Source: Methanosarcina sp. 2.H.T.1A.6 (lineage in GTDB: Archaea > Halobacteriota > Methanosarcinia > Methanosarcinales > Methanosarcinaceae). Taken from it: a DNA stretch of 64,000 bases. Both the position numbers and the translations under genes were made by a program. The stretch spans positions 124,001 through 188,000 of the forward strand of contig NZ_JJOY01000023.1 of NCBI RefSeq assembly GCF_000979455.1, in the 5' to 3' direction. Below are positions 1 through 64,000 of the stretch, piece after piece. The notes under the pieces are model-generated. The model was not told the origin of the DNA. It searched no databases and saw only the letters and a program-made list of their open reading frames with translations. The first letter of the stretch is position 1. Each line of letters starts with the position of its first letter.

Positions 1-1244
1 TCAGGTACAGGCTCAGAGGTTTGAAGAACCGTTATTGCACCGGTTTTTGAAGTCTGACCGTTTGAATTGCTTACTGTAAGTGTTACCGTGTAAGTTCCTG
101 CTGAGGAGTATGTGTGTGCAGGGTTCTGGTCTGCTGAATTCGTTCCGTCTCCGAAATTCCAGTCCCATTTAGTGGGAGTTCCTGTGCTTTTGTCCGTAAA
201 AATGACATCAAGCGGTGCATTCCCCGAGTTAACATTGCTGCTAAAGTCTGCAATAGGGATTACAGGCTCAGGCAAGTTAGAAGCATGTGTAAGAGGCAGG
301 TCATCTGAATATATGCTGCCTGGTATACTGTACGCGAAATCGGAAATTCCATCCCCATCTTTATCCACTGCTTTATCGGAAAAACCCTCCCCATTAGGTT
401 CTCCCCAGTAGTTCCCACCAATATAGGTCCCACCAATAATATTTTTTCCTTCCTTTTTTTCAATATTATAAGAGTTTCCAGCCCCGCTTTTAATTGTCAT
501 TTTGGTGTTATTGAAGTAATTGTTATAAATGCGGTTATTGTCGCTCAGGCCGCAAACATACATGCCGTAATCACTGTTCGAAGTAACAGTGTTGTCTGAA
601 AGGGTATTGCCGTCGGAGGAACCAACATGGATGCCGCGGGCGTCGTTAGATGCCGTATTTCCGGAAATGGTATTACCGCTGGAACTCTCAAGCAGAATTC
701 CATACACACCGTTATCCGTAACAGTATTTGTCGAAACTTTACAGCCTTTAGACCACAATATATGAATTCCACGCCCGTTGCTAGTGAGCTTGTTGTTTTC
801 AATTATACATTTGTTGCATCTTGACAAACAGATTCCTGAGTAACTGGCCCCAGCTCCAATAGCTTTAATCCCGCTAATCCCAACATTATCTGCCTTCACT
901 AAGAGCACGTTTTCTTTTGAACTTTTAGCTTTTATTATTGTATTCTCAGGGTTTCCGGACTCCGACCGGATAGTGAGGCTATCGATACCGAGGCTATCTT
1001 TAGATATTATGATATTTTCGGTATAGGTCCCGGGTTTTATGGTGATTATATCACCTGAACTTGCGTTGTTTATGGCAGCCTGTATTGAATCTTCTGGCCA
1101 GACAATAATCTCATCTGCAGTTCCGATTCCAACACAGAATATCAGAATGAGAAAAGCAATTAGTAAAACGGTTAATTTATTTCGAATTTCGAATTCCTCC
1201 GTCCATTCAAGAAAGTTAGGGGTGAAATATGGATGAAATTCCAT
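1..1244 (-). CDS. Secreted beta-helix (NosD-like) and PKD-domain surface protein, 3' end outside window
   Basis: The minus strand stays open from an ATG at 1244 to the window edge, giving 414 codons of a longer protein. A hydrophobic segment around residues 25-45 ([10 protein letters not shown] type) looks like a signal anchor. It is followed by a parallel beta-helix of the NosD/pectate-lyase kind with repeated N-x-I/V-x-x-N-x-x rungs (GNTI, NNK, DNT). A PKD domain then follows with the hallmark WNFGDG and [11 protein letters not shown]. Such proteins are cell-surface or S-layer associated in Methanosarcina. The C-terminus, probably more PKD domains and a surface anchor, is not visible. Its domain order matches the next gene at 1733-3913, so the two look like paralogues. 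The start is the first ATG in frame before the hydrophobic segment; a downstream start is possible. Confidence 0.85.
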
Positions 1245-1549
1245 CTATCAACAATTAACTTAAATTTCCTTAAAAATTTATAAATGTGCATATTTAACAA
1301 TAAATATTTTATAACTGAATTACTTATTCACACACCGGATCCTTTATATTAAAGACTTTTATTTAATTGGAAAACGCGTGAAACAATATAAATATACTGA
1401 TTTGGATTAATACTTTTAAATAGATATAAAAAAGAATATTTACAGAAGAGTAAAGAATATTCGAATTGTAAGATGATAGTCAGTCTATTTTACTCAATTA
1501 GGCAGCTTCTTTTACAACCTCAGGAGAGGTAAAAGTCTGGGTAATATCC

Positions 1550-1617
1550 GGATAAAAGATTTCCGAGATAAAATGAGGGTAAAAGATTTCCGAGATAAAA
1601 TAAGGATAAAAGATTGG
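1550..1617. repeat. 27-bp direct repeat, about 2.5 copies, in the 1245-1732 gap
   Basis: A 27-bp unit containing the string aaaagatttccgagataaaa occurs at 1550 and 1577, and a partial third copy begins at 1604. It lies in the 490-bp AT-rich space between two minus-strand surface protein genes, downstream of the gene ending at 1733. Apart from the presumed promoter of the gene starting at 1244, nothing else is recognisable in this gap. Confidence 0.8.
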
Positions 1618-1732
1618 GCAGAAACTGATAATGTAGAAAAATAAGATGAAGGCGTAAAACCTTCATCAATCATTTTTCTGTATCAAAACTGATACTTGAC
1701 TTTTGATTTGACTGCCTTTCTTTTGTATTCTT

Positions 1733-3913
1733 TTAGTTTTTTTGCTTTCTTTTATGCAGGAAAATAGCGGACATGCATATTATCCCATATCCAATTTCGA
1801 ACCCGGGGGCCTTTGTGTCTTCTTCCTGCCCGGAATTCGGTTCAACTTCTTCCTCTATACTTTTCATCTCTTCTTCTGCGGCGCGAGTTTCCTTCTCAGG
1901 CTCCGTTTCTGTTGAGTCTTCTTCGGAGAGGCTCTTTGCTTTTCCTGTTATTACGAACGAAGAAAATGCCGGAGTTTCGGCTGTGAAGTACAGGAATTTG
2001 TCGTCTTCTTCTAATAAGTTGACTGGCAGCTGTTCCCACTTTTCTTCACTGTACCTGTTGAGGATAATCGAATCCTTATCGATCTTTTTATCCTGGAGCC
2101 AGGATTTTTCAACCTTAAAACAGACGACCGGGTTTTCTATATTTTTTGAGGTTGCAAATCCGCTGTTTCCTACCCATACATTAAAAGATTTGTAGACCTT
2201 TCCTTCAGGCAGTTCCGAAACCAGAGACGACTTATTTTTTAATTCCTCAACAATCGTTGTGGTCTTTCCTACTGTCTTTTTTGCATCAAAGCTCACATAA
2301 ACAACACAGGTTGCATCCTTCGTGAAATCAAATTTTACAGCTTTTCCGTTTGTAATGAATACCTGTGAAAGTTCTTTGGTTTCAACGTTTCTTGCAGGTT
2401 CAGGGGACCCGCCGCCGCCGCTGCTGCTTCCTCCGTTGCTGTGGCTGCTTCCTCCGTTGCTGTGGCTGCTTCCGTCAATGCTCTCGTTCTCTACAGTTAT
2501 CAGAGTAGTTTTTGGGGATGTGCCGTTTTCATTGCTCACTGTCAGCTTAACTGTATAAGTTCCTGTGGCAGTATACACATAAACAAAGCTTGCCTCTTTT
2601 GAGTCCTCGATTCCGTCATTGTTAACATCCCAGCTTCTCGAAGTTGCATTTTGTGAAAGGTCAGTAAAGAGGACTGAAAGGGGAGCAGAGCCGCTGATGA
2701 CATTTGTGCTGAAGTCTACTACGGGAAGATTGTTATTTTCATTTACATTTTCATTTTCTTCCTTTTCTTCTTCCTCTTTTTCCAGCACAGTTATAATAGC
2801 AGTTTTTGAATCCGTGTCTTTCAGGTTGCTTACTGTAAGGTTAACGGTATAGTTTCCTGCCAGGGAATAAGAATGCGTTGGATTCTTATCAGTTGAAGTA
2901 GCTCCGTCTCCAAAGTTCCAGCTTCTCGATGTTGCGTTTTGTGAAAGGTCGGTAAAGAGGACTGAAAGAGGAGCGTTCCCACTTACAGTATTTGCCTTGA
3001 AATTTGCCACAGGAAGCACAGGTTCAGACTCTGTCCTGGGAGTTACCAGGGGCAGGTAGTCAATAACACCCTCTGCTATCTGGTATGTTTTTTCAGCTAT
3101 CCCATCGCCGTTAGTGTCCAGGTGGGTCTGAGAGAATCCATCTCCTGCAGGTGTTGCCCAGTAGTTCCCAGCTATATAAGGACCATCTATGATGTTTTCA
3201 CCTGTGGTTTTTTTAGTGTTTAATTGGGGGCCATTCCTGTCATGTAATTCGTCTACCTGCAGGTTAATGTTATTTGAAAAATAATTGTTATAAATAGTTG
3301 CCTGTTCGTCGATTATGTGGATGCCGATTCCACAGTTTTTGAATGTATTCCCCGTGACTACGTGGCCGCCGCCACCCCATGTAAATTTTATACCAGCATC
3401 ACATTTTTGAAATGTGTTTCCTGTAATTTTATTATTCCAGCTATCATAAGTGGACACCCCGAATTTGCTCCCTGTAAAGAGGTTATTCATTATTGTCTGA
3501 TTTCCATACAGGTAGCTGTTACCTATACTTACACCGCAGCCTTCAAACCTGTTATTTCTTATTGTGCACTCTATGCCACCCTGGTCAAAGCCTACACCCT
3601 TCGTGATTGTCAACCCTTCTATACGTGACTGCCTGTATATATCAAAGCCACCAACCGAGGGATATCCCGAAGCTCCTTTTATTGTTACAGATGTGTTTAC
3701 TTGTATTAGTTCATCCGGATAAGTTCCTGGCTTTACTATTATAGTGTCTCCGTCAACTGCGGCGTTTAGTGCAGTCTGTATTGTTTCATAGTCTGCGGAT
3801 TTGTCATTATCGTCCACATAAATTGTTGCAGCTGATGCACTCCCTCCGATAACCAGATAAAGTGCAAGAATTATTACAAATAAAATTATACCATGTCTTT
3901 TTGCTTTCCACAC
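1733..3913 (-). CDS. Surface protein: NosD-like beta-helix, two PKD domains, PGF-pre-PGF domain, PGF-CTERM-like anchor
   Basis: The 726-residue protein starts at GTG 3913 behind a GAGGGG ribosome site. Residues 1-29 form a signal peptide ending ASA. Residues about 30-290 are a beta-helix, with ANTI-type rungs and the archaeal IAGNYWATPAGDGFS segment. PKD domains follow at about 300-375 and 395-475 (WNFGDG in the first). A Gly/Ser-rich linker leads to a PGF-pre-PGF type domain at about 505-655, an acidic stretch, and a C-terminus KAPGFEIGYG with a hydrophobic segment and basic tail. This is the layout of archaeosortase-processed surface proteins, in which the PGF tripartite tail is cut and lipid-anchored. 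Its ligand is unknown; polysaccharide or S-layer attachment is an inference. Confidence 0.9.
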   Translation of the reverse strand: MWKAKRHGIILFVIILALYLVIGGSASAATIYVDDNDKSADYETIQTALNAAVDGDTIIVKPGTYPDELIQVNTSVTIKGASGYPSVGGFDIYRQSRIEGLTITKGVGFDQGGIECTIRNNRFEGCGVSIGNSYLYGNQTIMNNLFTGSKFGVSTYDSWNNKITGNTFQKCDAGIKFTWGGGGHVVTGNTFKNCGIGIHIIDEQATIYNNYFSNNINLQVDELHDRNGPQLNTKKTTGENIIDGPYIAGNYWATPAGDGFSQTHLDTNGDGIAEKTYQIAEGVIDYLPLVTPRTESEPVLPVANFKANTVSGNAPLSVLFTDLSQNATSRSWNFGDGATSTDKNPTHSYSLAGNYTVNLTVSNLKDTDSKTAIITVLEKEEEEKEENENVNENNNLPVVDFSTNVISGSAPLSVLFTDLSQNATSRSWDVNNDGIEDSKEASFVYVYTATGTYTVKLTVSNENGTSPKTTLITVENESIDGSSHSNGGSSHSNGGSSSGGGGSPEPARNVETKELSQVFITNGKAVKFDFTKDATCVVYVSFDAKKTVGKTTTIVEELKNKSSLVSELPEGKVYKSFNVWVGNSGFATSKNIENPVVCFKVEKSWLQDKKIDKDSIILNRYSEEKWEQLPVNLLEEDDKFLYFTAETPAFSSFVITGKAKSLSEEDSTETEPEKETRAAEEEMKSIEEEVEPNSGQEEDTKAPGFEIGYGIICMSAIFLHKRKQKN

Positions 3914-4476
3914 AATAAACCCCTCAAAATATATTTTTGCGTTTCATTTTAATTAAAATCACAAGTTTTTGCTTTCGATTATGATAATATGTTCTTGTCC
4001 AAAGGCTGCGCTGTTTTTATAGTATATATACTAAGCTTTAAGCCCGACTTTTTGATTTTTAATATTAGTTATTTTACAGAATTAGTACTGTTATATAATA
4101 TTAACTAAATCATCATATATTATCCTACTAAATCATTTTATTTTTTCCTACTGTCTATTTTTCACTGTCTATCTTCCCAAATAAAAAGAGCCCTATGTTT
4201 TCGAAAGCCCTCCCTCAAAAGTAATCCGGATATTAATTTGAAATCAGAGGAGAAGGCAGGCATAGATTTGGAGGGGTTCCAAAAAAGGAACTATGATTCT
4301 CGCTCAAAAAATTACGTTGCGAATGGAAGAGTTACGCTTGAAATTGTGAATACAGGATTAACTCAAATATGATGAAGTCAATATTTAATAAAACTAGGCT
4401 GGAAATCTAAAAGAAGATAGACAACCTTTATTATCCATCTAAACAAATCATACAATACACATCGGGGAATAAAAAT
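3914..4476. other. Intergenic region, 563 bp, divergent promoters
   Basis: AT-rich DNA between a minus-strand surface gene and the plus-strand GerW-like gene. It must hold both promoters. The sequence before 4477 has a Shine-Dalgarno-like ggggaat nine bases from the ATG. No ORF with a recognisable product and no convincing RNA structure was seen. Confidence 0.5.
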
Positions 4477-4917
4477 ATGGGCGTAGAAGATACTATTAAA
4501 GAAATTGCAGGCGAACTTGAAAAAATTGCAACTACTAAAACTGTCGTCGGAGATCCTATTACAGCTGCCGGAAAAACAATCATTCCTGTTTCCAAACTTA
4601 CCATGGGGTTCGGAGCTGGAGGCGGGGAGGGCAAAAAGGATAATGAATCAGGGTACGGAGGAGGCGGAGGCGCAGGTGCGAAGATAGAGCCTGTTGCTTT
4701 TATTATGCTTTCCGAAGATGATGCAAAAATCTTCCGGATCTCTGAGAAAAGCGATGTAGGATCAATCCTCAATTCCCTTCAGGAGGTCGTGCCTGACATT
4801 CTGGAGAAGATCAAAGGTAAGACTGGCAAACATAAAAAAGAAGAGGGTTCGGAAGGCGGCAAAACGGAAGTTAAAGAGCATACGGAGTTCGAAGAGAAAG
4901 GGGGAGTTTTCCAGTAA
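4477..4917 (+). CDS. GerW/YtfJ-family protein
   Basis: A 146-residue soluble protein with the GerW (sporulation protein YtfJ) signature: VVGDPITAAGKTIIPVSK at residues 22-39, then a glycine-rich stretch (GFGAGGGEG, GYGGGGGAGAK), then IEPVAFIMLSEDDAKIF. The last 30 residues are charged and low in complexity. The family is known from Bacillus spore formation but is widespread in non-sporing bacteria and methanogens, where its role is not established. The gene is followed about 100 bp later by a DUF2953 protein; in Bacillus YtfJ is likewise paired with a DUF2953 protein (YtfI). The start follows a ggggaat ribosome site. Identity is clear; function in an archaeon is unknown. Confidence 0.9.
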   Translation: MGVEDTIKEIAGELEKIATTKTVVGDPITAAGKTIIPVSKLTMGFGAGGGEGKKDNESGYGGGGGAGAKIEPVAFIMLSEDDAKIFRISEKSDVGSILNSLQEVVPDILEKIKGKTGKHKKEEGSEGGKTEVKEHTEFEEKGGVFQ

Positions 4918-5021
4918 ATCCCTCCTGGTTAAACCTTTTTAAAGGATTTTCCAGGGACCGGAACTAAAGGTCAGGGTATTTAAGATCGTCAGGACTATCT
5001 TTCTCCTTCAACTTGTTTAGC

Positions 5022-5966
5022 ATGCTTATTGCCTACCTCTTCCTTCTGGTTTTTCTGCTTGTTTTATTCATACTTTTTACAGCTATAGGTCTCACTTTCA
5101 AGCTCAAGGTTCTGAGTGTGGAAGAAAAGAAAGAGCTGGGAGGAATATTTACTGTAAAATGGCTGTTTTTTTCCCATACTTTTTCAATCGAAGAACCTGA
5201 GGAAAAAAAATTACTTCCTGAAGAGCCGGCTGAGGAGGAAATGAAAAAAGGAACTGGAGTAGAAACCGGAACTCCACAGGGTAAAAAAGAGCCTGAACAA
5301 GCTGAAAGCAGAAAAGAAGACAATCTAAAAGCAGAACTCAAAATGCAGATGGAAAAAGATAGGGAGCCCGGAGAAAAGAAACCTGAAGAGGAAACAATAA
5401 TTATTGAGGGTAAAGAGAAAATTGAAATTAAAGAACAGGCTGAAGGCAAAGAGAATATTCCGATTAAAGAAAAAACTGTGGGGAAAGAGAAAAGAGGAAT
5501 ATTTGCCCGAATAAGAAGGAAAAAAAGAGTTGGTAAGGAAGGTGAAGTAGAGGCAAAGAAAGGAATGACCACCATGGAAAAACTTCACTGGGGTCTTGAA
5601 GCTTACAAAGCCCTTCGAAAACCTCTGTTACGTCTGTTTTCCGATATGTTTAATGCAATAAAAATCAAAAACCTGAAAGCTGACCTTACTTTCGGTCTTT
5701 CTGACCCCGCAGATACAGGGATGCTTTGTGGGGTTATACATACTCTTCTTGGAACAGTTTACAGCCGCTGCCGGAGCTGTAGTTTTTCCGTATGTCCTGT
5801 GTTTATGGAGTCACTGCTGGATTTTCGGGGGAGTGCGGAGATCCGTATAAAAATATATTCGCTGATTTTTCCATTCCTTAAATTTATATTTAACGGGAAA
5901 ACTTTATCTTTTACTTATTTGATTGTTAAGGAAAAACTTCGGAGTAGTTCGAAGGTTAACTCCTAA
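5022..5966 (+). CDS. DUF2953-family membrane protein
   Basis: The protein has an N-terminal membrane helix (residues about 2-28, LIAYLFLLVFLLVLFIL) and then a long charged Glu/Lys-rich region (about 65-180). The C-terminal domain carries the DUF2953 features: LHWGLEAYKALRKPLLRLF, the TFGLSDPADTGMLCG motif and a closing beta-rich segment. I chose ATG 5022; a TTG at 5013 would add three residues and neither has a strong ribosome site. The low-complexity middle is longer than expected for the family and probably disordered. It lies between the GerW-like gene and beta-RFAP synthase, reading the same way. The GerW-DUF2953 pairing suggests the two products act together, but the process is not known. 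Confidence 0.8.
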   Translation: MLIAYLFLLVFLLVLFILFTAIGLTFKLKVLSVEEKKELGGIFTVKWLFFSHTFSIEEPEEKKLLPEEPAEEEMKKGTGVETGTPQGKKEPEQAESRKEDNLKAELKMQMEKDREPGEKKPEEETIIIEGKEKIEIKEQAEGKENIPIKEKTVGKEKRGIFARIRRKKRVGKEGEVEAKKGMTTMEKLHWGLEAYKALRKPLLRLFSDMFNAIKIKNLKADLTFGLSDPADTGMLCGVIHTLLGTVYSRCRSCSFSVCPVFMESLLDFRGSAEIRIKIYSLIFPFLKFIFNGKTLSFTYLIVKEKLRSSSKVNS

Positions 5967-5994
5967 GCTTTATGAATAAGCAATGAGGATACAG

Positions 5995-6966
5995 ATGAAT
6001 ATGATTAATGTAATGTCACCATCCAGACTGCATCTTACCCTTATTGATCTCAATGCAGAGATCGGCAGGGTCGATGGGGGGGTAGGAATTACTCTCGAGT
6101 CACCAAGCCTGGAAATTTCGGCAGCTGAAGCGGATGTTGTCGAAGTGGTGGGGGATTCTCTTCTCGCAGGCAGGATGCTAAAAGCAGTAAAAGCTGTGCT
6201 TCCTGAAGGGAAAGGCATCAGGATTCATATTAATAGGGATCTTTCTGACCATGTAGGGCTTGGCTCCGGAACCCAGGCCGCACTTTCTGCCGCAGCAGCT
6301 GTAAATGAAATTTACGGGCTTGGAAAAAGTGTCCGGGAACTCGCAGTTGCTGTCGGTAGAGGCGGGACGTCCGGAATAGGGGTTGCTGCTTTCGAAAGTG
6401 GAGGTTTCATCCTGGACGGGGGGCACAAATTCAGGGATAAAGGTGCATTTTCTCCTTCCGCAGCCAGCCGTATGCCTCCAGGACCCGTGCTTTTCAGGAG
6501 GGACTTTCCTGACTGGCATATTGTCCTTGCAATTCCCAATACCAAAGGTGTTCATGACGCAGAAGAAGTCGATATTTTCAAAAAAGTCTGTCCTATCCCT
6601 CTTAAGGAAGTCCAGGAACTCTCTCATGTAATTCTCATGCAGATGCTCCCTGCGCTAATCGAAGAAGATCTGGAAAGTTTCGGCAGGGCAGTCAACCATT
6701 TCCAGACTGTGGGCTTTAAAAAGCGGGAAGTTGAACTTCAGCCCCGACCTGTACTCGATGCCATGAAATATATGCAGGACAACGGAGCTAGTGGTTCAGG
6801 AGTCAGTTCTTTCGGGCCAGTAGTCTACGGGATTGTCGGAAGTCCGGGAGAATGCAAAAAACTCCAGAAAGAAGTCCAGAGTATGCTGGATGAATCACTT
6901 GGTGGAGAAGTACTGCTTACAAAGGCAAAGAATCGGGGCGCGGACATCTTCGGAGGCTCCAATTGA
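5995..6966 (+). CDS. Beta-ribofuranosylaminobenzene 5'-phosphate synthase (methanopterin biosynthesis)
   Basis: This GHMP-kinase-fold enzyme condenses p-hydroxybenzoate or a p-aminobenzoate-type acceptor with PRPP, releasing CO2 and pyrophosphate, the first committed step to the methanopterin side chain. Visible features are MSPSRLHLTLIDLN at the N-terminus, GRVDGGVGITL, and the GHMP loop HVGLGSGTQAALSAAAA around residues 80-95. RGGTSGIGVAAFESGGFILDGGH and a C-terminal NGASGSGVSSFGP loop follow. ATG 5995 is preferred because GAGG lies seven bases upstream; ATG 5983 is the next option. The last four bases overlap the TTG start of the Nop5 gene, so the two are translationally coupled. Confidence 0.93.
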   Translation: MNMINVMSPSRLHLTLIDLNAEIGRVDGGVGITLESPSLEISAAEADVVEVVGDSLLAGRMLKAVKAVLPEGKGIRIHINRDLSDHVGLGSGTQAALSAAAAVNEIYGLGKSVRELAVAVGRGGTSGIGVAAFESGGFILDGGHKFRDKGAFSPSAASRMPPGPVLFRRDFPDWHIVLAIPNTKGVHDAEEVDIFKKVCPIPLKEVQELSHVILMQMLPALIEEDLESFGRAVNHFQTVGFKKREVELQPRPVLDAMKYMQDNGASGSGVSSFGPVVYGIVGSPGECKKLQKEVQSMLDESLGGEVLLTKAKNRGADIFGGSN

Positions 6967-7973
6967 AAATCAACACCTGGTTTGGAGTCCTTGAGATAGG
7001 CAGCAAAGGAGAAGTCCTTGCCTCCGACTCTTTTCCAAAAGATATAAGAGAGCTTGCACTCCGTTCCCTCTCTTTGAGGGACAGCAGGCAGAATCTTCCT
7101 CCCGAAGGTTTTGACCTGAAAGCTGCAGCTATCGAGTGCAAGTTTGTAGATTCCCTTTCTGAATATTATTCCCTTTTACATGAAGTCACGCTGGAAGCTG
7201 CAAAACACCAGGTCTCAGAAGCTCTTACCCCTGACCAGCGCATAGTTCAGGCAGTAGAAGCCCTGGATGACATCAATGAAACCACCAACTCCCTTTCTGA
7301 AAGGCTTTTTGAGTGGTACGGGGGTTATTTCCCCGAAAGCGGGCTCAATGGTGAAGCTCTTGCGCTTTTTATTGTAAAATACGGCTCCCGTGAAAATGTT
7401 GCTCCTGATGATCCTCTTTACTTAAAAGCCAGGGATTCCATGGGTGCAAAACTCGAAGCTGCAGATGAAGTGCTCCTTAAAGGTTTTGCAGAGAACGTAT
7501 GCAGTCTCTATGAACGACGGAAGCAAATCGAAGCTTACATCGAGAGCAGTATGGAAATCCTTGCACCTAACCTGACCATAACAGCGGGGCCCATGCTCGG
7601 GGCAAGGCTCATAAGCATTGCAGGCAGCCTTGAAAAACTTGCTGCTTTTCCGTCCAGTACTATTCAGGTTATCGGGGCCAGCAAGGCCCTCTTCAAACAC
7701 CTCCGGGAAAGGGCTCCGTCCCCAAAGCACGGGATAATCTACAGCCATCCCCTTGTCAATACCTCTCCATGGTGGGTGCGGGGAAAAGTTGCAAGAGCTC
7801 TTGCAGCAAAACTTTCCCTTGCCGCTCGAATCGACTTTTACTCCGGGAAAATAGATCCTTCTCTGCCAGAGAAACTGGAAGAAAAAATCCAGAAAATACG
7901 GGCTTTAAACCCCAGGCCTCCGCAAAAAAGGCCGGAAAGTGGGGCAAAACCAAAGAAAAAGAGGAGGAAGTAA
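6963..7973 (+). CDS. Nop5/Nop56-family C/D-box sRNP core protein
   Basis: A 336-residue archaeal Nop5. It bridges L7Ae bound to C/D-box guide RNA and the methyltransferase fibrillarin, placing the enzyme for 2'-O-methylation of rRNA and tRNA. Visible parts are an N-terminal fibrillarin-binding domain, a coiled-coil middle (about 95-200), and the Nop domain with LTITAGPMLGARLISIAGSL and GASKALFKHL followed by PKHGIIYSHPLV. A Lys/Arg-rich tail ends the protein. The start is TTG at 6963, which overlaps the preceding stop by four bases (TTGA). The fibrillarin gene begins directly after the stop codon, the usual archaeal pairing. Confidence 0.95.
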   Translation: MKINTWFGVLEIGSKGEVLASDSFPKDIRELALRSLSLRDSRQNLPPEGFDLKAAAIECKFVDSLSEYYSLLHEVTLEAAKHQVSEALTPDQRIVQAVEALDDINETTNSLSERLFEWYGGYFPESGLNGEALALFIVKYGSRENVAPDDPLYLKARDSMGAKLEAADEVLLKGFAENVCSLYERRKQIEAYIESSMEILAPNLTITAGPMLGARLISIAGSLEKLAAFPSSTIQVIGASKALFKHLRERAPSPKHGIIYSHPLVNTSPWWVRGKVARALAAKLSLAARIDFYSGKIDPSLPEKLEEKIQKIRALNPRPPQKRPESGAKPKKKRRK

Positions 7974-8657
7974 ATGACTGACGTAAGGAAGCTTTCCGAT
8001 GGGATTTTTGAGGTTACGAAGGGCAAAAAGCAGCTTGCCACAAAGAACCTGGACCTGGGAAAGACTGTTTACGGAGAAAAGCTAATTCCGGTTGAAGGGG
8101 TCGAGTACCGTACCTGGGACCCTCGCCGGAGTAAGCTTGGAGCCATGGTCCTCAAGAAGTTTAATATCCCCCTTAAGGAGGATTCAAAGGTGCTCTACCT
8201 GGGGGCAGCTTCAGGTACAACGGTCAGCCATGTCTCTGATATCGTCTCTGAAGGGGCAGTATACGCTGTTGAATTTGCTCCAAGAAGCATGCGCGACTTC
8301 ATAGGGCTTGCTTCCCGGCGCAAAAATATTTTCCCTCTCCTTGCTGATGCGGGAAAACCGGACAGTTACGCCCATATTGTTGAGCCTGTAGACCTGATCT
8401 TTCAGGATGTTGCCCAGCCCAATCAGGCCGAAATCGCTGCAAGAAATGCTGCACGCTTTTTGAATGAAGGCGGGCATCTCCTGCTTTCGATTAAGGCTCG
8501 CAGCATCGACACTGCGGCAAACCCGAAGGAAGTCTTCACGGAAGAAGTAAAAAAGCTTGAGCAGGCTTTTGAACCCAGATTCGAAATCCTGATGGCCAGA
8601 GATCTTATGCCCTATCATGAAGACCACCTTGGAGTTCTGGCAAAGTTAAAGGAGTGA
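7974..8657 (+). CDS. flpA: Fibrillarin-like rRNA/tRNA 2'-O-methyltransferase
   Basis: The 227-residue SAM-dependent methyltransferase is the catalytic subunit of the C/D-box guide RNP. The SAM-binding motif VLYLGAASGTTVSHVSD is at about residues 72-88, VYAVEFAPRSMRDF follows, and VDLIFQDVAQPNQAEI holds the catalytic Asp region. Length and order are those of archaeal fibrillarin. ATG 7974 follows the Nop5 stop with no gap, so the two are co-translated. A GC-rich hairpin about 50 bases beyond the stop probably ends the transcript. Confidence 0.96.
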   Translation: MTDVRKLSDGIFEVTKGKKQLATKNLDLGKTVYGEKLIPVEGVEYRTWDPRRSKLGAMVLKKFNIPLKEDSKVLYLGAASGTTVSHVSDIVSEGAVYAVEFAPRSMRDFIGLASRRKNIFPLLADAGKPDSYAHIVEPVDLIFQDVAQPNQAEIAARNAARFLNEGGHLLLSIKARSIDTAANPKEVFTEEVKKLEQAFEPRFEILMARDLMPYHEDHLGVLAKLKE

Positions 8658-8703
8658 ATCCTGCTCTTCCGGAATGCTGAATTTTTCGGAAATTCGTGAA
8701 CTG

Positions 8704-8732
8704 CCCCCAGGCTAAAACCCAGGGGGTTTACG
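8704..8732 (+). terminator. Candidate terminator hairpin after fibrillarin
   Basis: CCCCCaGG and CCaGGGGG form an eight-position stem with one central A-A mismatch and a short loop, followed by a T-rich tract (8738-8743). It stands about 50 bases after the fibrillarin stop. A remnant of a small mobile element end cannot be ruled out. Confidence 0.5.
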
Positions 8733-8882
8733 CTTCTTTTTCTAAACCCTCAGCAGGAAACCCGTTAAATCTTTAGATCTAGCGAGTAGTTGGCTTGATC
8801 AGGATTCTCTGAATGGTAGTATAAGTTACTTTCACAGAGGCTATTTTCATGGAGATTTTTAATAAAAGCTGCTCTGGCTGCT

Positions 8883-9398
8883 TCATCTCCTTATATTCAC
8901 AAGCAGCCTTTTTTTCGTGACCGGAATTAGCTTCTTCCACTCGACGATGGCATCTTCGTAAAACTTATATTCGTCTACAGTTTTATCCGAGAATTTGCCG
9001 TCCACCTCATATACATAAAAACCCTCTTCCCCGTCCGTAGAGACAACTTTTATCCTGTCTCCCATTTCCCTTACTTCGACAGCGGCTACGTTTTTCAAAG
9101 CTTCAAGCAGACTCGTACCTTCCTCTACCTCAAGCTTCCTGTTTTCTGCAAAGCGGTCCAGGAAAGAATATACATTGTTCAGTTTTATGCTTATCATATG
9201 AGTATTCCCGAACTTTTTTCTTTCTATAAGTTCGGCTTTTTCCAGGATTTTTACATGTTTTGCAGCTACGGGCACGGAAATCCCTATTTCCCTCGCAAGG
9301 CCGGAGATATGCTTATCCCCTTCACTCAGAAGCTCGAGAATAGAAAGACGGGTGTCGCTTGAGATCGCTTTGAGTAGGTTTTCTCCGCTACCGTTCAT
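8883..9398 (-). CDS. ArsR-type winged-helix transcriptional regulator
   Basis: A 171-residue protein with an N-terminal ArsR/HTH_20-type winged helix: AISSDTRLSILELLSEGDKHISGLAREIGISVPVAAKHVKILEKAELIE, residues about 10-60. The C-terminal half (about 75-170) is unassigned alpha/beta sequence. No cysteine or histidine cluster typical of metal-sensing ArsR sites is visible, so the signal it reads is unknown. It lies upstream of, and divergent from, the DUF2162-ExbB-DUF2149 operon, separated by 470 bp of AT-rich DNA. It could therefore control that operon, but that is only positional inference. Confidence 0.88.
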   Translation of the reverse strand: MNGSGENLLKAISSDTRLSILELLSEGDKHISGLAREIGISVPVAAKHVKILEKAELIERKKFGNTHMISIKLNNVYSFLDRFAENRKLEVEEGTSLLEALKNVAAVEVREMGDRIKVVSTDGEEGFYVYEVDGKFSDKTVDEYKFYEDAIVEWKKLIPVTKKRLLVNIRR

Positions 9399-9818
9399 TC
9401 CTGAATCCCTCTAATTCTTACTACCATGATGGTCCTGTATTTTACCTCCCTTACTTATAATTATTGCCCCCTATAAAACAAGTAATGTATATTATCGCAT
9501 CTTTTAATTGCTTTTTTTATCTATTTTTATAACAAATTTACTTTATTTACGGTTCCTGACTTTTTATTATTTAAAAAAATATGTCAGTTAACAGAGTGAA
9601 TTATTGCATAATTTTTGTTAATTTCTGCTTTTTATTTGTTATTCACTCAGCGCAATCTTATTTTTAAATGGATTTTATATTAACGCACTTTCATAACGAT
9701 TACTTCACTTTTTTAATTATTTATCGTCCTCTCTCGCAACGGGGTGCCTGAAATTTTATCTTTAGTTCAAAAAATGTAATCAAGAGGCATTTGTTACCCA
9801 GAAGGATAACGAACATTA

Positions 9819-9841
9819 CCCAAAAACCAGTTTTTATTTAA
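9819..9841 (+). promoter_or_regulatory. Promoter-like element shared with CobN-like genes
   Basis: CCCAAAAACCAG followed by TTTTTATTTAA lies 28-50 bases before the DUF2162 start. The same string, with small changes, sits upstream of the CobN-like genes at 11861, 17764 and, more weakly, 22696, and of the remnant at 17301. It has the form of an archaeal BRE plus TATA box, with the start of transcription expected near 9860. The flanking palindrome seen in the other copies is poorly kept here. Confidence 0.5.
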
Positions 9842-9868
9842 TTCTACTATAGATGCTCAGAAGGTACT

Positions 9869-10558
9869 ATGGACTCTTCTACGTTGACTGTTATTGGAAT
9901 TTTAATAGGTATCCTTATCTTCGGGATTAAAACTGGATTAGGTTGTGGATTTTCAAATATCACTAAGAGAGAAATTCTTACAATTGCTGGCAGTTACTTT
10001 TTTCTTGCCCTTTTATTCGGAAGCGTTGCTGACCACATAAGCCTGGATGCCTTTGAGCGTCTTTCTGCAATGGGTATGGGAGTTCATGTTCTTGTCTCCC
10101 TGCTCCTTATAGGGGCCGGGATTTACACCCAGAAAAAGTGGAATTCAGGAAAAGATGTTTCCAGACACACTTTTCTGGCTATATCCATGCCCTGTCCGGT
10201 CTGCCTGGGGGCACTTGCGGTATCCTGTATGCTGCTTTCAGAAAGTCTCAACTTTTCCGGGATAAAAATAGGGCTTCTTGTAGGAATTGCTTTTTTTACT
10301 GCAGTGGTAGCTTCTTCTTTTCTTTTCAGGTTTGGGAAGACCCGGCTGGGAAAGACTCCCGAAACTATGGGAAGCGCCATGATGCTTCTCGGAATTTATT
10401 ATCTTCTTGGAGCTCTGCTCATCCCTGCATATATGAAAACAAAACAGATGAACTTAGCTCCTATGGCTCCGGGAGAATCAGGCATTGTTCCCCTTCTGGC
10501 TTTTGGGGTCTTAGTCCTTGCAGGTTTTTTTCTCGGCCATGTGAGGTCTAACCAATGA
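9869..10558 (+). CDS. DUF2162 putative membrane transporter
   Basis: The 229-residue protein is mostly hydrophobic, with about six or seven membrane helices and glycine-rich turns. It carries a CPVCLGALAVSC motif near residue 110, whose cysteines could bind a metal or form a disulfide. It matches my recollection of the DUF2162 family, which in methanogens occurs with MotA/TolQ/ExbB and DUF2149 genes and with CobN-like genes, as here. Its stop overlaps the next start by four bases (ATGA), showing coupling. The transported substrate is unknown; a metal or cofactor fits the neighbourhood. ATG 9869 follows an agaaggt ribosome site. Confidence 0.75.
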   Translation: MDSSTLTVIGILIGILIFGIKTGLGCGFSNITKREILTIAGSYFFLALLFGSVADHISLDAFERLSAMGMGVHVLVSLLLIGAGIYTQKKWNSGKDVSRHTFLAISMPCPVCLGALAVSCMLLSESLNFSGIKIGLLVGIAFFTAVVASSFLFRFGKTRLGKTPETMGSAMMLLGIYYLLGALLIPAYMKTKQMNLAPMAPGESGIVPLLAFGVLVLAGFFLGHVRSNQ

Positions 10559-11184
10559 GCAATATGGATTTGTTATCACAGACGATGTACATATTTTCAT
10601 CGGCTCTGCTGTATCCGGTAATGATACTTCTGACCATCCTTGTCTTTGTTTCACTTATTCAATTAGGAGAATTCCTTTCTGAATATTCGAAAAGGAACAG
10701 GGACCGTAACACCCTGGAAATCGGTTGCAAAAAAATACGGGACAGTCTTCCTAATTCAGCTTTTTCGGAAGCATCAAGGGCTCTTGAGAGTCTAAAACAA
10801 AATTACATGGTCACATCCTTTGCAAAAGAGGCTGCAAAATACCTCGAAGAGCAGAATTTTCCTGCAATCGAGAAGCTCTCTGAGGAATATGAGATTAAAA
10901 TGGCAAAACGCCTTGAAAACACGAAGATCAGTTCAACGGTTGCCCCTATGCTCGGACTTATGGGAACGCTTATTCCGCTGGGACCTGCCCTGATAGGGCT
11001 TTCGCAAGGAGACCTCGAAACCCTGGCACAAAACCTGATGATTGCCTTTGCAACTACCGTCGTAGGGCTCTTTTCTGCCGGAATAGCCTATGTGCTTACC
11101 CAGGTCAGGAGGCGCTGGTACTGGGAGGATATGTCGGACATCGATTATATTCTGGATATACTCGAGGAGAAAAGCGGAAATTGA
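10555..11184 (+). CDS. MotA/TolQ/ExbB-family proton channel protein
   Basis: A 209-residue protein with three membrane segments: about residues 7-35, 122-147 (SSTVAPMLGLMGTLIPLGPAL) and 155-182 (NLMIAFATTVVGLFSAGIAYV). The two C-terminal helices carry the family motifs APMLGLMGT and ATTVVG, which line the proton path in ExbB/TolQ/MotA. The cytoplasmic loop lies between helices 1 and 2, as in ExbB. Known members use the proton gradient to do mechanical work with an ExbD/TolR/MotB partner. The partner here is most likely the DUF2149 product encoded 25 bases downstream. The start overlaps the DUF2162 stop (ATGA). Confidence 0.92.
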   Translation: MSNMDLLSQTMYIFSSALLYPVMILLTILVFVSLIQLGEFLSEYSKRNRDRNTLEIGCKKIRDSLPNSAFSEASRALESLKQNYMVTSFAKEAAKYLEEQNFPAIEKLSEEYEIKMAKRLENTKISSTVAPMLGLMGTLIPLGPALIGLSQGDLETLAQNLMIAFATTVVGLFSAGIAYVLTQVRRRWYWEDMSDIDYILDILEEKSGN

Positions 11185-11209
11185 TTGCTTTCTTAATAGG
11201 AGGAAAACC

Positions 11210-11605
11210 ATGCGAAAATCCAGACGGTACAGGCGAACCGGGCTTTTAAATGATTCCGATGAGCAAAACCCCATGACCGGGGTTGCCAATCTCTTTGACG
11301 TTGCAATGGTCTTTTCCGTGGCTCTGCTGGTAGCCCTTGTGATGTCTTACCATCTTCCTGAGCTTCTTAGCTCGAATGAGGATATTACAATTGTAAAAAA
11401 TCCGGGAGCTGAGGATATGAAGATAATCATCAAGGACCAGGGGAAGCCCATAGAAGTCCTGAATATGACCGAAAACATCGGTGGAGGCACAGGGGAAGCT
11501 CTGGGGACGGCATATAAGCTGGCTGACGGCAGGGTGATTTACGTCCCTGAAGATTCGGAGGGTAATGGTACCTCCACCTCTACTGATTCCTCCGCCTCCG
11601 TTTAA
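11210..11605 (+). CDS. DUF2149 protein, ExbD/TolR-like partner of the proton channel
   Basis: The true start is ATG 11210 behind a perfect aggagg ribosome site, giving 131 residues. A short basic N-terminus (RKSRRYRR) precedes a single membrane helix at about residues 27-50, NLFDVAMVFSVALLVALV. Asp30 sits at the cytoplasmic end of that helix, where ExbD and TolR have their essential proton-carrying Asp. The rest (about 55-131) is outside the membrane and ends in a Ser/Thr-rich tail. Size, topology and position after the ExbB-like gene support an ExbD-like role. DUF2149 has no proven function that I know of; the functional assignment is inference. Confidence 0.8.
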   Translation: MRKSRRYRRTGLLNDSDEQNPMTGVANLFDVAMVFSVALLVALVMSYHLPELLSSNEDITIVKNPGAEDMKIIIKDQGKPIEVLNMTENIGGGTGEALGTAYKLADGRVIYVPEDSEGNGTSTSTDSSASV

Positions 11606-11627
11606 TTTTTTTCAACAATTAACGCAA

Positions 11628-11702
11628 ATTTTATTTGTAGTGGTCTGCATTGGTGGGATTTATCTAGGAGTCAGGAATCAGAAGTTTTTATTTCGTATGT
11701 GA
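11628..11702 (+). pseudogene. Fossil 3' end of a CobN-like gene
   Basis: Just after the DUF2149 stop, one frame reads ILFVVVCIGGIYLGVRNQKF before a stop at 11700. This closely matches the membrane anchor that ends the three CobN-like proteins (VLFVVAAVGGIYLGFRKKKF). The DNA after it, up to a tgccgtattttttc tract, also resembles the DNA after the first CobN-like gene. No start or body of such a gene is present. The simplest reading is that a CobN-like gene once lay directly behind DUF2149 and was deleted except for its tail. Confidence 0.75.
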
Positions 11703-11860
11703 AATGCGGCGTAAAATAAAATTGCCGTATTTTTTCTTTTTATCTGACTCCGAGTTTCCTATTTCTATGACTTTGGCTTATTTTTATATTTTTCGATTAA
11801 AGTGTATTTTTCATTTTTATTTTAATAGTAATGCCATAAAATTGCCTTTCTGCCTTAAAA

Positions 11861-11897
11861 GCTAATAATTGTAAGCCAAAAACTGTGTTTTATCTAT
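11861..11897 (+). promoter_or_regulatory. Palindrome plus TATA-like element, copy A, before first CobN-like gene
   Basis: GCTAATAATTGTAAGC, an imperfect palindrome centred on AATT, is followed by CAAAAACTG and GTTTTATCTAT. It lies 289 bases before the chosen start of the gene at 12150. Copy C lies 291 bases before the second paralogue. The form suggests an operator next to a TATA box, leaving a leader of roughly 230 bases. That leader resembles the one of the second paralogue over most of its length. Confidence 0.6.
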
Positions 11898-12149
11898 ATT
11901 TGTTCCTTAATGCTCCGAACGTTACTCTCTCAAAACAGAATCGGCTGCTCATTATTTTTTAAATGTTCTGGAGTGAATTAAATCTCAGAACAAAGCTTCA
12001 CTCCAACTTTTCAAATTTTAAGGCTGTTTCTGTACAAGTTCCTATATTAAAAAACTTTCAACTAATATTTGTACTGTGAACTCATCATCCTGTTATTTTT
12101 TCTTCGGGGATGTTCCAGAGTTCATGAAATATTGTCTGGGGATATCACA

Positions 12150-15100
12150 TTGAATAAATATACAATGTCATTAATTTTAGTTCTATTGTTGTTATTAACA
12201 AACGTTGTATCGGCAGATGAACAGGAAATAAACATTACTAACAGTACCAATGATTCTTTGGGCTTAACAGTTACGGAAGTTTTAGGTACTGGAAATACCT
12301 CTGTTAACGAATCTTCAGGTTCTCATATCGCGAGCACAAAACCAAAAATAGCTTATGTATTATCAAGACCTTACGACGTTACATTGATGGAAAAGGTGGC
12401 AGCATATCCTGAAATAAGTTCACAAATGGATATACGCGTCTATCTTGGGACTTCATATTCAGATCTAAGTTTTGATCTTAGTGATAGGGATATGGTCGTT
12501 TTGTCAAATTTGGATTCTTCTGTAACTGAGACCATTGTGCCAACAGTAAACAATGCTAAAACAAATGGTGCATATGTTATTTCGCTTGGTGATACTCTTG
12601 AAGCATATGGGCTTCATAACGTAAATACGTCCGCTCCAGAGTACTCATACATTAATCAATATTTACAGTACGTGTCAGAAACAAATTTCTATCGTTTCAA
12701 TACTTTCATTGGAACAACGTTCTTAGGGCTGAATTATTCAATCGAGGCTCCTCTCGAAAGGCCAATATATGGTATTTATAATCCCGTCGCACCTCAAATA
12801 TATGAAAACCTCACCGATTATCTGGCATGGTACGATGCAAGTGGTATCTACAATCCCGAAAACCCCACAATTGCCATAATAATTGACAGTTATAAATATG
12901 TGGAAAGGGACATGCCTCTCCTTGACGCCCTGGTCGGGGAAATCGAAGGAAAAGGATACAACTCGATTGTGGCAACATATGCTTACAAAGATAACAAGTC
13001 CATGAGTTATCTGATGCTGGATAATAAGTCTATTGCAGATGCTGCTATTGTAATCTCCCGTGGCTCACGCCTAAACTATTCTGATAACGAGCAGGGAATT
13101 GCCGATCTACAGACGCTGAACATCACAGTCCTTAACGGGATTCGCCTGTTTTCAGGAGTGAGTGTGGAAGAGTGGGAAAATAGTATCCAGGGAGTGCCAG
13201 CCGACCAGCAGTACCAGGTAGCATATGCAGAACTTGACGGGATGATCGAGCCCATAGTCATTAGTGGTAAAGCCACAGATGAAACAACCGGAGTCGAATA
13301 CAACCTGCCAATAGAATATCAGGTGGATTGGCTGGTTGACAGGGCAATAGCATGGGCTGAATTACATGAGAAAGCTAATTCCGAGAAAAAGATAGTAATT
13401 CCTTACTATAATCCCGAAGGCGGTAAAGCTGATGTGGGGGCAGATATTGACTATTACCTTGATGCACAGGCGAGCCTTGCAAAACTGCTTGAAGCCATGA
13501 AAGAACGTGGATATAATGTTGGCAATGCCCCTCTTCCAAATGCTACTGAAATTGCAGCACTGATGGTGGAAAGAGGACATAACGTCGGCAACTGGGCCCC
13601 CGGAGAACTTGAGAAATGTGTTGAAAACGGCAGTACAATACTCATCCCCGAATCCCATTACATGGAATGGTTCAAAGAACTCCCGCAGGACAAACAGGAT
13701 GAAATGACATCTATGTGGGGAGAGGCACCTGGTGACATTATGGTCTATGAGAATTCCACAGGCAAATATCTGGTCATACCGGTGCTTCAATTCGGTAATG
13801 TAATTCTTGTACCCGACCCGCAGCATGGATGGTCTTCAAGTGAGAAAACATTGTATAACAATGCATCTTATCCACCCACCCACCAGTGCTTTGCTTTCTA
13901 TAAGTATATGTCCAGAGAATACAAGGCCGATGCCCTGTTCACGATATTCTCAAGTGTGGAACTGATGCCCGGAAAAGAATGTGGACTTTCCGCAAAGGAT
14001 TGGGGGGCTCTTTTGCTTGAAGACATGCCTCATGTCCATGTTCTTCCAATGGATGCCGAAGGTGTATTTGACAGAAGGAGAGCAAACATGCTCATCATTG
14101 ATTTCATGACGCCTACAATAGTGCCTGCAGGTCTCTACGGGGATTTTGCCAACCTGCAACAGGAGATTACCTTATTTAAACAGGCTTCTGACAGTGCGGT
14201 GAAAGAGAATTACAGGAAGGATATAATTAACCATACAAGGAATCTCAACCTTGACAATGACCTGAATGTTAGTCTTGACTCAATTGCAGGTGATACAAAC
14301 CTTACGGATGCTTTCATTGATGATCTTGCAGATTACCTTTACGAATTGAAGACCTCTTACATGCCTTATGGTTCTCACATACTTGGCGAAGTACCGGAAG
14401 GTGAAAGCCTTGTTATGCTCATAAAAAGCATGTTAGGGGATGAGTATGTAGAACATGTCGAAGCACTTGGAGGAAACGGGGAACTTTCAATCTCACTTTT
14501 GAACGAGACTCTCTCGAACGGAACGTCTCCTCACGATGCACAAATAATGTTGCTTGGTCGGAACTCTACAGAACTCAGCAACGACCTTGATCTTTCATTA
14601 GAATATCTTGAAAGGATACAGCAATGTGATTGCGAGATTACAAAGATACTTGATGCACTTGATGGCACATATATCATCCCCGGACCTTCCGGAGACCCTA
14701 TCAGGAATCCGGATGCTTTGCCAACTGGCAGGAACCTGTACACATTTGATGACAGGCTCATCCCGACAAAAGCAGCATGGGATGTTGGGTCACAGCTTGC
14801 AGAAGAGATGCTAAAGCTAAAACTTGAAGAGGATGGCCAGTATCCTGAAAAGGTGGCTTTCCTATTGTGGTCTGTCGAAACCACAAGAAACCAGGGTGTT
14901 ATGGAATCCGAGATATTCAAACTCCTGGGAGTTGAACCTGAGTATGATAATAAGAACAGGGTGACAGACCTGAAGCTCATCGATTCTAAGGAACTCGGAA
15001 GACCAAGGATTGATGTGATGGTAGTTACCTCGGGTCTTTACCGGGATGTTTATCCAAGCAAGATCGAACTCATAGATAAGGCTGTAAGGATGGCAGCTGC

Positions 15101-16409
15101 TGCAGATAATGATACATATCCCAATTATGTAAGAATACATTCTGATGCAGTATACCAGAGCCTTATTGCAAAAGGATACAATGAGTCACTTGCATACAAC
15201 CTGTCAGTTTCAAAGATATTCTGTCCGCCGCCCGGAGGATACACACCAGGTATTCAGGAAGCTATCACCAGTGATACATGGGAAGATGCAGACAAAATTG
15301 CGGGTCTATACATTGACAGGATGGGATATCTCTATGGGCAGGAGACATGGGGAGAACATTATTCCGATGTATTTGAACTGAACCTTGCAAACGTTGATAC
15401 TGCAATTTTTAGCAGGACTTCTAACCTTTACGGTGTACTTGATCACCCAATGGTAGCTGCCTATTTTGGTGGCTTGAGCATGGCAATTGAAAAGGTTAGT
15501 GGTACTGCACCTGATATGTATATTAACGATCTTAGCAGTTCAGCAGAAATTGAAACCCTTAACGAGTTCCTTTGTAAGGATTTGCGTTCACGTTATTTAA
15601 ATCCAAACTGGATAGAAGGAATGATGGGGAACGGATTTGATGGTACGAGATATATGGATTCGGTCTTTGAGGTCATGCGCGTATGGGACGTAACAAATCC
15701 GGATCTTGTTACCGATGGTATGTGGGATGAGATGTATGATACATATTTCATGGACAAGTATGATACCGGTGTTACTGAGTTCCTTAAATCTACAAACCCA
15801 TATGCTTACCAGTCAATGACTGCTACAGCATTAGATTCTATTCGTACAAGCTACTGGGATGCTTCTGACGAGGTTACAAAAAGCCTTGTTAAAGAATATG
15901 TGGAATCCGTGGTTAAAGATGGTGTTACATGCTGTCACCACACTTGTGGGAATGCCCTGCTTAATGAATACGTTCAGGGTGTAATGTCCGTTCCAGGTGT
16001 TGTTGACCAGGCAACTGCAGACGAATATAAGAGATTGATGCAGGAAGCAACTGAATCTTCCCAGCCGCAGTCCGGTGAGAGCAGCAGCCACAGCAGTAAA
16101 GGTCACCAGACGAGTGTTGCCGAAAAACTCAACCAGACTGCTAAAGAGAACACTGAAGAATCAGCCAGCAACCAGACTGTTCAGAATTTCGATGCAGGTT
16201 ATGGAACAAATTCCCCTGAACCTGCTCCAGACATCCAACAAGTTGCAGATTCCAGTTATGTGGAAGGCTACGAGATGCAGAAAGAAGATCCTGTAAAGGA
16301 AGAAGAAAGTGGAGGTATGTCTTTCTCTGGTACTGATATTTTCGGAGTTCTCTTCGTAGTAGCAGCAGTTGGTGGAATCTATCTCGGATTCAGGAAAAAG
16401 AAGTTTTAA
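12150..16409 (+). CDS. CobN-like surface-anchored protein, paralogue 1 (metal-motif histidines lost)
   Basis: I place the start at TTG 12150, behind tctgggga and equivalent to the start of paralogue 2. This gives 1419 residues with a signal peptide ending VVSADEQ. The body is CobN/magnesium-chelatase H-like throughout: YQVDWLVDRAIAWAEL, DPIRNPDALPTGRNLYTFD, LGRPRIDVMVVTSGLYRDVYP and SNLYGVLDHPMVAAYFGGL. CCHHTCGN is at about residue 1261. The last 25 residues are a membrane anchor (IFGVLFVVAAVGGIYLGF), so the bulk should lie outside the cell. Where the paralogues and true CobN have H-x-G-x-HG-x-x-EWLPG, this copy reads TIFSSVELMPG (about residue 595). All histidines are gone and two residues are missing. 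The ATPase partners of true CobN are absent nearby. It may be a binding rather than chelating protein. Confidence 0.88.
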   Translation: MNKYTMSLILVLLLLLTNVVSADEQEINITNSTNDSLGLTVTEVLGTGNTSVNESSGSHIASTKPKIAYVLSRPYDVTLMEKVAAYPEISSQMDIRVYLGTSYSDLSFDLSDRDMVVLSNLDSSVTETIVPTVNNAKTNGAYVISLGDTLEAYGLHNVNTSAPEYSYINQYLQYVSETNFYRFNTFIGTTFLGLNYSIEAPLERPIYGIYNPVAPQIYENLTDYLAWYDASGIYNPENPTIAIIIDSYKYVERDMPLLDALVGEIEGKGYNSIVATYAYKDNKSMSYLMLDNKSIADAAIVISRGSRLNYSDNEQGIADLQTLNITVLNGIRLFSGVSVEEWENSIQGVPADQQYQVAYAELDGMIEPIVISGKATDETTGVEYNLPIEYQVDWLVDRAIAWAELHEKANSEKKIVIPYYNPEGGKADVGADIDYYLDAQASLAKLLEAMKERGYNVGNAPLPNATEIAALMVERGHNVGNWAPGELEKCVENGSTILIPESHYMEWFKELPQDKQDEMTSMWGEAPGDIMVYENSTGKYLVIPVLQFGNVILVPDPQHGWSSSEKTLYNNASYPPTHQCFAFYKYMSREYKADALFTIFSSVELMPGKECGLSAKDWGALLLEDMPHVHVLPMDAEGVFDRRRANMLIIDFMTPTIVPAGLYGDFANLQQEITLFKQASDSAVKENYRKDIINHTRNLNLDNDLNVSLDSIAGDTNLTDAFIDDLADYLYELKTSYMPYGSHILGEVPEGESLVMLIKSMLGDEYVEHVEALGGNGELSISLLNETLSNGTSPHDAQIMLLGRNSTELSNDLDLSLEYLERIQQCDCEITKILDALDGTYIIPGPSGDPIRNPDALPTGRNLYTFDDRLIPTKAAWDVGSQLAEEMLKLKLEEDGQYPEKVAFLLWSVETTRNQGVMESEIFKLLGVEPEYDNKNRVTDLKLIDSKELGRPRIDVMVVTSGLYRDVYPSKIELIDKAVRMAAAADNDTYPNYVRIHSDAVYQSLIAKGYNESLAYNLSVSKIFCPPPGGYTPGIQEAITSDTWEDADKIAGLYIDRMGYLYGQETWGEHYSDVFELNLANVDTAIFSRTSNLYGVLDHPMVAAYFGGLSMAIEKVSGTAPDMYINDLSSSAEIETLNEFLCKDLRSRYLNPNWIEGMMGNGFDGTRYMDSVFEVMRVWDVTNPDLVTDGMWDEMYDTYFMDKYDTGVTEFLKSTNPYAYQSMTATALDSIRTSYWDASDEVTKSLVKEYVESVVKDGVTCCHHTCGNALLNEYVQGVMSVPGVVDQATADEYKRLMQEATESSQPQSGESSSHSSKGHQTSVAEKLNQTAKENTEESASNQTVQNFDAGYGTNSPEPAPDIQQVADSSYVEGYEMQKEDPVKEEESGGMSFSGTDIFGVLFVVAAVGGIYLGFRKKKF

Positions 16410-16702
16410 ATCTCCCGTGAAACGCGGAGTGACATAATAACGCCGTATTTTTTTATGGGGTAAAAGTATCTACTTAGTATGAAAGTATGTGAGATTCTCT
16501 TCCTCACATATTTTCATGCGGTTATAGTGGCTAATAAATCATATGAAGCTTTATTGCACCCACTTTGACTTCTGTAAATATCACGATTATTTACAATATA
16601 ACGGCTAACATGTATAATATTTGGCAAATGGGAAAACAAATTCTACATCTACGTACATCTGCGGAATATGGATTCCTTGATCTTTTTTTCTACATATTTT
16701 AA

Positions 16703-17274
16703 ACCCTATCCCGCATATTTTCTTTATTGGGGATGCTCGGGATGGGGCTTCTGGACTATATGGTCGAGCACATCCATATGGACACCCTTCCTGATGGGAA
16801 CGCTCTTCACATAAGTAAAAACCGTAATCTTCGGAAAACCGGCTTGTTGACGGCAGTTGGGATTGCCATGCACAATTTTCCAGAAGGAATTGCAGTTCGG
16901 TTTTCATCCCTCAGTTCAACTTATCTGGGTTTTTCGGTTGCTGTAGTCATAGCAATCCATAACATTCCTGAAGGGGTTGCAGTTTCGATCCCTATCTACT
17001 GTGCCAGCGTCAACCGGAAAAAAGCCTTTGCTTATTCTTTCTTTGCAGGGCCCACTGAACCTCTGGGAGCGGGGATCGGATATTTTTTCTTTTCCGCTTC
17101 CTGACTCCAGAAGTACTCTTCCTCATGCTTGCTGCAGTCGGCGGGGGCGTGGTCTTTATATGTTTTGATACACTGTTGCCTCTCGCTATAAAGTCTGGAT
17201 ATGAACATCTGATTTTTTTGGGGGTGTTTTCGGGCATGGGTGTGGTTGCCCTGAGCCTCTATTTTATGTATTGA
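16703..17274 (+). pseudogene. Decayed ZIP-family metal transporter (ZupT-like)
   Basis: The frame from 16703 reads LDYMVEHIHMD, then IAMHNFPEGIAV, IAIHNIPEGVAVSIPIY and FFAGPTEPLGAGIGY. These include both histidine-bearing membrane motifs of ZIP zinc/iron permeases. Near 17090 the frame breaks; the continuation LTPEVLFLMLAAVGGG ... FSGMGVVALSLYFMY is in another frame and ends at 17272-17274. The N-terminal helices are missing and no start is evident. It lies between the first and second CobN-like genes, in the metal-related neighbourhood. I consider it non-functional because of both the truncation and the frameshift. Confidence 0.8.
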
Positions 17275-17300
17275 GATTTTTTAACCTTTTTACCAGAAAG

Positions 17301-17337
17301 GCTAATAATTGTGAGCCAAAAACCGTTTTTTATGTAT
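17301..17337 (+). promoter_or_regulatory. Palindrome plus TATA-like element, copy B
   Basis: GCTAATAATTGTGAGC followed by CAAAAACCG and TTTTTTATGTAT, the clearest copy of the shared element. It precedes only a 37-codon ORF at 17455, and the DNA between them is a shortened version of the CobN-like leader. Confidence 0.6.
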
Positions 17338-17454
17338 CTTATCCTCTTACTCTCCAGCGTTGAAGCTCTCAAAACAGACTCGATAGCTCCTTATTCCTGG
17401 TTATTATTTTCTCCCGGGTGCTCAGGGTTCATGATATCTTTTCAGGAGATAAAA

Positions 17455-17568
17455 ATGCAAGAAAAATCTATAATAATACTGGTTTTATTTCTGTTCTTGT
17501 TAGCATCGTTATCAAATATTTTGTACTGGTGGAGGCTGCCCCGGATTCAGAGGACTGAGGAATTGTGA
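17455..17568 (+). CDS. 37-residue hydrophobic peptide, probable remnant of a CobN-like gene
   Basis: ATG 17455 stands 12 bases after a caggaga ribosome site and opens a 37-codon frame: four polar residues, a helix of about 20 hydrophobic residues (IIILVLFLFLLASLSNILYW), then a basic/acidic tail. Its leader matches the leaders of paralogues 1 and 2, including the ctggttatt...gggttcatga segment right before the start. It therefore occupies the position of a CobN signal peptide. It could be a decayed fourth paralogue reduced to its signal sequence, or a small membrane protein that kept the promoter. No known family is recognised. Confidence 0.4.
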   Translation: MQEKSIIILVLFLFLLASLSNILYWWRLPRIQRTEEL

Positions 17569-17763
17569 ACTACTCCCGCCTTAGAGTTCAAATTTGTATT
17601 TAAGGACCGGCGTAAAACAATAAGTGTCATATATTTTCTTTTCTCGGGTAAAATATATCACTTTTTTAGAAAATCATTTCAGTTCTGATTTTCTCCCTAA
17701 TTCAGGGCTAATTTTGCTCAAATTATTACAAAAATACTATCTTCTCCCCATTTTACCCGGATG

Positions 17764-17800
17764 GCTAACAATCGTGAGCTAAAAACCGCGTTTTATGTAT
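17764..17800 (+). promoter_or_regulatory. Palindrome plus TATA-like element, copy C, before second CobN-like gene
   Basis: GCTAACAATCGTGAGC, then TAAAAACCGCG and TTTTATGTAT, 291 bases before ATG 18055. Spacing and sequence match copy A, and the intervening leader is shared with paralogue 1. Confidence 0.6.
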
Positions 17801-18054
17801 GTTATTCCCTAATTCTCCGAATGTTGAAGATATAATACGGAATCGGCGGCTCAGTATTTTTTTGAGGGTCTGGGGTTGAATTCTAAGTCCGAATCGATAA
17901 CTTCCACGGTCACTTTAAAAATTATACGGCTGTTTTCCTGTAAGTTCCTAATATTTGCAAACTTTTACTCAAAAATCAACTAGTAATCCAGGCATCCTGG
18001 TTATTTTTCTGCCGGGGTGCTCCAGGGGTTCATGATACATTGTCTGGGGATAAG

Positions 18055-21000
18055 ATGCGTACGTCACAAAGTAGGTTACTGGTTTTATGTGCAGTTGTCC
18101 TTTTACTACTTGCACAGAACGTATCGGCTGATGAAAATCAGGTAAATATTACTTTTATCTGTTATGATGGAAATGCTTTGAATGCAGCAGAGCAGTCCAA
18201 TCCGTACAATGCAAGTATAAATGTAACATACATTTCGGCTTATTCCAACTTTACTAATACCACTTTTGAAAACCAGGATGTAATATTTACTTATATGCTC
18301 TGGTCTCAGTTCAAAGATATCGGGGATGACCTCGAAAGTGCTCATAAAAATGGGGCTGCACTTATAGATATCACCTCTATGATGGATCCGACATACATCA
18401 ACACCTCAAGTTATGACCTGATCCTTCCCGGGATCAAGCCTTATAATTCCACTGAAGAAAAGTACTTCTACAGCATGGGTCCGAAAGGAGTCCTGCGAGA
18501 AAATACTGAAAATTTCCTTATCTATCTCGCAAAAAATTACGGGGATAAACCAGAGCTTACGGACAGCTGGGTTTACGATGACCCTATCGAATTCCCCGAA
18601 GCCGCGCTCTATCATCCGGACGCTCGCTCCTCTTTGAATGAGTCGGAGCCTGACTGGTTTGAAAACACCACGGATTACCTTGAGTGGTACTCTAACTCAG
18701 ACAGCATAAACGAGTCCCATCATGTTTACGATAAGAGCAAACCCACCATCGGGATCTGGTTCCATGCCTCCGATTATACGGCCGGCAACCTTGAGGTCAT
18801 AGACTACCTTATCCGTGACCTTGAAGGAAAGGGCTGCAACGTAATTGCAGGTTTTGAGACCTTTAATGATATCCACAAGTTTTACTTTGACGAAAACGGA
18901 GAGCCTCTTGTCCAGTGCGTAATTTCTCTTAAAAGTTTCCGTTTGAATTACGAGGACCCTGAGAAAGGGATACAGGAGCTTGAAGACCTTGATGTTCCGG
19001 TCTTAAGAGGCATGGTGGTCTCAAATCCTGCAAGTTCTATAGATGTAGCTGATCGCAACAGGGGCATTCCCAGCAGTGAGGTTGTGTACAAGACTCTGCT
19101 TCCTAGCATTGACGGGATTTTTGAGTACATTGTAATAGGGATTGATAATTACGACTCCGAAACCGGAGAAAGCAGCTACGAGCCCCTGCCATATCAGGTT
19201 GATTGGATGGTCAACAGGTCGATCAGCTGGGCTGAACTGAAGTTAACGGATAACGAGGACAAGAAAGTCGCGGTAATATACTACAACTACCCTTCAGGAA
19301 AAGACAACATTGGGGCAAGTTACCTTAACACCACCCAGAGCATGTTTGATCTTCTCAATGAGATGAATGAAACCGGGTATGAAGTCTCCGGAATTCCGGA
19401 TAACAGCAGTGCACTTCTGGAAATGATGCAGGCACAGGGTATCAATGCCGGCTCCTGGGCTCCGGGTGTCATGAATGAAATGGTCGAAAACAGGACTGAA
19501 TGGGGACTGCACCTCATACCCATGGAAACCTACAAAGAGTGGTTTGAGTCCGAAATTCCGGAGGATCTGAGGTCTCAGGTAATAGAGGAGTGGGGATCGC
19601 CCTGGGCTGAAGATCTTCCTCAGAATAAGAGCCTCATGATCTATGAGAATGAAACCGGAAAGTATATTGTAATCCCTTCCGTACGTTTCGGAGATGTCTG
19701 GCTCATGCCCCAGCCTGCCAGAGGTTTCCTGCAAAACGATGACACTCTTTACCACAGTAGCCTTGTGCCACCTCCGCACCAGTACATAGCTTTCTACCTC
19801 TGGCTGAACCATGAATGGCAGCCTGATGCAATCATTCACATGGGGACCCACGGTACGCATGAATGGCTTCCGGGCGCTACTTACGGTATGAACCGGACTT
19901 CCGATTGGGCGCCTTTACTGCTGCAGGACCTGCCAAACATCTATCCTTACATAGTTGCAAATGTGGGAGAAGGGCTGACCGCCGAGTACAGGGGCAATGC
20001 CCTGATTATCGACCACCTGACTCCAACCCTTGAACGCAGCGGGCTTTATGGGGAATTGCTCAACCTTTCAATCAGTGTGGAGCAGTATTATGATCCTGGA
20101 ATTTCTGCACAGACAAAGGCAGGGTACCAGACAGCCATAATCGACCAGATAATCGCACTTAACCTGGACGTTGACCTGGGAATCGAGAATGCGACTGCGC
20201 TTCGGGACTATAATGAAGTGGAGTTTACTTCTTTTGTAAAAGATGTCCTGCACGAGTATCTGGAAGATGTGGGAAACGAAAACATTCCTTATGGAATGCA
20301 TATCCTTGGCCAGGTGCCCTCAACAAATCTTACAGACCCTGAGAAAGACGAACTTTCCGGAATGGTAAGGTCCATGCTTGGAGGAGACTTCGAGGATAAC
20401 ATCACTGCTGCCTTCTATCCGGAATCCGTTTACCCTCTCGGGATTCCGTCAAATGATACGAAAGTTAACAGGCTTGTCTGGGAAGTCGTGACCAATAATA
20501 CGGAGGTTTCCAGGGCTCAGCTTGACGTTTACGGGAAAACCGACAGTTCTGTTACATTTGACCTTGAACAGGGTCTGGTCTACAGAGACAGGCTTCTTTC
20601 CAGTGATGTGGAAATTGCCAGAATTCTTTCAGCCTTAAACGGAGGTTTCATTCCTCCGGGACCGGGCACGGACCCCATAATGAATCCTGATGCAGCACCT
20701 ACGGGGCGCAACTTCTACGGCATCAACTCAAAACTCTATCCTTCAAAGGCGACCTGGGAACTTGGAAAATCCCTTGCAATCCAGCTGCTTGAGGACTACC
20801 ACGCTCAGTATGGGGAGTATCCGGAAAAGGTTTCATTCTCAAGGTTCGGGGTAGAGTTTATTCGCGACCACGGGACTCTGGAAGCCGAAGTGCTCTATAT
20901 GCTCGGGGTACAGCCGGTCTGGGACGAGTACGGGTATGTAAAAGGTGTTGAAGCTATCCCTGAAGAGGAGCTGCTGCCTAACTACGACCCGGCAAAGCCT

Positions 21001-22392
21001 GGAAGGCCAAGGATTGACGTTGTATATACAACCGCGGGTATGAGGGACGCTTTCCCGGATAAGATCAAAATGGTAGATCGCGCCGTGAAACTTGCAAGTT
21101 CACTTCCTGCCGGAAACTATCCCAACTACGTAAACGACAGCACCCTTGCAATATATGATTCCCTGATTGCAGCAGGATATGACAGCGAGACCGCAAAAAA
21201 GCTCTCTACAATGCGCTGCTTTGCAGTAATGGATGGGACTTATGAAATAGGGGTCTCAAACGCTATCAGTGCAAGTGGGAGCTGGGATGACGAAGAGACG
21301 ATTGCAAATGTATACCTGGACAAGATGGGATACGCTTACGGGGAAGATTTCTGGGGTATAAAATCCAGGGAACTTCTTGAAGGCAACCTGAAAAACGTTG
21401 AAGCCTCCGTACATTCGGACTCTTCAAACCTCTACGATACTCTTGATAATGACGACTTCTTCCAGTACTTCGGTGGCCTGAACCTGGCAACAAGGCATGT
21501 CAGAGGAGACGGAAGAACTCCCGAGATGTACGTTTCGGATACCAGAGACCCTGAAAGGGCTCAGATGACAGGAATGGGTGAGTACCTGAGCAAGAACCTG
21601 AGGTCCAGGTATTTCAATGAGAAGTGGATCGAAGGGATGCAGGGCGCCGGGTATTCAGGCGGCAGGATGATGTCCGAGTTCGTAAACAACCTTTTCGGCT
21701 GGGAGGTCAGCGATCCTGATCTTGTGGACGACAGCGTCTGGGAGCAGACATATAATACCTATGTTAATGACCCTGCCATGAAAGAATGGTTCAAGCAGAA
21801 CAATCCAGATGCTTACCAGTCGATTACGGCAAGGATGCTTGAATCTGTCAGGCACGGATACTGGAAACCTTCGGACGAGGTTATCAATAATCTCGCAAAA
21901 GAATACGAAGAATCGGTAGCTGAAAACGGAGCTTCCTGCTGCCACCATACCTGCGGAAACCCCCTGCTTAACGAATTCGTAAGCGGGATGGTATCTGTCC
22001 CTGGCTACGCTGAAAAACTGAATGCAGCAACCCAGGCCGAAACTCAGGAAATCGAAGAGACTTCAGGCAGCAGCAGTAGCAGCAAAGGACATCAGACGAG
22101 TGTTGCCGAAAAACTCAACCAGACAACCAGCTCAAACTCCGAATCCGCGGAAAGCAACCAGACTGTTCAGGATTCAGATGCAGGGTATGGCGTTGATTCT
22201 CCAGAAACTGTTCCTGATGTCCAAAAGGCCTCTGACTCCGATTATGTTGAAGGCTATGAGATGCAGAAAGATCCGGTCGCAGAATCCGAAAATGGAGGGA
22301 TGTCCTTCTCGGGATCTGATATTTTCGGGATTCTCTTCGTGATTGTAGCAGTGGGGGGAATTTACCTGGGATTCCGTAAAAAGAATATGTAA
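18055..22392 (+). CDS. CobN-like surface-anchored protein, paralogue 2
   Basis: A 1445-residue protein starting at ATG 18055 behind tctgggga; a TTG at 18040 is possible but less likely. A signal peptide (LLVLCAVVLLLLAQNVSADE) is followed by the CobN-like body with YQVDWMVNRSISWAEL and the metal-site motif HMGTHGTHEWLPG at about residue 595. DPIMNPDAAPTGRNFYGI, PGRPRIDVVYTTAGMRD and SNLYDTLDNDDFFQYFGGLN follow. ASCCHHTCGNPLLN is at about residue 1295. A disordered stalk with KGHQTSVAEKLNQT, DAGYG and YVEGYEM leads to an anchor ending YLGFRKKNM. True CobN inserts cobalt into hydrogenobyrinate diamide with CobS/CobT in the cytoplasm. A secreted, anchored version without these partners must work differently; metal or corrinoid handling at the surface is inferred. 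Confidence 0.9.
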   Translation: MRTSQSRLLVLCAVVLLLLAQNVSADENQVNITFICYDGNALNAAEQSNPYNASINVTYISAYSNFTNTTFENQDVIFTYMLWSQFKDIGDDLESAHKNGAALIDITSMMDPTYINTSSYDLILPGIKPYNSTEEKYFYSMGPKGVLRENTENFLIYLAKNYGDKPELTDSWVYDDPIEFPEAALYHPDARSSLNESEPDWFENTTDYLEWYSNSDSINESHHVYDKSKPTIGIWFHASDYTAGNLEVIDYLIRDLEGKGCNVIAGFETFNDIHKFYFDENGEPLVQCVISLKSFRLNYEDPEKGIQELEDLDVPVLRGMVVSNPASSIDVADRNRGIPSSEVVYKTLLPSIDGIFEYIVIGIDNYDSETGESSYEPLPYQVDWMVNRSISWAELKLTDNEDKKVAVIYYNYPSGKDNIGASYLNTTQSMFDLLNEMNETGYEVSGIPDNSSALLEMMQAQGINAGSWAPGVMNEMVENRTEWGLHLIPMETYKEWFESEIPEDLRSQVIEEWGSPWAEDLPQNKSLMIYENETGKYIVIPSVRFGDVWLMPQPARGFLQNDDTLYHSSLVPPPHQYIAFYLWLNHEWQPDAIIHMGTHGTHEWLPGATYGMNRTSDWAPLLLQDLPNIYPYIVANVGEGLTAEYRGNALIIDHLTPTLERSGLYGELLNLSISVEQYYDPGISAQTKAGYQTAIIDQIIALNLDVDLGIENATALRDYNEVEFTSFVKDVLHEYLEDVGNENIPYGMHILGQVPSTNLTDPEKDELSGMVRSMLGGDFEDNITAAFYPESVYPLGIPSNDTKVNRLVWEVVTNNTEVSRAQLDVYGKTDSSVTFDLEQGLVYRDRLLSSDVEIARILSALNGGFIPPGPGTDPIMNPDAAPTGRNFYGINSKLYPSKATWELGKSLAIQLLEDYHAQYGEYPEKVSFSRFGVEFIRDHGTLEAEVLYMLGVQPVWDEYGYVKGVEAIPEEELLPNYDPAKPGRPRIDVVYTTAGMRDAFPDKIKMVDRAVKLASSLPAGNYPNYVNDSTLAIYDSLIAAGYDSETAKKLSTMRCFAVMDGTYEIGVSNAISASGSWDDEETIANVYLDKMGYAYGEDFWGIKSRELLEGNLKNVEASVHSDSSNLYDTLDNDDFFQYFGGLNLATRHVRGDGRTPEMYVSDTRDPERAQMTGMGEYLSKNLRSRYFNEKWIEGMQGAGYSGGRMMSEFVNNLFGWEVSDPDLVDDSVWEQTYNTYVNDPAMKEWFKQNNPDAYQSITARMLESVRHGYWKPSDEVINNLAKEYEESVAENGASCCHHTCGNPLLNEFVSGMVSVPGYAEKLNAATQAETQEIEETSGSSSSSKGHQTSVAEKLNQTTSSNSESAESNQTVQDSDAGYGVDSPETVPDVQKASDSDYVEGYEMQKDPVAESENGGMSFSGSDIFGILFVIVAVGGIYLGFRKKNM

Positions 22393-22453
22393 AATACGAT
22401 GGAAGGAGAGCACTTTTCATTCTGTGTTCTTTTCCTTTCCTTTTTTAACCCTC

Positions 22454-22517
22454 TTTTTTATTCTCTTCCTTTTTTATTCTCTTCCTTTTTTATTCTCTTC
22501 CTTTTTTATTCTCTTCC
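22454..22517. repeat. 16-bp pyrimidine tandem repeat, four copies
   Basis: TTTTTTATTCTCTTCC repeats four times without error, with partial copies on both sides, about 60 bases after the stop of paralogue 2. The T-runs could also act in transcription termination. Confidence 0.9.
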
Positions 22518-22695
22518 TTTTTTCAACTCTTTTTTGGGAAAGACCGCTCTTCTGCATCGGGCGTTACATGAATGACATGATAAAGCGAATGACGTTGCAC
22601 TGATTAAAATATTTGTAATTTTAATTCTCTTTTAAATAATGTCCAATATGTAACGGTGGGCGATCGGTAATTTCTCTATTTTTGTTATCTATATG

Positions 22696-22734
22696 GCTAA
22701 TAACTATTATTCAAAATCGCAGTTTTTTATGTAA
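22696..22734 (+). promoter_or_regulatory. TATA-like element, weaker copy D, before third CobN-like gene
   Basis: GCTAATAACTATTATTC, then AAAATCGCAG and TTTTTTATGTAA, 358 bases before ATG 23054. The TATA half is well kept but the palindrome is not, so control of paralogue 3 may differ from that of 1 and 2. Confidence 0.4.
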
Positions 22735-22737
22735 GTA

Positions 22738-22883
22738 AAGTAAACTTGCGTTCAAATAATCTGATATGTTTGTGTTTTGAGGTGAACAGTTGACAATTTA
22801 CTGAGGCTATAACTATCTAAAACATCTTTCAATAATCACATTTGAATGGTGTTTTTCTCTAAATTAATTAGTAAAGTTTACTT
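22738..22883. promoter_or_regulatory. Pair of inverted 10-bp sites upstream of third CobN-like gene
   Basis: AAGTAAACTT at 22738-22747 and its reverse complement AAGTTTACTT at 22874-22883 lie 126 bases apart, both downstream of the TATA-like copy D. Each is embedded in a similar TAGTAAAG or TAAGTAAAG context. They could be operator sites for looping repression, or chance in AT-rich DNA. Confidence 0.3.
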
Positions 22884-23053
22884 TTGTTGTTGATTTGCGG
22901 TGTACTTTTATTTCTCTGTAGATCTGATTTGCCTTGTCTGCCGGCGGAGATCTAAAGCTGAAATTTAGGAGTTTCCTGCAAGCAGCATACAGAATCAAGA
23001 TCTTAATACTTTTTTTATACAGTAATATATTTATTTATTCAGGAGTAGGGATT

Positions 23054-26000
23054 ATGAAAGAACAGTTGAATAACAAAAGAAACCCTCTTAATGAAAGAAT
23101 TAAAGCTTCCGGATTGATAATTTTAATCCTTTTAATGCTGTTTTCTACTTCTCCGGCAGCAGGAAGTGAAGCCATCCAGTATGAACTTGTTGCCAACACT
23201 ACCAGTGATGCTGAAGGCAACTACCTTCTTTCCGGGATTCCCGACGGAAACTATACGCTTGTTGCTCTTTACAACGAGGACAAATGGCGCCGTGCCGATG
23301 AACAAATTCAGGTTCAGGGCACGGATCTTTCGGTAAATCTTGATACCTCAAGCAGGGATATCGATGCAAATGAATCCCAGGCTCTTCTTGACCTTCCTGG
23401 CAGTGGGGTTGACCTGACGGGGAGTGCTGCAATCAGCGGGCTTACCCGGCAGAAAAAGATGGGAGGCGATCCTATATCTCTGGGGTTCACAAACGTTCTT
23501 TTGTTAAGGGAAGTGGTAAAAGAACCCCAGGGCAACTCCAGCACAGGCCAGCATCTGGACATTGCTATCGTGACCGGGTACCGGAGCCATGAGCTTCCAC
23601 TCAAGAACCTTGCAGAGGAGGTCAACACTAACAGCGGCCTGAACCTTTCTCTTAGTTGTTTTATGGCTGACTACGTGATGGAAAATAACGTTGACCTGAG
23701 CGGGATGGACATCATTTACATCAACATGCTCAGCCCCTCAACGGCCCAGAAGCTCACACCCACTGTGGATATGGCGATTGCTAACGGGTGTGTGGTTATT
23801 GACGATGACACTCTTCTGAATGAGAGCATCCCGCTTTCTGCAGACCAGATCGAGGGCTACAGGGAAAAGCTGAACAATTACTGGCTTAATGGGGCTTATG
23901 ACCAGAGCAACCTGAAAAACCTTGTATTCTGCATCGCCAACGACTGCTGCGGCAGGTCTGACCTCCTGTATGAGGACCCTCACGCTCTTCCTGAAAGGGC
24001 GATCTACCACACTAATATGACCGGTTACTTTACCGATTCTCTGGATACCTACCTTGCCTGGTACTCTAACAGAAATGATGGAGGGCACATCTACGATCCG
24101 GCCAAGCCCACTGTTGCAATTACCATGTACCAGAGCTATTTCCCCTTCCAGATTGAGCCTATAGATGCTTTGATTTCAGAACTGGAAGCCAGGGGCTACA
24201 ATGTTATTGCAACTTACGGGTCCGATTCCCTTTCCTCTGGGGACTTTTTCAAGCAGGGGGATGATGTCCTTGTGGATGCGATTATTTCGTTTACTTACTT
24301 TGGCAACAAGTTTGATGCTGAAGGGCTCGATGTGCCTGTAATCAACGGCATTGTTAACAATTACATGAACAGGACCGAGTATGAAGCCAGTAGCAATCCG
24401 CTTCCTGCAGATAAGATGATGAAACTCGATTTGCAGGAACTCTGGGGGGCTATTGACCCGGTAATAATGGCTTCAACGGAACTGGACGCTGAGACCGAGA
24501 CCGAAGTGTCAGTTTCCATAGACTATCAGGTGGACTGGCTCGTTGACCGCGTCGAAAGCTGGGTGAATTTAGGGGAAATTCCGGAATCCGATAAAAAAGT
24601 TGCTATAATTTATTATAACCACGGAGGGGGAAAGGATAACATAGGGGCTTCCTATCTCGATGTCGTCCCCAGCATATCCAGCCTGCTTGGCGCTATGGCT
24701 GCCGACGGATATGACCTGAATGAAAGCCAGGTCCCTAACCAGACCGAACTCCTTGACCTGATGCTTACTCAGGGTATCAACATAGGGACCTGGGCTCCGG
24801 GGGAACTTCAGAAACTGGTTGATACAGGCAAAATAGTTCTCGTCCCGGAAAGCACCTATGAGGGATGGTTCTCTGAGCTCCCTCAAGAGAGGCAGCAGAA
24901 GGTCATTGATCAATGGGGGCCGGCACCCGGGAAGATCATGGTCTGGGAAAACGAAAGTGGAAAATATCTCGTAATTCCCAGAATCGAGGTCGGAGATAAT
25001 GTGCTTCTGGCTCCACAGCCTTCAAGAGGCTGGCTTGATGACAATAATGCTCTCTATCACGACAAGGACCTGCCTCCTCACCACCAGTACATTGCATTCT
25101 ACTTATGGCTTCAGCATTCTGAGGAAGAAGGTGGATTCGGCAGTAATGCCCTGGTTCACTTTGGCAGGCACGGGACTCAGGAATGGCTGCCTGGCAAACA
25201 GTTCGGACTTTCGCGGTATGACTGGCCTTCCCTTATGATCGGGGATTTGCCCGTGATTTATCCTTACGTTATGGACGGGCTTGGAGAAGGCAATGAGGCA
25301 AAGCGCAGAGGAGGTGCAGTCATCGTTGACCATCTTGTTCCCCCGATTATTTCAGCAGGAAGTTATGGGGATTACGCAAACCTGAGTACAGCTATCCAGA
25401 ACTATGAACAGGCAGTGGCAGACGACTCTTTGAAATCAGCCCACAGGTCTGAAGTTTTAAACCTGACCCGGTCCCTTCACCTGGATGAAGAGTTCAACAT
25501 GACAGAGGCTGAAAACAACGAGAATTACTTTAATACAACTTTCCTGGAAGGGCTCGAAGCCCTGCTGGATGATTATAAGAGCCAGTCAATGCCTTACGGG
25601 CTGCATATCCTGGGCACAAGCCCTAAAGGGGAGCAGCTTGTGGGTATGGTAAATTCAATGCTAGGCACTGATTTTGCTGATTCTGTTCACAAATTCAATG
25701 AAACCGAAGGTGCCCAACTCTATCTGCTGGACCTGGTCCTGAACCGGGGGGTCAATTCCACGGATGCTCAGATGCAGGTGCTCGGGACAGGCAGTGAAAC
25801 CGTCGCTAACTTCCTTGCCAGCGCGGAAGAATATGCTGCAAACCTGGCTCTTGGGGAGGAGGAAATCTCTCAGGTCCTCAATGCCCTGGACGGCAGGTTC
25901 ATCCCCGGAAACCTGGGAGGTGACCCTGTTAGAAACCCTGAAACTCTGCCTTCGGGAAGAAATTTCTATGCTTTTGACCAGCGGATAGTGCCAACAGAAG

Positions 26001-27607
26001 CTGCCTGGACTCTCGGGCAGGAGATGGCTGATCAGATGCTTGATGCCTATGTTGCCGAGCATGGGACATACCCGAAAAAGGTAGCTTACATTCTCTGGGC
26101 CGGCGAAACCACAAGGCACGAAGGAGTTATGGAGGCAGAGATTCTCTACCTGCTGGGGGTCAAGCCTGTATGGAAAAGTGGCAGGGTAGTTGATGTGGAA
26201 GCTATTCCCATGGAGACCCTTGGAAGGCCCAGAGTTGATGTGGTGATTCAGATCTCAGGCCTTTACAGGGATATGTACCCTGGCAAGGTGCTCCTGCTGG
26301 ACAAAGCCGTAAAGCTGGCTTATGCCCAGGAAGATTCTCCCAACTATGTCCGGGAAAATGCTGAAGCTCTGAAAGCCTCTTTGATGAGTGAAGGTTCCCT
26401 GAATGAAAGTGATGCCCTGGACCTGGCCCTGCTAAGGATTTTCGGGTCTTCGGACGGAGCCTACGGTACAGGTCTTCCCAATGCGATCGCTGCAAGCGAT
26501 ACCTGGGAGAGCAACGATGTGCTGGCAGACCTTTACATCAGCAAGATGTGCAACGCCTACGGAGAAAACGTCTGGGGCGAAAACCTGAGGGGCCTTTTCG
26601 AAAAGAACCTCGCAGGTGTTGAAGCCACAGTGCACAGCCGGAGCACGAACCTCTACGGGACTCTGGACAATGATGATTTCTTCCAGTACATGGGAGGCCT
26701 GAATCTCGCAGTCAGCTCTGTTTCGGGAGGAAAGTATCCGGATTCTTTTATCACGAACATGCTGACCGGAGGAGATGAGAAGGTCGAAACTCTGGGACAG
26801 TTTCTCGCAAGGGAAACTTATTCCCGTTATTTCAATCCGAAATGGATTGACGGTATGCAGGGGAATGGCTATGCAGGAGCCAGGGAAATGGCAGACTTCA
26901 TTGAGAACCTCTGGGGCTGGGAAGCCACAAACCCTGATTTGATCAGCGATGAAATGTGGGATCAGGTGTATCAGACATATATGGCAGACCAGGAGCTTCG
27001 CGAATGGACCCGGCAGAATAATCCCTATGCATACCAATCCATGACAGCCAGGATGCTGGAAACTGCTCGCAAGGGCAACTGGGATGCTTCGGATGAGGCC
27101 CTTGAAAGCCTGGCCGCGGAATATGCAGAGTCTGTGGTCGAAGATGGGGTCACCTGCTGCCACCATACCTGCGGAAATCCCCTCCTCAACGGCTACGTAT
27201 CGGGCCTGGTTTCTGTGCCCGGTTTCAGTGAAGCAATAGAACAGGCTACACAGGAATCTCTTAAACAGGAAGTGCCTGAAAAACACAGCAGCAGCAAAGG
27301 GCATCAGACGAGTGTTGCCGAAAAACTCAACCAGACTGTTAAATCAAACACTGAAGAGCCTGTCAGCAATCCAGCTGTTGTGGAGAATGATGCCGGTTAT
27401 GGAGTGGATTCTCCTGAACCTGCCCCAGAGGCGAAAACTTCTTCCGACTCTGATTATGTTGAAGGCTATGAGATGAAGAAAGAGTCTGTTGAGAACGAGG
27501 AGGATGGGGGAGGTATGTCTTTCTCCGGTGCCGACGTTTTCGGGATCATTTTCGTGCTTGTAGCAGCCGGTGGGATCTACCTGGGGATGCGGAAGAAGAA
27601 TATGTAA
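23054..27607 (+). CDS. CobN-like surface-anchored protein, paralogue 3, with N-terminal beta-sandwich remnant
   Basis: A 1517-residue protein starting at ATG 23054 behind aggagtaggg. Signal peptide residues about 18-37 are followed by a short carboxypeptidase-regulatory-like segment (DAEGNYLLSGIPDGNYTLVALY, about 45-75) not present in the other two paralogues. It seems to lack its first strands. The CobN-like body contains HFGRHGTQEWLPG at about residue 702, DPVRNPETLPSGRNFYAFD, AGETTRHEGVMEAEILYLLGV, LGRPRVDVVIQISGLYRDMYP and SNLYGTLDNDDFFQYMGGLN. VTCCHHTCGNPLLN is at about residue 1368. The stalk motifs and anchor match those of the other paralogues. Of the three it is closest to the ordinary CobN motif set, so it is the best candidate for a working metal site. 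A strong hairpin terminator follows. Confidence 0.9.
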   Translation: MKEQLNNKRNPLNERIKASGLIILILLMLFSTSPAAGSEAIQYELVANTTSDAEGNYLLSGIPDGNYTLVALYNEDKWRRADEQIQVQGTDLSVNLDTSSRDIDANESQALLDLPGSGVDLTGSAAISGLTRQKKMGGDPISLGFTNVLLLREVVKEPQGNSSTGQHLDIAIVTGYRSHELPLKNLAEEVNTNSGLNLSLSCFMADYVMENNVDLSGMDIIYINMLSPSTAQKLTPTVDMAIANGCVVIDDDTLLNESIPLSADQIEGYREKLNNYWLNGAYDQSNLKNLVFCIANDCCGRSDLLYEDPHALPERAIYHTNMTGYFTDSLDTYLAWYSNRNDGGHIYDPAKPTVAITMYQSYFPFQIEPIDALISELEARGYNVIATYGSDSLSSGDFFKQGDDVLVDAIISFTYFGNKFDAEGLDVPVINGIVNNYMNRTEYEASSNPLPADKMMKLDLQELWGAIDPVIMASTELDAETETEVSVSIDYQVDWLVDRVESWVNLGEIPESDKKVAIIYYNHGGGKDNIGASYLDVVPSISSLLGAMAADGYDLNESQVPNQTELLDLMLTQGINIGTWAPGELQKLVDTGKIVLVPESTYEGWFSELPQERQQKVIDQWGPAPGKIMVWENESGKYLVIPRIEVGDNVLLAPQPSRGWLDDNNALYHDKDLPPHHQYIAFYLWLQHSEEEGGFGSNALVHFGRHGTQEWLPGKQFGLSRYDWPSLMIGDLPVIYPYVMDGLGEGNEAKRRGGAVIVDHLVPPIISAGSYGDYANLSTAIQNYEQAVADDSLKSAHRSEVLNLTRSLHLDEEFNMTEAENNENYFNTTFLEGLEALLDDYKSQSMPYGLHILGTSPKGEQLVGMVNSMLGTDFADSVHKFNETEGAQLYLLDLVLNRGVNSTDAQMQVLGTGSETVANFLASAEEYAANLALGEEEISQVLNALDGRFIPGNLGGDPVRNPETLPSGRNFYAFDQRIVPTEAAWTLGQEMADQMLDAYVAEHGTYPKKVAYILWAGETTRHEGVMEAEILYLLGVKPVWKSGRVVDVEAIPMETLGRPRVDVVIQISGLYRDMYPGKVLLLDKAVKLAYAQEDSPNYVRENAEALKASLMSEGSLNESDALDLALLRIFGSSDGAYGTGLPNAIAASDTWESNDVLADLYISKMCNAYGENVWGENLRGLFEKNLAGVEATVHSRSTNLYGTLDNDDFFQYMGGLNLAVSSVSGGKYPDSFITNMLTGGDEKVETLGQFLARETYSRYFNPKWIDGMQGNGYAGAREMADFIENLWGWEATNPDLISDEMWDQVYQTYMADQELREWTRQNNPYAYQSMTARMLETARKGNWDASDEALESLAAEYAESVVEDGVTCCHHTCGNPLLNGYVSGLVSVPGFSEAIEQATQESLKQEVPEKHSSSKGHQTSVAEKLNQTVKSNTEEPVSNPAVVENDAGYGVDSPEPAPEAKTSSDSDYVEGYEMKKESVENEEDGGGMSFSGADVFGIIFVLVAAGGIYLGMRKKNM

Positions 27608-27617
27608 ATAAGATCTG

Positions 27618-27637
27618 AAAAGGGGTAATCCCCTTTT
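27618..27637 (+). terminator. Hairpin terminator after third CobN-like gene
   Basis: AAAAGGGG-TAAT-CCCCTTTT forms a perfect eight-pair stem ten bases after the stop, followed by more T and C. Outer bases ATCTGAAAA and TTTTTCAGAT can lengthen it. This is the clearest terminator in the window and marks the end of the CobN-like block. Confidence 0.8.
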
Positions 27638-27696
27638 TCTTTTTCAGATAAATTCGAAATTTTTATTCTTTAGTTTGATGATTTTTTATTTCTTGT

Positions 27697-28167
27697 TTAC
27701 CGATTGGCTGCGTTGATTTTTTGTTCTTTTTCAGTTGTTGTTTCTTCTTTCTTTTCTTCAATCTCTTTTATGTAGGGCTTAATATCCAGCACAGGTGTCC
27801 CGTTGATTGCATCTAGGCCTTTTACATGGAGGATATTACCTTCTACTTTTAAAAGCTCTACAATTGTAAGCCCTATACCGTTAGGGCGGTAAGGGCTCCT
27901 GCTGGCAAAAACTCCCGAAATTTCCCCGTCATAGCGGCGGCGGTGGATTAGTTTATATCCTTTTGATTTGCTGAAATAAAAGAGGATATACAGTTTTTCA
28001 AAGTCTTCTATCCTGTAAAGCCCCTCTGCCAGGTCTTTCTTCAGGATGATTTTTGAAACCTGCTGGTAGATCTCTTCATTATACTCCGGCTCAAGGTAGT
28101 CATTCTCAACATAGCCTATAGGATTAAACTCGATTTTTTTGGGAATTTTCTCCGTATTTTCATTCAT
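27697..28167 (-). CDS. TrmO/TsaA-family tRNA methyltransferase
   Basis: About 156 residues. The TrmO (YaeB) beta-barrel fold is shown by FNPIGYVEND at the start, then FEKLYILFYFSKSKGYKLIHRRRYDG, GVFASRSPYRPNGIGLTIVELL and the closing LDAINGTPVLDIKPYI. The family N6-methylates threonylcarbamoyl-A37 in tRNA using SAM. The tail is Glu/Lys-rich. ATG 28167 is chosen over TTG 28179; it lies inside the end of the FmdE-like gene, so the two overlap by eight bases and are probably co-translated. Confidence 0.9.
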   Translation of the reverse strand: MNENTEKIPKKIEFNPIGYVENDYLEPEYNEEIYQQVSKIILKKDLAEGLYRIEDFEKLYILFYFSKSKGYKLIHRRRYDGEISGVFASRSPYRPNGIGLTIVELLKVEGNILHVKGLDAINGTPVLDIKPYIKEIEEKKEETTTEKEQKINAANR

Positions 28168-28759
28168 CTTTTGCCTCAAAACAGGAGATGCAGACTATTT
28201 TCCCATTTTTTACCCTTCCCAGGGGTTCCATATAGCCTTCCCCGCACTTGCTGCATATAAGGGTAGGATAGATTATGGCTTTTTCCGGAGGCTCGATTTC
28301 CACTTCACTGACACGGAAAATGTCTTCTTCCGGCATTTCCAGAACTCTCTTGCTTTTTGCTTCGTGTGAAACTTGAAACTCCTTTGCCTCTTCAGGGCTT
28401 GCAATGCCTGCCCTCAGTTTTGCGAAGAGCGCAGTGTGCTTTTCGTCCTGGGGGAGTACGTCGGGTTTCAAGGAAATTCTCAGGGCTTTTTTATCCCCTC
28501 TCTTGAAAAATGTATATACATGTTTTCCGTGCTCTTTAAATACGAGATTTCCTTTTCCGCAGGTACAGCCGTTTATTGCCTGAATCGCGTCCACTGCACA
28601 TGATCGGTTTTCCACAACTGCAACAAGTTCTTCATCTTTGCTCCTGTCCTTGAAACGTTCTGCAGCCAGCATAGCCACTCTGTACCCTATAGAAATGCCG
28701 GGGCAGACATGTCCGTGGAACTTTACAGCAGTATCAAAATTAGCGTCATTGAAATCCAG
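28160..28759 (-). CDS. FmdE-family protein with C-terminal zinc ribbon, apparent CTG start
   Basis: The first in-frame ATG (28678) would cut off the family signature FHGHVCPGISIGYRVAML. Reading upstream, the frame continues through LDFNDANFDTAVKFHGHVCPG to a stop without any ATG, GTG or TTG. The best start is CTG 28759, eight bases after TAGGAG. With it the protein has 199 residues. The FmdE domain includes HGHVCPG, ENRSCAVDAIQAINGCTCGKGNL and the C-terminal zinc ribbon CSKCGEGYMEP ... CISCF. FmdE copurifies with molybdenum formylmethanofuran dehydrogenase, but stand-alone homologues like this lack a defined role; a metal or thiol function is likely given the conserved Cys and His residues. 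Confidence 0.85.
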   Translation of the reverse strand: MDFNDANFDTAVKFHGHVCPGISIGYRVAMLAAERFKDRSKDEELVAVVENRSCAVDAIQAINGCTCGKGNLVFKEHGKHVYTFFKRGDKKALRISLKPDVLPQDEKHTALFAKLRAGIASPEEAKEFQVSHEAKSKRVLEMPEEDIFRVSEVEIEPPEKAIIYPTLICSKCGEGYMEPLGRVKNGKIVCISCFEAKDE

Positions 28760-29132
28760 GTTTTCAGCTCCTACTTTAATTATTTTTCCTGTTCTATCAA
28801 ATTAATTTAATTAACCCGTTTCATATTCTCTGACTACTATTTATAAATTCTGTATTTAATTCTTATTACAAAAAAAGTCTGAAGTATTAATTGCAAATCA
28901 ATCAATTGCAAATCAATTACTTGAATTGTTTTAAAAAACTGTATAATTGTGATGTACCTCTACATCTCTGTACTCTTTTACCCTAATGTTCTGCAGATAT
29001 CAGGGAACCCGAGCTTCCACGCAACCTTTTTACTTCTTGTTTAATATATATACATTTGCCGTTTTCCGTTCTTGAATTTGTCCACCTCTACATGGTTGAT
29101 ATTTTTTAATCAAATATAGCCTGAGAGCAAAA

Positions 29133-29216
29133 AACCCAAAAATGTGGAAGTAACAGAAAAAACCCAAAAATGTGGAAGTAACAGAAAAAACCCACTAATG
29201 TGAAAGCACCGAAAAA
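29133..29216. repeat. 28-bp direct repeat, three copies
   Basis: The unit aacccaaaaatgtggaagta plus eight more bases occurs at 29133 and 29161 (identical) and, with changes, at 29189. It stands about 90 bases upstream of the first structured RNA copy, in the gene-free tract 28760-30218. The copies are adjacent with no spacers, so this is not a CRISPR array. It could hold repeated protein-binding sites. Confidence 0.85.
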
Positions 29217-29300
29217 CCAGCAGGGGTGTAAATTATTCCGGCAATTAATAATTTTTTTCATCTCGTAAAAAAAGTTAAGATTATTTTATAATTAGGATAA

Positions 29301-29396
29301 TAGGGACCGTAATTTTCCGTCCGAAGGTCCCTACTGATGATCCAACCCCTTTAGACTGAGAGTAAACCCTTTAACTCTCAATCTCTATCATTTTTT
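29301..29396 (+). ncRNA. Putative structured RNA, copy 1
   Basis: Hairpin I is TAGGGACC/GGTCCCTA (29301-29308 with 29326-29333, perfect). A single-stranded TGATCCAACCCC follows. Hairpin II is AGAcTGAGAGT/ACTCTCAaTCT (29353-29363 with 29374-29384) with loop AAACCCTTTA, and a run of six T follows at 29391. A TATA-like ttattttata at 29281 would start transcription close to hairpin I. The same design recurs about 520 bases downstream with different stem bases, which argues for selected RNA structure. I do not recognise it as a named family. Direction is inferred from the T-run and TATA position. Confidence 0.55.
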
Positions 29397-29820
29397 ATGG
29401 TTTCTAATTATATAACATAAACGACGTGAAATATTGTTTATTATTCAAATTACCCCTACTCTTATTTTTTTTGGCCATCTTTAAAATATCTGTCTCGATC
29501 AAATTTTTTGTTAACATCAAATCTTTCAAAACCGTTAAAACTGATCCTGGGATTTTCTTTTGTTTTAATCCTAAATATTTATTTCAGGATTTGAACCTCT
29601 ACAATTTGATTTTTTTTCAATTCCGAAAGTTCAAATCTGGTTTTTCGGTTTATTTTTTCTCCAATCTGTCCCTTCCCAATTCATAATTTCGCCAATTTGG
29701 ATCAAACTGATCAACTTTATTTGAACAACATCAAAGAATTTTCACGAAGTCCAATATCCGGATACTACCATAATACAAAGTTTTTTTATGGATTAAAACT
29801 CTTCCAAAAGATTGATGTTA

Positions 29821-29925
29821 GAATTGGGAGCCGTTTGCCACCTCTGATCTGGCTCCCAATTGTGTGATTCAACCCCGACGATCAAGAGAAAACCCCTTAA
29901 CTCTTAATCGTCAACTTTCTCCTTA
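29821..29925 (+). ncRNA. Putative structured RNA, copy 2
   Basis: Hairpin I is AATTGGGAGCC/GGCTCCCAATT (29822-29832 with 29851-29861, perfect eleven pairs). Then comes TGATTCAACCCC and hairpin II, GACGATcAAGAG/CTCTTaATCGTC (29877-29888 with 29901-29912), loop AAAACCCCTTAA. Compared with copy 1, the stems use different but still pairing bases. The C-A mismatch sits at the matching place in both hairpins II, and the loop and linker are nearly unchanged. A shared segment TATATAAC-TAAACGAC follows both copies. The 3' end is uncertain, as the T-run is weaker than in copy 1. Confidence 0.55.
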
Positions 29926-30218
29926 TGTTATAAATGTATATAACCTAAACGACCTTGAAATTTACTTCCAATTAAATTATTTAATGGCCTCAAAATCAAG
30001 TTCTTTTGACTTGATATTCATTTCTTACATCCTCATTTCTACTGATTTCTCACTCTATAATATTTATTTGGATTTATACTATTCTGTTCATACCGCCGAT
30101 TGTAATTTTTCTTATACAGACACGCCCCTGTCCCCTGCTAATCGATAATACTTTTTGAATAAATACAGCTGAAAAATGCGAAAGATATTTATCAAGTATT
30201 TGCGTATATATCAAAAAC

Positions 30219-31007
30219 ATGAACAGCCACCTTCTCGAATTAATTTTTCTCTCCGACAAAAGGAAGGGTATTCTTTTATTTTTGCAGGATGGTCCAAAAA
30301 CTATTGAAGCTATAAAAAAATATCTGAATGCCAGTGCGGTAGCTGTACTCCCCCAGCTAAAAAAACTAAAGGACGACTCTCTAGTATTCAAGCTCGCAGA
30401 TGTTTACATCCTGTCTCCTCTTGGCATAGCGGTAGCGGGGAGAATGCAGGCAATGGTGAGTTTATTAAACGTTTTTGGTAATTGCTATGATTACTGGGCA
30501 AATCATGCAATTGATTGCATACCTCCCTCTTTAAGGAACAGAATTGGAGATCTGGAAAACTGTACATTCTCCGCACCTCCTGACAGGACCCGCCTCTTTG
30601 AACCTCACAGGGAATTTGTGGGAAACCTTGCAATATCAAGACGGATAAACGGTATTGCCTCCATTTTCCACCCCCTTTACCCTTCTTTTTTTCTTACTTT
30701 CGCAAAAAAAGGAGTGGATATCTCTCTTCTTGTAACCCATCCGGTTTACGAGAGAATTATAGAGGAATATCGAACTGAATTTCGAGAATTTCTGAATTTT
30801 GAGAATGCATGTTTCTATGTATGTGACGAAAAAATTGAATTTTCTCATGTTGTTACTGACAGGTTCCTCTCTCTAACTCTTCCTTTTCCAGACGGCACTT
30901 TTGACCATAAACAGGATGTCCTGTGTTTCGATCCTCTTGCCCTTCAGTGGGGAGAAGACCTTTTTGCTTATTACAGGGACAGATCAGAAAAAATAACTGA
31001 GATCTGA
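30219..31007 (+). CDS. Msr/FilR1-type winged-helix regulator
   Basis: A 262-residue protein related to the regulator at 62958. It has an N-terminal winged helix (LIFLSDKRKGILLFLQDGPKTIEAIKKYL ... AVLPQLKKLKDDSLV, residues 7-60) and a C-terminal FilR1/DUF1724-type sensor domain (about 90-255, with IPPSLRNRIGDLENC and the ALQWGEDLFAYYRDRSE ending). In Methanosarcina this family includes the Msr proteins, which control methanol methyltransferase operons and related genes. No methyltransferase gene is adjacent here; the upstream neighbours are the two putative RNAs. A 17-bp tandem duplication spans its stop codon. Confidence 0.85.
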   Translation: MNSHLLELIFLSDKRKGILLFLQDGPKTIEAIKKYLNASAVAVLPQLKKLKDDSLVFKLADVYILSPLGIAVAGRMQAMVSLLNVFGNCYDYWANHAIDCIPPSLRNRIGDLENCTFSAPPDRTRLFEPHREFVGNLAISRRINGIASIFHPLYPSFFLTFAKKGVDISLLVTHPVYERIIEEYRTEFREFLNFENACFYVCDEKIEFSHVVTDRFLSLTLPFPDGTFDHKQDVLCFDPLALQWGEDLFAYYRDRSEKITEI

Positions 31008-31028
31008 ATTTAACTGAGATCTGAATTT
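30995..31028. repeat. 17-bp tandem duplication across a stop codon
   Basis: AACTGAGATCTGAATTT occurs twice in direct contact. The first copy contains the TGA stop of the Msr-like gene (31005-31007). Confidence 0.95.
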
Positions 31029-31110
31029 GAATGAATCCGGGATTTTATCTCCCGAGGTCGGAAGCAATCGGAAGATAGCTATAAATCGGGCTCTGACTAT
31101 CCTTTATATT

Positions 31111-32034
31111 ATGGAAAAAGTTAAGGAAACCGCAGAAAAGATCCGGACAATGGAAATCCGGGGCGCAGGCAGGATTGCAAAAGCTGCTGCTGAAGCCATC
31201 AGGGATTATGCTGCAGGGCTGGAGGCAGCTTCAATGGAGGAGTTTAGTGCCAGCATCCAGGAAGTTTCTAGTTTTCTTATCAGTACCCGCCCCACAGCTG
31301 TTTCCCTTCCGAATGCTGTAAAACTTGCTTCGAGATATTCTTCCGGGAATGTAGAAGAAGCAAGACAGGAAATCATCACAAATGCAAACCTTTTTATTGA
31401 AAGAGCAGACTGCGCGCTTGGAAAAATCGGGAAAATCGGGTCAAGAAGAATTCAGGATGGAGATGTTATTATGACCCACTGCAACTCCCATGCTGCTCTT
31501 TCCATCATCACTACGGCATTTGAAGACGGAAAGGATATTTCGGTAATCGCTACCGAAAGCCGCCCAAGGCGTCAGGGCTTATTGACAATCCGGCACCTTA
31601 ATGGCTTTGGCATCCCGACAACCCTGATCGTGGACTCTGCCGTACGTTACTATATGAAAGACGTGGACAAAGTTATTGTTGGTGCGGATGCAATTGCAGC
31701 CAACGGAGCTCTTGTAAACAAGATCGGAACTTCTCAGCTTGCTCTTGCTGCCCATGAAGCCAGAAAGAGTTTTATGGTAGCTGCCGAGACCTTCAAGTTC
31801 AGCCCGAGCACCATTGCAGGAAACCCCATAGAAATCGAAGAAAGGGCTGCAGACGAAGTCGTCGATCCTGCAATTATTGCAGACCTCTCCCACGTACAGG
31901 TCAAAAATCCGGCTTTTGACTTTACCCCTGCAGAATACATTGATATGATCGTAACTGATATTGGAATTATCCCGCCTGCGATGGCATATACTGTCATAAA
32001 AGAACACCTGGGCTGGGAACCTGGCGAAATTTGA
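31111..32034 (+). CDS. Ribose 1,5-bisphosphate isomerase (eIF2B-related)
   Basis: A 307-residue protein from ATG 31111. It converts ribose 1,5-bisphosphate to ribulose 1,5-bisphosphate in the archaeal AMP/type III RuBisCO route. The eIF2B-alpha-like fold is visible as STRPTAVSLPNAVKL, MTHCNSHAALSIITTAF, VIATESRPRRQGLLT, VDSAVRYYMKDVDKVIVGADAIAANGALVNKIGTSQLA and VAAETFKFSP. The catalytic Cys (in MTHCNS) and Asp (in VGADAI) are present. A longer reading from 31027 is unlikely because its first 28 residues do not resemble the family. No RuBisCO gene lies in the window. Confidence 0.9.
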   Translation: MEKVKETAEKIRTMEIRGAGRIAKAAAEAIRDYAAGLEAASMEEFSASIQEVSSFLISTRPTAVSLPNAVKLASRYSSGNVEEARQEIITNANLFIERADCALGKIGKIGSRRIQDGDVIMTHCNSHAALSIITTAFEDGKDISVIATESRPRRQGLLTIRHLNGFGIPTTLIVDSAVRYYMKDVDKVIVGADAIAANGALVNKIGTSQLALAAHEARKSFMVAAETFKFSPSTIAGNPIEIEERAADEVVDPAIIADLSHVQVKNPAFDFTPAEYIDMIVTDIGIIPPAMAYTVIKEHLGWEPGEI

Positions 32035-32115
32035 AGGATTAAATTCTTTTCTTTACTTCTTTTTTCCTTTCCTTTCCTTTTTCTCTCTTCTCTTCTTTTC
32101 TCTTCCTTATCGCCT

Positions 32116-32892
32116 TTAATTATCTTTAATCGTCCCGTCCGTGATCCTGAGCACCCTTGAACACTCTTTTGCAACTTCGGGGTCGTGGGTAACCACAAGA
32201 ATTGTCTGCCCCTTTTTGCTCAACTCCTTGAATGTACGGACAATGGAATCACGGGTTTTACTGTCCACCTCCCCGGTTGGCTCATCTGCAAGAATCAGGG
32301 CAGGCCTGTTCGCAAGGGCTCTTGCAATAGAAACCCGCTGCTGCTCTCCTCCGGACAGTTCCGAAGGTTTATGATCGAGTCGGTCTCCCAGGCCCAGGTC
32401 CTCAAGAAGGGCTTTTGCTCTTTCCTCCCTCTCTTTTTTTGGCACCCTGGAAAAGCGCATGGCAAGTTCCACATTTTCAAGGGCAGAAAGTGTAGGAATC
32501 AGGTTGTAGTGCTGGAAAATAAAACCTATTTTCTCTCTTCTTACGCCGGGAAGCAGTTTTTCCGGAACTGAAGTAAGGTCTGTCCCGTCAAGGATGATCT
32601 TTCCGTCAGTGGCTTTTTCAAGTGTGCCGATCAGAGCAAGAAGGGTTGATTTTCCTGAGCCCGAGGGTCCCATTATGGCAAGGAGTTCTCCTTTTCGTAC
32701 GGTTATACAGGCGCAGCGAAGGGCATGGACAGGAATTTTACCCTGGATATAGGTCTTGGAGAGGTTTTCAACCTGCATGATAACTTTCTGTTTGTCGTTA
32801 CCGGATTTTTCTCTCACAGATTCTTCGTTCCGGACCTCTTTTTTTCCAGATTTTTCTGCTGATGCCAGTCTCTCCGTTTTTTCTTCACGCAT
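32116..32892 (-). CDS. ABC transporter ATPase, MacB/LolD type
   Basis: A 258-residue ATP-binding subunit. Walker A is GPSGSGKST at about residue 75, the signature LSGGEQQRVSIARAL comes near 178, Walker B is LILADEPTG, and TILVVTHD holds the switch His. The lipoprotein-export/MacB group typically uses this sequence with an FtsX-type permease. The permease is encoded just upstream, and its stop overlaps this start by eight bases. The first 38 residues are charged and probably not part of the fold, so a later start at the VIMQVENLSKTY methionine is possible. Confidence 0.93.
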   Translation of the reverse strand: MREEKTERLASAEKSGKKEVRNEESVREKSGNDKQKVIMQVENLSKTYIQGKIPVHALRCACITVRKGELLAIMGPSGSGKSTLLALIGTLEKATDGKIILDGTDLTSVPEKLLPGVRREKIGFIFQHYNLIPTLSALENVELAMRFSRVPKKEREERAKALLEDLGLGDRLDHKPSELSGGEQQRVSIARALANRPALILADEPTGEVDSKTRDSIVRTFKELSKKGQTILVVTHDPEVAKECSRVLRITDGTIKDN

Positions 32893-34000
32893 GCTTCAAA
32901 GCCTCCATAGGACTCATTTTTGAAGCCCTGTAAGCTGGGTAAAGCCCGGAAAGAGCACCAATCAGCAGAGCAAAAACCATGGCAATTATAAGAAGTCTCG
33001 GAGTTATCAGGAAAAGGACGATCCTTGTCGTTGCAAGCCAGGCGTTCATGACATAGACAGCCCCAACACCAACCAGGATTCCAAGAATTCCGCCTAAAAA
33101 GCCCATGAATGAAGCCTCTCCGAGCGTCAGGAGCAGGATGTCCCGCGTTTCTGCGCCTATGGCTTTCAAAATCCCGAATTCCCGTGTCCTTTCTGCAACG
33201 GACATGAGCATCGTATTCATCACGCAAAGCCCGCCTATGATTGCTGCAAGGAGCCCTGAACTGATCGTGATTACGCTGAAAATCATGAAGGACTGCTTTG
33301 CCTGCACTTCAAGTTCTCCCGGGGAAAGGGTGCTTGTGCCTTTTACGCTTAATTCGATGCGTTTTGAGAGCATCTCAGCATCCACCCTCTCGTCAGGCAC
33401 GGCAAAGATATAGGAGACCGAATCTCCCACGTTATACAGGTCCTGGGCAGTCTCAAGGGGAATGATTACGGCATTATCAAAGATCGAGCCGGTATAATCA
33501 AGGATTCCGACAACGGTGAAATATTTGTCATGGATTTCAAATTTGCTGCCTGTCTGAAGTCCGTATTCTCTTTTGATGTTGTTTCCGACGACCACACTGT
33601 AGGAATCCCCCGGATTGAGGAAGCGGCCTGCTTTCAGCTCAACAGGGTAAAGGGCAACGCTTGATTTTTCAGGAGGGACGCCAAGGATTTGTTTTCCTGT
33701 CATTCCCATCTTGTCTTCATCAAAGGTGGTCATCAAAAGCCCATAGGCGTCTTTTACCCCGGCTACGCGAAGCACGTCGCTTACCTTATCGTCCGTGAGC
33801 CCTCCTCCAAAGACCCCGCTTTCCGCAAAAACCCGGATCTTGTCGCTGGTTACACTCATGGAACGCTCAAAAGTCTGGTGGAAATTCTCAGACATGGCGC
33901 CCATAACTATAACTGCAAAAATCCCGAGGGCTATCCCGCAGATTGTCAGTGCGCTCCGGACTTTCCTGTTAGTTATGTTTCGGATGATCAGGTCAAACAT
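32885..34000 (-). CDS. ABC transporter permease, FtsX/MacB type
   Basis: A 371-residue protein from ATG 34000, the start that gives the family opening MFDLIIRNITNRKVRSALTICGIALGIFAVIVMGAM. An extracellular MacB-like domain (about 45-240) lies between helix 1 and the three C-terminal helices (about 245-365), which include the ERTREFGILKAIGA motif and the closing SGLYPAYRASKMSPMEAL. These transporters move or extract lipids, lipoproteins or peptides. It is flanked by a secreted protein upstream and the ATPase downstream, forming a three-gene minus-strand operon. Substrate is unknown. Confidence 0.92.
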   Translation of the reverse strand: MFDLIIRNITNRKVRSALTICGIALGIFAVIVMGAMSENFHQTFERSMSVTSDKIRVFAESGVFGGGLTDDKVSDVLRVAGVKDAYGLLMTTFDEDKMGMTGKQILGVPPEKSSVALYPVELKAGRFLNPGDSYSVVVGNNIKREYGLQTGSKFEIHDKYFTVVGILDYTGSIFDNAVIIPLETAQDLYNVGDSVSYIFAVPDERVDAEMLSKRIELSVKGTSTLSPGELEVQAKQSFMIFSVITISSGLLAAIIGGLCVMNTMLMSVAERTREFGILKAIGAETRDILLLTLGEASFMGFLGGILGILVGVGAVYVMNAWLATTRIVLFLITPRLLIIAMVFALLIGALSGLYPAYRASKMSPMEALKHA

Positions 34001-34025
34001 AATGGTCCCGCATATGGATTGATAC

Positions 34026-35228
34026 TTAGCGCCCTTCTTTTTTCCCTTTCCTGTTTTTTCCCTGAAAAACCGCAAAGCACAGGAAAATCCCAAGCGCTGC
34101 CTGAAAACCGAATGCCGGAGATTCCTCCGAAGGGTTTATTTCGGCTACGGGCTCAAAAACCCGCAGGACTGTTTCATGGCTGTCCATGACTTCGCCTTCC
34201 AGACTCAGTACATAGATCTTTACGTTATAGTCCCCTCTGGGAACTCCCTGCCAGATAATTCCTACTGTATCTTCTTTTCCTGCGGTCAGGATATCTGCGG
34301 TTTCTTCAAAAACCTGCACATCTCCTTCTTCAGGAGTCAGTACAACCCTGATAATTCCATCAAAGGGCACCTGGGATTTTCCGACGACTGTAACGCTTGC
34401 TCCGTATTCATCCACATCGATATCCGTATCAAGGATTTCTACTTTTTCTTCTGCCCTGAAGTCCGATGTATAAGCTGTAGTAAGGGCAGGGGAATGGGAA
34501 TGCACCTTCAGGATAGCTGTATAATTTCGGTCTTTTTCGAGAAGGAAAGGCCAATTCATTGCTTTATAGTATGCGTCAGTTACAGGGACGTTTTCCAGGC
34601 TTTCGGAGTATATGATGTCCGTGCCGGAAAGGAGTTTAAGGTCCAGGTCTGCAATGCCGGGTTCAGGCACCTGCACGAATCCGAGATTTGCGGAGCTCAT
34701 AAGGGTTATCAGAACGGAAGCTTTTTCGGAGTCTGCAGAGAAGTCCACAACTTTCAGGTTTGAGAGATATGGATTTCGGTAAGAAAAAGAAAGCTTCCGG
34801 GATTCAAGATTCTGGCTGCCATCCTTTACAAAAAGCTGTGCTGTATAGGAGTCCCTATCTTTTCCAAAGTCCTCTTCAAGCCCCCAGAAAAGGACTTTTG
34901 TAATCTCCTCCCCCCTATCTACGGAGCCCAGATGGAAGGTTTCCGATTTCAGAATTTCTTTTCCTGAGCTCAGGGTAAAAACAAGAGAAACGTTCTCAAG
35001 GGGTTGTTTAAATCTGACCGTTGCATCGCTCAGGTCATGATCTGAGAAAAAATCAATAATAAACTCATCATTGATAAGGGTACTTTCTTCTCCGGCAATT
35101 GTCCCGGTCATTGCCCCTGAAACAGGACTTGCCTGAACACCGAAGAAAATCAGGAATACAATTAAAGAAAATAAGCGAAAAGTAAACTCTCTCACTTTTA
35201 AACAGTTCTTTTTTTCCGGCAGACTCAA
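34026..35228 (-). CDS. Membrane-anchored extracytoplasmic protein of the ABC operon
   Basis: A 400-residue protein that I cannot assign to a named family. It has an N-terminal signal sequence (about residues 15-38, FRLFSLIVFLIFFGVQASPVSG), then about 320 residues of beta-rich sequence that looks like three immunoglobulin-like sandwiches. The C-terminus is AFGFQAALGIFLCFAVF followed by a basic tail, an anchor reminiscent of PGF-CTERM. It ends 26 bases before the permease start, so it probably belongs to the transporter as a surface accessory or substrate-capture subunit. That role is inferred from position. Confidence 0.8.
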   Translation of the reverse strand: MSLPEKKNCLKVREFTFRLFSLIVFLIFFGVQASPVSGAMTGTIAGEESTLINDEFIIDFFSDHDLSDATVRFKQPLENVSLVFTLSSGKEILKSETFHLGSVDRGEEITKVLFWGLEEDFGKDRDSYTAQLFVKDGSQNLESRKLSFSYRNPYLSNLKVVDFSADSEKASVLITLMSSANLGFVQVPEPGIADLDLKLLSGTDIIYSESLENVPVTDAYYKAMNWPFLLEKDRNYTAILKVHSHSPALTTAYTSDFRAEEKVEILDTDIDVDEYGASVTVVGKSQVPFDGIIRVVLTPEEGDVQVFEETADILTAGKEDTVGIIWQGVPRGDYNVKIYVLSLEGEVMDSHETVLRVFEPVAEINPSEESPAFGFQAALGIFLCFAVFQGKNRKGKKEGR

Positions 35229-35398
35229 GCCCGGTTCCTCCTTCTTTCCAAAAGCTGCCGGGAACCAGATTCGGTAACCTATCTGGCTCTCTGCAATATG
35301 GATATATGCAGGAACCTCTATGTTTAAGTTTTGATGTTATCCTCTGTTTTTAGTTTGATACACCGGAGAAGGGCTTGAAAGCCCTGGATTCAAGCTTT

Positions 35399-36100
35399 TT
35401 ATTTTCTTACTGTAATCCAGGTCCCGCAGGATATAGGAGATTTTTTGGCAGCCTCTTCACCCAGAATTTCTCCAAGCAGGGCAGGGTCCCGGGCATCCAT
35501 AACAAGGGCATCGAGCTTGCAGCGTTCGATGATCTTTGCGGCTACGGGGTCTACAGGGGATTTGGAGCCAGCCTTCATTTCGATTGCCATAACTATGCTT
35601 ATGAGTTTTTCAGGTGAGATTGTGTCATATTTTACTGCGCTCGAGTCACAGTTTGGGTCTGAGGAATAAACTCCGTCAATCGAGGTTGCAATTGTCAGCA
35701 GGTCTGCTCGCAGATATTCTGCAAGGATTGCAGCCACAGCATCAGTAGTCTGGCCGGGAGTTACCCCTCCCATTACCACGACTTTTCCTGAGTTCATAGC
35801 CTTCGAGGCTTCAAGATAATTTAAAGGAATCTCAGGGTATCCATCGGGTCCGAGAGCTGCAATAAGCAGTCTTGCGTTCAGACGGGTGATCTCAATGCCT
35901 ATGTAGTCGCAGGTTACTTCATCTGCCCCCATAGCCCGCGCAGCACCTATGTAGTTCCGTGCCGCTTCTCCGCCTCCAGTTATTACAAGCAGCGTGTGTT
36001 TTTTTGAGATGTCCCGCAGGACTGTTGCGTATTTTAAAAAACGATCCGAATCAAGGTCTTTTGCGAGAATTGAACCGCCTAATGAGAGTACTATGAGCAT
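35399..36100 (-). CDS. pyrH: UMP kinase, archaeal type
   Basis: A 233-residue amino-acid-kinase fold enzyme that phosphorylates UMP to UDP with ATP. Features: LSLGGSILA at the start, VITGGGEAARNYIGAARAMGA (substrate loop), VVVMGGVTPGQTTDAVAA and IDGVYSSDPN, with MKAGSKSPVDPVAA closing the nucleotide site. Length is typical for archaeal PyrH. It stands alone on the minus strand, divergent from larB across a 189-bp gap. Confidence 0.95.
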   Translation of the reverse strand: MLIVLSLGGSILAKDLDSDRFLKYATVLRDISKKHTLLVITGGGEAARNYIGAARAMGADEVTCDYIGIEITRLNARLLIAALGPDGYPEIPLNYLEASKAMNSGKVVVMGGVTPGQTTDAVAAILAEYLRADLLTIATSIDGVYSSDPNCDSSAVKYDTISPEKLISIVMAIEMKAGSKSPVDPVAAKIIERCKLDALVMDARDPALLGEILGEEAAKKSPISCGTWITVRK

Positions 36101-36289
36101 GATGATCTCTTCACATTAACAATTCGGATTTTTAAATGTATCGCTGATATTTTCATCGTAGATTACCAAAAACCCCAAATAACGAGAAATCCTAAAGACC
36201 TCCCAGACCAATAAACTACTGATAGGGCACTTACCATTAAGATGTTTATTCCTGAATATATAAAATTTCAGGTATAACTTGGGTGGCGC

Positions 36290-37111
36290 ATGGATCTCAC
36301 TAATATATTGAAGGCCGTAAAAGAAGGGAAAATGGACCTTGAAACTGCAGAACAGCAGGTCTGCAGTCTGGGTTTTGTTTCCTATTCTAACATTGCAAAA
36401 CTTGATTCCCACAGGAAAAGCAGGACCGGAGTAATCGAAGCTATTCTTGCCGATTGCAAGGAACCTGAAGATGTTGTGGAAATTGCCAGGATAATGGCAA
36501 GAGAAAGTAAAAGGGCTCTGATTACCCGTGTCTCTGCCCCACATCTGGAAGCCTTAATGAGGGCTTTTGGTCCGGAGAAACTCGAATGGAACAGCAGGGC
36601 GCGCACGGTGGTTATCCACGATGGCACTCCTGCCCCAAGTACCGGAGGAGTCGTTGGGGTCATATCGGCAGGCACGGCAGATATCCCTGCTGCAGAAGAG
36701 GCCAGGGTTATTGCTTCCGAAATGGGCTGTGAAACCGTTGCCGTGTACGATGTTGGGGTTGCCGGCATCCACAGGCTGATCCCGGAACTCCATAAACTCA
36801 AACTCAGGAACCCCGGAGCAATCGTTGTTGCAGCCGGAAGAGAGGGGACCCTCCCAACCATAGTCTCAGGGCTTGTCGATGTGCCGGTAATAGGGCTTCC
36901 CGTATCCACCGGTTATGGGGCAGGCGGCGGAGGAAAAGCAGCCCTATTGTCAATGCTCCAGTCCTGCTCGACCCTTGCCGTGGTAAATATTGACGCGGGA
37001 TTTGTTGCAGGAGCTTATGCAGCCAGGATCGCCAATATGATTGCTGCCGCTGCCGGAACACAGGGGAAAACCAAAGACGAAGTGCAGGAAGAAGAACCGG
37101 AAGAAGAGTAA
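36290..37111 (+). CDS. larB: Nickel-pincer cofactor biosynthesis protein LarB
   Basis: A 273-residue AIR-carboxylase-like protein. LarB carboxylates and hydrolyses nicotinic acid adenine dinucleotide in the first step to the nickel-pincer nucleotide of lactate racemase. It shows the N-terminal KEGKMDLETAEQQV helix and LDSHRKSRTGVIEAILADCK. The PurE-like core follows: VGVISAGTADIPAAEEA, YDVGVAGIHRL, VVAAGREGTLPTIVSGLVDVPVIGLPVSTGYGAGGGG. It is followed 39 bases later by larC. LarE and a LarA-like enzyme are not in the window, so the final user of the cofactor cannot be named here. Confidence 0.93.
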   Translation: MDLTNILKAVKEGKMDLETAEQQVCSLGFVSYSNIAKLDSHRKSRTGVIEAILADCKEPEDVVEIARIMARESKRALITRVSAPHLEALMRAFGPEKLEWNSRARTVVIHDGTPAPSTGGVVGVISAGTADIPAAEEARVIASEMGCETVAVYDVGVAGIHRLIPELHKLKLRNPGAIVVAAGREGTLPTIVSGLVDVPVIGLPVSTGYGAGGGGKAALLSMLQSCSTLAVVNIDAGFVAGAYAARIANMIAAAAGTQGKTKDEVQEEEPEEE

Positions 37112-37150
37112 CTGTGGATACTTTCAGAGCAGAATTCAGGGAGGAATTTT

Positions 37151-38341
37151 ATGAAAACACTGGTCTTTAATCCCTTTTCAGGGGCAGCAGGGGATATGAT
37201 TCTGGCGTGTGCTCTCGACCTCGGAGCTGACCGAAAAGAAGTAAAGGAATTGATTGAAGCTTCGGCGCCCGTATCTATGGATGTAAAGGAAGTGATGAAA
37301 AAGGGAATAAGAGCCCTTGATGTTCGCATAAACGTGCCTGAAAGCGAGCCTGTCCGGACATATCCTGAAATCGTAGATCTCGTAAAGGCTGCAAAACTGC
37401 CTCGTAAGGTTGAAGCAAGTGTTCTTGATATCTTTTTGAAAATGGCCGAAGCTGAAGCCGCAGTCCATGGGCAGCCTGACCTTGAAAAACTCCATTTTCA
37501 TGAGGTGGGGCAGAGCGACGCCCTTGCCGATGTCATAGGCGCTTCTGCAGCCATCCATTCTCTTAACTGCAGCTCTGTTTTCTGCACCCCTATCAACGTG
37601 GGCAGCGGAACAATAGAATGTGCCCACGGAACCCTTCCTGTGCCAGCTCCTGCAACCCTTGAGATTCTCAGAAAGGGAAAACTCTATTTCAGAGGAGGAA
37701 ATGTGAATAAGGAACTGCTGACCCCTACGGGGGCTGCTATTCTCTCACATTTTGCAAAGCCTGTTGAGGCTTTTCCTCAGGGCAGGGCGATTGCCATTGG
37801 ATATGGGGCAGGAGATGCCGAGCTTCCGGGACCCAATGTGCTCCAGGGAGTGCTTCTTGAACCTGACATCCACCTGATTCAGGATATAATTGAGGTTCTT
37901 GAGACCAATGCCGACGATGTAAGCGGGGAAGTCCTGGGCAACCTTTTTGAGGAACTGCTCTCGATGGGAGCCAGGGATGTTGCGATTATGCCCGCAACCA
38001 TGAAAAAAGGAAGGCCTGCCCATATTATCAAGGTCATTTCAAAGCCTGAAGACAGCGCAAAACTCGCCCGGAAGATCATTATTGAAACAGGATCTCTTGG
38101 AGTCAGGGTTATGCCTGCGCGGCACAGGCTCATGGCTGCCCGAAACATCGAAAGTATATATATAGAGTTCGAAGGTCAGGAGTTTGAAACCGCAGTCAAG
38201 ATTGCCAGGGACTCGGAAGGTGTCTTGCTCAATATCTCTGCGGAATTTGAAGATTGCAAAAAGATTGCAAAAGCCAGCGGGATTCCTGTTCGCGAGGTCA
38301 TGCGCAGGGCAGAAGAGGTTGCAAGAATACTCTTTTCCTGA
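37151..38341 (+). CDS. larC: Nickel-pincer cofactor biosynthesis protein LarC
   Basis: A 396-residue nickel insertase. LarC places nickel into the pincer nucleotide using CTP. Visible features are FNPFSGAAGDMILACALDLG at the start, LEKLHFHEVGQSDALADVIG (metal-binding His and Glu region), INVGSGTIECAHGTLPVPAPATLEIL and TPTGAAILSHFA. The C-terminal LETNADDVSGEVLGNLFEELL and TMKKGRPAHIIKVI follow. In some bacteria LarC is split by programmed frameshift; here it is one continuous frame. ATG 37151 follows a gggagg ribosome site. Confidence 0.94.
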   Translation: MKTLVFNPFSGAAGDMILACALDLGADRKEVKELIEASAPVSMDVKEVMKKGIRALDVRINVPESEPVRTYPEIVDLVKAAKLPRKVEASVLDIFLKMAEAEAAVHGQPDLEKLHFHEVGQSDALADVIGASAAIHSLNCSSVFCTPINVGSGTIECAHGTLPVPAPATLEILRKGKLYFRGGNVNKELLTPTGAAILSHFAKPVEAFPQGRAIAIGYGAGDAELPGPNVLQGVLLEPDIHLIQDIIEVLETNADDVSGEVLGNLFEELLSMGARDVAIMPATMKKGRPAHIIKVISKPEDSAKLARKIIIETGSLGVRVMPARHRLMAARNIESIYIEFEGQEFETAVKIARDSEGVLLNISAEFEDCKKIAKASGIPVREVMRRAEEVARILFS

Positions 38342-38442
38342 AACTCTAAAAGGATCTGATGTAAAGTAAAAACAGACAAATTGTGCTGCTGTAATTAATA
38401 AAAAATTCCATACATTAAAACTAATTTCATAAAAGTAAAGTA

Positions 38443-38481
38443 GAAAAGTAAATGTCTGAAGCTCTTAGACTTTTACTTTTC
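38443..38481. terminator. Bidirectional terminator hairpin between larC and asd
   Basis: GAAAAGTAAATGTCT and AGACTTTTACTTTTC pair over 14 of 15 positions around a nine-base loop. A-runs and T-runs lie in the stem, so it can stop transcription from either side. It sits between two convergent genes. Confidence 0.75.
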
Positions 38482-38503
38482 ACTTCTATTTCTATCTTTA
38501 GTT

Positions 38504-39532
38504 TCAGAGTTTGCCTATCGAGTGCAGGAGTTCTGCATTAAGGACACTTGCACCTGCAGCTCCGCGGATTGTATTGTGCCCCATCGCGATGTAGCGGATT
38601 CCTTCTCTGATTCTGCCCACAGAAACACTCATGCCTTTTCCCATATTGCGGTCAAGGCGCGGCTGAGGCCTGTCGGCTTCGTCCCGAACTATGAGGGCTT
38701 TACGCGGCTCTGATGGGAGTTCTCCAAGTTTCGGGTCGAATTTGAGGAAAGCTTCCCTTACTTCTTCAGGGGTGGGTTTATCCCGCATGCCTGCCCAGAT
38801 AGCTTCCGTGTGCCCATCGATTACAGGGACCCTGTTACAGGAAGCACTGACCTTCATATCTGCAGGCACGATTTCGGATCCATTAAATTCCCCGAGGAGC
38901 TTTAAGGTTTCAGTCTCCATTTTCGTCTCTTCGCTTCCTATATAGGGGATAACATTGTCATAGATTGCCATGGCTGAAACTCCGGAAAAACCTGCGCCGG
39001 AAATCGCCTGCATTGTTGCTACCTGTACGGTTTCTAGCCCGAATTCCATGAGGGGCTTTAAGGTAACTGTCATGACAATTGTGGAGCAGTTAGGGTTTGT
39101 AATAATGTATCCGTCCCAGCCCCTTGTGTCCTGCTGGACCTCGATGAGTCCCAGGTGTTCGGGGTTTACTTCCGGAATTACCAGAGGGATATCCTTTTCC
39201 ATTCTGTAGGATGATGCATTGCTTGCAACTGCAAACCCGGCTTTTGCAAACTCGGGCTCCACTTTAAGGGCGAGGTCTGCAGGAAGAGCCGAAAAGACCA
39301 CATCCGCATCAACGGCTTTTGGGTCTACAGGAACAACCTCTATGTTTTCGACACTTTCTGGCATGGCTGTATCCAGCCTCCAGCCTGCCGCTTCTCTATA
39401 CGTTTTGCCAGCGCTTCTTTCGGACGCTGCAAGGGCTGTAATCTCAAACCAGGGATGGTTTGCAAGTGCTTCTACAAATCTCTGCCCGACAGCGCCTGTG
39501 GCGCCTAAAATACCCGCTTTAACTGCTACCAT
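38504..39532 (-). CDS. asd: Aspartate-semialdehyde dehydrogenase
   Basis: A 342-residue archaeal/fungal-type enzyme that reduces aspartyl phosphate to aspartate semialdehyde with NADPH. It has the Rossmann motif [47 protein letters not shown] and the active-site Cys in [11 protein letters not shown]. The histidine in DGHTEAIW is also visible. Its product feeds threonine, methionine and lysine synthesis and, in methanogens, ADTH synthase (gene at 46070). The gene is transcribed alone. Confidence 0.96.
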
Positions 39533-39622
39533 TTAAAAAGCTACCTCCGTAGAGATAAAAAATAATCTGATAAAAAGGAAAAATAAAAATGGAATAAATA
39601 ATTTATTCCATGCTGCCTGTTT

Positions 39623-39805
39623 TTACTCTTGTACTTTGATTGCCTGGTTTGGGCATGCTTCTTCACATGCACCGCACTCTACACATTCGTCCTGGTCGAC
39701 TACTGCAAGTCCCTTTTCTTCATCGAGGGTAATTGCTTCAGAGGGGCATTCATCGACACAGGTTCCGCATCCTGAACATTCATCTGCATTAACTAATGCT
39801 GGCAT
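39623..39805 (-). CDS. 2[4Fe-4S] ferredoxin
   Basis: A 60-residue protein with two complete cluster motifs, [12 protein letters not shown] and [12 protein letters not shown], each C-x2-C-x2-C-x3-CP. It is the bacterial-type low-potential ferredoxin common in methanogens, where such proteins carry electrons for acetyl-CoA synthase, hydrogenases or formylmethanofuran dehydrogenase. It lies downstream of no obvious partner and probably has its own promoter. Confidence 0.96.
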
Positions 39806-40094
39806 ATTTTTTCACACTCCTATTGATTTGCTCGATATGTACCTGGAAATTATATAGGTACGTTTTTGAAACTTCCATAGAATATCGAAAAATTTGGTCA
39901 TAACGCCATTACTCAGATAAACATAAAAACTTATCGCTTTTTAGCAAAAAGCAATTTTTAGGAATCGGAATGAGCTAAGGCTCAAGCTCCCTAAATTTCT
40001 GTTTTTGAAAGTCCGTAAAAAGAAGACGGAATAGAAGTAGAAGGAATAAAAGAAGAAGGAATAAAAGAAGAAAGAATATGAGAAAATATGCTTT

Positions 40095-40403
40095 TTAACA
40101 TACAGAATCATGCATTGCAATTCCTGAATCCGTAAGGCGGTACATCCCTTCTTCAAACTTGAGGAATCCTTCTTTGAGCAGGAAATCCATATGAAACTTA
40201 AAGAAGAAATCGTTTAACCCTGATTCTTCCTTCAGCTGGTTTTCAGGTTTCCCAAAGATACCAACTGTTCGGAGAAGTTTCCTTCTTGCAGGGTTTACGG
40301 AAACCTTTTCCATCATCATATGTTCCAGCTTGACAGCTTCGCCTTCTGTAGTTTCTCCCTTAGAGGAGAAATAAGCATCGAGTTCGTCAATTTCATCATG
40401 CAT
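40095..40403 (-). CDS. Small winged-helix-like protein
   Basis: A 102-residue acidic protein. Its C-terminal two thirds (NPARRKLLRTVGIFGKPENQLKEESGLNDFFFKFHMDFLLKEGFLKFEEGMYRLTDSGIAMHD) have the pattern of a winged helix: helix, helix, recognition helix, and a wing ending in RLTDSGIA. The N-terminus is charged. I do not recognise a named family. A DNA-binding role is plausible from the pattern only. Coding bias and codon use are like the neighbouring genes. Confidence 0.7.
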   Translation of the reverse strand: MHDEIDELDAYFSSKGETTEGEAVKLEHMMMEKVSVNPARRKLLRTVGIFGKPENQLKEESGLNDFFFKFHMDFLLKEGFLKFEEGMYRLTDSGIAMHDSVC

Positions 40404-40616
40404 ATTGAAACTCCACTTCTTATCCTTTAATATCTCAGTTTTTCTAATATTTGATTTTTCTTTATTGATTGAAACCGGATTTTTAAAAATATCCGAAATA
40501 ATAACGAAATAGATTTTTGAGGGTTTTTTCTATTGATAGAGTGTAAATGCAGTTAAACTTTGATCTTTATTGGTATTCACTTTCTTTCACGCTTTTGCCA
40601 ATATTTGTCCTCATGC

Positions 40617-41672
40617 TCACTTCTTTTTCCTGATCCCGTTTATGTTCGTAAGCGTACCGCGATGCTGTTCCTTTCTCTCAAAAGAGGTGTTTGACTCCCT
40701 CAGCTTCTCTTCAAGTGTGCTCTCTACTATTCCTGTGAGCTTATCCTTCGGAATCTTTGTAATTGCGGAAAGCAGCTTGAGTTCGAGCTTTTCATTTTTG
40801 CGGGGCATAAATTCCACCTGCGGAGATTCTTCTGAGGAAGTCACACTGCCCTTGACCATGAAGTCCGGGAGTTTCAGGGAAAGTTTAACATGCCCTACAA
40901 AATCAGAGTTAATTTCCTTCACTCTGTCCCTTATGGTTTGAAGGCTCTCTTCGATAAGGAGCTTGCCTTTTTCAGGGTTAAGATTGCAGGACTCAAGGGT
41001 ATAGAGAACCGAGTGAGCCGAGACTTCCGAAAGTTCAATTGAATTTTTCTTTTCCTGAGAAGGCTTCCCAATCCCGGGGACTGCAAGATGGATGAGCAGG
41101 TTTTCAAACTGTTCATCTCCTAATTTTGCCGAAAATTTCAGGATCCTGGCTTCAGGGTTCAGTTCGGTAAGCATCTGTTCTGTTGCCATGACGATTTCTG
41201 CAGGCGCTACGTCTACCTTGTTTATCCCGAGGATTTCAGCTTCCTTTACCTGGGTCTCGATAAACCTTGGAATTTCTTTTGCCTCAGTGCCGAAACGCCC
41301 GGGGTCTACTATGGTCACAACCGGAGCAAAGGATAGTTCTGAGAGTCCCATCATTTCGATTTCTTCCCTGATCTGTCCGGGAAAAGCAATTCCTGTTGGT
41401 TCGATTATCACAATATCGGGCCTGAATTCTTCTTCAAGAGTCTGAAGCGTGTATTGCATACTGATTCTGAGTGTGCAGCAGATGCAGCCGCTTGTCAATT
41501 CTTCAGTTATAATTCCTGGGCGTTTGAGTGTTTCTCCGTCAAGCCCTATTTCTCCGATTTCATTTACGATAATCGCAGTCCGTTTCCCGGCATCGCTAAG
41601 CTGCCTGCTGATTTTCTGAATTGCGGTTGTTTTCCCGCTTCCGAGAAAACCGCCTATGATCATGACTTTCAT
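40617..41672 (-). CDS. COG0523 / CobW-like metal-chaperone GTPase
   Basis: About 351 residues from ATG 41672; the upstream reading to 41873 is unrelated. The N-terminal G domain has GGFLGSGKTT (Walker A), NEIGEIGLDGETL, the metal-binding GCICC motif (GCxCC) and IIEPTGIAFPGQIREE. NKVD supplies base specificity. COG0523 proteins deliver zinc, cobalt or other metals to client enzymes, and the Methanosarcina set also includes proteins tied to corrinoid methyltransferases. The C-terminal half (about 200-350) is charged and unassigned. It is not next to a client gene here. Confidence 0.88.
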   Translation of the reverse strand: MKVMIIGGFLGSGKTTAIQKISRQLSDAGKRTAIIVNEIGEIGLDGETLKRPGIITEELTSGCICCTLRISMQYTLQTLEEEFRPDIVIIEPTGIAFPGQIREEIEMMGLSELSFAPVVTIVDPGRFGTEAKEIPRFIETQVKEAEILGINKVDVAPAEIVMATEQMLTELNPEARILKFSAKLGDEQFENLLIHLAVPGIGKPSQEKKNSIELSEVSAHSVLYTLESCNLNPEKGKLLIEESLQTIRDRVKEINSDFVGHVKLSLKLPDFMVKGSVTSSEESPQVEFMPRKNEKLELKLLSAITKIPKDKLTGIVESTLEEKLRESNTSFERKEQHRGTLTNINGIRKKK

Positions 41673-42797
41673 GTTTTTCCTGTCCTTATTATCCTGAAAA
41701 AAGATTCTATGTCGGGCTGACAAATATATTATATTTACTCCTATATATAAAATTGTCAAAGCCTCTATTCGGGAATTTGTTTCATGGACCCTTACCTGAA
41801 ATAATTTTTCCTTCTCAGGATCGGTGGTTTGATGGGCTATCGTTTGATAGGCTTGCCAGGGTTCCTGTATCAAGGAAATATGCCATTTTTTCCAATCACG
41901 AAAAGGAAACCCTTAAAAGAGATATTTCTTGCAACATGAAAACCAGTGAATAACCGGGTTTGATATGCAGGTTGAAAACCTTCCCTTTTTTTATTTCACT
42001 GTACGCGGACAGGTTCGGGCGTCACGCAGGGGTATGAAAATAAATCACGAAAATAATGTTTGCCATAATTTGGAAACAATAAAAATAATTCCAGAGAGCA
42101 CCCAAAAACTACTTTCTGTTGTAAAAATCTTCTGAAAATAGGTCTGCGTTCCCATCCTAAAACCTGGAAGTTCCGAACGGCTTTAAGAGATGCTTTTATT
42201 TTTGTTTGGGAAGAGATATTGAGGTACTGGACTCACGGGTTGCGAGTTTTTAGTTTAGGTTTCTTTATCCCTTTAATTGCGGAGTAGATCTTGTATTAGT
42301 GTGGGGTGTTGAAGGGATGAGAACGCAAGTTATACTATGCATTCCATGTATATAACACCTTTGTACATATACGTAACACACAATGTTATTTCCCCCGAAC
42401 ATCCTTATTATGTCATTATAACTTTAACCCACAGGTTTAATGTTATAGAACCATCATAATCTCGCTAAAGCCCCTGTATAAATCATAATCTGACGCTCTC
42501 TTTATATCATATTTGCATCTGATTTTATGCCATATTTGAACCTGAGTTTACGGATGTTTGGACGTGAACACAGATTTTACCGTCCTGCGAAAAAAGCATT
42601 GGAAAGGTCATTATAAAATTCGATTTAAAATGCAGATCGTCAGTAGATAAAGATGTAAATTCTCTGTTAATCGTAGGGAGTGAAAGATCCAATTAATGAT
42701 ACAGGGATCTGAACAGGTATATGAATAATTATAGGTACGGAATTTCAATAAAAAACGGAATTGCTGGAAAATCCAGCAGAATTGACGGTCTCTTATT
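41673..42797. other. Gene-poor region, 1.1 kb
   Basis: AT-rich sequence upstream of the COG0523 gene and downstream of the lipoprotein gene. It holds short ORFs without family features, and a degenerate direct repeat around 42505-42560 (atcatatttgcatctgattt and a diverged second copy). No rRNA or tRNA and no clear terminator hairpin was seen. Confidence 0.5.
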
Positions 42798-43301
42798 TTA
42801 TTGTCCCTGAGAAGATTCTATTACATTGCCTTCTTCATCAACAATTTTCATTTTGCCGTCTTTCATACTCATTTCGGAAACAATTTCTCCTGACTTGTCA
42901 TAAGCAGTCCAGAAAAAGGTTTCTTCATCTTCGGACCATAAGTATTCAACTTTGGAGAAGTCCTCATCTTCAAGGTTTGTCTCATAAACGGCTTTGCACA
43001 TCGGGACTCCATCAACGGTCTCGATCCCGGTGATTTTCATTGTAACTTCTTCGCCTGTCTGGGGGTTTGTTGACTTCCAGGAAGAACCTACAGAACACCA
43101 GTCGCTGGAATCTCCGGTGGATACCATTTCCACTTCAACTTCCTCTTCTCCTGCATCCTCAGCAGAATCCTCTTCGTCGCTGAGTTCGACCGACTCTTCA
43201 GGAACATTTGTGTCCTCTGCGTTGTTTTCACTGCACCCTGAGGACGCAGCAAAAATGGCACATATGAGTATTACAAGTACTGCAAACCACTTCTTCAACA
43301 A
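42798..43301 (-). CDS. Small secreted lipoprotein
   Basis: A 167-residue protein with a lipoprotein signal: basic start MLKKW, hydrophobic core, and the lipobox AASSGC, giving an acylated Cys at residue 23. An acidic stretch (about 27-55) follows, then a compact beta-rich domain with WCSVGSSWKSTNPQTGEEVTMKITG and repeating beta-hairpins ending in SEMSMKDGKMKIVDEEG. The pattern resembles many Methanosarcina lipoproteins of unknown function. No partner gene is adjacent. Confidence 0.82.
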   Translation of the reverse strand: MLKKWFAVLVILICAIFAASSGCSENNAEDTNVPEESVELSDEEDSAEDAGEEEVEVEMVSTGDSSDWCSVGSSWKSTNPQTGEEVTMKITGIETVDGVPMCKAVYETNLEDEDFSKVEYLWSEDEETFFWTAYDKSGEIVSEMSMKDGKMKIVDEEGNVIESSQGQ

Positions 43302-43564
43302 AACTCCAATTCCTCCTCGATAAATTTCAAATTTTAAATCGTATTTATTTTATTTATATATGCTGATTTCGATTTTCTCTGGAATAAGCGGCTTTTTTTC
43401 AATCCAGAATATATAAATTAATGTCCAAAGAAAAGAATCTTCCTTATTTCGAAGCTGGCTCCAGACTATTTAAATTATATTTTCAGAAGAATTTATATAC
43501 TATCTGGTAAAGATGAAAAAAGCCGGAACTACAGGAAGAAATAGTTATTTTGAGGAACATCTAA

Positions 43565-44560
43565 ATGCAAGGCACACAAATTACGCCGGAAGTAAAATCT
43601 TTTCTTATTTCAATAGGTTCCGTTTCTGTGGACCCTTCGCTTATTCCCAGGACGCGAGGTTCTACTGCAGGTCCAGGGGCAGGCACCAGCTCCATCTTTT
43701 TCAGGTCAGGGAAAAAGCGAGTCAGGCTCAGCGTAAATAAGAACTCTCCGCTTTCCATTGAAGCAGCAGGAGATGAAGAAACAGTAGCGCTTTTACATGA
43801 AGGAAAAGAACTTATCAGGGGAAAACTTGAGCCTGCCCTTGCCCATTGTCCTGAGCAGGCTTTCATTACGCTCTGTGAGAGGTGCATCTTTGACTGCAAA
43901 TACTGTCCTGTGCCCAAACTTCAGGGGCATGTAAAGAGCGACGAGGAAGTCCTGAGCATAGTGGATGAGGTCATGAGGGCAGGAACCCTTAAAGCCATCT
44001 CTCTTACTTCAGGAGTCGAAACCTCAGTCGAAGGGGAAGTTGAGCGTGTGCTCAAACTGCTTCCTGCCCTCAAAAAATACAATGTTCCCATAGGAGTTTC
44101 GGTGTATCCGATAGAGGGCTGTTCCCGCAAATTCTATGATGCCGGAGTTGCCGAAGTCAAATACAATGTTGAAACCATGGACAGAGAGATTTTCCAGAAA
44201 GTCTGTGGAGACCTTTCCATTGACTACATTCTTGACAGGCTTAAAGAAGCTGTAGAAATTTTCGGAAAAAACAGGGTATTTAGCAACTTTATAATCGGGC
44301 TTGGTGAGAGCGACGCTTCTGTCCGGGAAGGAGTCGAGACCCTTGCAAAGATAGGAGTAATTCCCATCCTTCGCCCGGTAAACCCTCATCCCCTCAGGTC
44401 CGGAGACTGTTTTACCGAACGTCCGTCTCCTGAGCGTCTTTTAAAGCTTGCGCAAATGGAGGCTGAAGTCCTGAAGATGTATGGGCTTGATCCCGGGCTA
44501 GCAACGACAATGTGCCTGAAATGCACAGGTTGTGACCTTGTGCCCTTCGTAGACTTCTGA
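43565..44560 (+). CDS. Radical SAM protein, biotin-synthase-like
   Basis: A 331-residue radical SAM enzyme. The cluster motif CIFDCKYC (C-x3-C-x2-C) is at about residue 108, preceded by a further Cys two residues before (CERC). The barrel continues with LTSGVETSVEGEVERVL, IGVSVYPIEG, EVKYNVETMD, FIIGLGESD and PILRPVNPHPL. The C-terminal TTMCLKCTGCDLVPFVDF carries three more cysteines that could bind a second cluster or a metal. It resembles the HmdB/biotin-synthase-like group in methanogens, but the reaction cannot be named from sequence. Transcription appears monocistronic, and a hairpin terminator follows. Confidence 0.82.
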   Translation: MQGTQITPEVKSFLISIGSVSVDPSLIPRTRGSTAGPGAGTSSIFFRSGKKRVRLSVNKNSPLSIEAAGDEETVALLHEGKELIRGKLEPALAHCPEQAFITLCERCIFDCKYCPVPKLQGHVKSDEEVLSIVDEVMRAGTLKAISLTSGVETSVEGEVERVLKLLPALKKYNVPIGVSVYPIEGCSRKFYDAGVAEVKYNVETMDREIFQKVCGDLSIDYILDRLKEAVEIFGKNRVFSNFIIGLGESDASVREGVETLAKIGVIPILRPVNPHPLRSGDCFTERPSPERLLKLAQMEAEVLKMYGLDPGLATTMCLKCTGCDLVPFVDF

Positions 44561-44606
44561 TTCAGGCACAACTTCTGATTCAGGCACAACTTCTGATTCA
44601 GGCATA
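44553..44606. repeat. 18-bp tandem repeat across a stop codon, three copies
   Basis: ACTTCTGATTCAGGCACA occurs at 44553 and 44571, with one change at 44589. The first copy includes the TGA stop of the radical SAM gene (44558-44560). Confidence 0.95.
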
Positions 44607-44626
44607 ATTTCATAGAAGGCATTTTT

Positions 44627-44670
44627 GGTCCGGAGCAACAATCCTCTCTGAGGCCCGGACCCGGGTTTTT
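44627..44670 (+). terminator. Hairpin terminator after radical SAM gene
   Basis: GGTCCGG (44627-44633) pairs perfectly with CCGGACC (44655-44661) and is followed by CGGGTTTTT and another T-run. Confidence 0.7.
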
Positions 44671-46069
44671 AATTTTTTGCTGTTTGAGGATTCTTTAACT
44701 CCTTATGACTTTCATATTTTTTAAGAACTTTTCAATCTCTTACTCTTCTCCAAATAGAGATCCCCCAGTTTCCACTGGAACCTTCTGCAGATTAACTTTT
44801 TTTCCGATTCGTATTTCTTCCTGATCTATTTATTTTTATCGTTTTCAATATATTTTTCAATTATTTTTCGGATTTTGTTTTCAGGGGGTGAGCTTCTTTT
44901 TCCTTTCTATGGGGTTGCTTTGTTTTTGTGCCTTTACCCTGAGCTACTTCCCTGTTTTATGCCATTATTGTTGCCTGATAGGGGTATATGTCTCTCCTTT
45001 TTATCGATTTATTTTCTCCGGGCCTCCTTCTTTCTATATGAACATCATTATCCTCTGCTTGTTTCTTTAATTCATCCGGATGCTATTCTCTCTAACTCTC
45101 TCGAGATATATCAATCCCATCAATCTCATGTTTTTGTTCTTTCCGGCAGAATTCTGCAAAGCCCCTTATTTCCACTGGAATCTATGGGTGAACAGAATGT
45201 TCTTTTCCTGATCTATACAGGAACAGGGCTCTTATCTGACAATCTTTCAATGAATGGAAAGTCCATTTTAAAAAAAAGTTCCCTTTGTTGGGAGTCTCGC
45301 ATCTACCGATTTTGATTGAGATTTCTTACAAGGTCAATATGGTCCCGAGTAATCTCCACTATGTTTCTGGACATATCTCTAATGTGGTTCCAGGGAGTCT
45401 CTGGCATCCAGGGTGTAGTGAAACTGTCAACAATGTCACTTTCTCTTTTTCCTGTAATATAAATAGAAAACAAAGATTATCAAAATAAAGAACATTACAA
45501 TGAGTAACTCTTTAGGTACTGTTTGAGTAGTCATTGTAGTAACTGGGCTCGCAACACTGGTCACACTATTTTTTAATGTGGGGGAAAGATATATATTTTT
45601 GGCTCTTCGTTATTTTGTATGGGTTGAAAATAATGTTTCAGTTGAAAAGTGACTCTGCCTAGAAGAGAAACATTGATCTTGCATGTGGTTTTTCCACACT
45701 TAATGTTTTCAAATAGTATCTGTGTTGTACTCACATTTAGGAAGTAACTATAAATTACCCCCCGAAATAGTGAAGAGCCTTATTTTTCTATAACTTTTGT
45801 AATTCCGAATGAGTTTTTCAACTAAGTGGTATCTGTCATTTAAAGCTTAGTTGAAGTCTTGACGTCAGTTCTTCATTTTTGTTTGTTATGTATCTGAAGG
45901 ATAATTTTTTCCTGAAAAATAGCTCATACTTAATTTCTACTGGAAGAAATCACGAGAAATTTCCTGAAAGGTAAATTTCCCGCTCCTGTATATATAAAAT
46001 CAAAATCTTAATTAAGTTCATTACTTTTTTAATTTATTAATTTACTTACTTCCTTTAAGCGTCTGGGTT
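44671..46069. other. Gene-poor region, 1.4 kb, pyrimidine-rich
   Basis: The plus strand is rich in T and C, so the long plus-strand frames here encode Phe/Leu/Ser-rich strings of the kind that composition alone gives. I do not call them genes. At about 45310-45440 a short frame reads VSGHISNVVPGSLWHPGCSETVNNVTFSF, which recalls TasA/camelysin-type secreted proteins and may be a fragment. At 45500 a frame MSNSLGTV followed by TGA and a hydrophobic stretch suggests a broken small membrane protein. Neither is secure. Confidence 0.4.
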
Positions 46070-46873
46070 TCAGACATTGCTGCCCAGTTTTATCACTTCT
46101 TCTGCAGTCATACCTTCGTGGACGATTTTTGCAATTCTCCGCACAAGACCCGTGGGGTCTTCTGCCTGGAAGACGTTTCTTCCTATTGCAACACCACGTC
46201 CACCTGCTTCAAGGGAACCCTCGATCATTTCCAGCAGTTCCTTTTCTGACCCCATCTTGGGACCGCCTGCAATAATCACAGGTACGGGGCATCCCTCGAC
46301 AACCTCTTTGAAAGTTTCAGGGCTTCCGGTGTAGTTTGTTTTGACAATATCTGCCCCGAGCTCAGCCCCGATTCTGGCCGCATGTTTTACTACATCCACG
46401 TCGTATTCGGAACGGACCTTTCTCCCGCGCGGATACATCATCGCAAGGAGAGGGATTCCCCATTCATCACATTTTCCTGCAACATAGCCGAGCCCCTGCA
46501 GCATTTCATATTCGTCTTCAGCCCCTATGTTAATATGAACAGATACTGAGTCAGCTCCGACTTTTATGGCTTCTTCCACAGTTGTTACAAGAACTTTATG
46601 GTTCGGATCAAGAGCAAGGGAGGTTGAGGCTGAGAGGTGGATTATCAAACCCACATCGTGTCCGTATCCTCTGTGCCCGTGTTTGGCAAGTCCCATGTGC
46701 CCTAGTACGGCATTAGCTCCACCTTCGGCAACCTTATTTACAGCGTCCTGAAGGTTTGTAAGCCCTGAAATGGGGCCAGCACCAACTCCATGGTCCATGG
46801 GAATGATAATGGCATTACCCGTAGTTCGGTTGAAAATACGCTCCATCCTTACGGATTTCCCTATAGTACTCAT
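46070..46873 (-). CDS. 2-amino-3,7-dideoxy-D-threo-hept-6-ulosonate synthase (ADTH synthase)
   Basis: A 267-residue DhnA-type class I aldolase. It joins aspartate semialdehyde with a deoxyketohexose phosphate to make ADTH, the entry compound of the archaeal route to 3-dehydroquinate and aromatic amino acids. Features: [56 protein letters not shown], the Schiff-base Lys in [11 protein letters not shown], and PVIIAGGPK with [12 protein letters not shown] for phosphate binding. The second dedicated enzyme (dehydroquinate synthase II) is not nearby in this window. Aspartate-semialdehyde dehydrogenase lies 7 kb away. Confidence 0.93.
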
Positions 46874-46972
46874 AGGTTGTGATATACCGATCTAATAATA
46901 TATACTTTATCTATATATTTTCTACAGGTGCCTCTTTCCTACGTCAAAATACTGTTTCTCTTCTCAGAAAGC

Positions 46973-47488
46973 TCATTTTGTATTTTCGTTCTGGTAGACT
47001 CCGGAATATCCTTCTTCTACTTCGCTGTTAAGGGTATAGAAAAGGAGCTGCATAATCCTGGCGTTTTTCTTAAGCCTGAAGCCCGCTGAGTTATAAACTA
47101 CAAGCATAGATTCGCTGCGTCCCCTGTAACCCGCATCCCATACCGCAGTTTCAAGGGTTGCTCCGCAGCGAATAAGACTTGACCTTGGCTTTGCAATTGC
47201 AGCCAGGTTCATGGGAATATTTACGATCTCGTTAAAGAGTACTTTATATATCCCCTTCGGAAGGTGAATCCACCCATCGCTCCCGAATTCCAGGGGTTTT
47301 GCGTCGGGAACTTTCCTTTCTGAGTTGTCAAAGTCGACAGCTCCCGCACCTTCTATTGTTTTTATCTCTTTCAGGGTCAGCTCAAGCCCGTTTGGCTGGA
47401 TCTGGGTTTCGATATCAATTGCGTTTTCAAGCAAAGGAGGGTTTGCCTGTATAAGTTTTTTCAGTTCATTGCTGGATAGAAGCGTCAT
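46973..47488 (-). CDS. dUTPase/dCTP-deaminase-family protein (probable dUTP nucleotidohydrolase)
   Basis: A 171-residue trimeric jelly-roll protein. It begins LLSSNELKKLI, as archaeal DCD-type enzymes do, and shows IQPNGLELTLKEI, AKPRSSLIRCGATLETAVWDAGYRGRSESMLVV and the closing GVYQNENTK. The DAGYRG segment holds the catalytic/uracil-binding Asp and Tyr. Archaeal dUTPases and dCTP deaminases share this fold. The short length and missing deaminase Glu pattern favour dUTPase, but a bifunctional role cannot be excluded. Confidence 0.87.
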   Translation of the reverse strand: MTLLSSNELKKLIQANPPLLENAIDIETQIQPNGLELTLKEIKTIEGAGAVDFDNSERKVPDAKPLEFGSDGWIHLPKGIYKVLFNEIVNIPMNLAAIAKPRSSLIRCGATLETAVWDAGYRGRSESMLVVYNSAGFRLKKNARIMQLLFYTLNSEVEEGYSGVYQNENTK

Positions 47489-47567
47489 TGGAAACTGTAA
47501 TTGTAAAGATTCTTTATTACCGTTTCGGACTCTCTATCTTCTCTCTCACTATATTTTTATATAAATT

Positions 47568-47642
47568 ACTATTATTATTTTAACTATTATTATTTTAACT
47601 ATTATTATTTTAACTATTATTATTTTAACTATTATTATTTTA
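47568..47642. repeat. 15-bp tandem repeat, five copies
   Basis: ACTATTATTATTTTA is repeated five times without error upstream of the dUTPase gene (79 bases before its start on the minus strand) and before the surface protein at 47791. Confidence 0.95.
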
Positions 47643-47790
47643 GCTATTATTCTGTGCAAGTACTTATGAAAAGGTTTATTGTTTTTGGGTTAATAAGTAT
47701 GTAAAATAAATAATATCTGTTATGGTTAATAATTTCTTTATAGTATTTTTTATCGTGTTTGATTAAAGGGCTTAAAAGAGGCTGCTAAAT

Positions 47791-49884
47791 ATGAAAAAGA
47801 GACTGATCACATGTGGGATTATTTCTATTTTTCTCCTGGTTTTGATGACTGGCTTTGCGCTGGCTACAGCGAATGATCTATTGGTTCCATCTGTAATAAC
47901 TGATACGGAAGCCTATTCTCAGGAGATTGTAATTACTGAACATTCCGGAAAAAATCTAACAGGTTATCAGGTTCCTATCAACCTGAATTCTTTTAACTTT
48001 AATTTCTCACAGGCAAAAACAGACGGTTCTGACCTTCGTTTCTTTTCCGGAGGACGAACACTCAGTTACTGGATTGAAACCTGGGACCCGGAAGCTGAAA
48101 AAGCTCTTATCTGGGTCAGGCTCCCCTTCCTATCTGCGAACAGAAGCACCACGCTTCTTCTGAAGTGCGGAAATCCGGAGGCTGAGGCAGTGAGTAACGG
48201 AGAAAAAACCTTCGAATTTTTCGACGGCTTTGAGGGGGATAACCTCCAGAGGCTTGAATGGAACGCTGAAAGTGCAGGCGGAGGCCTGGTTGAAGTCAAA
48301 AATGGCATGTGTAATGTGTCAGCTCCTAAGGTCCATGCTTATGATTCCTCCCTGATCTACAGCAAAGACAGTTTTGGAATTAATTCCATGTTCTTGGTCA
48401 AAAGAATGAAGGTTACCACAGGAACTGATGAGAGAGGACCTCTGCTGAGACAGGGTTTCATAGATCAGATAAGCAACAGGAAAAACGAGATCAAGCACGA
48501 AACCGAATTTGCCAATGAAAGCCGTGTGCGCTGGGAGACGTCTTACAGGAAGGAGAGGTTTAACACTTTTGACCGGACCGATGTCCGTGTTCCTGAAGGA
48601 GAATGGTATACGTCGGGAATCGCCTGGTATGAAGAAAACGATACCCGTAAGATAGCCTGGTTTAAGAACGGAGTCCGGGATTCAAGAATGGATTATGCTT
48701 CAAATGATTATATTACAAACCTCCCAATGCATGTTTATCTTTATGCAGCTTCTTATTCCGATGCCTCGAAGAATACGGGCTATATGGCTGTAGACTATGC
48801 TTTTGTCCGCAAATTTGTAGAATCCGAGCCATCTGTCAAATTCGCTTCTGATCAGATAGAAGCTGAAACCTCCACAGAAAATATTATCTCCGAACCTGAT
48901 TCTATTTCCGAGTCCGAAACCACTCCTGAGACTGGAGCTCCTGTTTCTGAGGTTTCAGTTACTGAAGAAACCCCTGAAACACCAGTGCAGATACAGGAAA
49001 ATCAGAGTGGAAATGAGACCAAAGTCCCGGAAACCCTGTTCCCCAGGTACAGTGTCGATGTTTCAGGAGTTAAGCTCTCTTCTCCATACGAGCTTGATTT
49101 CCCTGCACTTGCAAAAGATTTTGATTCCTCTAGAATCGATACCATCTTCCTGAGCATGAACGGTGAAGATGTCTGGCAGTATGAGCGTTTTGTAAAAATG
49201 GCTCATGAAGAAGGAATGACAGTGTATGCAGTGCTTTTTGAGGAGCTCAACTGCACAGAAGAAGAAGCTATGAACACCTCTCAGTCTTCTTTGAACGTCA
49301 TCCTTGACTATAATGAAAAGTCGCTCGCACCTTTTGATGGAATCAACATCTACATGAAAACTTCTCAGAATTCCGATTCTGAAAAGGGCTGTATGGACTA
49401 TATACCCCTTTTTGAGGCTGCCCGGGAAAAAGCCGGAGAAAATGTGTCCATTTCAGCAAGTCTTCCTCTCGGTTATGCTGCATCAAACGTTGAAAAAATT
49501 GCTCCTCATGTAGATTTCTTTATTGTCAGGGCTTATGACCGTGAGAAGAAAGGCCTGATCTCTGAATCGGATATTGAGGATGCGGTTGCCCTCGAGATGG
49601 GTGAAATAAGAGGTGTGAACTCAAAAGGAATAATAGAAATTTCCGTAGACGAAGGCTTTGAGGATAAGTATTCAATACAGAACCTTTTTGCTACCCTGGT
49701 GGAATATTATTCTAACGATTCGGCTTTTATGGGAGTTTCAATTTCCAATTATGAGGCCTACAAAGCCCTGCCTGTGAAGGCCGAACCCGAAGAACCGAAG
49801 TCAGCATTACCCGGGTTTGAAACGCTCTCTGTTTTGCTTGCAGGGCTTGGGGCATTTGCTTTTCTTAAGGCAAAGAAAAATTGA
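47791..49884 (+). CDS. Surface protein: DUF2341 and lectin-like region, TIM-barrel-like domain, PGF-CTERM
   Basis: A 697-residue secreted protein. The signal peptide covers residues 1-26 (FLLVLMTGFALATA). A DUF2341 domain follows at about 48-135 (YQVPINLNSFNFNFSQAK, DGSDLRFF, TLSYWIETWD), then a concanavalin-like region with FEFFDGFEGDNL (about 140-355). After a Ser/Thr/Glu/Pro-rich linker, a domain at about 430-660 has repeating alpha/beta units (IDTIFLSMNGED, MTVYAVLFEELN, FDGINIYMKT, VDFFIVRAYDRE) that resemble a TIM barrel. The C-terminus LPGFETLSVLLAGLGAFAFL with basic tail is a canonical PGF-CTERM signal for archaeosortase. No catalytic residues are evident; carbohydrate binding is a guess from domain type. 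Confidence 0.88.
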   Translation: MKKRLITCGIISIFLLVLMTGFALATANDLLVPSVITDTEAYSQEIVITEHSGKNLTGYQVPINLNSFNFNFSQAKTDGSDLRFFSGGRTLSYWIETWDPEAEKALIWVRLPFLSANRSTTLLLKCGNPEAEAVSNGEKTFEFFDGFEGDNLQRLEWNAESAGGGLVEVKNGMCNVSAPKVHAYDSSLIYSKDSFGINSMFLVKRMKVTTGTDERGPLLRQGFIDQISNRKNEIKHETEFANESRVRWETSYRKERFNTFDRTDVRVPEGEWYTSGIAWYEENDTRKIAWFKNGVRDSRMDYASNDYITNLPMHVYLYAASYSDASKNTGYMAVDYAFVRKFVESEPSVKFASDQIEAETSTENIISEPDSISESETTPETGAPVSEVSVTEETPETPVQIQENQSGNETKVPETLFPRYSVDVSGVKLSSPYELDFPALAKDFDSSRIDTIFLSMNGEDVWQYERFVKMAHEEGMTVYAVLFEELNCTEEEAMNTSQSSLNVILDYNEKSLAPFDGINIYMKTSQNSDSEKGCMDYIPLFEAAREKAGENVSISASLPLGYAASNVEKIAPHVDFFIVRAYDREKKGLISESDIEDAVALEMGEIRGVNSKGIIEISVDEGFEDKYSIQNLFATLVEYYSNDSAFMGVSISNYEAYKALPVKAEPEEPKSALPGFETLSVLLAGLGAFAFLKAKKN

Positions 49885-49949
49885 AACAAAATCAGGAAAA
49901 TAGCAGGCTAGTAAAGAGAAATGGGCAAAAGGAAGAACAAAAGAAGGAC

Positions 49950-50097
49950 AAATTAAGAACAAACGAAAAACAAATTAAGAACAAACGAAAAACAAATTAA
50001 GAACAAACGAAAAACAAATTAAGAACAAACGAAAAACAAATTAAGAACAAACGAAAAACAAATTAAGAACAAACGAAAAACAAATTAAGAACAAAAG
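49950..50097. repeat. 22-bp tandem repeat, six and a half copies
   Basis: The 22-bp unit contains aaattaagaacaaacgaaaa and repeats six times exactly, followed by a partial copy. It starts 66 bases after the stop of the DUF2341 protein. A separate 28-bp pyrimidine-rich repeat with two and a half copies follows at 50117-50185. The remaining DNA up to 50643 has no recognisable gene. Confidence 0.95.
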
Positions 50098-50643
50098 AAG
50101 AAAAAATATTTTTCTTCCCTTCTTTTTTCTTTTTCATCCATTTTCCCTTCTTTTTTCTTTTTCATCCATTTTCCCTTCTTTTTCGCATAGCCCTATTTCT
50201 TTCATTTACATTGCTGCTGGGAGTTGCATTGTTTCATCGTTTGACATCTGGAACCTGCGTGCAGGGTGCTAAAACAGTTTTCTAAATGTTCTGAGTCAAT
50301 TTTGGTCGATATGACCATGAAGGCGGAGCAGATTATTATTATTATAAATTAATTATTATTTTTCAAAATACTGCTATATATAATATCTAATTATATTATA
50401 TTCCAATAACTCTTGTCCTATTACATTTCCGGGCAGGAAATATTTTCAAATAAAATATCTGTGAGTTTTGTTGGTGGGTAAATCCTGCCTGAACAAAAGA
50501 GATTCAAAAAACCTGTAAACAAAAACCCTTTCTGACGAGAAACCTGCTTTTCTGACGAGGCACCTGCAGACTATGCAGCTGTTTTCTGGATGAAGCAGGG
50601 ATCAAATCAGGGTAGTGGTTTCATTAGCTTTACATTAACCTAA

Positions 50644-51381
50644 ATGGAGTTGGGGGAAGTAGTTTTGATTAAGTACCGAAAGTTCGGAGTGCTTATTTTA
50701 AGCCTGATGATATTGTCTGTGTTTGCAGTGTTAAGTGTGACTGCTTTATCTGAGGAAAACGATTCGATTGGAGATGTGCCTGACCTGCCGCTCATCCTGT
50801 ATGGTGGGCTGGATGTTAATGGAGAACCTGTCTCTGAGGGCTCTGAGATTCTGGCATATTATGAAGGAGAGCTAATTGCAAAAAGTACCGTAGGAGAAGA
50901 AGGTAAATACAGCCTGAACCTGAATCTCACTCCTGAAAACTATACTAATATTGAGACTGTGGAGTTCTATGTCAATGGAAATATAACCAGTTTTAATATA
51001 CCTGTCTCTGAAATTGAAGCGATTACAACCAAAACTCCGGGAACGATAACTGAAGTTGATCTTGAAGGTTCCGTTTCCTCTGCTGACATAAATACGAGTT
51101 CAAGCAGTAAGGATTCAAGTAGCAGCAGTGATTCAGAAGGCGATGTAAAAATTGTGAATAAAGATTCTGTATCATCTGAGTATTCCACAGAAGCAGGAAA
51201 TTCTGAAGAAGCCAGTTTTGCAAAGGGAGTGACAGATAGTTCTGTTGACATGCAGGAGCCTGTTACTCAAGCAGGTGATGAGGAAGGCGAAGATGCTGCA
51301 AAAGCAGGTTATTCAATATTCTTCACGGGGTTGCTTTTTGTTACAGCGCTTTTCGGTGCGTTCATGGTCATTAAAAGGTAA
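50644..51381 (+). CDS. Membrane-anchored surface protein with beta-sandwich domain
   Basis: A 245-residue protein, unnamed. It has a signal peptide (about residues 12-36, FGVLILSLMILSVFAVLSVTAL) and a compact domain at about 45-130 (LILYGGLDVNGEPVSEGSEILAYYEGELIAKSTVGEEGKYSLNL) resembling carboxypeptidase-regulatory or CNA-B sandwiches. A Ser-rich, probably glycosylated stalk (about 135-220) leads to a single C-terminal helix (YSIFFTGLLFVTALFGAFMVI). The layout (signal, domain, stalk, anchor) parallels the CobN-like tails but without their motifs. ATG 50644 is kept; TTG 50665, eight bases after a GGGGGA run, may be the real start. Confidence 0.78.
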   Translation: MELGEVVLIKYRKFGVLILSLMILSVFAVLSVTALSEENDSIGDVPDLPLILYGGLDVNGEPVSEGSEILAYYEGELIAKSTVGEEGKYSLNLNLTPENYTNIETVEFYVNGNITSFNIPVSEIEAITTKTPGTITEVDLEGSVSSADINTSSSSKDSSSSSDSEGDVKIVNKDSVSSEYSTEAGNSEEASFAKGVTDSSVDMQEPVTQAGDEEGEDAAKAGYSIFFTGLLFVTALFGAFMVIKR

Positions 51382-51450
51382 CCAGCAGAACCAGGTAACC
51401 GATCAAACCAGTAAAACTAAATCAGCAGAATTATTCTCTCTTTTTCTTTT

Positions 51451-51514
51451 TTTACTTTTGTCTCTATTTACTTTTGTCTCTATTTACTTTTGTCTCTATT
51501 TACTTTTGTCTCTA
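51451..51514. repeat. 16-bp tandem repeat, four copies
   Basis: TTTACTTTTGTCTCTA is repeated four times exactly, with a partial fifth, about 70 bases after the stop of the preceding surface protein. Confidence 0.95.
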
Positions 51515-51635
51515 TTTACTTTTTCCCGGGTTTTTTATCTCCACTGAACAATTTTTTTTTGTAAGAGAAACGTTTTTATCCTGACCAGTCGTTTATACTT
51601 TTGCGTAAAAATGTTTTATATTCTGTATTTTAAAT

Positions 51636-52259
51636 TTGAACGGGGGTTCTAGCATTAAAGTTCTCGGATTGGTGGGTAGTCCTAAAGTCGATGGTAATAC
51701 CTCAAGACTTGTTAATGCAATTCTTGAGGGAGCTGCGGAAAAGGGGGCAGAAACTGTAGTCTATAACCTTGCTTCTCTTGACATCAAAGGCTGCGATGCC
51801 TGCTGCAGGTGCCAGGAGCACGGTTGCTGTGTTATAGATGATGATATGCAGAAACTTTATCGAGAAATTCAGGCTGCCGATGTTCTCGTACTCGGTTCTC
51901 CTGTATATATGTGGCAGATGACAGCCCAGACAAAACTCCTTATTGACCGCATGACAGCTTTCTTAAGGCCGGATTTTTCGAGCAGGTTTGACAATAAAAA
52001 ACTAATCCTTGTCTTTACTCAGGGAATTCAGGATAGGGATGCCTTTAAAACGTATTTCGAATACACAGCAGGTCTTCTTTACTATCTGGGTTTTGATGTT
52101 CTGGATACAATCGTTGCAGCAGGCACGGATAAGCTTGAAGTTGAATTCAGGCCCAAGTTGCTGGAGAAAGCAAAGGCCCTTGGGAAATTGGTCTCGATTT
52201 CACACATTCCAGGCCCGGAGTACAGAAAGGTCGAATCAAGTTTGACGGAGTCTCTCTGA
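51636..52259 (+). CDS. Iron-sulfur flavoprotein / FMN reductase family, first of a pair
   Basis: A flavodoxin-fold protein of about 200 residues. It shows VLGLVGSPKVDGNTSRLVNAILEGAAEKGA (FMN phosphate loop), the cysteine-rich KGCDACCRCQEHGCCVIDDDM in the position of the Isf cluster motif, and LGSPVYMWQMTAQTKLLIDR. Its neighbour at 52387 is a close paralogue. The family uses FMN and sometimes a 4Fe-4S cluster to pass electrons, for example to oxygen or peroxide. The start is uncertain: TTG 51636 lacks a ribosome site. ATT 51654 lies just after GGGGG and aligns with the paralogue's ATG. Confidence 0.87.
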   Translation: MNGGSSIKVLGLVGSPKVDGNTSRLVNAILEGAAEKGAETVVYNLASLDIKGCDACCRCQEHGCCVIDDDMQKLYREIQAADVLVLGSPVYMWQMTAQTKLLIDRMTAFLRPDFSSRFDNKKLILVFTQGIQDRDAFKTYFEYTAGLLYYLGFDVLDTIVAAGTDKLEVEFRPKLLEKAKALGKLVSISHIPGPEYRKVESSLTESL

Positions 52260-52386
52260 AATCTTCTATTTTATCTATTTTGTAGAGGAAATCCGTCTTC
52301 AGTCAGATTTTTTTCGGAAATATTTTATACCTTTGTTGAATCATCTATCTAGTTTTTTTATTCTTTTTTTCGGAGGAGCATTTCAA

Positions 52387-52935
52387 ATGAAAGTTTTAGG
52401 ATTAATTGGAAGTCCGAGAGTAGACGGAAACACCACAAAACTTGTAAATGCAATTCTCGAAGGGGCTGCAGAAAACGGCGCTGAGGTAAGAGCCTACAAC
52501 CTCTCTAAACTGGATATCAACCCCTGCGAAGGTTGTACGAACTGCAGAACCGAAGGTAAATGCGTAATCGATGATGATATGCAGCAGCTTTATGAAGAAG
52601 TCCAGGCAGCTGATACTGTTGTGCTCGGCTCTCCCCTATATATGTGGGAGATTACAGCCCAGACCAAACTCTTCGTAGACAGGCTGGTTGCATTGCTCAA
52701 TCCTGATCTTTCTTCCCGTCTTAAGGTTCCCAAAAAGCTTGTCCTGGCCTATACCCAGGGAGCCCCAGATCCAGATACCTTTAAACATTATTTCGCCCAT
52801 TTAGAAGGCCTATTTTCTTTCATGAACTTCGATGTCAAAGGAAGTATAGTTGCAGCAGGAACCTACACTCCTGAAGATATTCTTCAACAGCCTGAAATCC
52901 TTGCACAAGCAAAAGAAATCGGCAAAAGCCTGTAA
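52387..52935 (+). CDS. Iron-sulfur flavoprotein / FMN reductase family, second of a pair
   Basis: A 182-residue paralogue of the preceding gene, starting at ATG 52387 behind a strong ggaggag site. VLGLIGSPRVDGNTTKLVNAILEGAAE binds the FMN phosphate. The cysteines are NPCEGCTNCRTEGKCVIDDDM (C-x2-C-x2-C-x5-C), the compact pattern of Isf-type 4Fe-4S clusters. The first paralogue has an altered spacing there. LGSPLYMWEITAQTKLFVDR and TQGAPDPDTFKHYF complete the fold. The two genes may be transcribed separately, as 127 bases of AT-rich DNA lie between them. Confidence 0.9.
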   Translation: MKVLGLIGSPRVDGNTTKLVNAILEGAAENGAEVRAYNLSKLDINPCEGCTNCRTEGKCVIDDDMQQLYEEVQAADTVVLGSPLYMWEITAQTKLFVDRLVALLNPDLSSRLKVPKKLVLAYTQGAPDPDTFKHYFAHLEGLFSFMNFDVKGSIVAAGTYTPEDILQQPEILAQAKEIGKSL

Positions 52936-53164
52936 AACACAAAAAGAGATATTCTATAAATTTATTGCTATGGGAATCTATTTCCCATTCTTTTTATAGG
53001 AAATTAATTAAAGAAAGTAATCTGATGTGGAAAATAATTTGGCACGGAAAATAATTTGATAGATTAAATCCATAAAGCATGAATTCATATTCTGATTTCA
53101 TGCCGCCTGGCTCCGGATTTTTCAATTTCAAATCTTTTAAATGCGTTTTTACACGCTATTGTTC

Positions 53165-53368
53165 TTACACGTTATTGAACTCTTCAGGATACTCTGCAAC
53201 CCCTCCGGTCCCGTCAAGAGCTCCTTTCTTTAACTCCAGCGCCATAAACGCTTCATCAGGCTGCCCGAAGGCGAGGTCATTTACTTCGGTTATTGCAGGA
53301 TAGTCAGAGGGAGTTTCGGGGCGGATTTTCAGGGGCATATTAATCTCTTCCTCTCTTTTATTGCTCAA
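53165..53368 (-). pseudogene. GNAT acetyltransferase with internal deletion
   Basis: The 67-residue frame begins like a YhbS-type GNAT acetyltransferase (LKIRPETPSDYPAITEVNDLAFGQP). It then runs directly into the family's C-terminal end (DEAFMALELKKGALDGTGGVAEYPEEFNNV). The acetyl-CoA-binding middle, about 100 residues, is missing. The join falls at a QPDEA sequence that could have existed in both parts, suggesting deletion between short repeats. The frame is open but the product cannot bind acetyl-CoA. Confidence 0.75.
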
Positions 53369-53624
53369 TTTTTTCCTTTTACAACCTGGAAAATATGAAA
53401 AAATGAAATACAGGAATCATTTTTCAGTAGTATTCAGTAGCAAGATGATTCTGGTTTAAACTATAAAACGGTCTTTTCTTTTATTCCGGATTAATGTTCC
53501 CATAATTAGCAGGGTTTATATGTTTGATATATTCATTTAAATAAAGTTTAAGAAAATCAGTTTTGGCCTTCAATTCTTAAATTTATCTTTTCCCGAAAAA
53601 AGATACATAACGGAGCCCCCATTC

Positions 53625-54836
53625 ATGATCCCCTTTTTCAATGCAGGAAAAATAGCGCTTGGAAGCATTAAAAGTGCAAAGATGCGTTCGACCCTTACGG
53701 TGCTTGGAATCGTTATCGGAGTTGCGGCTGTGATTGCAAATGTGTCCCTTGGGGCAAGCTTCAACCAGCACTTTACGAATGAAGTAAACAACATCGGCTC
53801 AAATTTCATTTATATTCAGGGGATGCAGCCAAAGCTTTTTTACGACAATCAGCTGAAGATAGTTGAAAATACGCCCGGTGTGTCCGGGGTTTCGCCTTTG
53901 AAGTCCCAGACTGCTGAAGTTACGTACATGTCCGAGACCAAAAGCATCATGGTAAGCGGGGTAGGGGGAGATTATGATGAGGTTGCAAATACCCAGCTCC
54001 GGGAAGGCACCTTTATTAATGACAATGATGGGTATGTCGCAATTATCGGGCACGATATTGCAAACGAGAAGTTTGGCCGGAACATCTCGGCCCGAAACTC
54101 CATAGATATAACCTTCAGGGTAGGAGAAGACGAGAAAATCACAAAAACCTTCAAGGTTAAGGGAATTATCCAGAACCCGGATAATACCATGGTCCAGGCG
54201 TACAACGATAACGAAGCTGTCCTGATCCCTATCGATGTCATGAATGAGATCCTTGGCGAAACGGACTATGGAGGGGTTTTTGCAATGGCTGAAAACCCTG
54301 CAACAATTCAGGATACCTCGGATGAAGTTGACAGGCGCCTTGCCCGGAGCTTCGGGATTTCCGAAAGGGACCTTGAGGACAAAGATTCGCGGCCCTACAT
54401 GATGGTGAACCAGGCTGAGGTTTTAGAGCAGACTGACATGATGGCAGCAGCCCTCAGCTCTTTCCTGACAGCAGTTGCCCTTATTTCCCTTCTTGTAGGC
54501 TCCATAGGGATCATGAATATCATGCTCGTAAGCGTTACCGAAAGGACAAGGGAGATAGGAGTGCTCAAATCTCTTGGCTTCACAGGCTTTGACATCCTTT
54601 TTCTTTTCATGATCGAGTCAATCCTGCTTGGAGTCTTCGGGGGTATTCTCGGAGGCGCTCTTGGAATTGCAGGCGCATACAGCGTGGAATCCCTCCTTAA
54701 CCTGCCTGTGGTCTTCCCGTTAAGCCTGATTGTTGCCGGTTTTCTCGTTGCTGTCGCTGTCGGTTTCGTCTCAGGCGTCTATCCCGCAAGAAAAGCCGCA
54801 AAAATGAAGCCCGTGGACTCGCTCAGATACGAATAA
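53625..54836 (+). CDS. MacB-type ABC transporter permease, no ATPase beside it
   Basis: A 403-residue permease with the MacB layout. Helix 1 is MRSTLTVLGIVIGVAAVIANVSLGASF, a periplasmic-type domain follows at about 48-270, and three C-terminal helices include VSVTERTREIGVLKSLGFTGFDIL and VSGVYPARKAAKMKPVDSLRYE. Unlike the transporter at 32-35 kb, no ATP-binding subunit flanks it: upstream is a dead GNAT gene and downstream a convergent membrane protein. It must borrow an ATPase from elsewhere. Substrate is unknown. Confidence 0.9.
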   Translation: MIPFFNAGKIALGSIKSAKMRSTLTVLGIVIGVAAVIANVSLGASFNQHFTNEVNNIGSNFIYIQGMQPKLFYDNQLKIVENTPGVSGVSPLKSQTAEVTYMSETKSIMVSGVGGDYDEVANTQLREGTFINDNDGYVAIIGHDIANEKFGRNISARNSIDITFRVGEDEKITKTFKVKGIIQNPDNTMVQAYNDNEAVLIPIDVMNEILGETDYGGVFAMAENPATIQDTSDEVDRRLARSFGISERDLEDKDSRPYMMVNQAEVLEQTDMMAAALSSFLTAVALISLLVGSIGIMNIMLVSVTERTREIGVLKSLGFTGFDILFLFMIESILLGVFGGILGGALGIAGAYSVESLLNLPVVFPLSLIVAGFLVAVAVGFVSGVYPARKAAKMKPVDSLRYE

Positions 54837-54860
54837 GATATTTCCTGAACTTATCTCGAT

Positions 54861-55310
54861 TTATTGAAAAAAGAGCTTGAAAACTATCAGAGTCAGAACA
54901 AAAAGCCCAAGCCCCATCCGGATAAGAACCTTCCCCCGCTCAAAAGGCTCTCTTCTGGCTTTCACTGCTCCATAACTCAGCTGGCCCAGGCCCGGTCCTG
55001 CCGGGAATATAAGAGGCCAGGTGTAAACCCAGCTTTCCCAGTTTCCTGTCACGTACTGGTAAAAGAGTAGCAGGCCAAACATGTTAAGAGTCCAGCTGAA
55101 AGAGGCAATCCATTCTCCAATACGACTATCTGTTTCCAGGGATGTAGCAAAAAGAAACATTCCGGTAACAACAAGATAGAACGGAAAAGTAAATTTTCCC
55201 AGGTGGATTTGCATGGAAACTATCAGGCCAAACACCACCGTAAGAAGAAAAAATACAAGGAAAGCTGTTATTATACTGTGGTCTTTTCTTTTCTCCCAGT
55301 TTTCCTTCAT
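54861..55310 (-). CDS. Four-helix membrane protein of unknown function
   Basis: A 149-residue protein with four predicted membrane helices: about 14-33 (IITAFLVFFLLTVVFGLIVS), 41-56, 68-88 (IASFSWTLNMFGLLLFYQYV) and 128-147. The conserved-looking WVYTWPLIFPAGPGLGQLSYG loop and a charged KARREPFERGK loop lie between helices 3 and 4. Small proteins like this recur in Methanosarcina without a named role. It converges with the MacB-type permease, leaving 24 bases between stops. Confidence 0.75.
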   Translation of the reverse strand: MKENWEKRKDHSIITAFLVFFLLTVVFGLIVSMQIHLGKFTFPFYLVVTGMFLFATSLETDSRIGEWIASFSWTLNMFGLLLFYQYVTGNWESWVYTWPLIFPAGPGLGQLSYGAVKARREPFERGKVLIRMGLGLFVLTLIVFKLFFQ

Positions 55311-55412
55311 GGCACCCCAGACTCACGAATTCTTATTCCTGCAATGTAATTCCTGTTGAATCATTATGCACCATTCTTTTTATGCACCATTCTTTATAAT
55401 TATGTGGCATAT

Positions 55413-55466
55413 AATACTCCAATAGCATACAATACTCCAATAGCATACAATACTCCAATAGAATAC
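55413..55466. repeat. 18-bp tandem repeat, three copies
   Basis: AATACTCCAATAGCATAC occurs three times in a row, the last with one change, in the space between the membrane protein gene and msrB. Confidence 0.95.
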
Positions 55467-55564
55467 AATGCTCTTTCCTTCGGGAGAAGTCCGGATTTCC
55501 CCTGACCCGAAGGATAATAATATTTCCGGCATAATTGAGTTATATGCATAAAGGGGGTTTGTGA

Positions 55565-55969
55565 CTGGCACAAGATAAAATCGAGAAACCAGAAGAGGAA
55601 TGGAAAAAGGTTCTCACTTCTGAACAATATCACGTTTTGAGGCAGAAAGGTACCGAGAGGCCCTTTTCGGGGGATCTTTATTATAACAAAGAAAAAGGGG
55701 TCTATACCTGTGCCGCCTGCGGGCAGGAACTCTTTTCTTCCGATACCAAGTTCGAGTCAGGGACCGGTTGGCCCAGTTTTTCTGATGTTATTGCCAGCGA
55801 CAAAGTAAGGCTTCAGGAAGACACCAGCCATTTCATGCGCAGGGTTGAAGTTGTCTGCTCCCGCTGCGGAGGGCATCTGGGGCATGTCTTCGATGACGGG
55901 CCGAAACCTACGGGAAAACGCTTCTGCATAAATGCCGTTTCCCTTGACTTCAAGAAGAAACCCGAATAA
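55565..55969 (+). CDS. msrB: Peptide-methionine (R)-S-oxide reductase MsrB, apparent CTG start
   Basis: A 134-residue enzyme that reduces methionine-R-sulfoxide in proteins. It has CAAC and CSRC zinc-binding pairs, the substrate motif [30 protein letters not shown] and the catalytic Cys in [13 protein letters not shown]. The family's N-terminus ([26 protein letters not shown]) extends upstream of the only usual start, TTG 55637. It reaches CTG 55565 after an in-frame TGA, with GGGGG nine bases before it. CTG is therefore the most likely start. A 15-bp tandem repeat begins over the stop codon. Confidence 0.88.
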
Positions 55970-56081
55970 GGAAAATCCGAATAAGGAAAATCCGAATAAG
56001 GAAAATCTGAATAAGGTAAATCTGAATAAGGTAAATCTGAATAAGGTAAATCTGAATAAGGTAACTCTGTATAAGGAAAAT
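55962..56081. repeat. 15-bp tandem repeat across the msrB stop codon, eight copies
   Basis: CCGAATAAGGAAAAT repeats eight times, drifting to ctgaataaggtaaat in later copies. The first copy holds the TAA stop of msrB (55967-55969), so every unit carries the GAA-TAA of the gene's end. Confidence 0.95.
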
Positions 56082-56174
56082 TCAATTGTGTAATAAGGTC
56101 CAAAAGGCCCGAAGGATGAAATCAAGGGAGCTTAAAAGGGGGCTTGAAGAAATCTGAAACCTTCTAAAACACAG

Positions 56175-56342
56175 GTGGAGCTGGTCGGTTTTATCATTTT
56201 TCTGTTTCTTTACCTTGCCCTTTTTAATCTGCTGTTTAGCCTGAAAGGGTATGAATCTCCCGTCTTTGCTCCGGGTACCCTTCTTTTTTCCTTTCTCGGA
56301 TACTGGCTGGCCGGGTACCTGTACGACAGGTATCTGAAATGA
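56175..56342 (+). CDS. Small two-helix membrane protein
   Basis: A frame from GTG 56175 to TGA 56340 encodes about 55 residues with two hydrophobic helices (LVGFIIFLFLYLALFNLLFSL and FAPGTLLFSFLGYWLAGYL) separated by KGYESPV, ending YDRYLK. The hairpin-like layout and aromatic/charged ends fit a genuine small membrane protein. No ATG is in frame; a CTG about 20 bases earlier is an alternative. No family is recognised. Confidence 0.45.
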   Translation: MELVGFIIFLFLYLALFNLLFSLKGYESPVFAPGTLLFSFLGYWLAGYLYDRYLK

Positions 56343-56504
56343 TGGGCAGTCTTTTGGAGGGAGCCGGCAGGAAAGCCGGCGGGGAAGCTGGCAGGTCGAA
56401 AGATAGCATGATTTATCTGACCTGGGCGAGCATTTCTATATAGAATCTTTATCTATGGGTACTTTCATAAGCTTTATTATAGATTACACCAATTTTCAGG
56501 GTAG

Positions 56505-57149
56505 ATGTTCAAAGCAATTATTTTTGATGTGGACGGCGTCCTTGTGGATTCCATGCGTTTTCATGCTGACGCCTGGGTTGAAGCTTTCCGGGAATCAGGG
56601 ATTTCCATCAAAAGGGAAGATATCTATGAAATCGAAGGTGGAAATGACCGGGGAATAGTCAGATCCATCTTCGAAAAATCAGGAAAAAACCCCGGGCCTG
56701 AGGATTTCGAGTCTATTCCCCGAAGAAAGCGGGAAATTCTTGACCTCAGCCTGATAAAGCCTTTTGACGGCATGGTCAGTTGCCTGGATGAGCTGAGGGG
56801 TAAGTTCCGGCTCTCCCTGGTCTCAGGTTCAAGCCGTCTGGTTGTGGGGACTGTAATTGAAAACTTCTTTTCCGGCATATTCGAGGTCGTTGTCACGGGT
56901 TCGGACGTTGAGAACGGAAAACCTGCTCCTGAGCCGTACCTGAAAGCAGTCGAAAAACTCTCCCTGCCGGAGAATGAGTGCCTGGTTGTGGAAAACGCCC
57001 CTATGGGAATTGAAGCTGCAAAAAACGCAGGGCTTTACTGTGTAGCGGTCGCAAGCACACTCGGGCCCGAAAGGCTGCAGCATGCAGATCTTGTCTTTGA
57101 AAACCATGCTGAGCTTTTCAGGTATTTCAAAAGCCTGATTCATGATTGA
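56505..57149 (+). CDS. HAD-superfamily phosphatase, beta-phosphoglucomutase-like
   Basis: A 214-residue HAD hydrolase with a helical cap. Motif I is IIFDVDGVLVDS (nucleophile Asp and acid/base Asp), motif II LVSGSS, motif III Lys in ENGKPAPEPYL, and motif IV VVENAPMGIEAAKNAG. The sequence is closest to the phosphoglucomutase/phosphoglycolate-type subfamily IA; substrate cannot be assigned from sequence. A convergent glycosyltransferase follows. A 16-bp tandem repeat begins over its stop codon. Confidence 0.9.
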   Translation: MFKAIIFDVDGVLVDSMRFHADAWVEAFRESGISIKREDIYEIEGGNDRGIVRSIFEKSGKNPGPEDFESIPRRKREILDLSLIKPFDGMVSCLDELRGKFRLSLVSGSSRLVVGTVIENFFSGIFEVVVTGSDVENGKPAPEPYLKAVEKLSLPENECLVVENAPMGIEAAKNAGLYCVAVASTLGPERLQHADLVFENHAELFRYFKSLIHD

Positions 57150-57182
57150 CCTGATGCATGATTGGTCTGATGCATGATTGAA
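57135..57182. repeat. 16-bp tandem repeat across a stop codon, three copies
   Basis: CTGATTCATGATTGAC (57135), CTGATGCATGATTGGT (57151) and CTGATGCATGATTGAA (57167) are in direct contact. The first contains the TGA stop of the HAD gene (57147-57149). Confidence 0.9.
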
Positions 57183-57263
57183 TTTTATCTCCAGAGCCGG
57201 AAAAATTCTATTCAGGAAGGCTGTTCGAAGGCAAATGTTCGAAAAGGCTGGAAAAGAGGCTTT

Positions 57264-58403
57264 TCAGGAGGCATCTTGTCCTGCCTCTTTTTCGAGCAGT
57301 TCCCTGATGGATTTTGGCCCGTCCAGCTCGTTTGCAAGCTTGCGGAGCCGCTCGGTCTTATTCCTATACGCCCTGTCTTCCAGGACTTCCCGGATGCATT
57401 CCAGAATGACCGCCGGAGGGGTAGAGTAACTTAGTTTTCTTCCGTAGCCCTCTTCTTCGACCACTTCGGCGTTGCTTTCCTGTTCGTTGTGCCCCTCGTC
57501 CGGGAAAGAGATGATCGGGATTCCGAAACTTAAAGCTTCCATCATTGTGCTGTGCCCTCCGGGGGCGATCACGGCATCGGAACTCTTGAAGTAGGGGAAG
57601 GTGTCTTTTATGAACTGGAGTACCTGCACGTTTTCCGGAAGATCAGTGAATTTTGAAGGGTCAAGGCTAGGGCCGGAAATGAGAGTGTAGTGGATGCCGG
57701 AATCGAGCTTTGCGGTTTCGAGCACTTTCCGGAAAATCGGTTCCCTGTATCCGAAACCTCCAATAAGGGAGATGATGTGGGGCTTTTTGAGGGAGATTTC
57801 TTCAACTTCGTCGTACTTTTTCTGGACCAGGGGGCCGCTGTAAAAAAGTTTTTCCCGGATTTTGTGGGTAAAACTCAGGTTCTTCCTGCAGACCGTGTAG
57901 GGGAGGGGATAGTCAGGGATGATTATCCTGTCCACCATCTCGAAGATCTGGTTGTACACCTTTTTGGTCAGTTCCCCGAGAAGTCTTATGGGTACACCCC
58001 TGCTTTTGAAAAACTCTTCCATGTTCGACTGGTTAAGGATTAGGTAAACGGGGAGCTTGAGGGCTTTTGCGGCAAGGATTCCAAGGTAATAACTGTCCGA
58101 AACCACGGCATCAGGGCCAATATCTCTGGTTAGCTTCAGGATTTTTGGCCCACCCAGGAGCTGGGCGTTTTTCAAGGTTGCTTCTACCGACCCTGTGAAG
58201 TCTAAAGCTCCTTCTTTTCCCACCAGCTTGATTTCCGAGGGAATGTCGTGGGCCTTATAACCTACTTTTTCGATAAGCTCTTTCGAGTATCCATATGCTC
58301 CAAAGTGAACCTCATGCCCTGCACTCATCATTTCTTTCCCCAGGGCAAGGCAGCGGCTTGTGTGGCCAAGCCCTTCCCCGCATATAAAAATCATTATTTT
58401 CAT
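57264..58403 (-). CDS. UDP-sugar glycosyltransferase, MJ1255/MurG-like
   Basis: A 379-residue GT-B fold enzyme from ATG 58403; the longer reading to 58442 is not needed. FICGEGLGHTSRCLALGKEM at the N-terminus is the acceptor-domain glycine loop. IVSLIGGFG-type and VIAPGGHSTMMEALSFGIPIISFPDEGHNEQESNA motifs form the nucleotide-sugar site, as in UDP-GlcNAc transferases. The family (MJ1255, VC2487) is common in methanogens and probably modifies lipids or surface glycans. It converges with the HAD gene and is followed upstream by the insertion sequence. Confidence 0.85.
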   Translation of the reverse strand: MKIMIFICGEGLGHTSRCLALGKEMMSAGHEVHFGAYGYSKELIEKVGYKAHDIPSEIKLVGKEGALDFTGSVEATLKNAQLLGGPKILKLTRDIGPDAVVSDSYYLGILAAKALKLPVYLILNQSNMEEFFKSRGVPIRLLGELTKKVYNQIFEMVDRIIIPDYPLPYTVCRKNLSFTHKIREKLFYSGPLVQKKYDEVEEISLKKPHIISLIGGFGYREPIFRKVLETAKLDSGIHYTLISGPSLDPSKFTDLPENVQVLQFIKDTFPYFKSSDAVIAPGGHSTMMEALSFGIPIISFPDEGHNEQESNAEVVEEEGYGRKLSYSTPPAVILECIREVLEDRAYRNKTERLRKLANELDGPKSIRELLEKEAGQDAS

Positions 58404-58511
58404 CAGCACAACTCCTTTTCTTCCGGCTTCAGGACTTCTCACTCAAAGGTTTACTGTCTTCCATCTGTCCACTTTCCTGTAGATGTTGTATTAATGGGCA
58501 GATAACTATTC

Positions 58512-59649
58512 TAGGAGTTACGCAGTTGAGCCGTAGCATATCGTTTTTAACATTCTCACTTTTACATTAATTAATTTAATGTGTATAGAGGGTTATTTAA
58601 ATATGCTGTCACTGCCACTCTTCTAATTTTCATGGCACTTTCAAACCAGGATATTCCACTTTTTACTCTCTGGAATTCCAGTCTGAGAAAAGCTCTTAAT
58701 GAGAACATTATATGCGCTCTTTGTGCCCCTTCCTTTCTTGCCTGACATTTTTCGACACCGCAGAACTGCTTTATCCCTCTATGATATTCCTCAATTTTCC
58801 ACGACTTCTTTGCCACATCTTCACGTTTTGATTCATCCATATCCTGCACATCTGTAACCCAGTGTTGCGTGTCTCCGTCTTTTGAAACTATTCGAAACAC
58901 CTTAACAAATCCATATGCTTTTAGGTGGACCACGCGTCCTTTTGGAGGAATATCTACTGTTTCAAGCGGTACATTTCCCTTGTTGTCAGGATTTACCAAC
59001 CGATTTTTCTTTAACCTTGTGAGAAAATGCCATTCTTTATTTCTAACGGCTTTAAGGTTTTTCACACTTGCATACCATGTATCAAACAAAACAAATTCGG
59101 GATTAAAACCACGTTCATCGGCTTTGTCAAGCATATCGAGGAAATGGTCATTCTTTGTTTTGTCGTCTTCATCGATGTTATAAATTCTAAAATCAACAGG
59201 AATAACGGTTGTTCCGTCTGTCCAAATTAAGGTGATCAGACCTATTCCCTTTACAGTACGATGATGTTTTCCACTCCACATACGACAAACAAAAGCCATT
59301 TCTTTTGCGTATGGTTTATCTAGTGTTGAATCGTCAACAATTAGATAGCCTTCCTCAAACTTGACGTGATTTTTTACTTATTCCCATAGCGCTTCTGTGT
59401 CTGGAGGCTGCCTTTGAAGGCAACGAGTGAAAGCATCATGAGAAGGAGCATTAGCTACGTTTGGATAACATCTAGCGGCTTCAGTACAACTGAAAACGTT
59501 AGAAGCTGCAATGAGAAAATTAATGTATTCAATGTCGTTACATTTGGGTGGATTTATATCCATAACTCCGTACGTTTTTAAGGGATTAATAAATGTAAGT
59601 ATATTTTAAATGACATGAAGTTGTCGGCAGTTCAAGTGCGTAAGTCCTA
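58512..59649 (-). mobile_element. Insertion sequence, 1138 bp, with terminal inverted repeats and 5-bp target duplication
   Basis: The ends are TAGGAGTTACGCAGTTGAGCC at the left (58512; first bases) and, read from the other strand, TAGGACTTACGCACTTGAAC at the right (59649). They match at most positions. TATTC flanks both sides (58507-58511 and 59650-59654), the target duplication. Inside is one minus-strand DDE transposase gene with an in-frame stop. The family is an IS4-superfamily type (IS701- or ISH3-like by size and 5-bp duplication); I cannot settle which. Confidence 0.85.
58571..59563 (-). pseudogene. DDE transposase interrupted by one in-frame stop
   Basis: The frame from ATG 59563 runs 61 codons to TAA at 59378-59380 and continues in the same frame to 58571. 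It has VDDSTLDKPYA (first Asp), FVLFDTWYAS (second Asp), a Trp/Tyr-rich HWVTDVQDM segment and KIEEYHRGIKQFCGVEKCQ (Glu and basic residues). The stop replaces a residue between LWE and VKNHVKF, where a single change from CAA or GAA would make TAA. Otherwise the gene is intact, so the loss is recent. Confidence 0.85.
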
Positions 59650-59881
59650 TATTCTAAATGATCGGATTCCCAATTAAAATGGGCACGTGCTGCCTGAATT
59701 GGTTATACTGTTAACCATTAAAGTCATATGAATGTAGTAAAAATCCGGGCTAAAGGTTTGCGGGCCAAAAAAGTGAAGAGAATCGAACAGTACTGAAATG
59801 TGCAGAAATGTAATGTGAAAAACAAAAATATGCAGTATAAAGTAAATGAAACTGGAAAAAGAAAAAAAGAGAACTGAGGGC

Positions 59882-61267
59882 TTATAAGCCGTAGTTCTCC
59901 GGAAGGAAGACTTTAACTTCACTCTTGTACTTTGTGAGGCAGTCGTCCATGAATTTGTCCATGTCGTCCGTAAGGGAGTCCAGGGATGCCTTTGCGTCTG
60001 CGAGTGCTTTGGTTTCGAACCTGGAGAGTGCGAGCTTGCCTGCAGCACCTTCGCTGACGATGTCACAGCATTCGATTGCAGCGTTCTTTGCTCTGAGGTA
60101 GATATCGTTTCCGTCCTTAACAATTGCCTGGCCGACCTTGTATGCGTTGTCGTATGCAAGCACGTAGGACTGGGGGTCTCTGTACCTGTCGGAGAGCATG
60201 AAAAGGTCCCTGAGAACTTTTTCGTTCTTGGTTTCAAGAGCGGTGTTCATGAGGGCGCAGTCGTATGCGAGGTTCTCGGACCAGCACTGAACTGTGGTAC
60301 CACCGAATTCACCGTGGTATTCAACGGACTCGTTGGACCAGCAGTCACAGCACTGCATAATGAGGTTACCCATTACGTCGGAGTGAGCGCAGGTGGAAGT
60401 CTTACCTTCCTGGGTCATTGGCATACCGGTGATGGCTTTGACAATGATGTTTTCATAGCCGCAGTCCTTTCCGGGGCCAACTGCACCGCATTCGTATGCA
60501 ACGAGGGATCTGGGGGCGGAAATTGCCCTTGCGATGATTGCGAGGGTGTGGGCAAGGTTCTTGTCGAGCAGCCCGCCGCCGATGAACATTGCGGTGTTTG
60601 CCTGGGCGCAGTCGGTGTCACCAGCTGCTACAGTGCCGGTCTTCTTTGCAATTGCTGCAATGTCGGACCAGATCATTTCCATGTCCATGGAGCCGAGGCA
60701 GCCGATTGAGTAGAGCATACCTGGGATATCGTTCCTGAGTACGGCGTGGTCGAATACTTCCTTACCACCCATGCTCTCTACGGAAAGCAGGTCTGCACCG
60801 GATTTGGCACACTGTTCAAAGGCTTCGAGGAAGACCGCGTACTTGTCGCCTCTGAGCTGGGGGAATTCTCTGTTCTCACGGATGTCACCGATTGTGTGGC
60901 GGAGTGCGCACTTTATGCCGTATTCATCGTGGTATTCTTCCATGATGGTTTTCTGGGCGTGTGCAACTTCTGCTCCCCAGGAGGGGTTGTTGGACATCTG
61001 CTGAACGTGTTCAGTTTCAAGGATAATTGCTGGGAAACCGACTTGGACCATTCTTGACATAACGTCGGTTGTGATCCTCTCGTATTCCTTTATGAGTTTT
61101 TCCTTGGATGCACCTGCTTCAGGTCTAGGAGCGTAGTTAATTTCAGGAATTGTGTAGCCAGCACCGATCTCAAGGCCAAGGCCTGCCTTTACGGGGTGCT
61201 TGGATACACCGAAGCTCATTTCGTCTGCACTTGCATATGCCATTGAAGTGTATCTTGTTGCTGCCAT
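59882..61267 (-). CDS. mtaB: Methanol:corrinoid methyltransferase MtaB
   Basis: A 461-residue zinc enzyme that moves the methyl group of methanol to the cobalt of MtaC. With ATG 61267 as residue 1, Glu164, Cys220 and Cys269 fall exactly where the known zinc ligands of M. barkeri MtaB are (LLSVESMGG, GDTDCAQ, PGKDCGY), which also supports this start. A GAGGTGA ribosome site precedes it. The mtaC stop lies 10 bases upstream, so mtaC and mtaB form one operon. Methanosarcina genomes usually carry several mtaCB copies, each with its own regulators. Confidence 0.97.
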   Translation of the reverse strand: MAATRYTSMAYASADEMSFGVSKHPVKAGLGLEIGAGYTIPEINYAPRPEAGASKEKLIKEYERITTDVMSRMVQVGFPAIILETEHVQQMSNNPSWGAEVAHAQKTIMEEYHDEYGIKCALRHTIGDIRENREFPQLRGDKYAVFLEAFEQCAKSGADLLSVESMGGKEVFDHAVLRNDIPGMLYSIGCLGSMDMEMIWSDIAAIAKKTGTVAAGDTDCAQANTAMFIGGGLLDKNLAHTLAIIARAISAPRSLVAYECGAVGPGKDCGYENIIVKAITGMPMTQEGKTSTCAHSDVMGNLIMQCCDCWSNESVEYHGEFGGTTVQCWSENLAYDCALMNTALETKNEKVLRDLFMLSDRYRDPQSYVLAYDNAYKVGQAIVKDGNDIYLRAKNAAIECCDIVSEGAAGKLALSRFETKALADAKASLDSLTDDMDKFMDDCLTKYKSEVKVFLPENYGL

Positions 61268-61277
61268 CTCATTCACC

Positions 61278-62054
61278 TCAGTGCTTGTGGAATTTGTCTC
61301 TTAATGCTGCGATATTGTTGGTACCTGCAATGATTGCATCAGCAATCTTGGGGGCGTCAGCTGCTTCTTCACCGTACACACCGAGTGCATACTGGGACAC
61401 GAAGTCCTGGTTAACTGCGCCGCCACCGCATGCGAATGGAACCTTTAGACCCTTTTCAACGAGCTTGTCGTTAACTTCCTTGAATGCATACATGGTGGTG
61501 GTCATGAGTGCAGTACCGGTGACCATGAGAGGCTTGTTTGCAATAACTGATGCAACAACTTCGTCAACAGGGACATCCCTTCCGAGGTCAACCACATCGT
61601 AGCCGTTTGCCCTGAGGAGAGCGGTAACGATATTCTTTCCGATGTCGTGAACGTCACCTTCTGCAACGTGGCAGACAACAGTTCCCTTTGTTACAGGGGC
61701 AGTTTCGGAGTTTTCCTTACAGAATTCTATACCGTTGAGCATGGCGTCAGCAGACATCATGACGTTAGGGAGGAAAATTACTCCATCATCGTAGAGCTTG
61801 GTGACAACGCCCATACCGACCATGAGGGCATCGTCTATGAGGGTGATCGGGTTCTGGCCTGCATCCATTGCTGCCTGGAGACCCTCGATTACATCATCTT
61901 CTTCTCCTTCGAAGATGGCTTTTGCAATCGGGTAAACAAATTCGTCTTTAGGATAAAGCTCTTCTGCGGCTTCTTCAGGAGTCATCTCCTTCTCCAGAGC
62001 CACATTGTATCTGGTTAATATCTTTTTCAGACTTGCCTCTGTAAAGTCCAACAT
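61278..62054 (-). CDS. mtaC: Methanol-specific corrinoid protein MtaC
   Basis: A 258-residue corrinoid carrier. The N-terminal helical cap (about 1-120, with LIDDALMVGMGVVTKLYDDGVIFLPNVMMSADAM) precedes a Rossmann B12-binding domain. That domain has DVHDIGKN, whose His136 is the lower cobalt ligand, then the TGTALMTTTM and GGGAVN motifs. It receives the methyl group from MtaB and hands it to MtaA for methyl-CoM formation. It is first in the operon and has a long upstream region before the divergent regulator. Confidence 0.97.
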   Translation of the reverse strand: MLDFTEASLKKILTRYNVALEKEMTPEEAAEELYPKDEFVYPIAKAIFEGEEDDVIEGLQAAMDAGQNPITLIDDALMVGMGVVTKLYDDGVIFLPNVMMSADAMLNGIEFCKENSETAPVTKGTVVCHVAEGDVHDIGKNIVTALLRANGYDVVDLGRDVPVDEVVASVIANKPLMVTGTALMTTTMYAFKEVNDKLVEKGLKVPFACGGGAVNQDFVSQYALGVYGEEAADAPKIADAIIAGTNNIAALRDKFHKH

Positions 62055-62957
62055 ATTTCTAAACCTCCATTTAGATTAAACAAAAAGGTCCTTGACGTTC
62101 CGGATCTGCAGTTTTCCGGATTTATAAGGTCTTGGATGTTCCGGTTTTGCCTTTGTAAAGCTTTTTCTTTCTGTGGTAGTACCCTGAGAAATATCTGAAG
62201 TTTCTCTATCTTTGAGGGTGTAAATTCCAGATTTCTGAAGTACAATACCGGTGAAAGAATTTCTTTCTCCTGTTCCCGGAACTTTTCCTTTTTTATTGTA
62301 GCTCATGTCTGCATGCTGACATGTGTTTACAGCGTAATTAGGGGAAATTATCCCATATACCATAACCGACGGAAATTTTTTCCTGATTTTTACAGGGCAA
62401 CACGGGGTCTGAAATTTTGAGGACAAGATGCTATTTTCGACCCTCTGATCTTTCCAGTTCTTCTCTCCTGATAAAGGAGCTCTAAATTTTTGGGGCAAAT
62501 CTGGTATCTCCTCTTCAACATTTTTCAGGACATTTTTATTTTTAAACAATCTCACTTTTTTTAAACAATGTCGTTATTCAGATAAAGCCTATTAAAAATT
62601 TCAATGTTCATATTTACTCTTTCAGTCACACATATACATTTAATATCCATAGTCGGGGTGCCATTATCTTTTTGAACTATGGTTAATGATGTCGTTTTTC
62701 CTTTGAATTCTCCCTCTTTCCCTCACTGATAAAATTATTTTATCTTGCCCATATTGCGTTTTAAATTATTCATCCAAATTCTTTTATATAAATGGACATA
62801 TCGGTTATCCCCAGTATATGGCGTAAACTCTTCCTCTTATTAAGGTCGTACAGAACCCGAACGGAATGCAAATCTTTATTCGTTCCTGTACGAACGTTAC
62901 GGTGTCACACGATGCAGATATCCTATATTTACAAAAAAAGAGATAGAAGTGGTTTGA
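62055..62957. promoter_or_regulatory. mtaCB leader and divergent promoter region, 0.9 kb
   Basis: No gene is supported here; the minus-strand frame at 62076-62555 has no family features. Methanol methyltransferase operons of this genus are known for long untranslated leaders, and much of this region probably serves that purpose. On the plus strand, tttatataaat at 62784 looks like the TATA box of the regulator at 62958. This places its transcript start near 62815 and gives a 140-base leader. Confidence 0.6.
62847..62892 (+). promoter_or_regulatory. Hairpin in the leader of the Msr-like regulator
   Basis: CGTACAG (62847) pairs with CTGTACG (62886), and GAACGgAAT (62859) pairs with ATTCGTTC (62878) with one bulged base. 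The hairpin lies about 30 bases inside the inferred transcript. As DNA it is also a long palindrome that could be a binding site for the regulator itself. Confidence 0.5.
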
Positions 62958-63812
62958 ATGAAATCTGAGTTAATAGATGTAGTATTTCGTTCCCAGAAAA
63001 GAAGAGACCTCCTCTTACTCCTGGGAGAAGAACCCCGAACAATGGAAGAAATTAAAGTCCTTCTCGATGTTTCTCCCACAGCTATCTTACCCCAGATCAA
63101 GAGGTTCACGGACAGTAATCTGGTTATTCACAAAAATGGCAGCTATGAATTGACAGATATGGGGGATCAGGTGTTCAAAAAAGTCAGATCCCTTGTTGAC
63201 GTCCTAACCCTGGTTGAAAAAGACAACTATTGGATTGAACATGACCTGGGCGGAATCCCTCAGTATCTTCTTGGCAGGATAGGGGATCTTAAGGACTGCA
63301 ATCTGGTCACAGCCGATCCCAGCCAGATATTCGAACCGAGTACGGAACTTTTGAAGTTCTTTTCATCTTCCCGCTATCTCATGGTTTTTTCATCCTTTTA
63401 CAGGCCTGAGTTCCTTCCCCTTTATTCAAAGCTCGGAAGGCTTGATTCAGAGGTTTCCCTTATTTTTACGGAATCGGTACTCGAGAAGTTCCTGCACAAC
63501 TATGAACGGAAAATAAGGAAATTTGCCACTCTGGAGAACACCGAACTTTTCGTCTGTCAGGATGGTGTAAAAATTGCCGAGCTTATTGTCTCTGATCGCG
63601 GGATGATGATTTCTCTCTTTGACAGCCAGGGTAGGTTCTATCATGACTATATGTGCTGTTCCGAGCCTCAGGCTATTTCCTGGGCAAGAGAGCTCTTTGA
63701 TTTCTATAAATCAAGGTCATTAAAGGTCGAGGGTGAGAAGAGCATTGACAGTGTTATATGCACATCCGAAAACGGAGCTTTATCGGAATCTATGCTGTTA
63801 AGCCTTCACTGA
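62958..63812 (+). CDS. Msr-type regulator of the methanol operon
   Basis: A 284-residue winged-helix protein divergent from mtaCB. The N-terminal domain is LIDVVFRSQKRRDLLLLLGEEPRTMEEIKVLLDVSPTAILPQIKRF. The C-terminal FilR1/DUF1724-type domain includes IPQYLLGRIGDLKDCNLV and AISWARELFDFYKSRS. In M. acetivorans, Msr proteins encoded beside mtaCB operons activate or repress them in response to methylated substrates. Position and sequence fit that role. The gene at 30219 is a diverged relative. Which numbered Msr this is cannot be told from the window. Confidence 0.9.
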   Translation: MKSELIDVVFRSQKRRDLLLLLGEEPRTMEEIKVLLDVSPTAILPQIKRFTDSNLVIHKNGSYELTDMGDQVFKKVRSLVDVLTLVEKDNYWIEHDLGGIPQYLLGRIGDLKDCNLVTADPSQIFEPSTELLKFFSSSRYLMVFSSFYRPEFLPLYSKLGRLDSEVSLIFTESVLEKFLHNYERKIRKFATLENTELFVCQDGVKIAELIVSDRGMMISLFDSQGRFYHDYMCCSEPQAISWARELFDFYKSRSLKVEGEKSIDSVICTSENGALSESMLLSLH

Positions 63813-63900
63813 TATCTACTGATGTATTAACAGATTTAATACAGGTTTGAAGCTTTAATCCAAAATAAATAAGGTGACTGAGATTCTCCAGATTTGCTGG

Positions 63901-63956
63901 AATTATTCGAGTTACTGAAATTATTCGAGTTGCTGGAAATTATTCGAGTTGCTGAA
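63901..63956. repeat. 18-19-bp tandem repeat, three copies
   Basis: AATTATTCGAGTTGCTGG-type units occur three times in a row about 90 bases after the regulator stop. The third copy is slightly longer. The rest of the window after it is AT-rich and has no gene. Confidence 0.85.
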
Positions 63957-64000
63957 AAATTCCTGTTCAATCCGAAATAACTCCAAATAATCTTAATTAA

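Follow-up and report, generated by a model that had tools for sequence, protein, structure and literature searches.

In CobNST cobaltochelatase and ChlHID magnesium chelatase, the large CobN-type subunit is cytoplasmic and is assisted by an ATP-driven AAA+/VWA partner. An exported, membrane-attached CobN-like protein that is separate from CobN and ChlH, BtuS, has been described for bacteria and heme iron (2003 work cited in PMC6460266); PMC6460266 proposes neither a motor partner nor a box of the kind reported below, and in a B. fragilis btuS double mutant the release of protoporphyrin from heme persists. HmuS of the Bacteroidota operon hmuYRSTUV was demonstrated to strip iron from heme, and in vitro the purified protein, made without its membrane segments and given NADH, converted heme in the absence of an ExbB partner (PMC12583661), indicating that motor power is not essential for the in vitro heme reaction. 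HmuU/HmuV are usually assigned to the outer-membrane receptor (PMC12583661). Similarly, PA1922-PA1925 of Pseudomonas aeruginosa (Zur regulon) combine CobN-like, Exb-type and DUF2149 genes, and there, in a zinc-regulated setting, the energy genes are assigned to a TonB-dependent receptor (PMC9431628). The archaeal use of HmuS/CobN/ChlH homologues was called unclear in the 2025 HmuS paper (PMC12583661).

A DUF2162-ExbB-DUF2149-CobN locus in Methanosarcina

The window, meaning the whole 64,000-nucleotide stretch of Methanosarcina DNA that we analyzed, contains genes for DUF2162, an ExbB-like protein and DUF2149, followed by three CobN-like genes (Table 1). Pfam matches place all of these parts where a sequence-only reading had located them. 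That reading had described the CobN-like proteins as bearing an export signal and a C-terminal anchor, and we find the segments in all three, each with a hydrophobic segment at the N-terminus and a C-terminal one followed by basic residues; export is predicted solely from these hydrophobic segments. Its statement that ATPase partners are absent nearby is correct for the window, where phmmer with the ChlI-ChlD fusion of the same genome as query detects no ChlI/ChlD-type ATPase, but the genome does have a fourth, cytoplasmic CobN elsewhere, near that ATPase fusion. An Rfam scan finds no riboswitch or other RNA family in the window. The divergent ArsR-like protein, kept beside the operon in close relatives (9 loci), is a candidate regulator of the operon, and a degenerate ZIP-type gene lies between paralogues 1 and 2.

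Table 1. Coordinates of the genes and motifs discussed, numbered from the first letter of the window
Feature	Position	Strand	Evidence or remark
ArsR-like winged-helix regulator, divergent	8883..9398	-	PF01022 E 1e-9; NF033788 slightly below cut-off
DUF2162 membrane protein, candidate permease	9869..10558	+	PF09930 E 8e-73
ExbB/TolQ/MotA-family channel protein	10555..11184	+	PF01618 E 5e-12
DUF2149, candidate ExbD-like partner	about 11210..11605	+	PF09919 E 9e-35 to 2e-34
Exported CobN-like paralogue 1	12069..16409, likely start near 12165	+	PF02514 E 3e-298
CCHHTC motif, paralogue 1	15930..15947	+	
VEGYEM box before C-terminal helix, paralogue 1	16260..16277	+	
Exported CobN-like paralogue 2	18040..22392, likely start near 18055	+	PF02514 E 0
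CCHHTC motif, paralogue 2	21937..21954	+	
VEGYEM box before C-terminal helix, paralogue 2	22246..22263	+	
Exported CobN-like paralogue 3	22934..27607, likely start near 23054	+	PF02514 E 0
HFGRHGTQEWLPG motif, paralogue 3	25157..25195	+	Counterpart of HmuS His-538 motif
CCHHTC motif, paralogue 3	27155..27172	+	
VEGYEM box before C-terminal helix, paralogue 3	27458..27475	+	

The ExbB-like protein scores above the PF01618 cut-off and has the conserved block PMLGLMGTLIP...TTVxGL. DUF2149 consists of a single transmembrane helix and a small outer domain, with helix 21-48 confident in the structure model and the remainder, including the outer domain, poor. The Asp that had been pointed out near the start of this helix (codon 11297-11299) is invariant in 49/49 relatives and present in 24/25 of a broader set, Runella having Glu. 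In Pfam, 0 of 25 DUF2149 members give an ExbD match. DUF2162 has near-invariant cysteines (GCG and PCPxC) and is modeled with 8 helices at a pLDDT of 86; its fold has no significant match in the PDB, so we infer, rather than assign, a permease role.

The locus resembles HmuSTUV in joining exported CobN-like, ExbB-like and DUF2149 genes of the same tree class in one operon, and differs from it in lacking a hemophore or outer-membrane receptor: neither HmuY nor a TonB-dependent receptor is found in the window cluster, which holds only DUF2162, ExbB, DUF2149 and CobN-like genes. The gene order is different as well, and kinship of HmuT with DUF2162 is unconvincing (hhalign probability 30% or less, no common cysteine motifs) and not claimed. 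The sequence-only reading had missed these known bacterial relatives (HmuSTUV/BtuS). On pSZ77 (pGLOV01) of Trichlorobacter lovleyi, DUF2162-ExbB-DUF2149-CobN genes stand in the identical order among B12 genes (PMC3403914), and the CobN has a CCDHTC motif and a VEGFEM box; unlike our archaeon, this bacterium has two membranes, TonB receptors and an exbB-exbD-tonB set of its own. With TonB-ExbB-ExbD and Tol-Pal, the archaeal module has in common an ExbB-family channel, a single-helix partner with a conserved Asp and a short client box near the membrane, whereas here there is no outer membrane or TonB and the client is anchored in the same membrane.

Two classes of CobN and their active sites

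Phylum-wide, 68/73 complete CobN proteins linked to ExbB/DUF2149 combine a hydrophobic stretch near the N-terminus with a helix at the C-terminus, and 0/14 of the ATPase-linked CobN show either one, in line with the earlier expectation that the former are exported and not cytoplasmic partners of an ATPase. In a catalytic-core tree, rebuilt from core columns alone and leaving out the C-terminal columns tied to the trait, the two groups are parted by one branch and one change (support 100), and bacterial HmuS lies within the exported clade. Since the heme de-chelatase HmuS belongs to it, the exported class is already known as a kind (BtuS/HmuS).

Counting from DUF2149 loci (a phylum scan with PF02514 scored two candidates per genome only), we sampled 82 ExbB-DUF2149 pairs in the phylum and observe a CobN gene at a distance of ≤6 kb from 63 of them. 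By our estimate, random placement of a few CobN copies in each genome would give ~2%. The other 19 pairs have none inside 6 kb. Co-occurrence far beyond this lineage is found, a point on which the sequence-only reading had staked its proposal, and there are bacterial relatives too, in which the CobN-ExbB-DUF2149 core adjoins heme, B12 or nickel genes. The DUF2162-ExbB-DUF2149-CobN operon is conserved across methanogen and ANME families, and in ANME-1-type genomes exported CobN genes are found amid cobalt-uptake and corrin-synthesis (cbi/cob) genes. A regulator beside some ANME-type operons appeared NikR-like by eye, an identification that we do not keep; its match to ribbon-helix-helix is weak, and the nickel claim below is therefore not based on it.

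All three CobN-like proteins match PF02514 over almost the full model length. Paralogues 2 and 3 carry the catalytic His motif HxG(T/K/R)HG; paralogue 1 lacks it and has also lost the acidic active-site loop. Orthologues of paralogue 1 in two other archaeal families show the same motif loss, and judging by these residues it looks inactive. Paralogue 2 has the active-site motifs HMGTHGTHEWLPG and LDNDDFFQY; paralogue 3 keeps both motifs and has an additional N-terminal Ig-like segment (CarboxypepD_reg match weak).

The top PDB match of paralogue 3 is HmuS (9d26). The Met-rich insertion in domain IV, a defining feature of HmuS (PMC12583661), is not found in paralogue 3, which has ~50 residues there versus ~220. 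The HmuS heme ligands Met-79 and His-254 are missing, with Leu and Tyr aligned in paralogue 3, as is the LSLDHxxEFMGG motif with His-1209, in whose place we find LDNDDFFQYMGG; Bacteroidota relatives retain LSLDH. Because His-1209, Met-79, His-254 and the Met-rich insertion are missing, heme-type de-chelation cannot simply be transferred to the archaeal proteins, and their substrate may not be heme.

A VxGxxM box ahead of the C-terminal anchor

As [VIKT]xGxxM, the VEGYEM box of the three paralogues recurs ahead of the anchor in 113/130 exported CobN (5.9 expected) and in 6/10 unrelated exported partners next to ExbB-DUF2149 (0.5 expected). Within the family, VEGYEM also occurs outside the operon, in further exported CobN paralogues and in one unrelated ORF (L245), which we read as chance; locus L246, fetched for VEGYEM, gave no qualifying ORF. 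We consider the box a new finding and a possible TonB-box-like dock. The TonB-like arrangement suggested earlier thereby gains a juxtamembrane box common to the partners, which had not been foreseen, on which DUF2149 may dock. Tentatively, we propose that ExbB-DUF2149 could be an ion-driven motor of general use, working in TonB-like fashion whether or not the cell has an outer membrane. It would read the VxGxxM box in the tails of surface proteins that are anchored in the membrane but structurally unrelated, among them exported CobN, a binding protein and beta-helix/CARDB giants, and so, from the cytoplasmic membrane, power proteins that work outside it; in exported chelatases it would replace the ATP motor of CobN/ChlH.

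Proposed mechanism, alternatives and meaning

We give an even chance to the module serving metal acquisition by an exported class I chelatase, in which proton-driven work would extract cobalt (or nickel) from tetrapyrroles outside the cell. The CobN-like bodies would stand outside the cytoplasmic membrane, held by the C-terminal helix, and would bind a metallo-tetrapyrrole, in these archaea most likely a corrinoid and perhaps F430, freeing the metal in the way that HmuS frees iron from heme. The ExbB channel and DUF2149 would do the conformational work from an ion gradient, in place of CobS/CobT or ChlI/ChlD ATP, with DUF2149 docking on the box of the CobN tail just outside the membrane, as TonB does on the TonB box. 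Once released, the ion would reach the cell interior by way of the CCHHTC site and then DUF2162 or a different permease. The earlier idea that proton work replaces ATP work stands insofar as ExbB/DUF2149 occupies the genomic position otherwise filled by the AAA+/VWA ATPase; proton flow and work on CobN we infer. Against the mechanism speak the in vitro activity of HmuS without ExbB, the ExbB-DUF2149 pairs without CobN, the HmuS features missing from the archaeal proteins, the failure of DUF2149 to match ExbD by sequence together with its poorly modeled outer domain, the seemingly inactive paralogue 1 and the btuS double mutant.

Uptake of the intact cofactor is the strongest alternative, though unlikely: exported CobN would capture a whole corrinoid or tetrapyrrole and ExbB/DUF2149 drive its hand-over to a transporter, the metal staying in place. 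This would suit paralogue 1, whose fold is kept while the catalytic motif is lost, an ANME-type operon (L104) that, read by eye, adjoins FecCD/BtuCD-like ABC genes, and a box-bearing Peripla_BP_2-family binding protein beside ExbB-DUF2149. However, most exported CobN-like proteins retain the active-site motifs (motif table), CCHHTC and the cysteine-rich DUF2162 better fit a free ion, and a weakly NicO-like protein can fill the DUF2162 slot amid nickel-hydrogenase genes.

PGF-CTERM-type signals sit near the C-terminal anchor. The box does too, and directly at the helix a second motif is common to the tails in Methanosarcinaceae, as would be expected if the box served to sort or process anchored surface proteins or to dock them to the membrane and had no relation to DUF2149. 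We doubt this, since the box is carried by 0/45 of the further ORFs in these loci that are exported and have a C-terminal anchor, it recurs in bacterial members, and a GxP[MF] variant tracks one DUF2149 clade across unrelated partners.

It is improbable that the motor energizes or gates DUF2162 or another transporter, with CobN a neighboring metal source, even if DUF2162 accompanies 68/82 pairs and HmuU/HmuV are usually given another client, the outer-membrane receptor (PMC12583661). Bacterial loci retain CobN where DUF2162 is replaced or absent, and the box is located in the tails of CobN and other exported partners. To our knowledge archaea have no outer membrane, and in Trichlorobacter the separate exbB-exbD-tonB set adjoins the CobN module, which makes the exported protein the most likely client of ExbB-DUF2149.

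Metal insertion into a tetrapyrrole outside the membrane, as by CobN/ChlH inside, is very improbable: the exported archaeal active-site loop LDNDD(F/Y)FQY is of the CobN and not the HmuS type, but HmuS, of the same exported class, runs toward removal, and we know of no need for late external insertion. Archaeal B12 synthesis inserts early, via CbiX (PMC7689651).

The favored reading, metal extraction outside the cell, places the archaeal CobN homologues in a genomic system and predicts both their partner and the site of contact with it; it also casts doubt on the customary pairing of HmuU/HmuV and PA1924/PA1925 with an outer-membrane receptor. Our results suggest that the deepest split among class I chelatases is one of place and energy source, ATP inside and an ion gradient outside. 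If true, there would be a TonB-like energized surface system in single-membrane archaea, and possibly a route for cobalt or nickel recycling among methanogens and methane oxidizers.

Two classes of CobN

The operon in the window consists of closely spaced frames for DUF2162 (a candidate permease), a channel protein of the ExbB/TolQ/MotA family and DUF2149 (a candidate ExbD-like partner of the channel), followed downstream by three CobN-like proteins of ~1450-1560 residues each. The sequence-only reading of this operon, with signal and anchor segments on all three proteins, was accurate: all three have a hydrophobic segment near the N terminus and, at the C terminus, a hydrophobic helix with basic residues after it. 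The reading also placed an Asp where the single helix of DUF2149 starts; this residue is present, invariant in 49 relatives and conserved in 24 of 25 members of a more diverse set, the exception being a Glu in Runella. The window's DUF2149 has a 98% identical counterpart in a Methanosarcina MAG. Between the CobN genes we also observe two kinds of repeat and a degenerate ZIP-family gene, the reading of which runs over two frames, one matching only the C-terminal part of PF02535 (E 2e-16).

Features of the window and of loci from other genomes (L-numbers)
Feature	Location	Strand	Remark
DUF2162, ExbB-like and DUF2149 frames	window, from 9869
CobN-like paralogue 1	window 12069-16409
CobN-like paralogue 2	window 18040-22392
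CobN-like paralogue 3	window 22934-27607
Degenerate ZIP-family metal transporter gene	window 16600-17300	+	between paralogues 1 and 2
80-nt direct repeat, 78% identical	window 17276-17355 and 17739-17818		intergenic
16-nt tandem pyrimidine-rich array	window 22437-22532		intergenic
Extended exported CobN-like ORF	L048:10334-17788		similar ORFs at other loci
Cytoplasmic CobN with CCC triplet	L035:6059-9916		relatives in L124, L126, L128, L130-L132, L134, L135, L137
ABC ATPase ORF ending in a long tandem repeat of EVINS units	L035:2448-4364	-	repeat keeps other frames open too

In a sample of 295 genomes from the phylum, 93 contain DUF2149, and the order DUF2162-ExbB-DUF2149-CobN recurs around the 80 loci inspected, mostly 20 kb each. 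ExbB-DUF2149 pairs are accompanied by DUF2162 in 68 of 82 cases and by a CobN gene within 6 kb in 63 of 82, and the CobN-ExbB-DUF2149 core is also present in relatives from Bacteroidota, Thermodesulfobacteriota, Planctomycetota and Pseudomonadota, so that the proposed association extends beyond this lineage and into bacteria. Both the N-terminal hydrophobic segment and the C-terminal helix occur in 68 of 73 complete CobN ORFs linked to ExbB/DUF2149, and neither occurs in any of the 14 ATPase-linked ORFs. A tree based on catalytic-core segments only (mixture model, quick search, SH-aLRT support only) was divided by a branch with support 100 into all exported or ExbB-linked proteins, archaeal, bacterial and HmuS, and all cytoplasmic proteins (archaeal, alphaproteobacterial CobN, ChlH); an earlier tree, for which tail columns had been kept, was in agreement. 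In L101 and L109, three proteins from a single archaeal family are encoded near ExbB-DUF2149, yet look cytoplasmic and group with the ATPase class; they were labeled cytoplasmic for the core tree on the basis of these looks, the tree grouping and an AAA+-type ORF downstream of one of them in L101. We regard the architecture, the linkage and the two-class split as close to certain.

The genome carrying the window (4.07 Mb) encodes a fourth CobN of ~1285 residues on another contig, lacking signal segment and anchor. At ~6 kb on one flank is the gene for a ChlI-ChlD-type AAA+/VWA protein, and on the other are genes that by eye look like those of ECF-type transporters. The organism therefore holds a cytoplasmic CobN with an ATPase as well as exported CobN proteins without one, which is a built-in control.

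In some exported CobN-like ORFs, N-terminal or internal extensions bring the length to 2000-2500 residues. Among archaeal cytoplasmic CobN, the active-site loop of one branch (GCCCYFGTHGG) contains a CCC triplet in the place of the DSDD of cobaltochelatases; this branch may act on a different metal or substrate.

HmuS and the probable client of the ExbB/DUF2149 pair

The best solved relative of the window proteins is HmuS, the heme de-chelatase of Bacteroides thetaiotaomicron (9d26), which is encoded together with HmuT (a putative permease), HmuU (ExbB-like) and HmuV (DUF2149) (PMC10434189, PMC12583661, PMC13227078). Exported CobN-like proteins had earlier been put forward under the name BtuS as a third type of CobN (Rodionov 2003, as cited in PMC6460266), and the HmuS authors describe archaeal homologues as numerous and of unclear use (PMC12583661). 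Judged by their residues, the archaeal proteins are not HmuS: they lack its Met-rich insertion, Met-79, His-254 and His-1209, and their active-site loop is, unlike that of HmuS, of the CobN type (LDNDDFFQY). The relationship of HmuT to DUF2162 is not convincing, and in Runella the DUF2162 slot is occupied by a weakly NicO-like protein, which points to CobN, ExbB and DUF2149 as the constant core and to an exchangeable permease.

HmuU/HmuV and PA1924/PA1925 have been assigned to powering a TonB-dependent receptor (PMC12583661, PMC9431628); the loci in archaea and in Trichlorobacter speak against this as a general role. In Trichlorobacter a full exbB-exbD-tonB set adjoins the DUF2162-ExbB-DUF2149-CobN set, and the second pair therefore probably serves another purpose. 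These archaea have no outer-membrane receptor to power, and many bacteria in which DUF2162 is missing or replaced retain CobN. Together with the motif described below, these observations make it likely that ExbB/DUF2149 acts on the exported CobN, where the motor would stand in for the ATPase that partners cytoplasmic CobN; its use of protons would follow from membership in the ExbB family.

A box before the anchor

The poorly alignable linker of exported CobN contains a box, [VIKT]xGxxM; its motif and the list of partners were both chosen by visual inspection of the very data that then served for testing. With sequences that are related, partners that are few and shuffles that account for composition only, the box occurs upstream of the C-terminal helix in 113 of 130 exported CobN (5.9 expected from shuffled linkers) and in 6 of 10 unrelated exported proteins adjoining ExbB-DUF2149 at loci without exported CobN (0.5 expected). 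The latter include beta-helix/CARDB proteins (VEGKRM, VNGYPM) and a Peripla_BP_2 binding protein (VAGHPM). DNA coding for VEGYEM occurs exactly three times in the window's genome, once per exported CobN; the reversed pattern was found in 0 of 61 genomes. Among 45 further exported ORFs with a C-terminal anchor at the same loci, none has the box. A variant, GxP[MF], is restricted to partners of a single DUF2149 clade (support 99) and spans two unrelated partner types. Such recurrence and pairing would be expected of a box recognized by the outer domain of DUF2149, much as the TonB box is recognized by TonB, and we give a docking role about an even chance. A caveat is that tails may have been swapped as modules.

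A further caveat comes from Methanolobus and relatives, which have an additional ExbB-DUF2149 pair accompanied by neither DUF2162 nor CobN (L052, L055, L058, L062, L168, L176, L183). This pair usually adjoins an ORF with an S-layer domain (PF07752 in L062), and there is no box in the tail of that ORF.

Reaction and metal

Paralogue 1 retains neither the His motif of the catalytic site nor the acidic loop. Five of its orthologues, from two further archaeal families, show the same loss, so that paralogue 1 appears to be a pseudo-chelatase of long standing that has been maintained, perhaps as a subunit for binding or delivery. In 61 of 75 exported proteins and in 0 of 28 cytoplasmic ones, the stretch joining the body to the anchor contains a CC[HD]HTC motif; the HmuS proteins examined from Bacteroides and Prevotella lack it. 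In DUF2162, the cysteines of two motifs, GCG and PCPxC, are near-invariant; its confident structure model (pLDDT 86) matched nothing among the solved structures compared. Metal would be relayed from CCHHTC to DUF2162. We lean toward de-chelation with metal uptake over whole-cofactor uptake or insertion.

Bacterial versions adjoin heme-iron genes, B12 genes (PMC3403914), nickel-hydrogenase maturation genes or nikR; PA1922-1925 belong to the Zur regulon (PMC9431628). In the window itself, no gene pointing to a metal adjoins the operon, and the divergent regulator beside it is ArsR-like. A 2009 survey found the sets of Co- and Ni-dependent proteins to be largest, among archaea, in Methanosarcina species (PMC2667541). 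At ANME-1-type and Syntrophoarchaeum-type loci, the operon set sits amid cobalt-uptake and corrin-synthesis genes (CbiM, CbiQ, CbiO, CbiT, CbiL, CbiF, CbiD, CobB, CobQ), and because of this setting cobalt is the favored reading for the main metal in archaea, held with belief and doubt in roughly equal measure.
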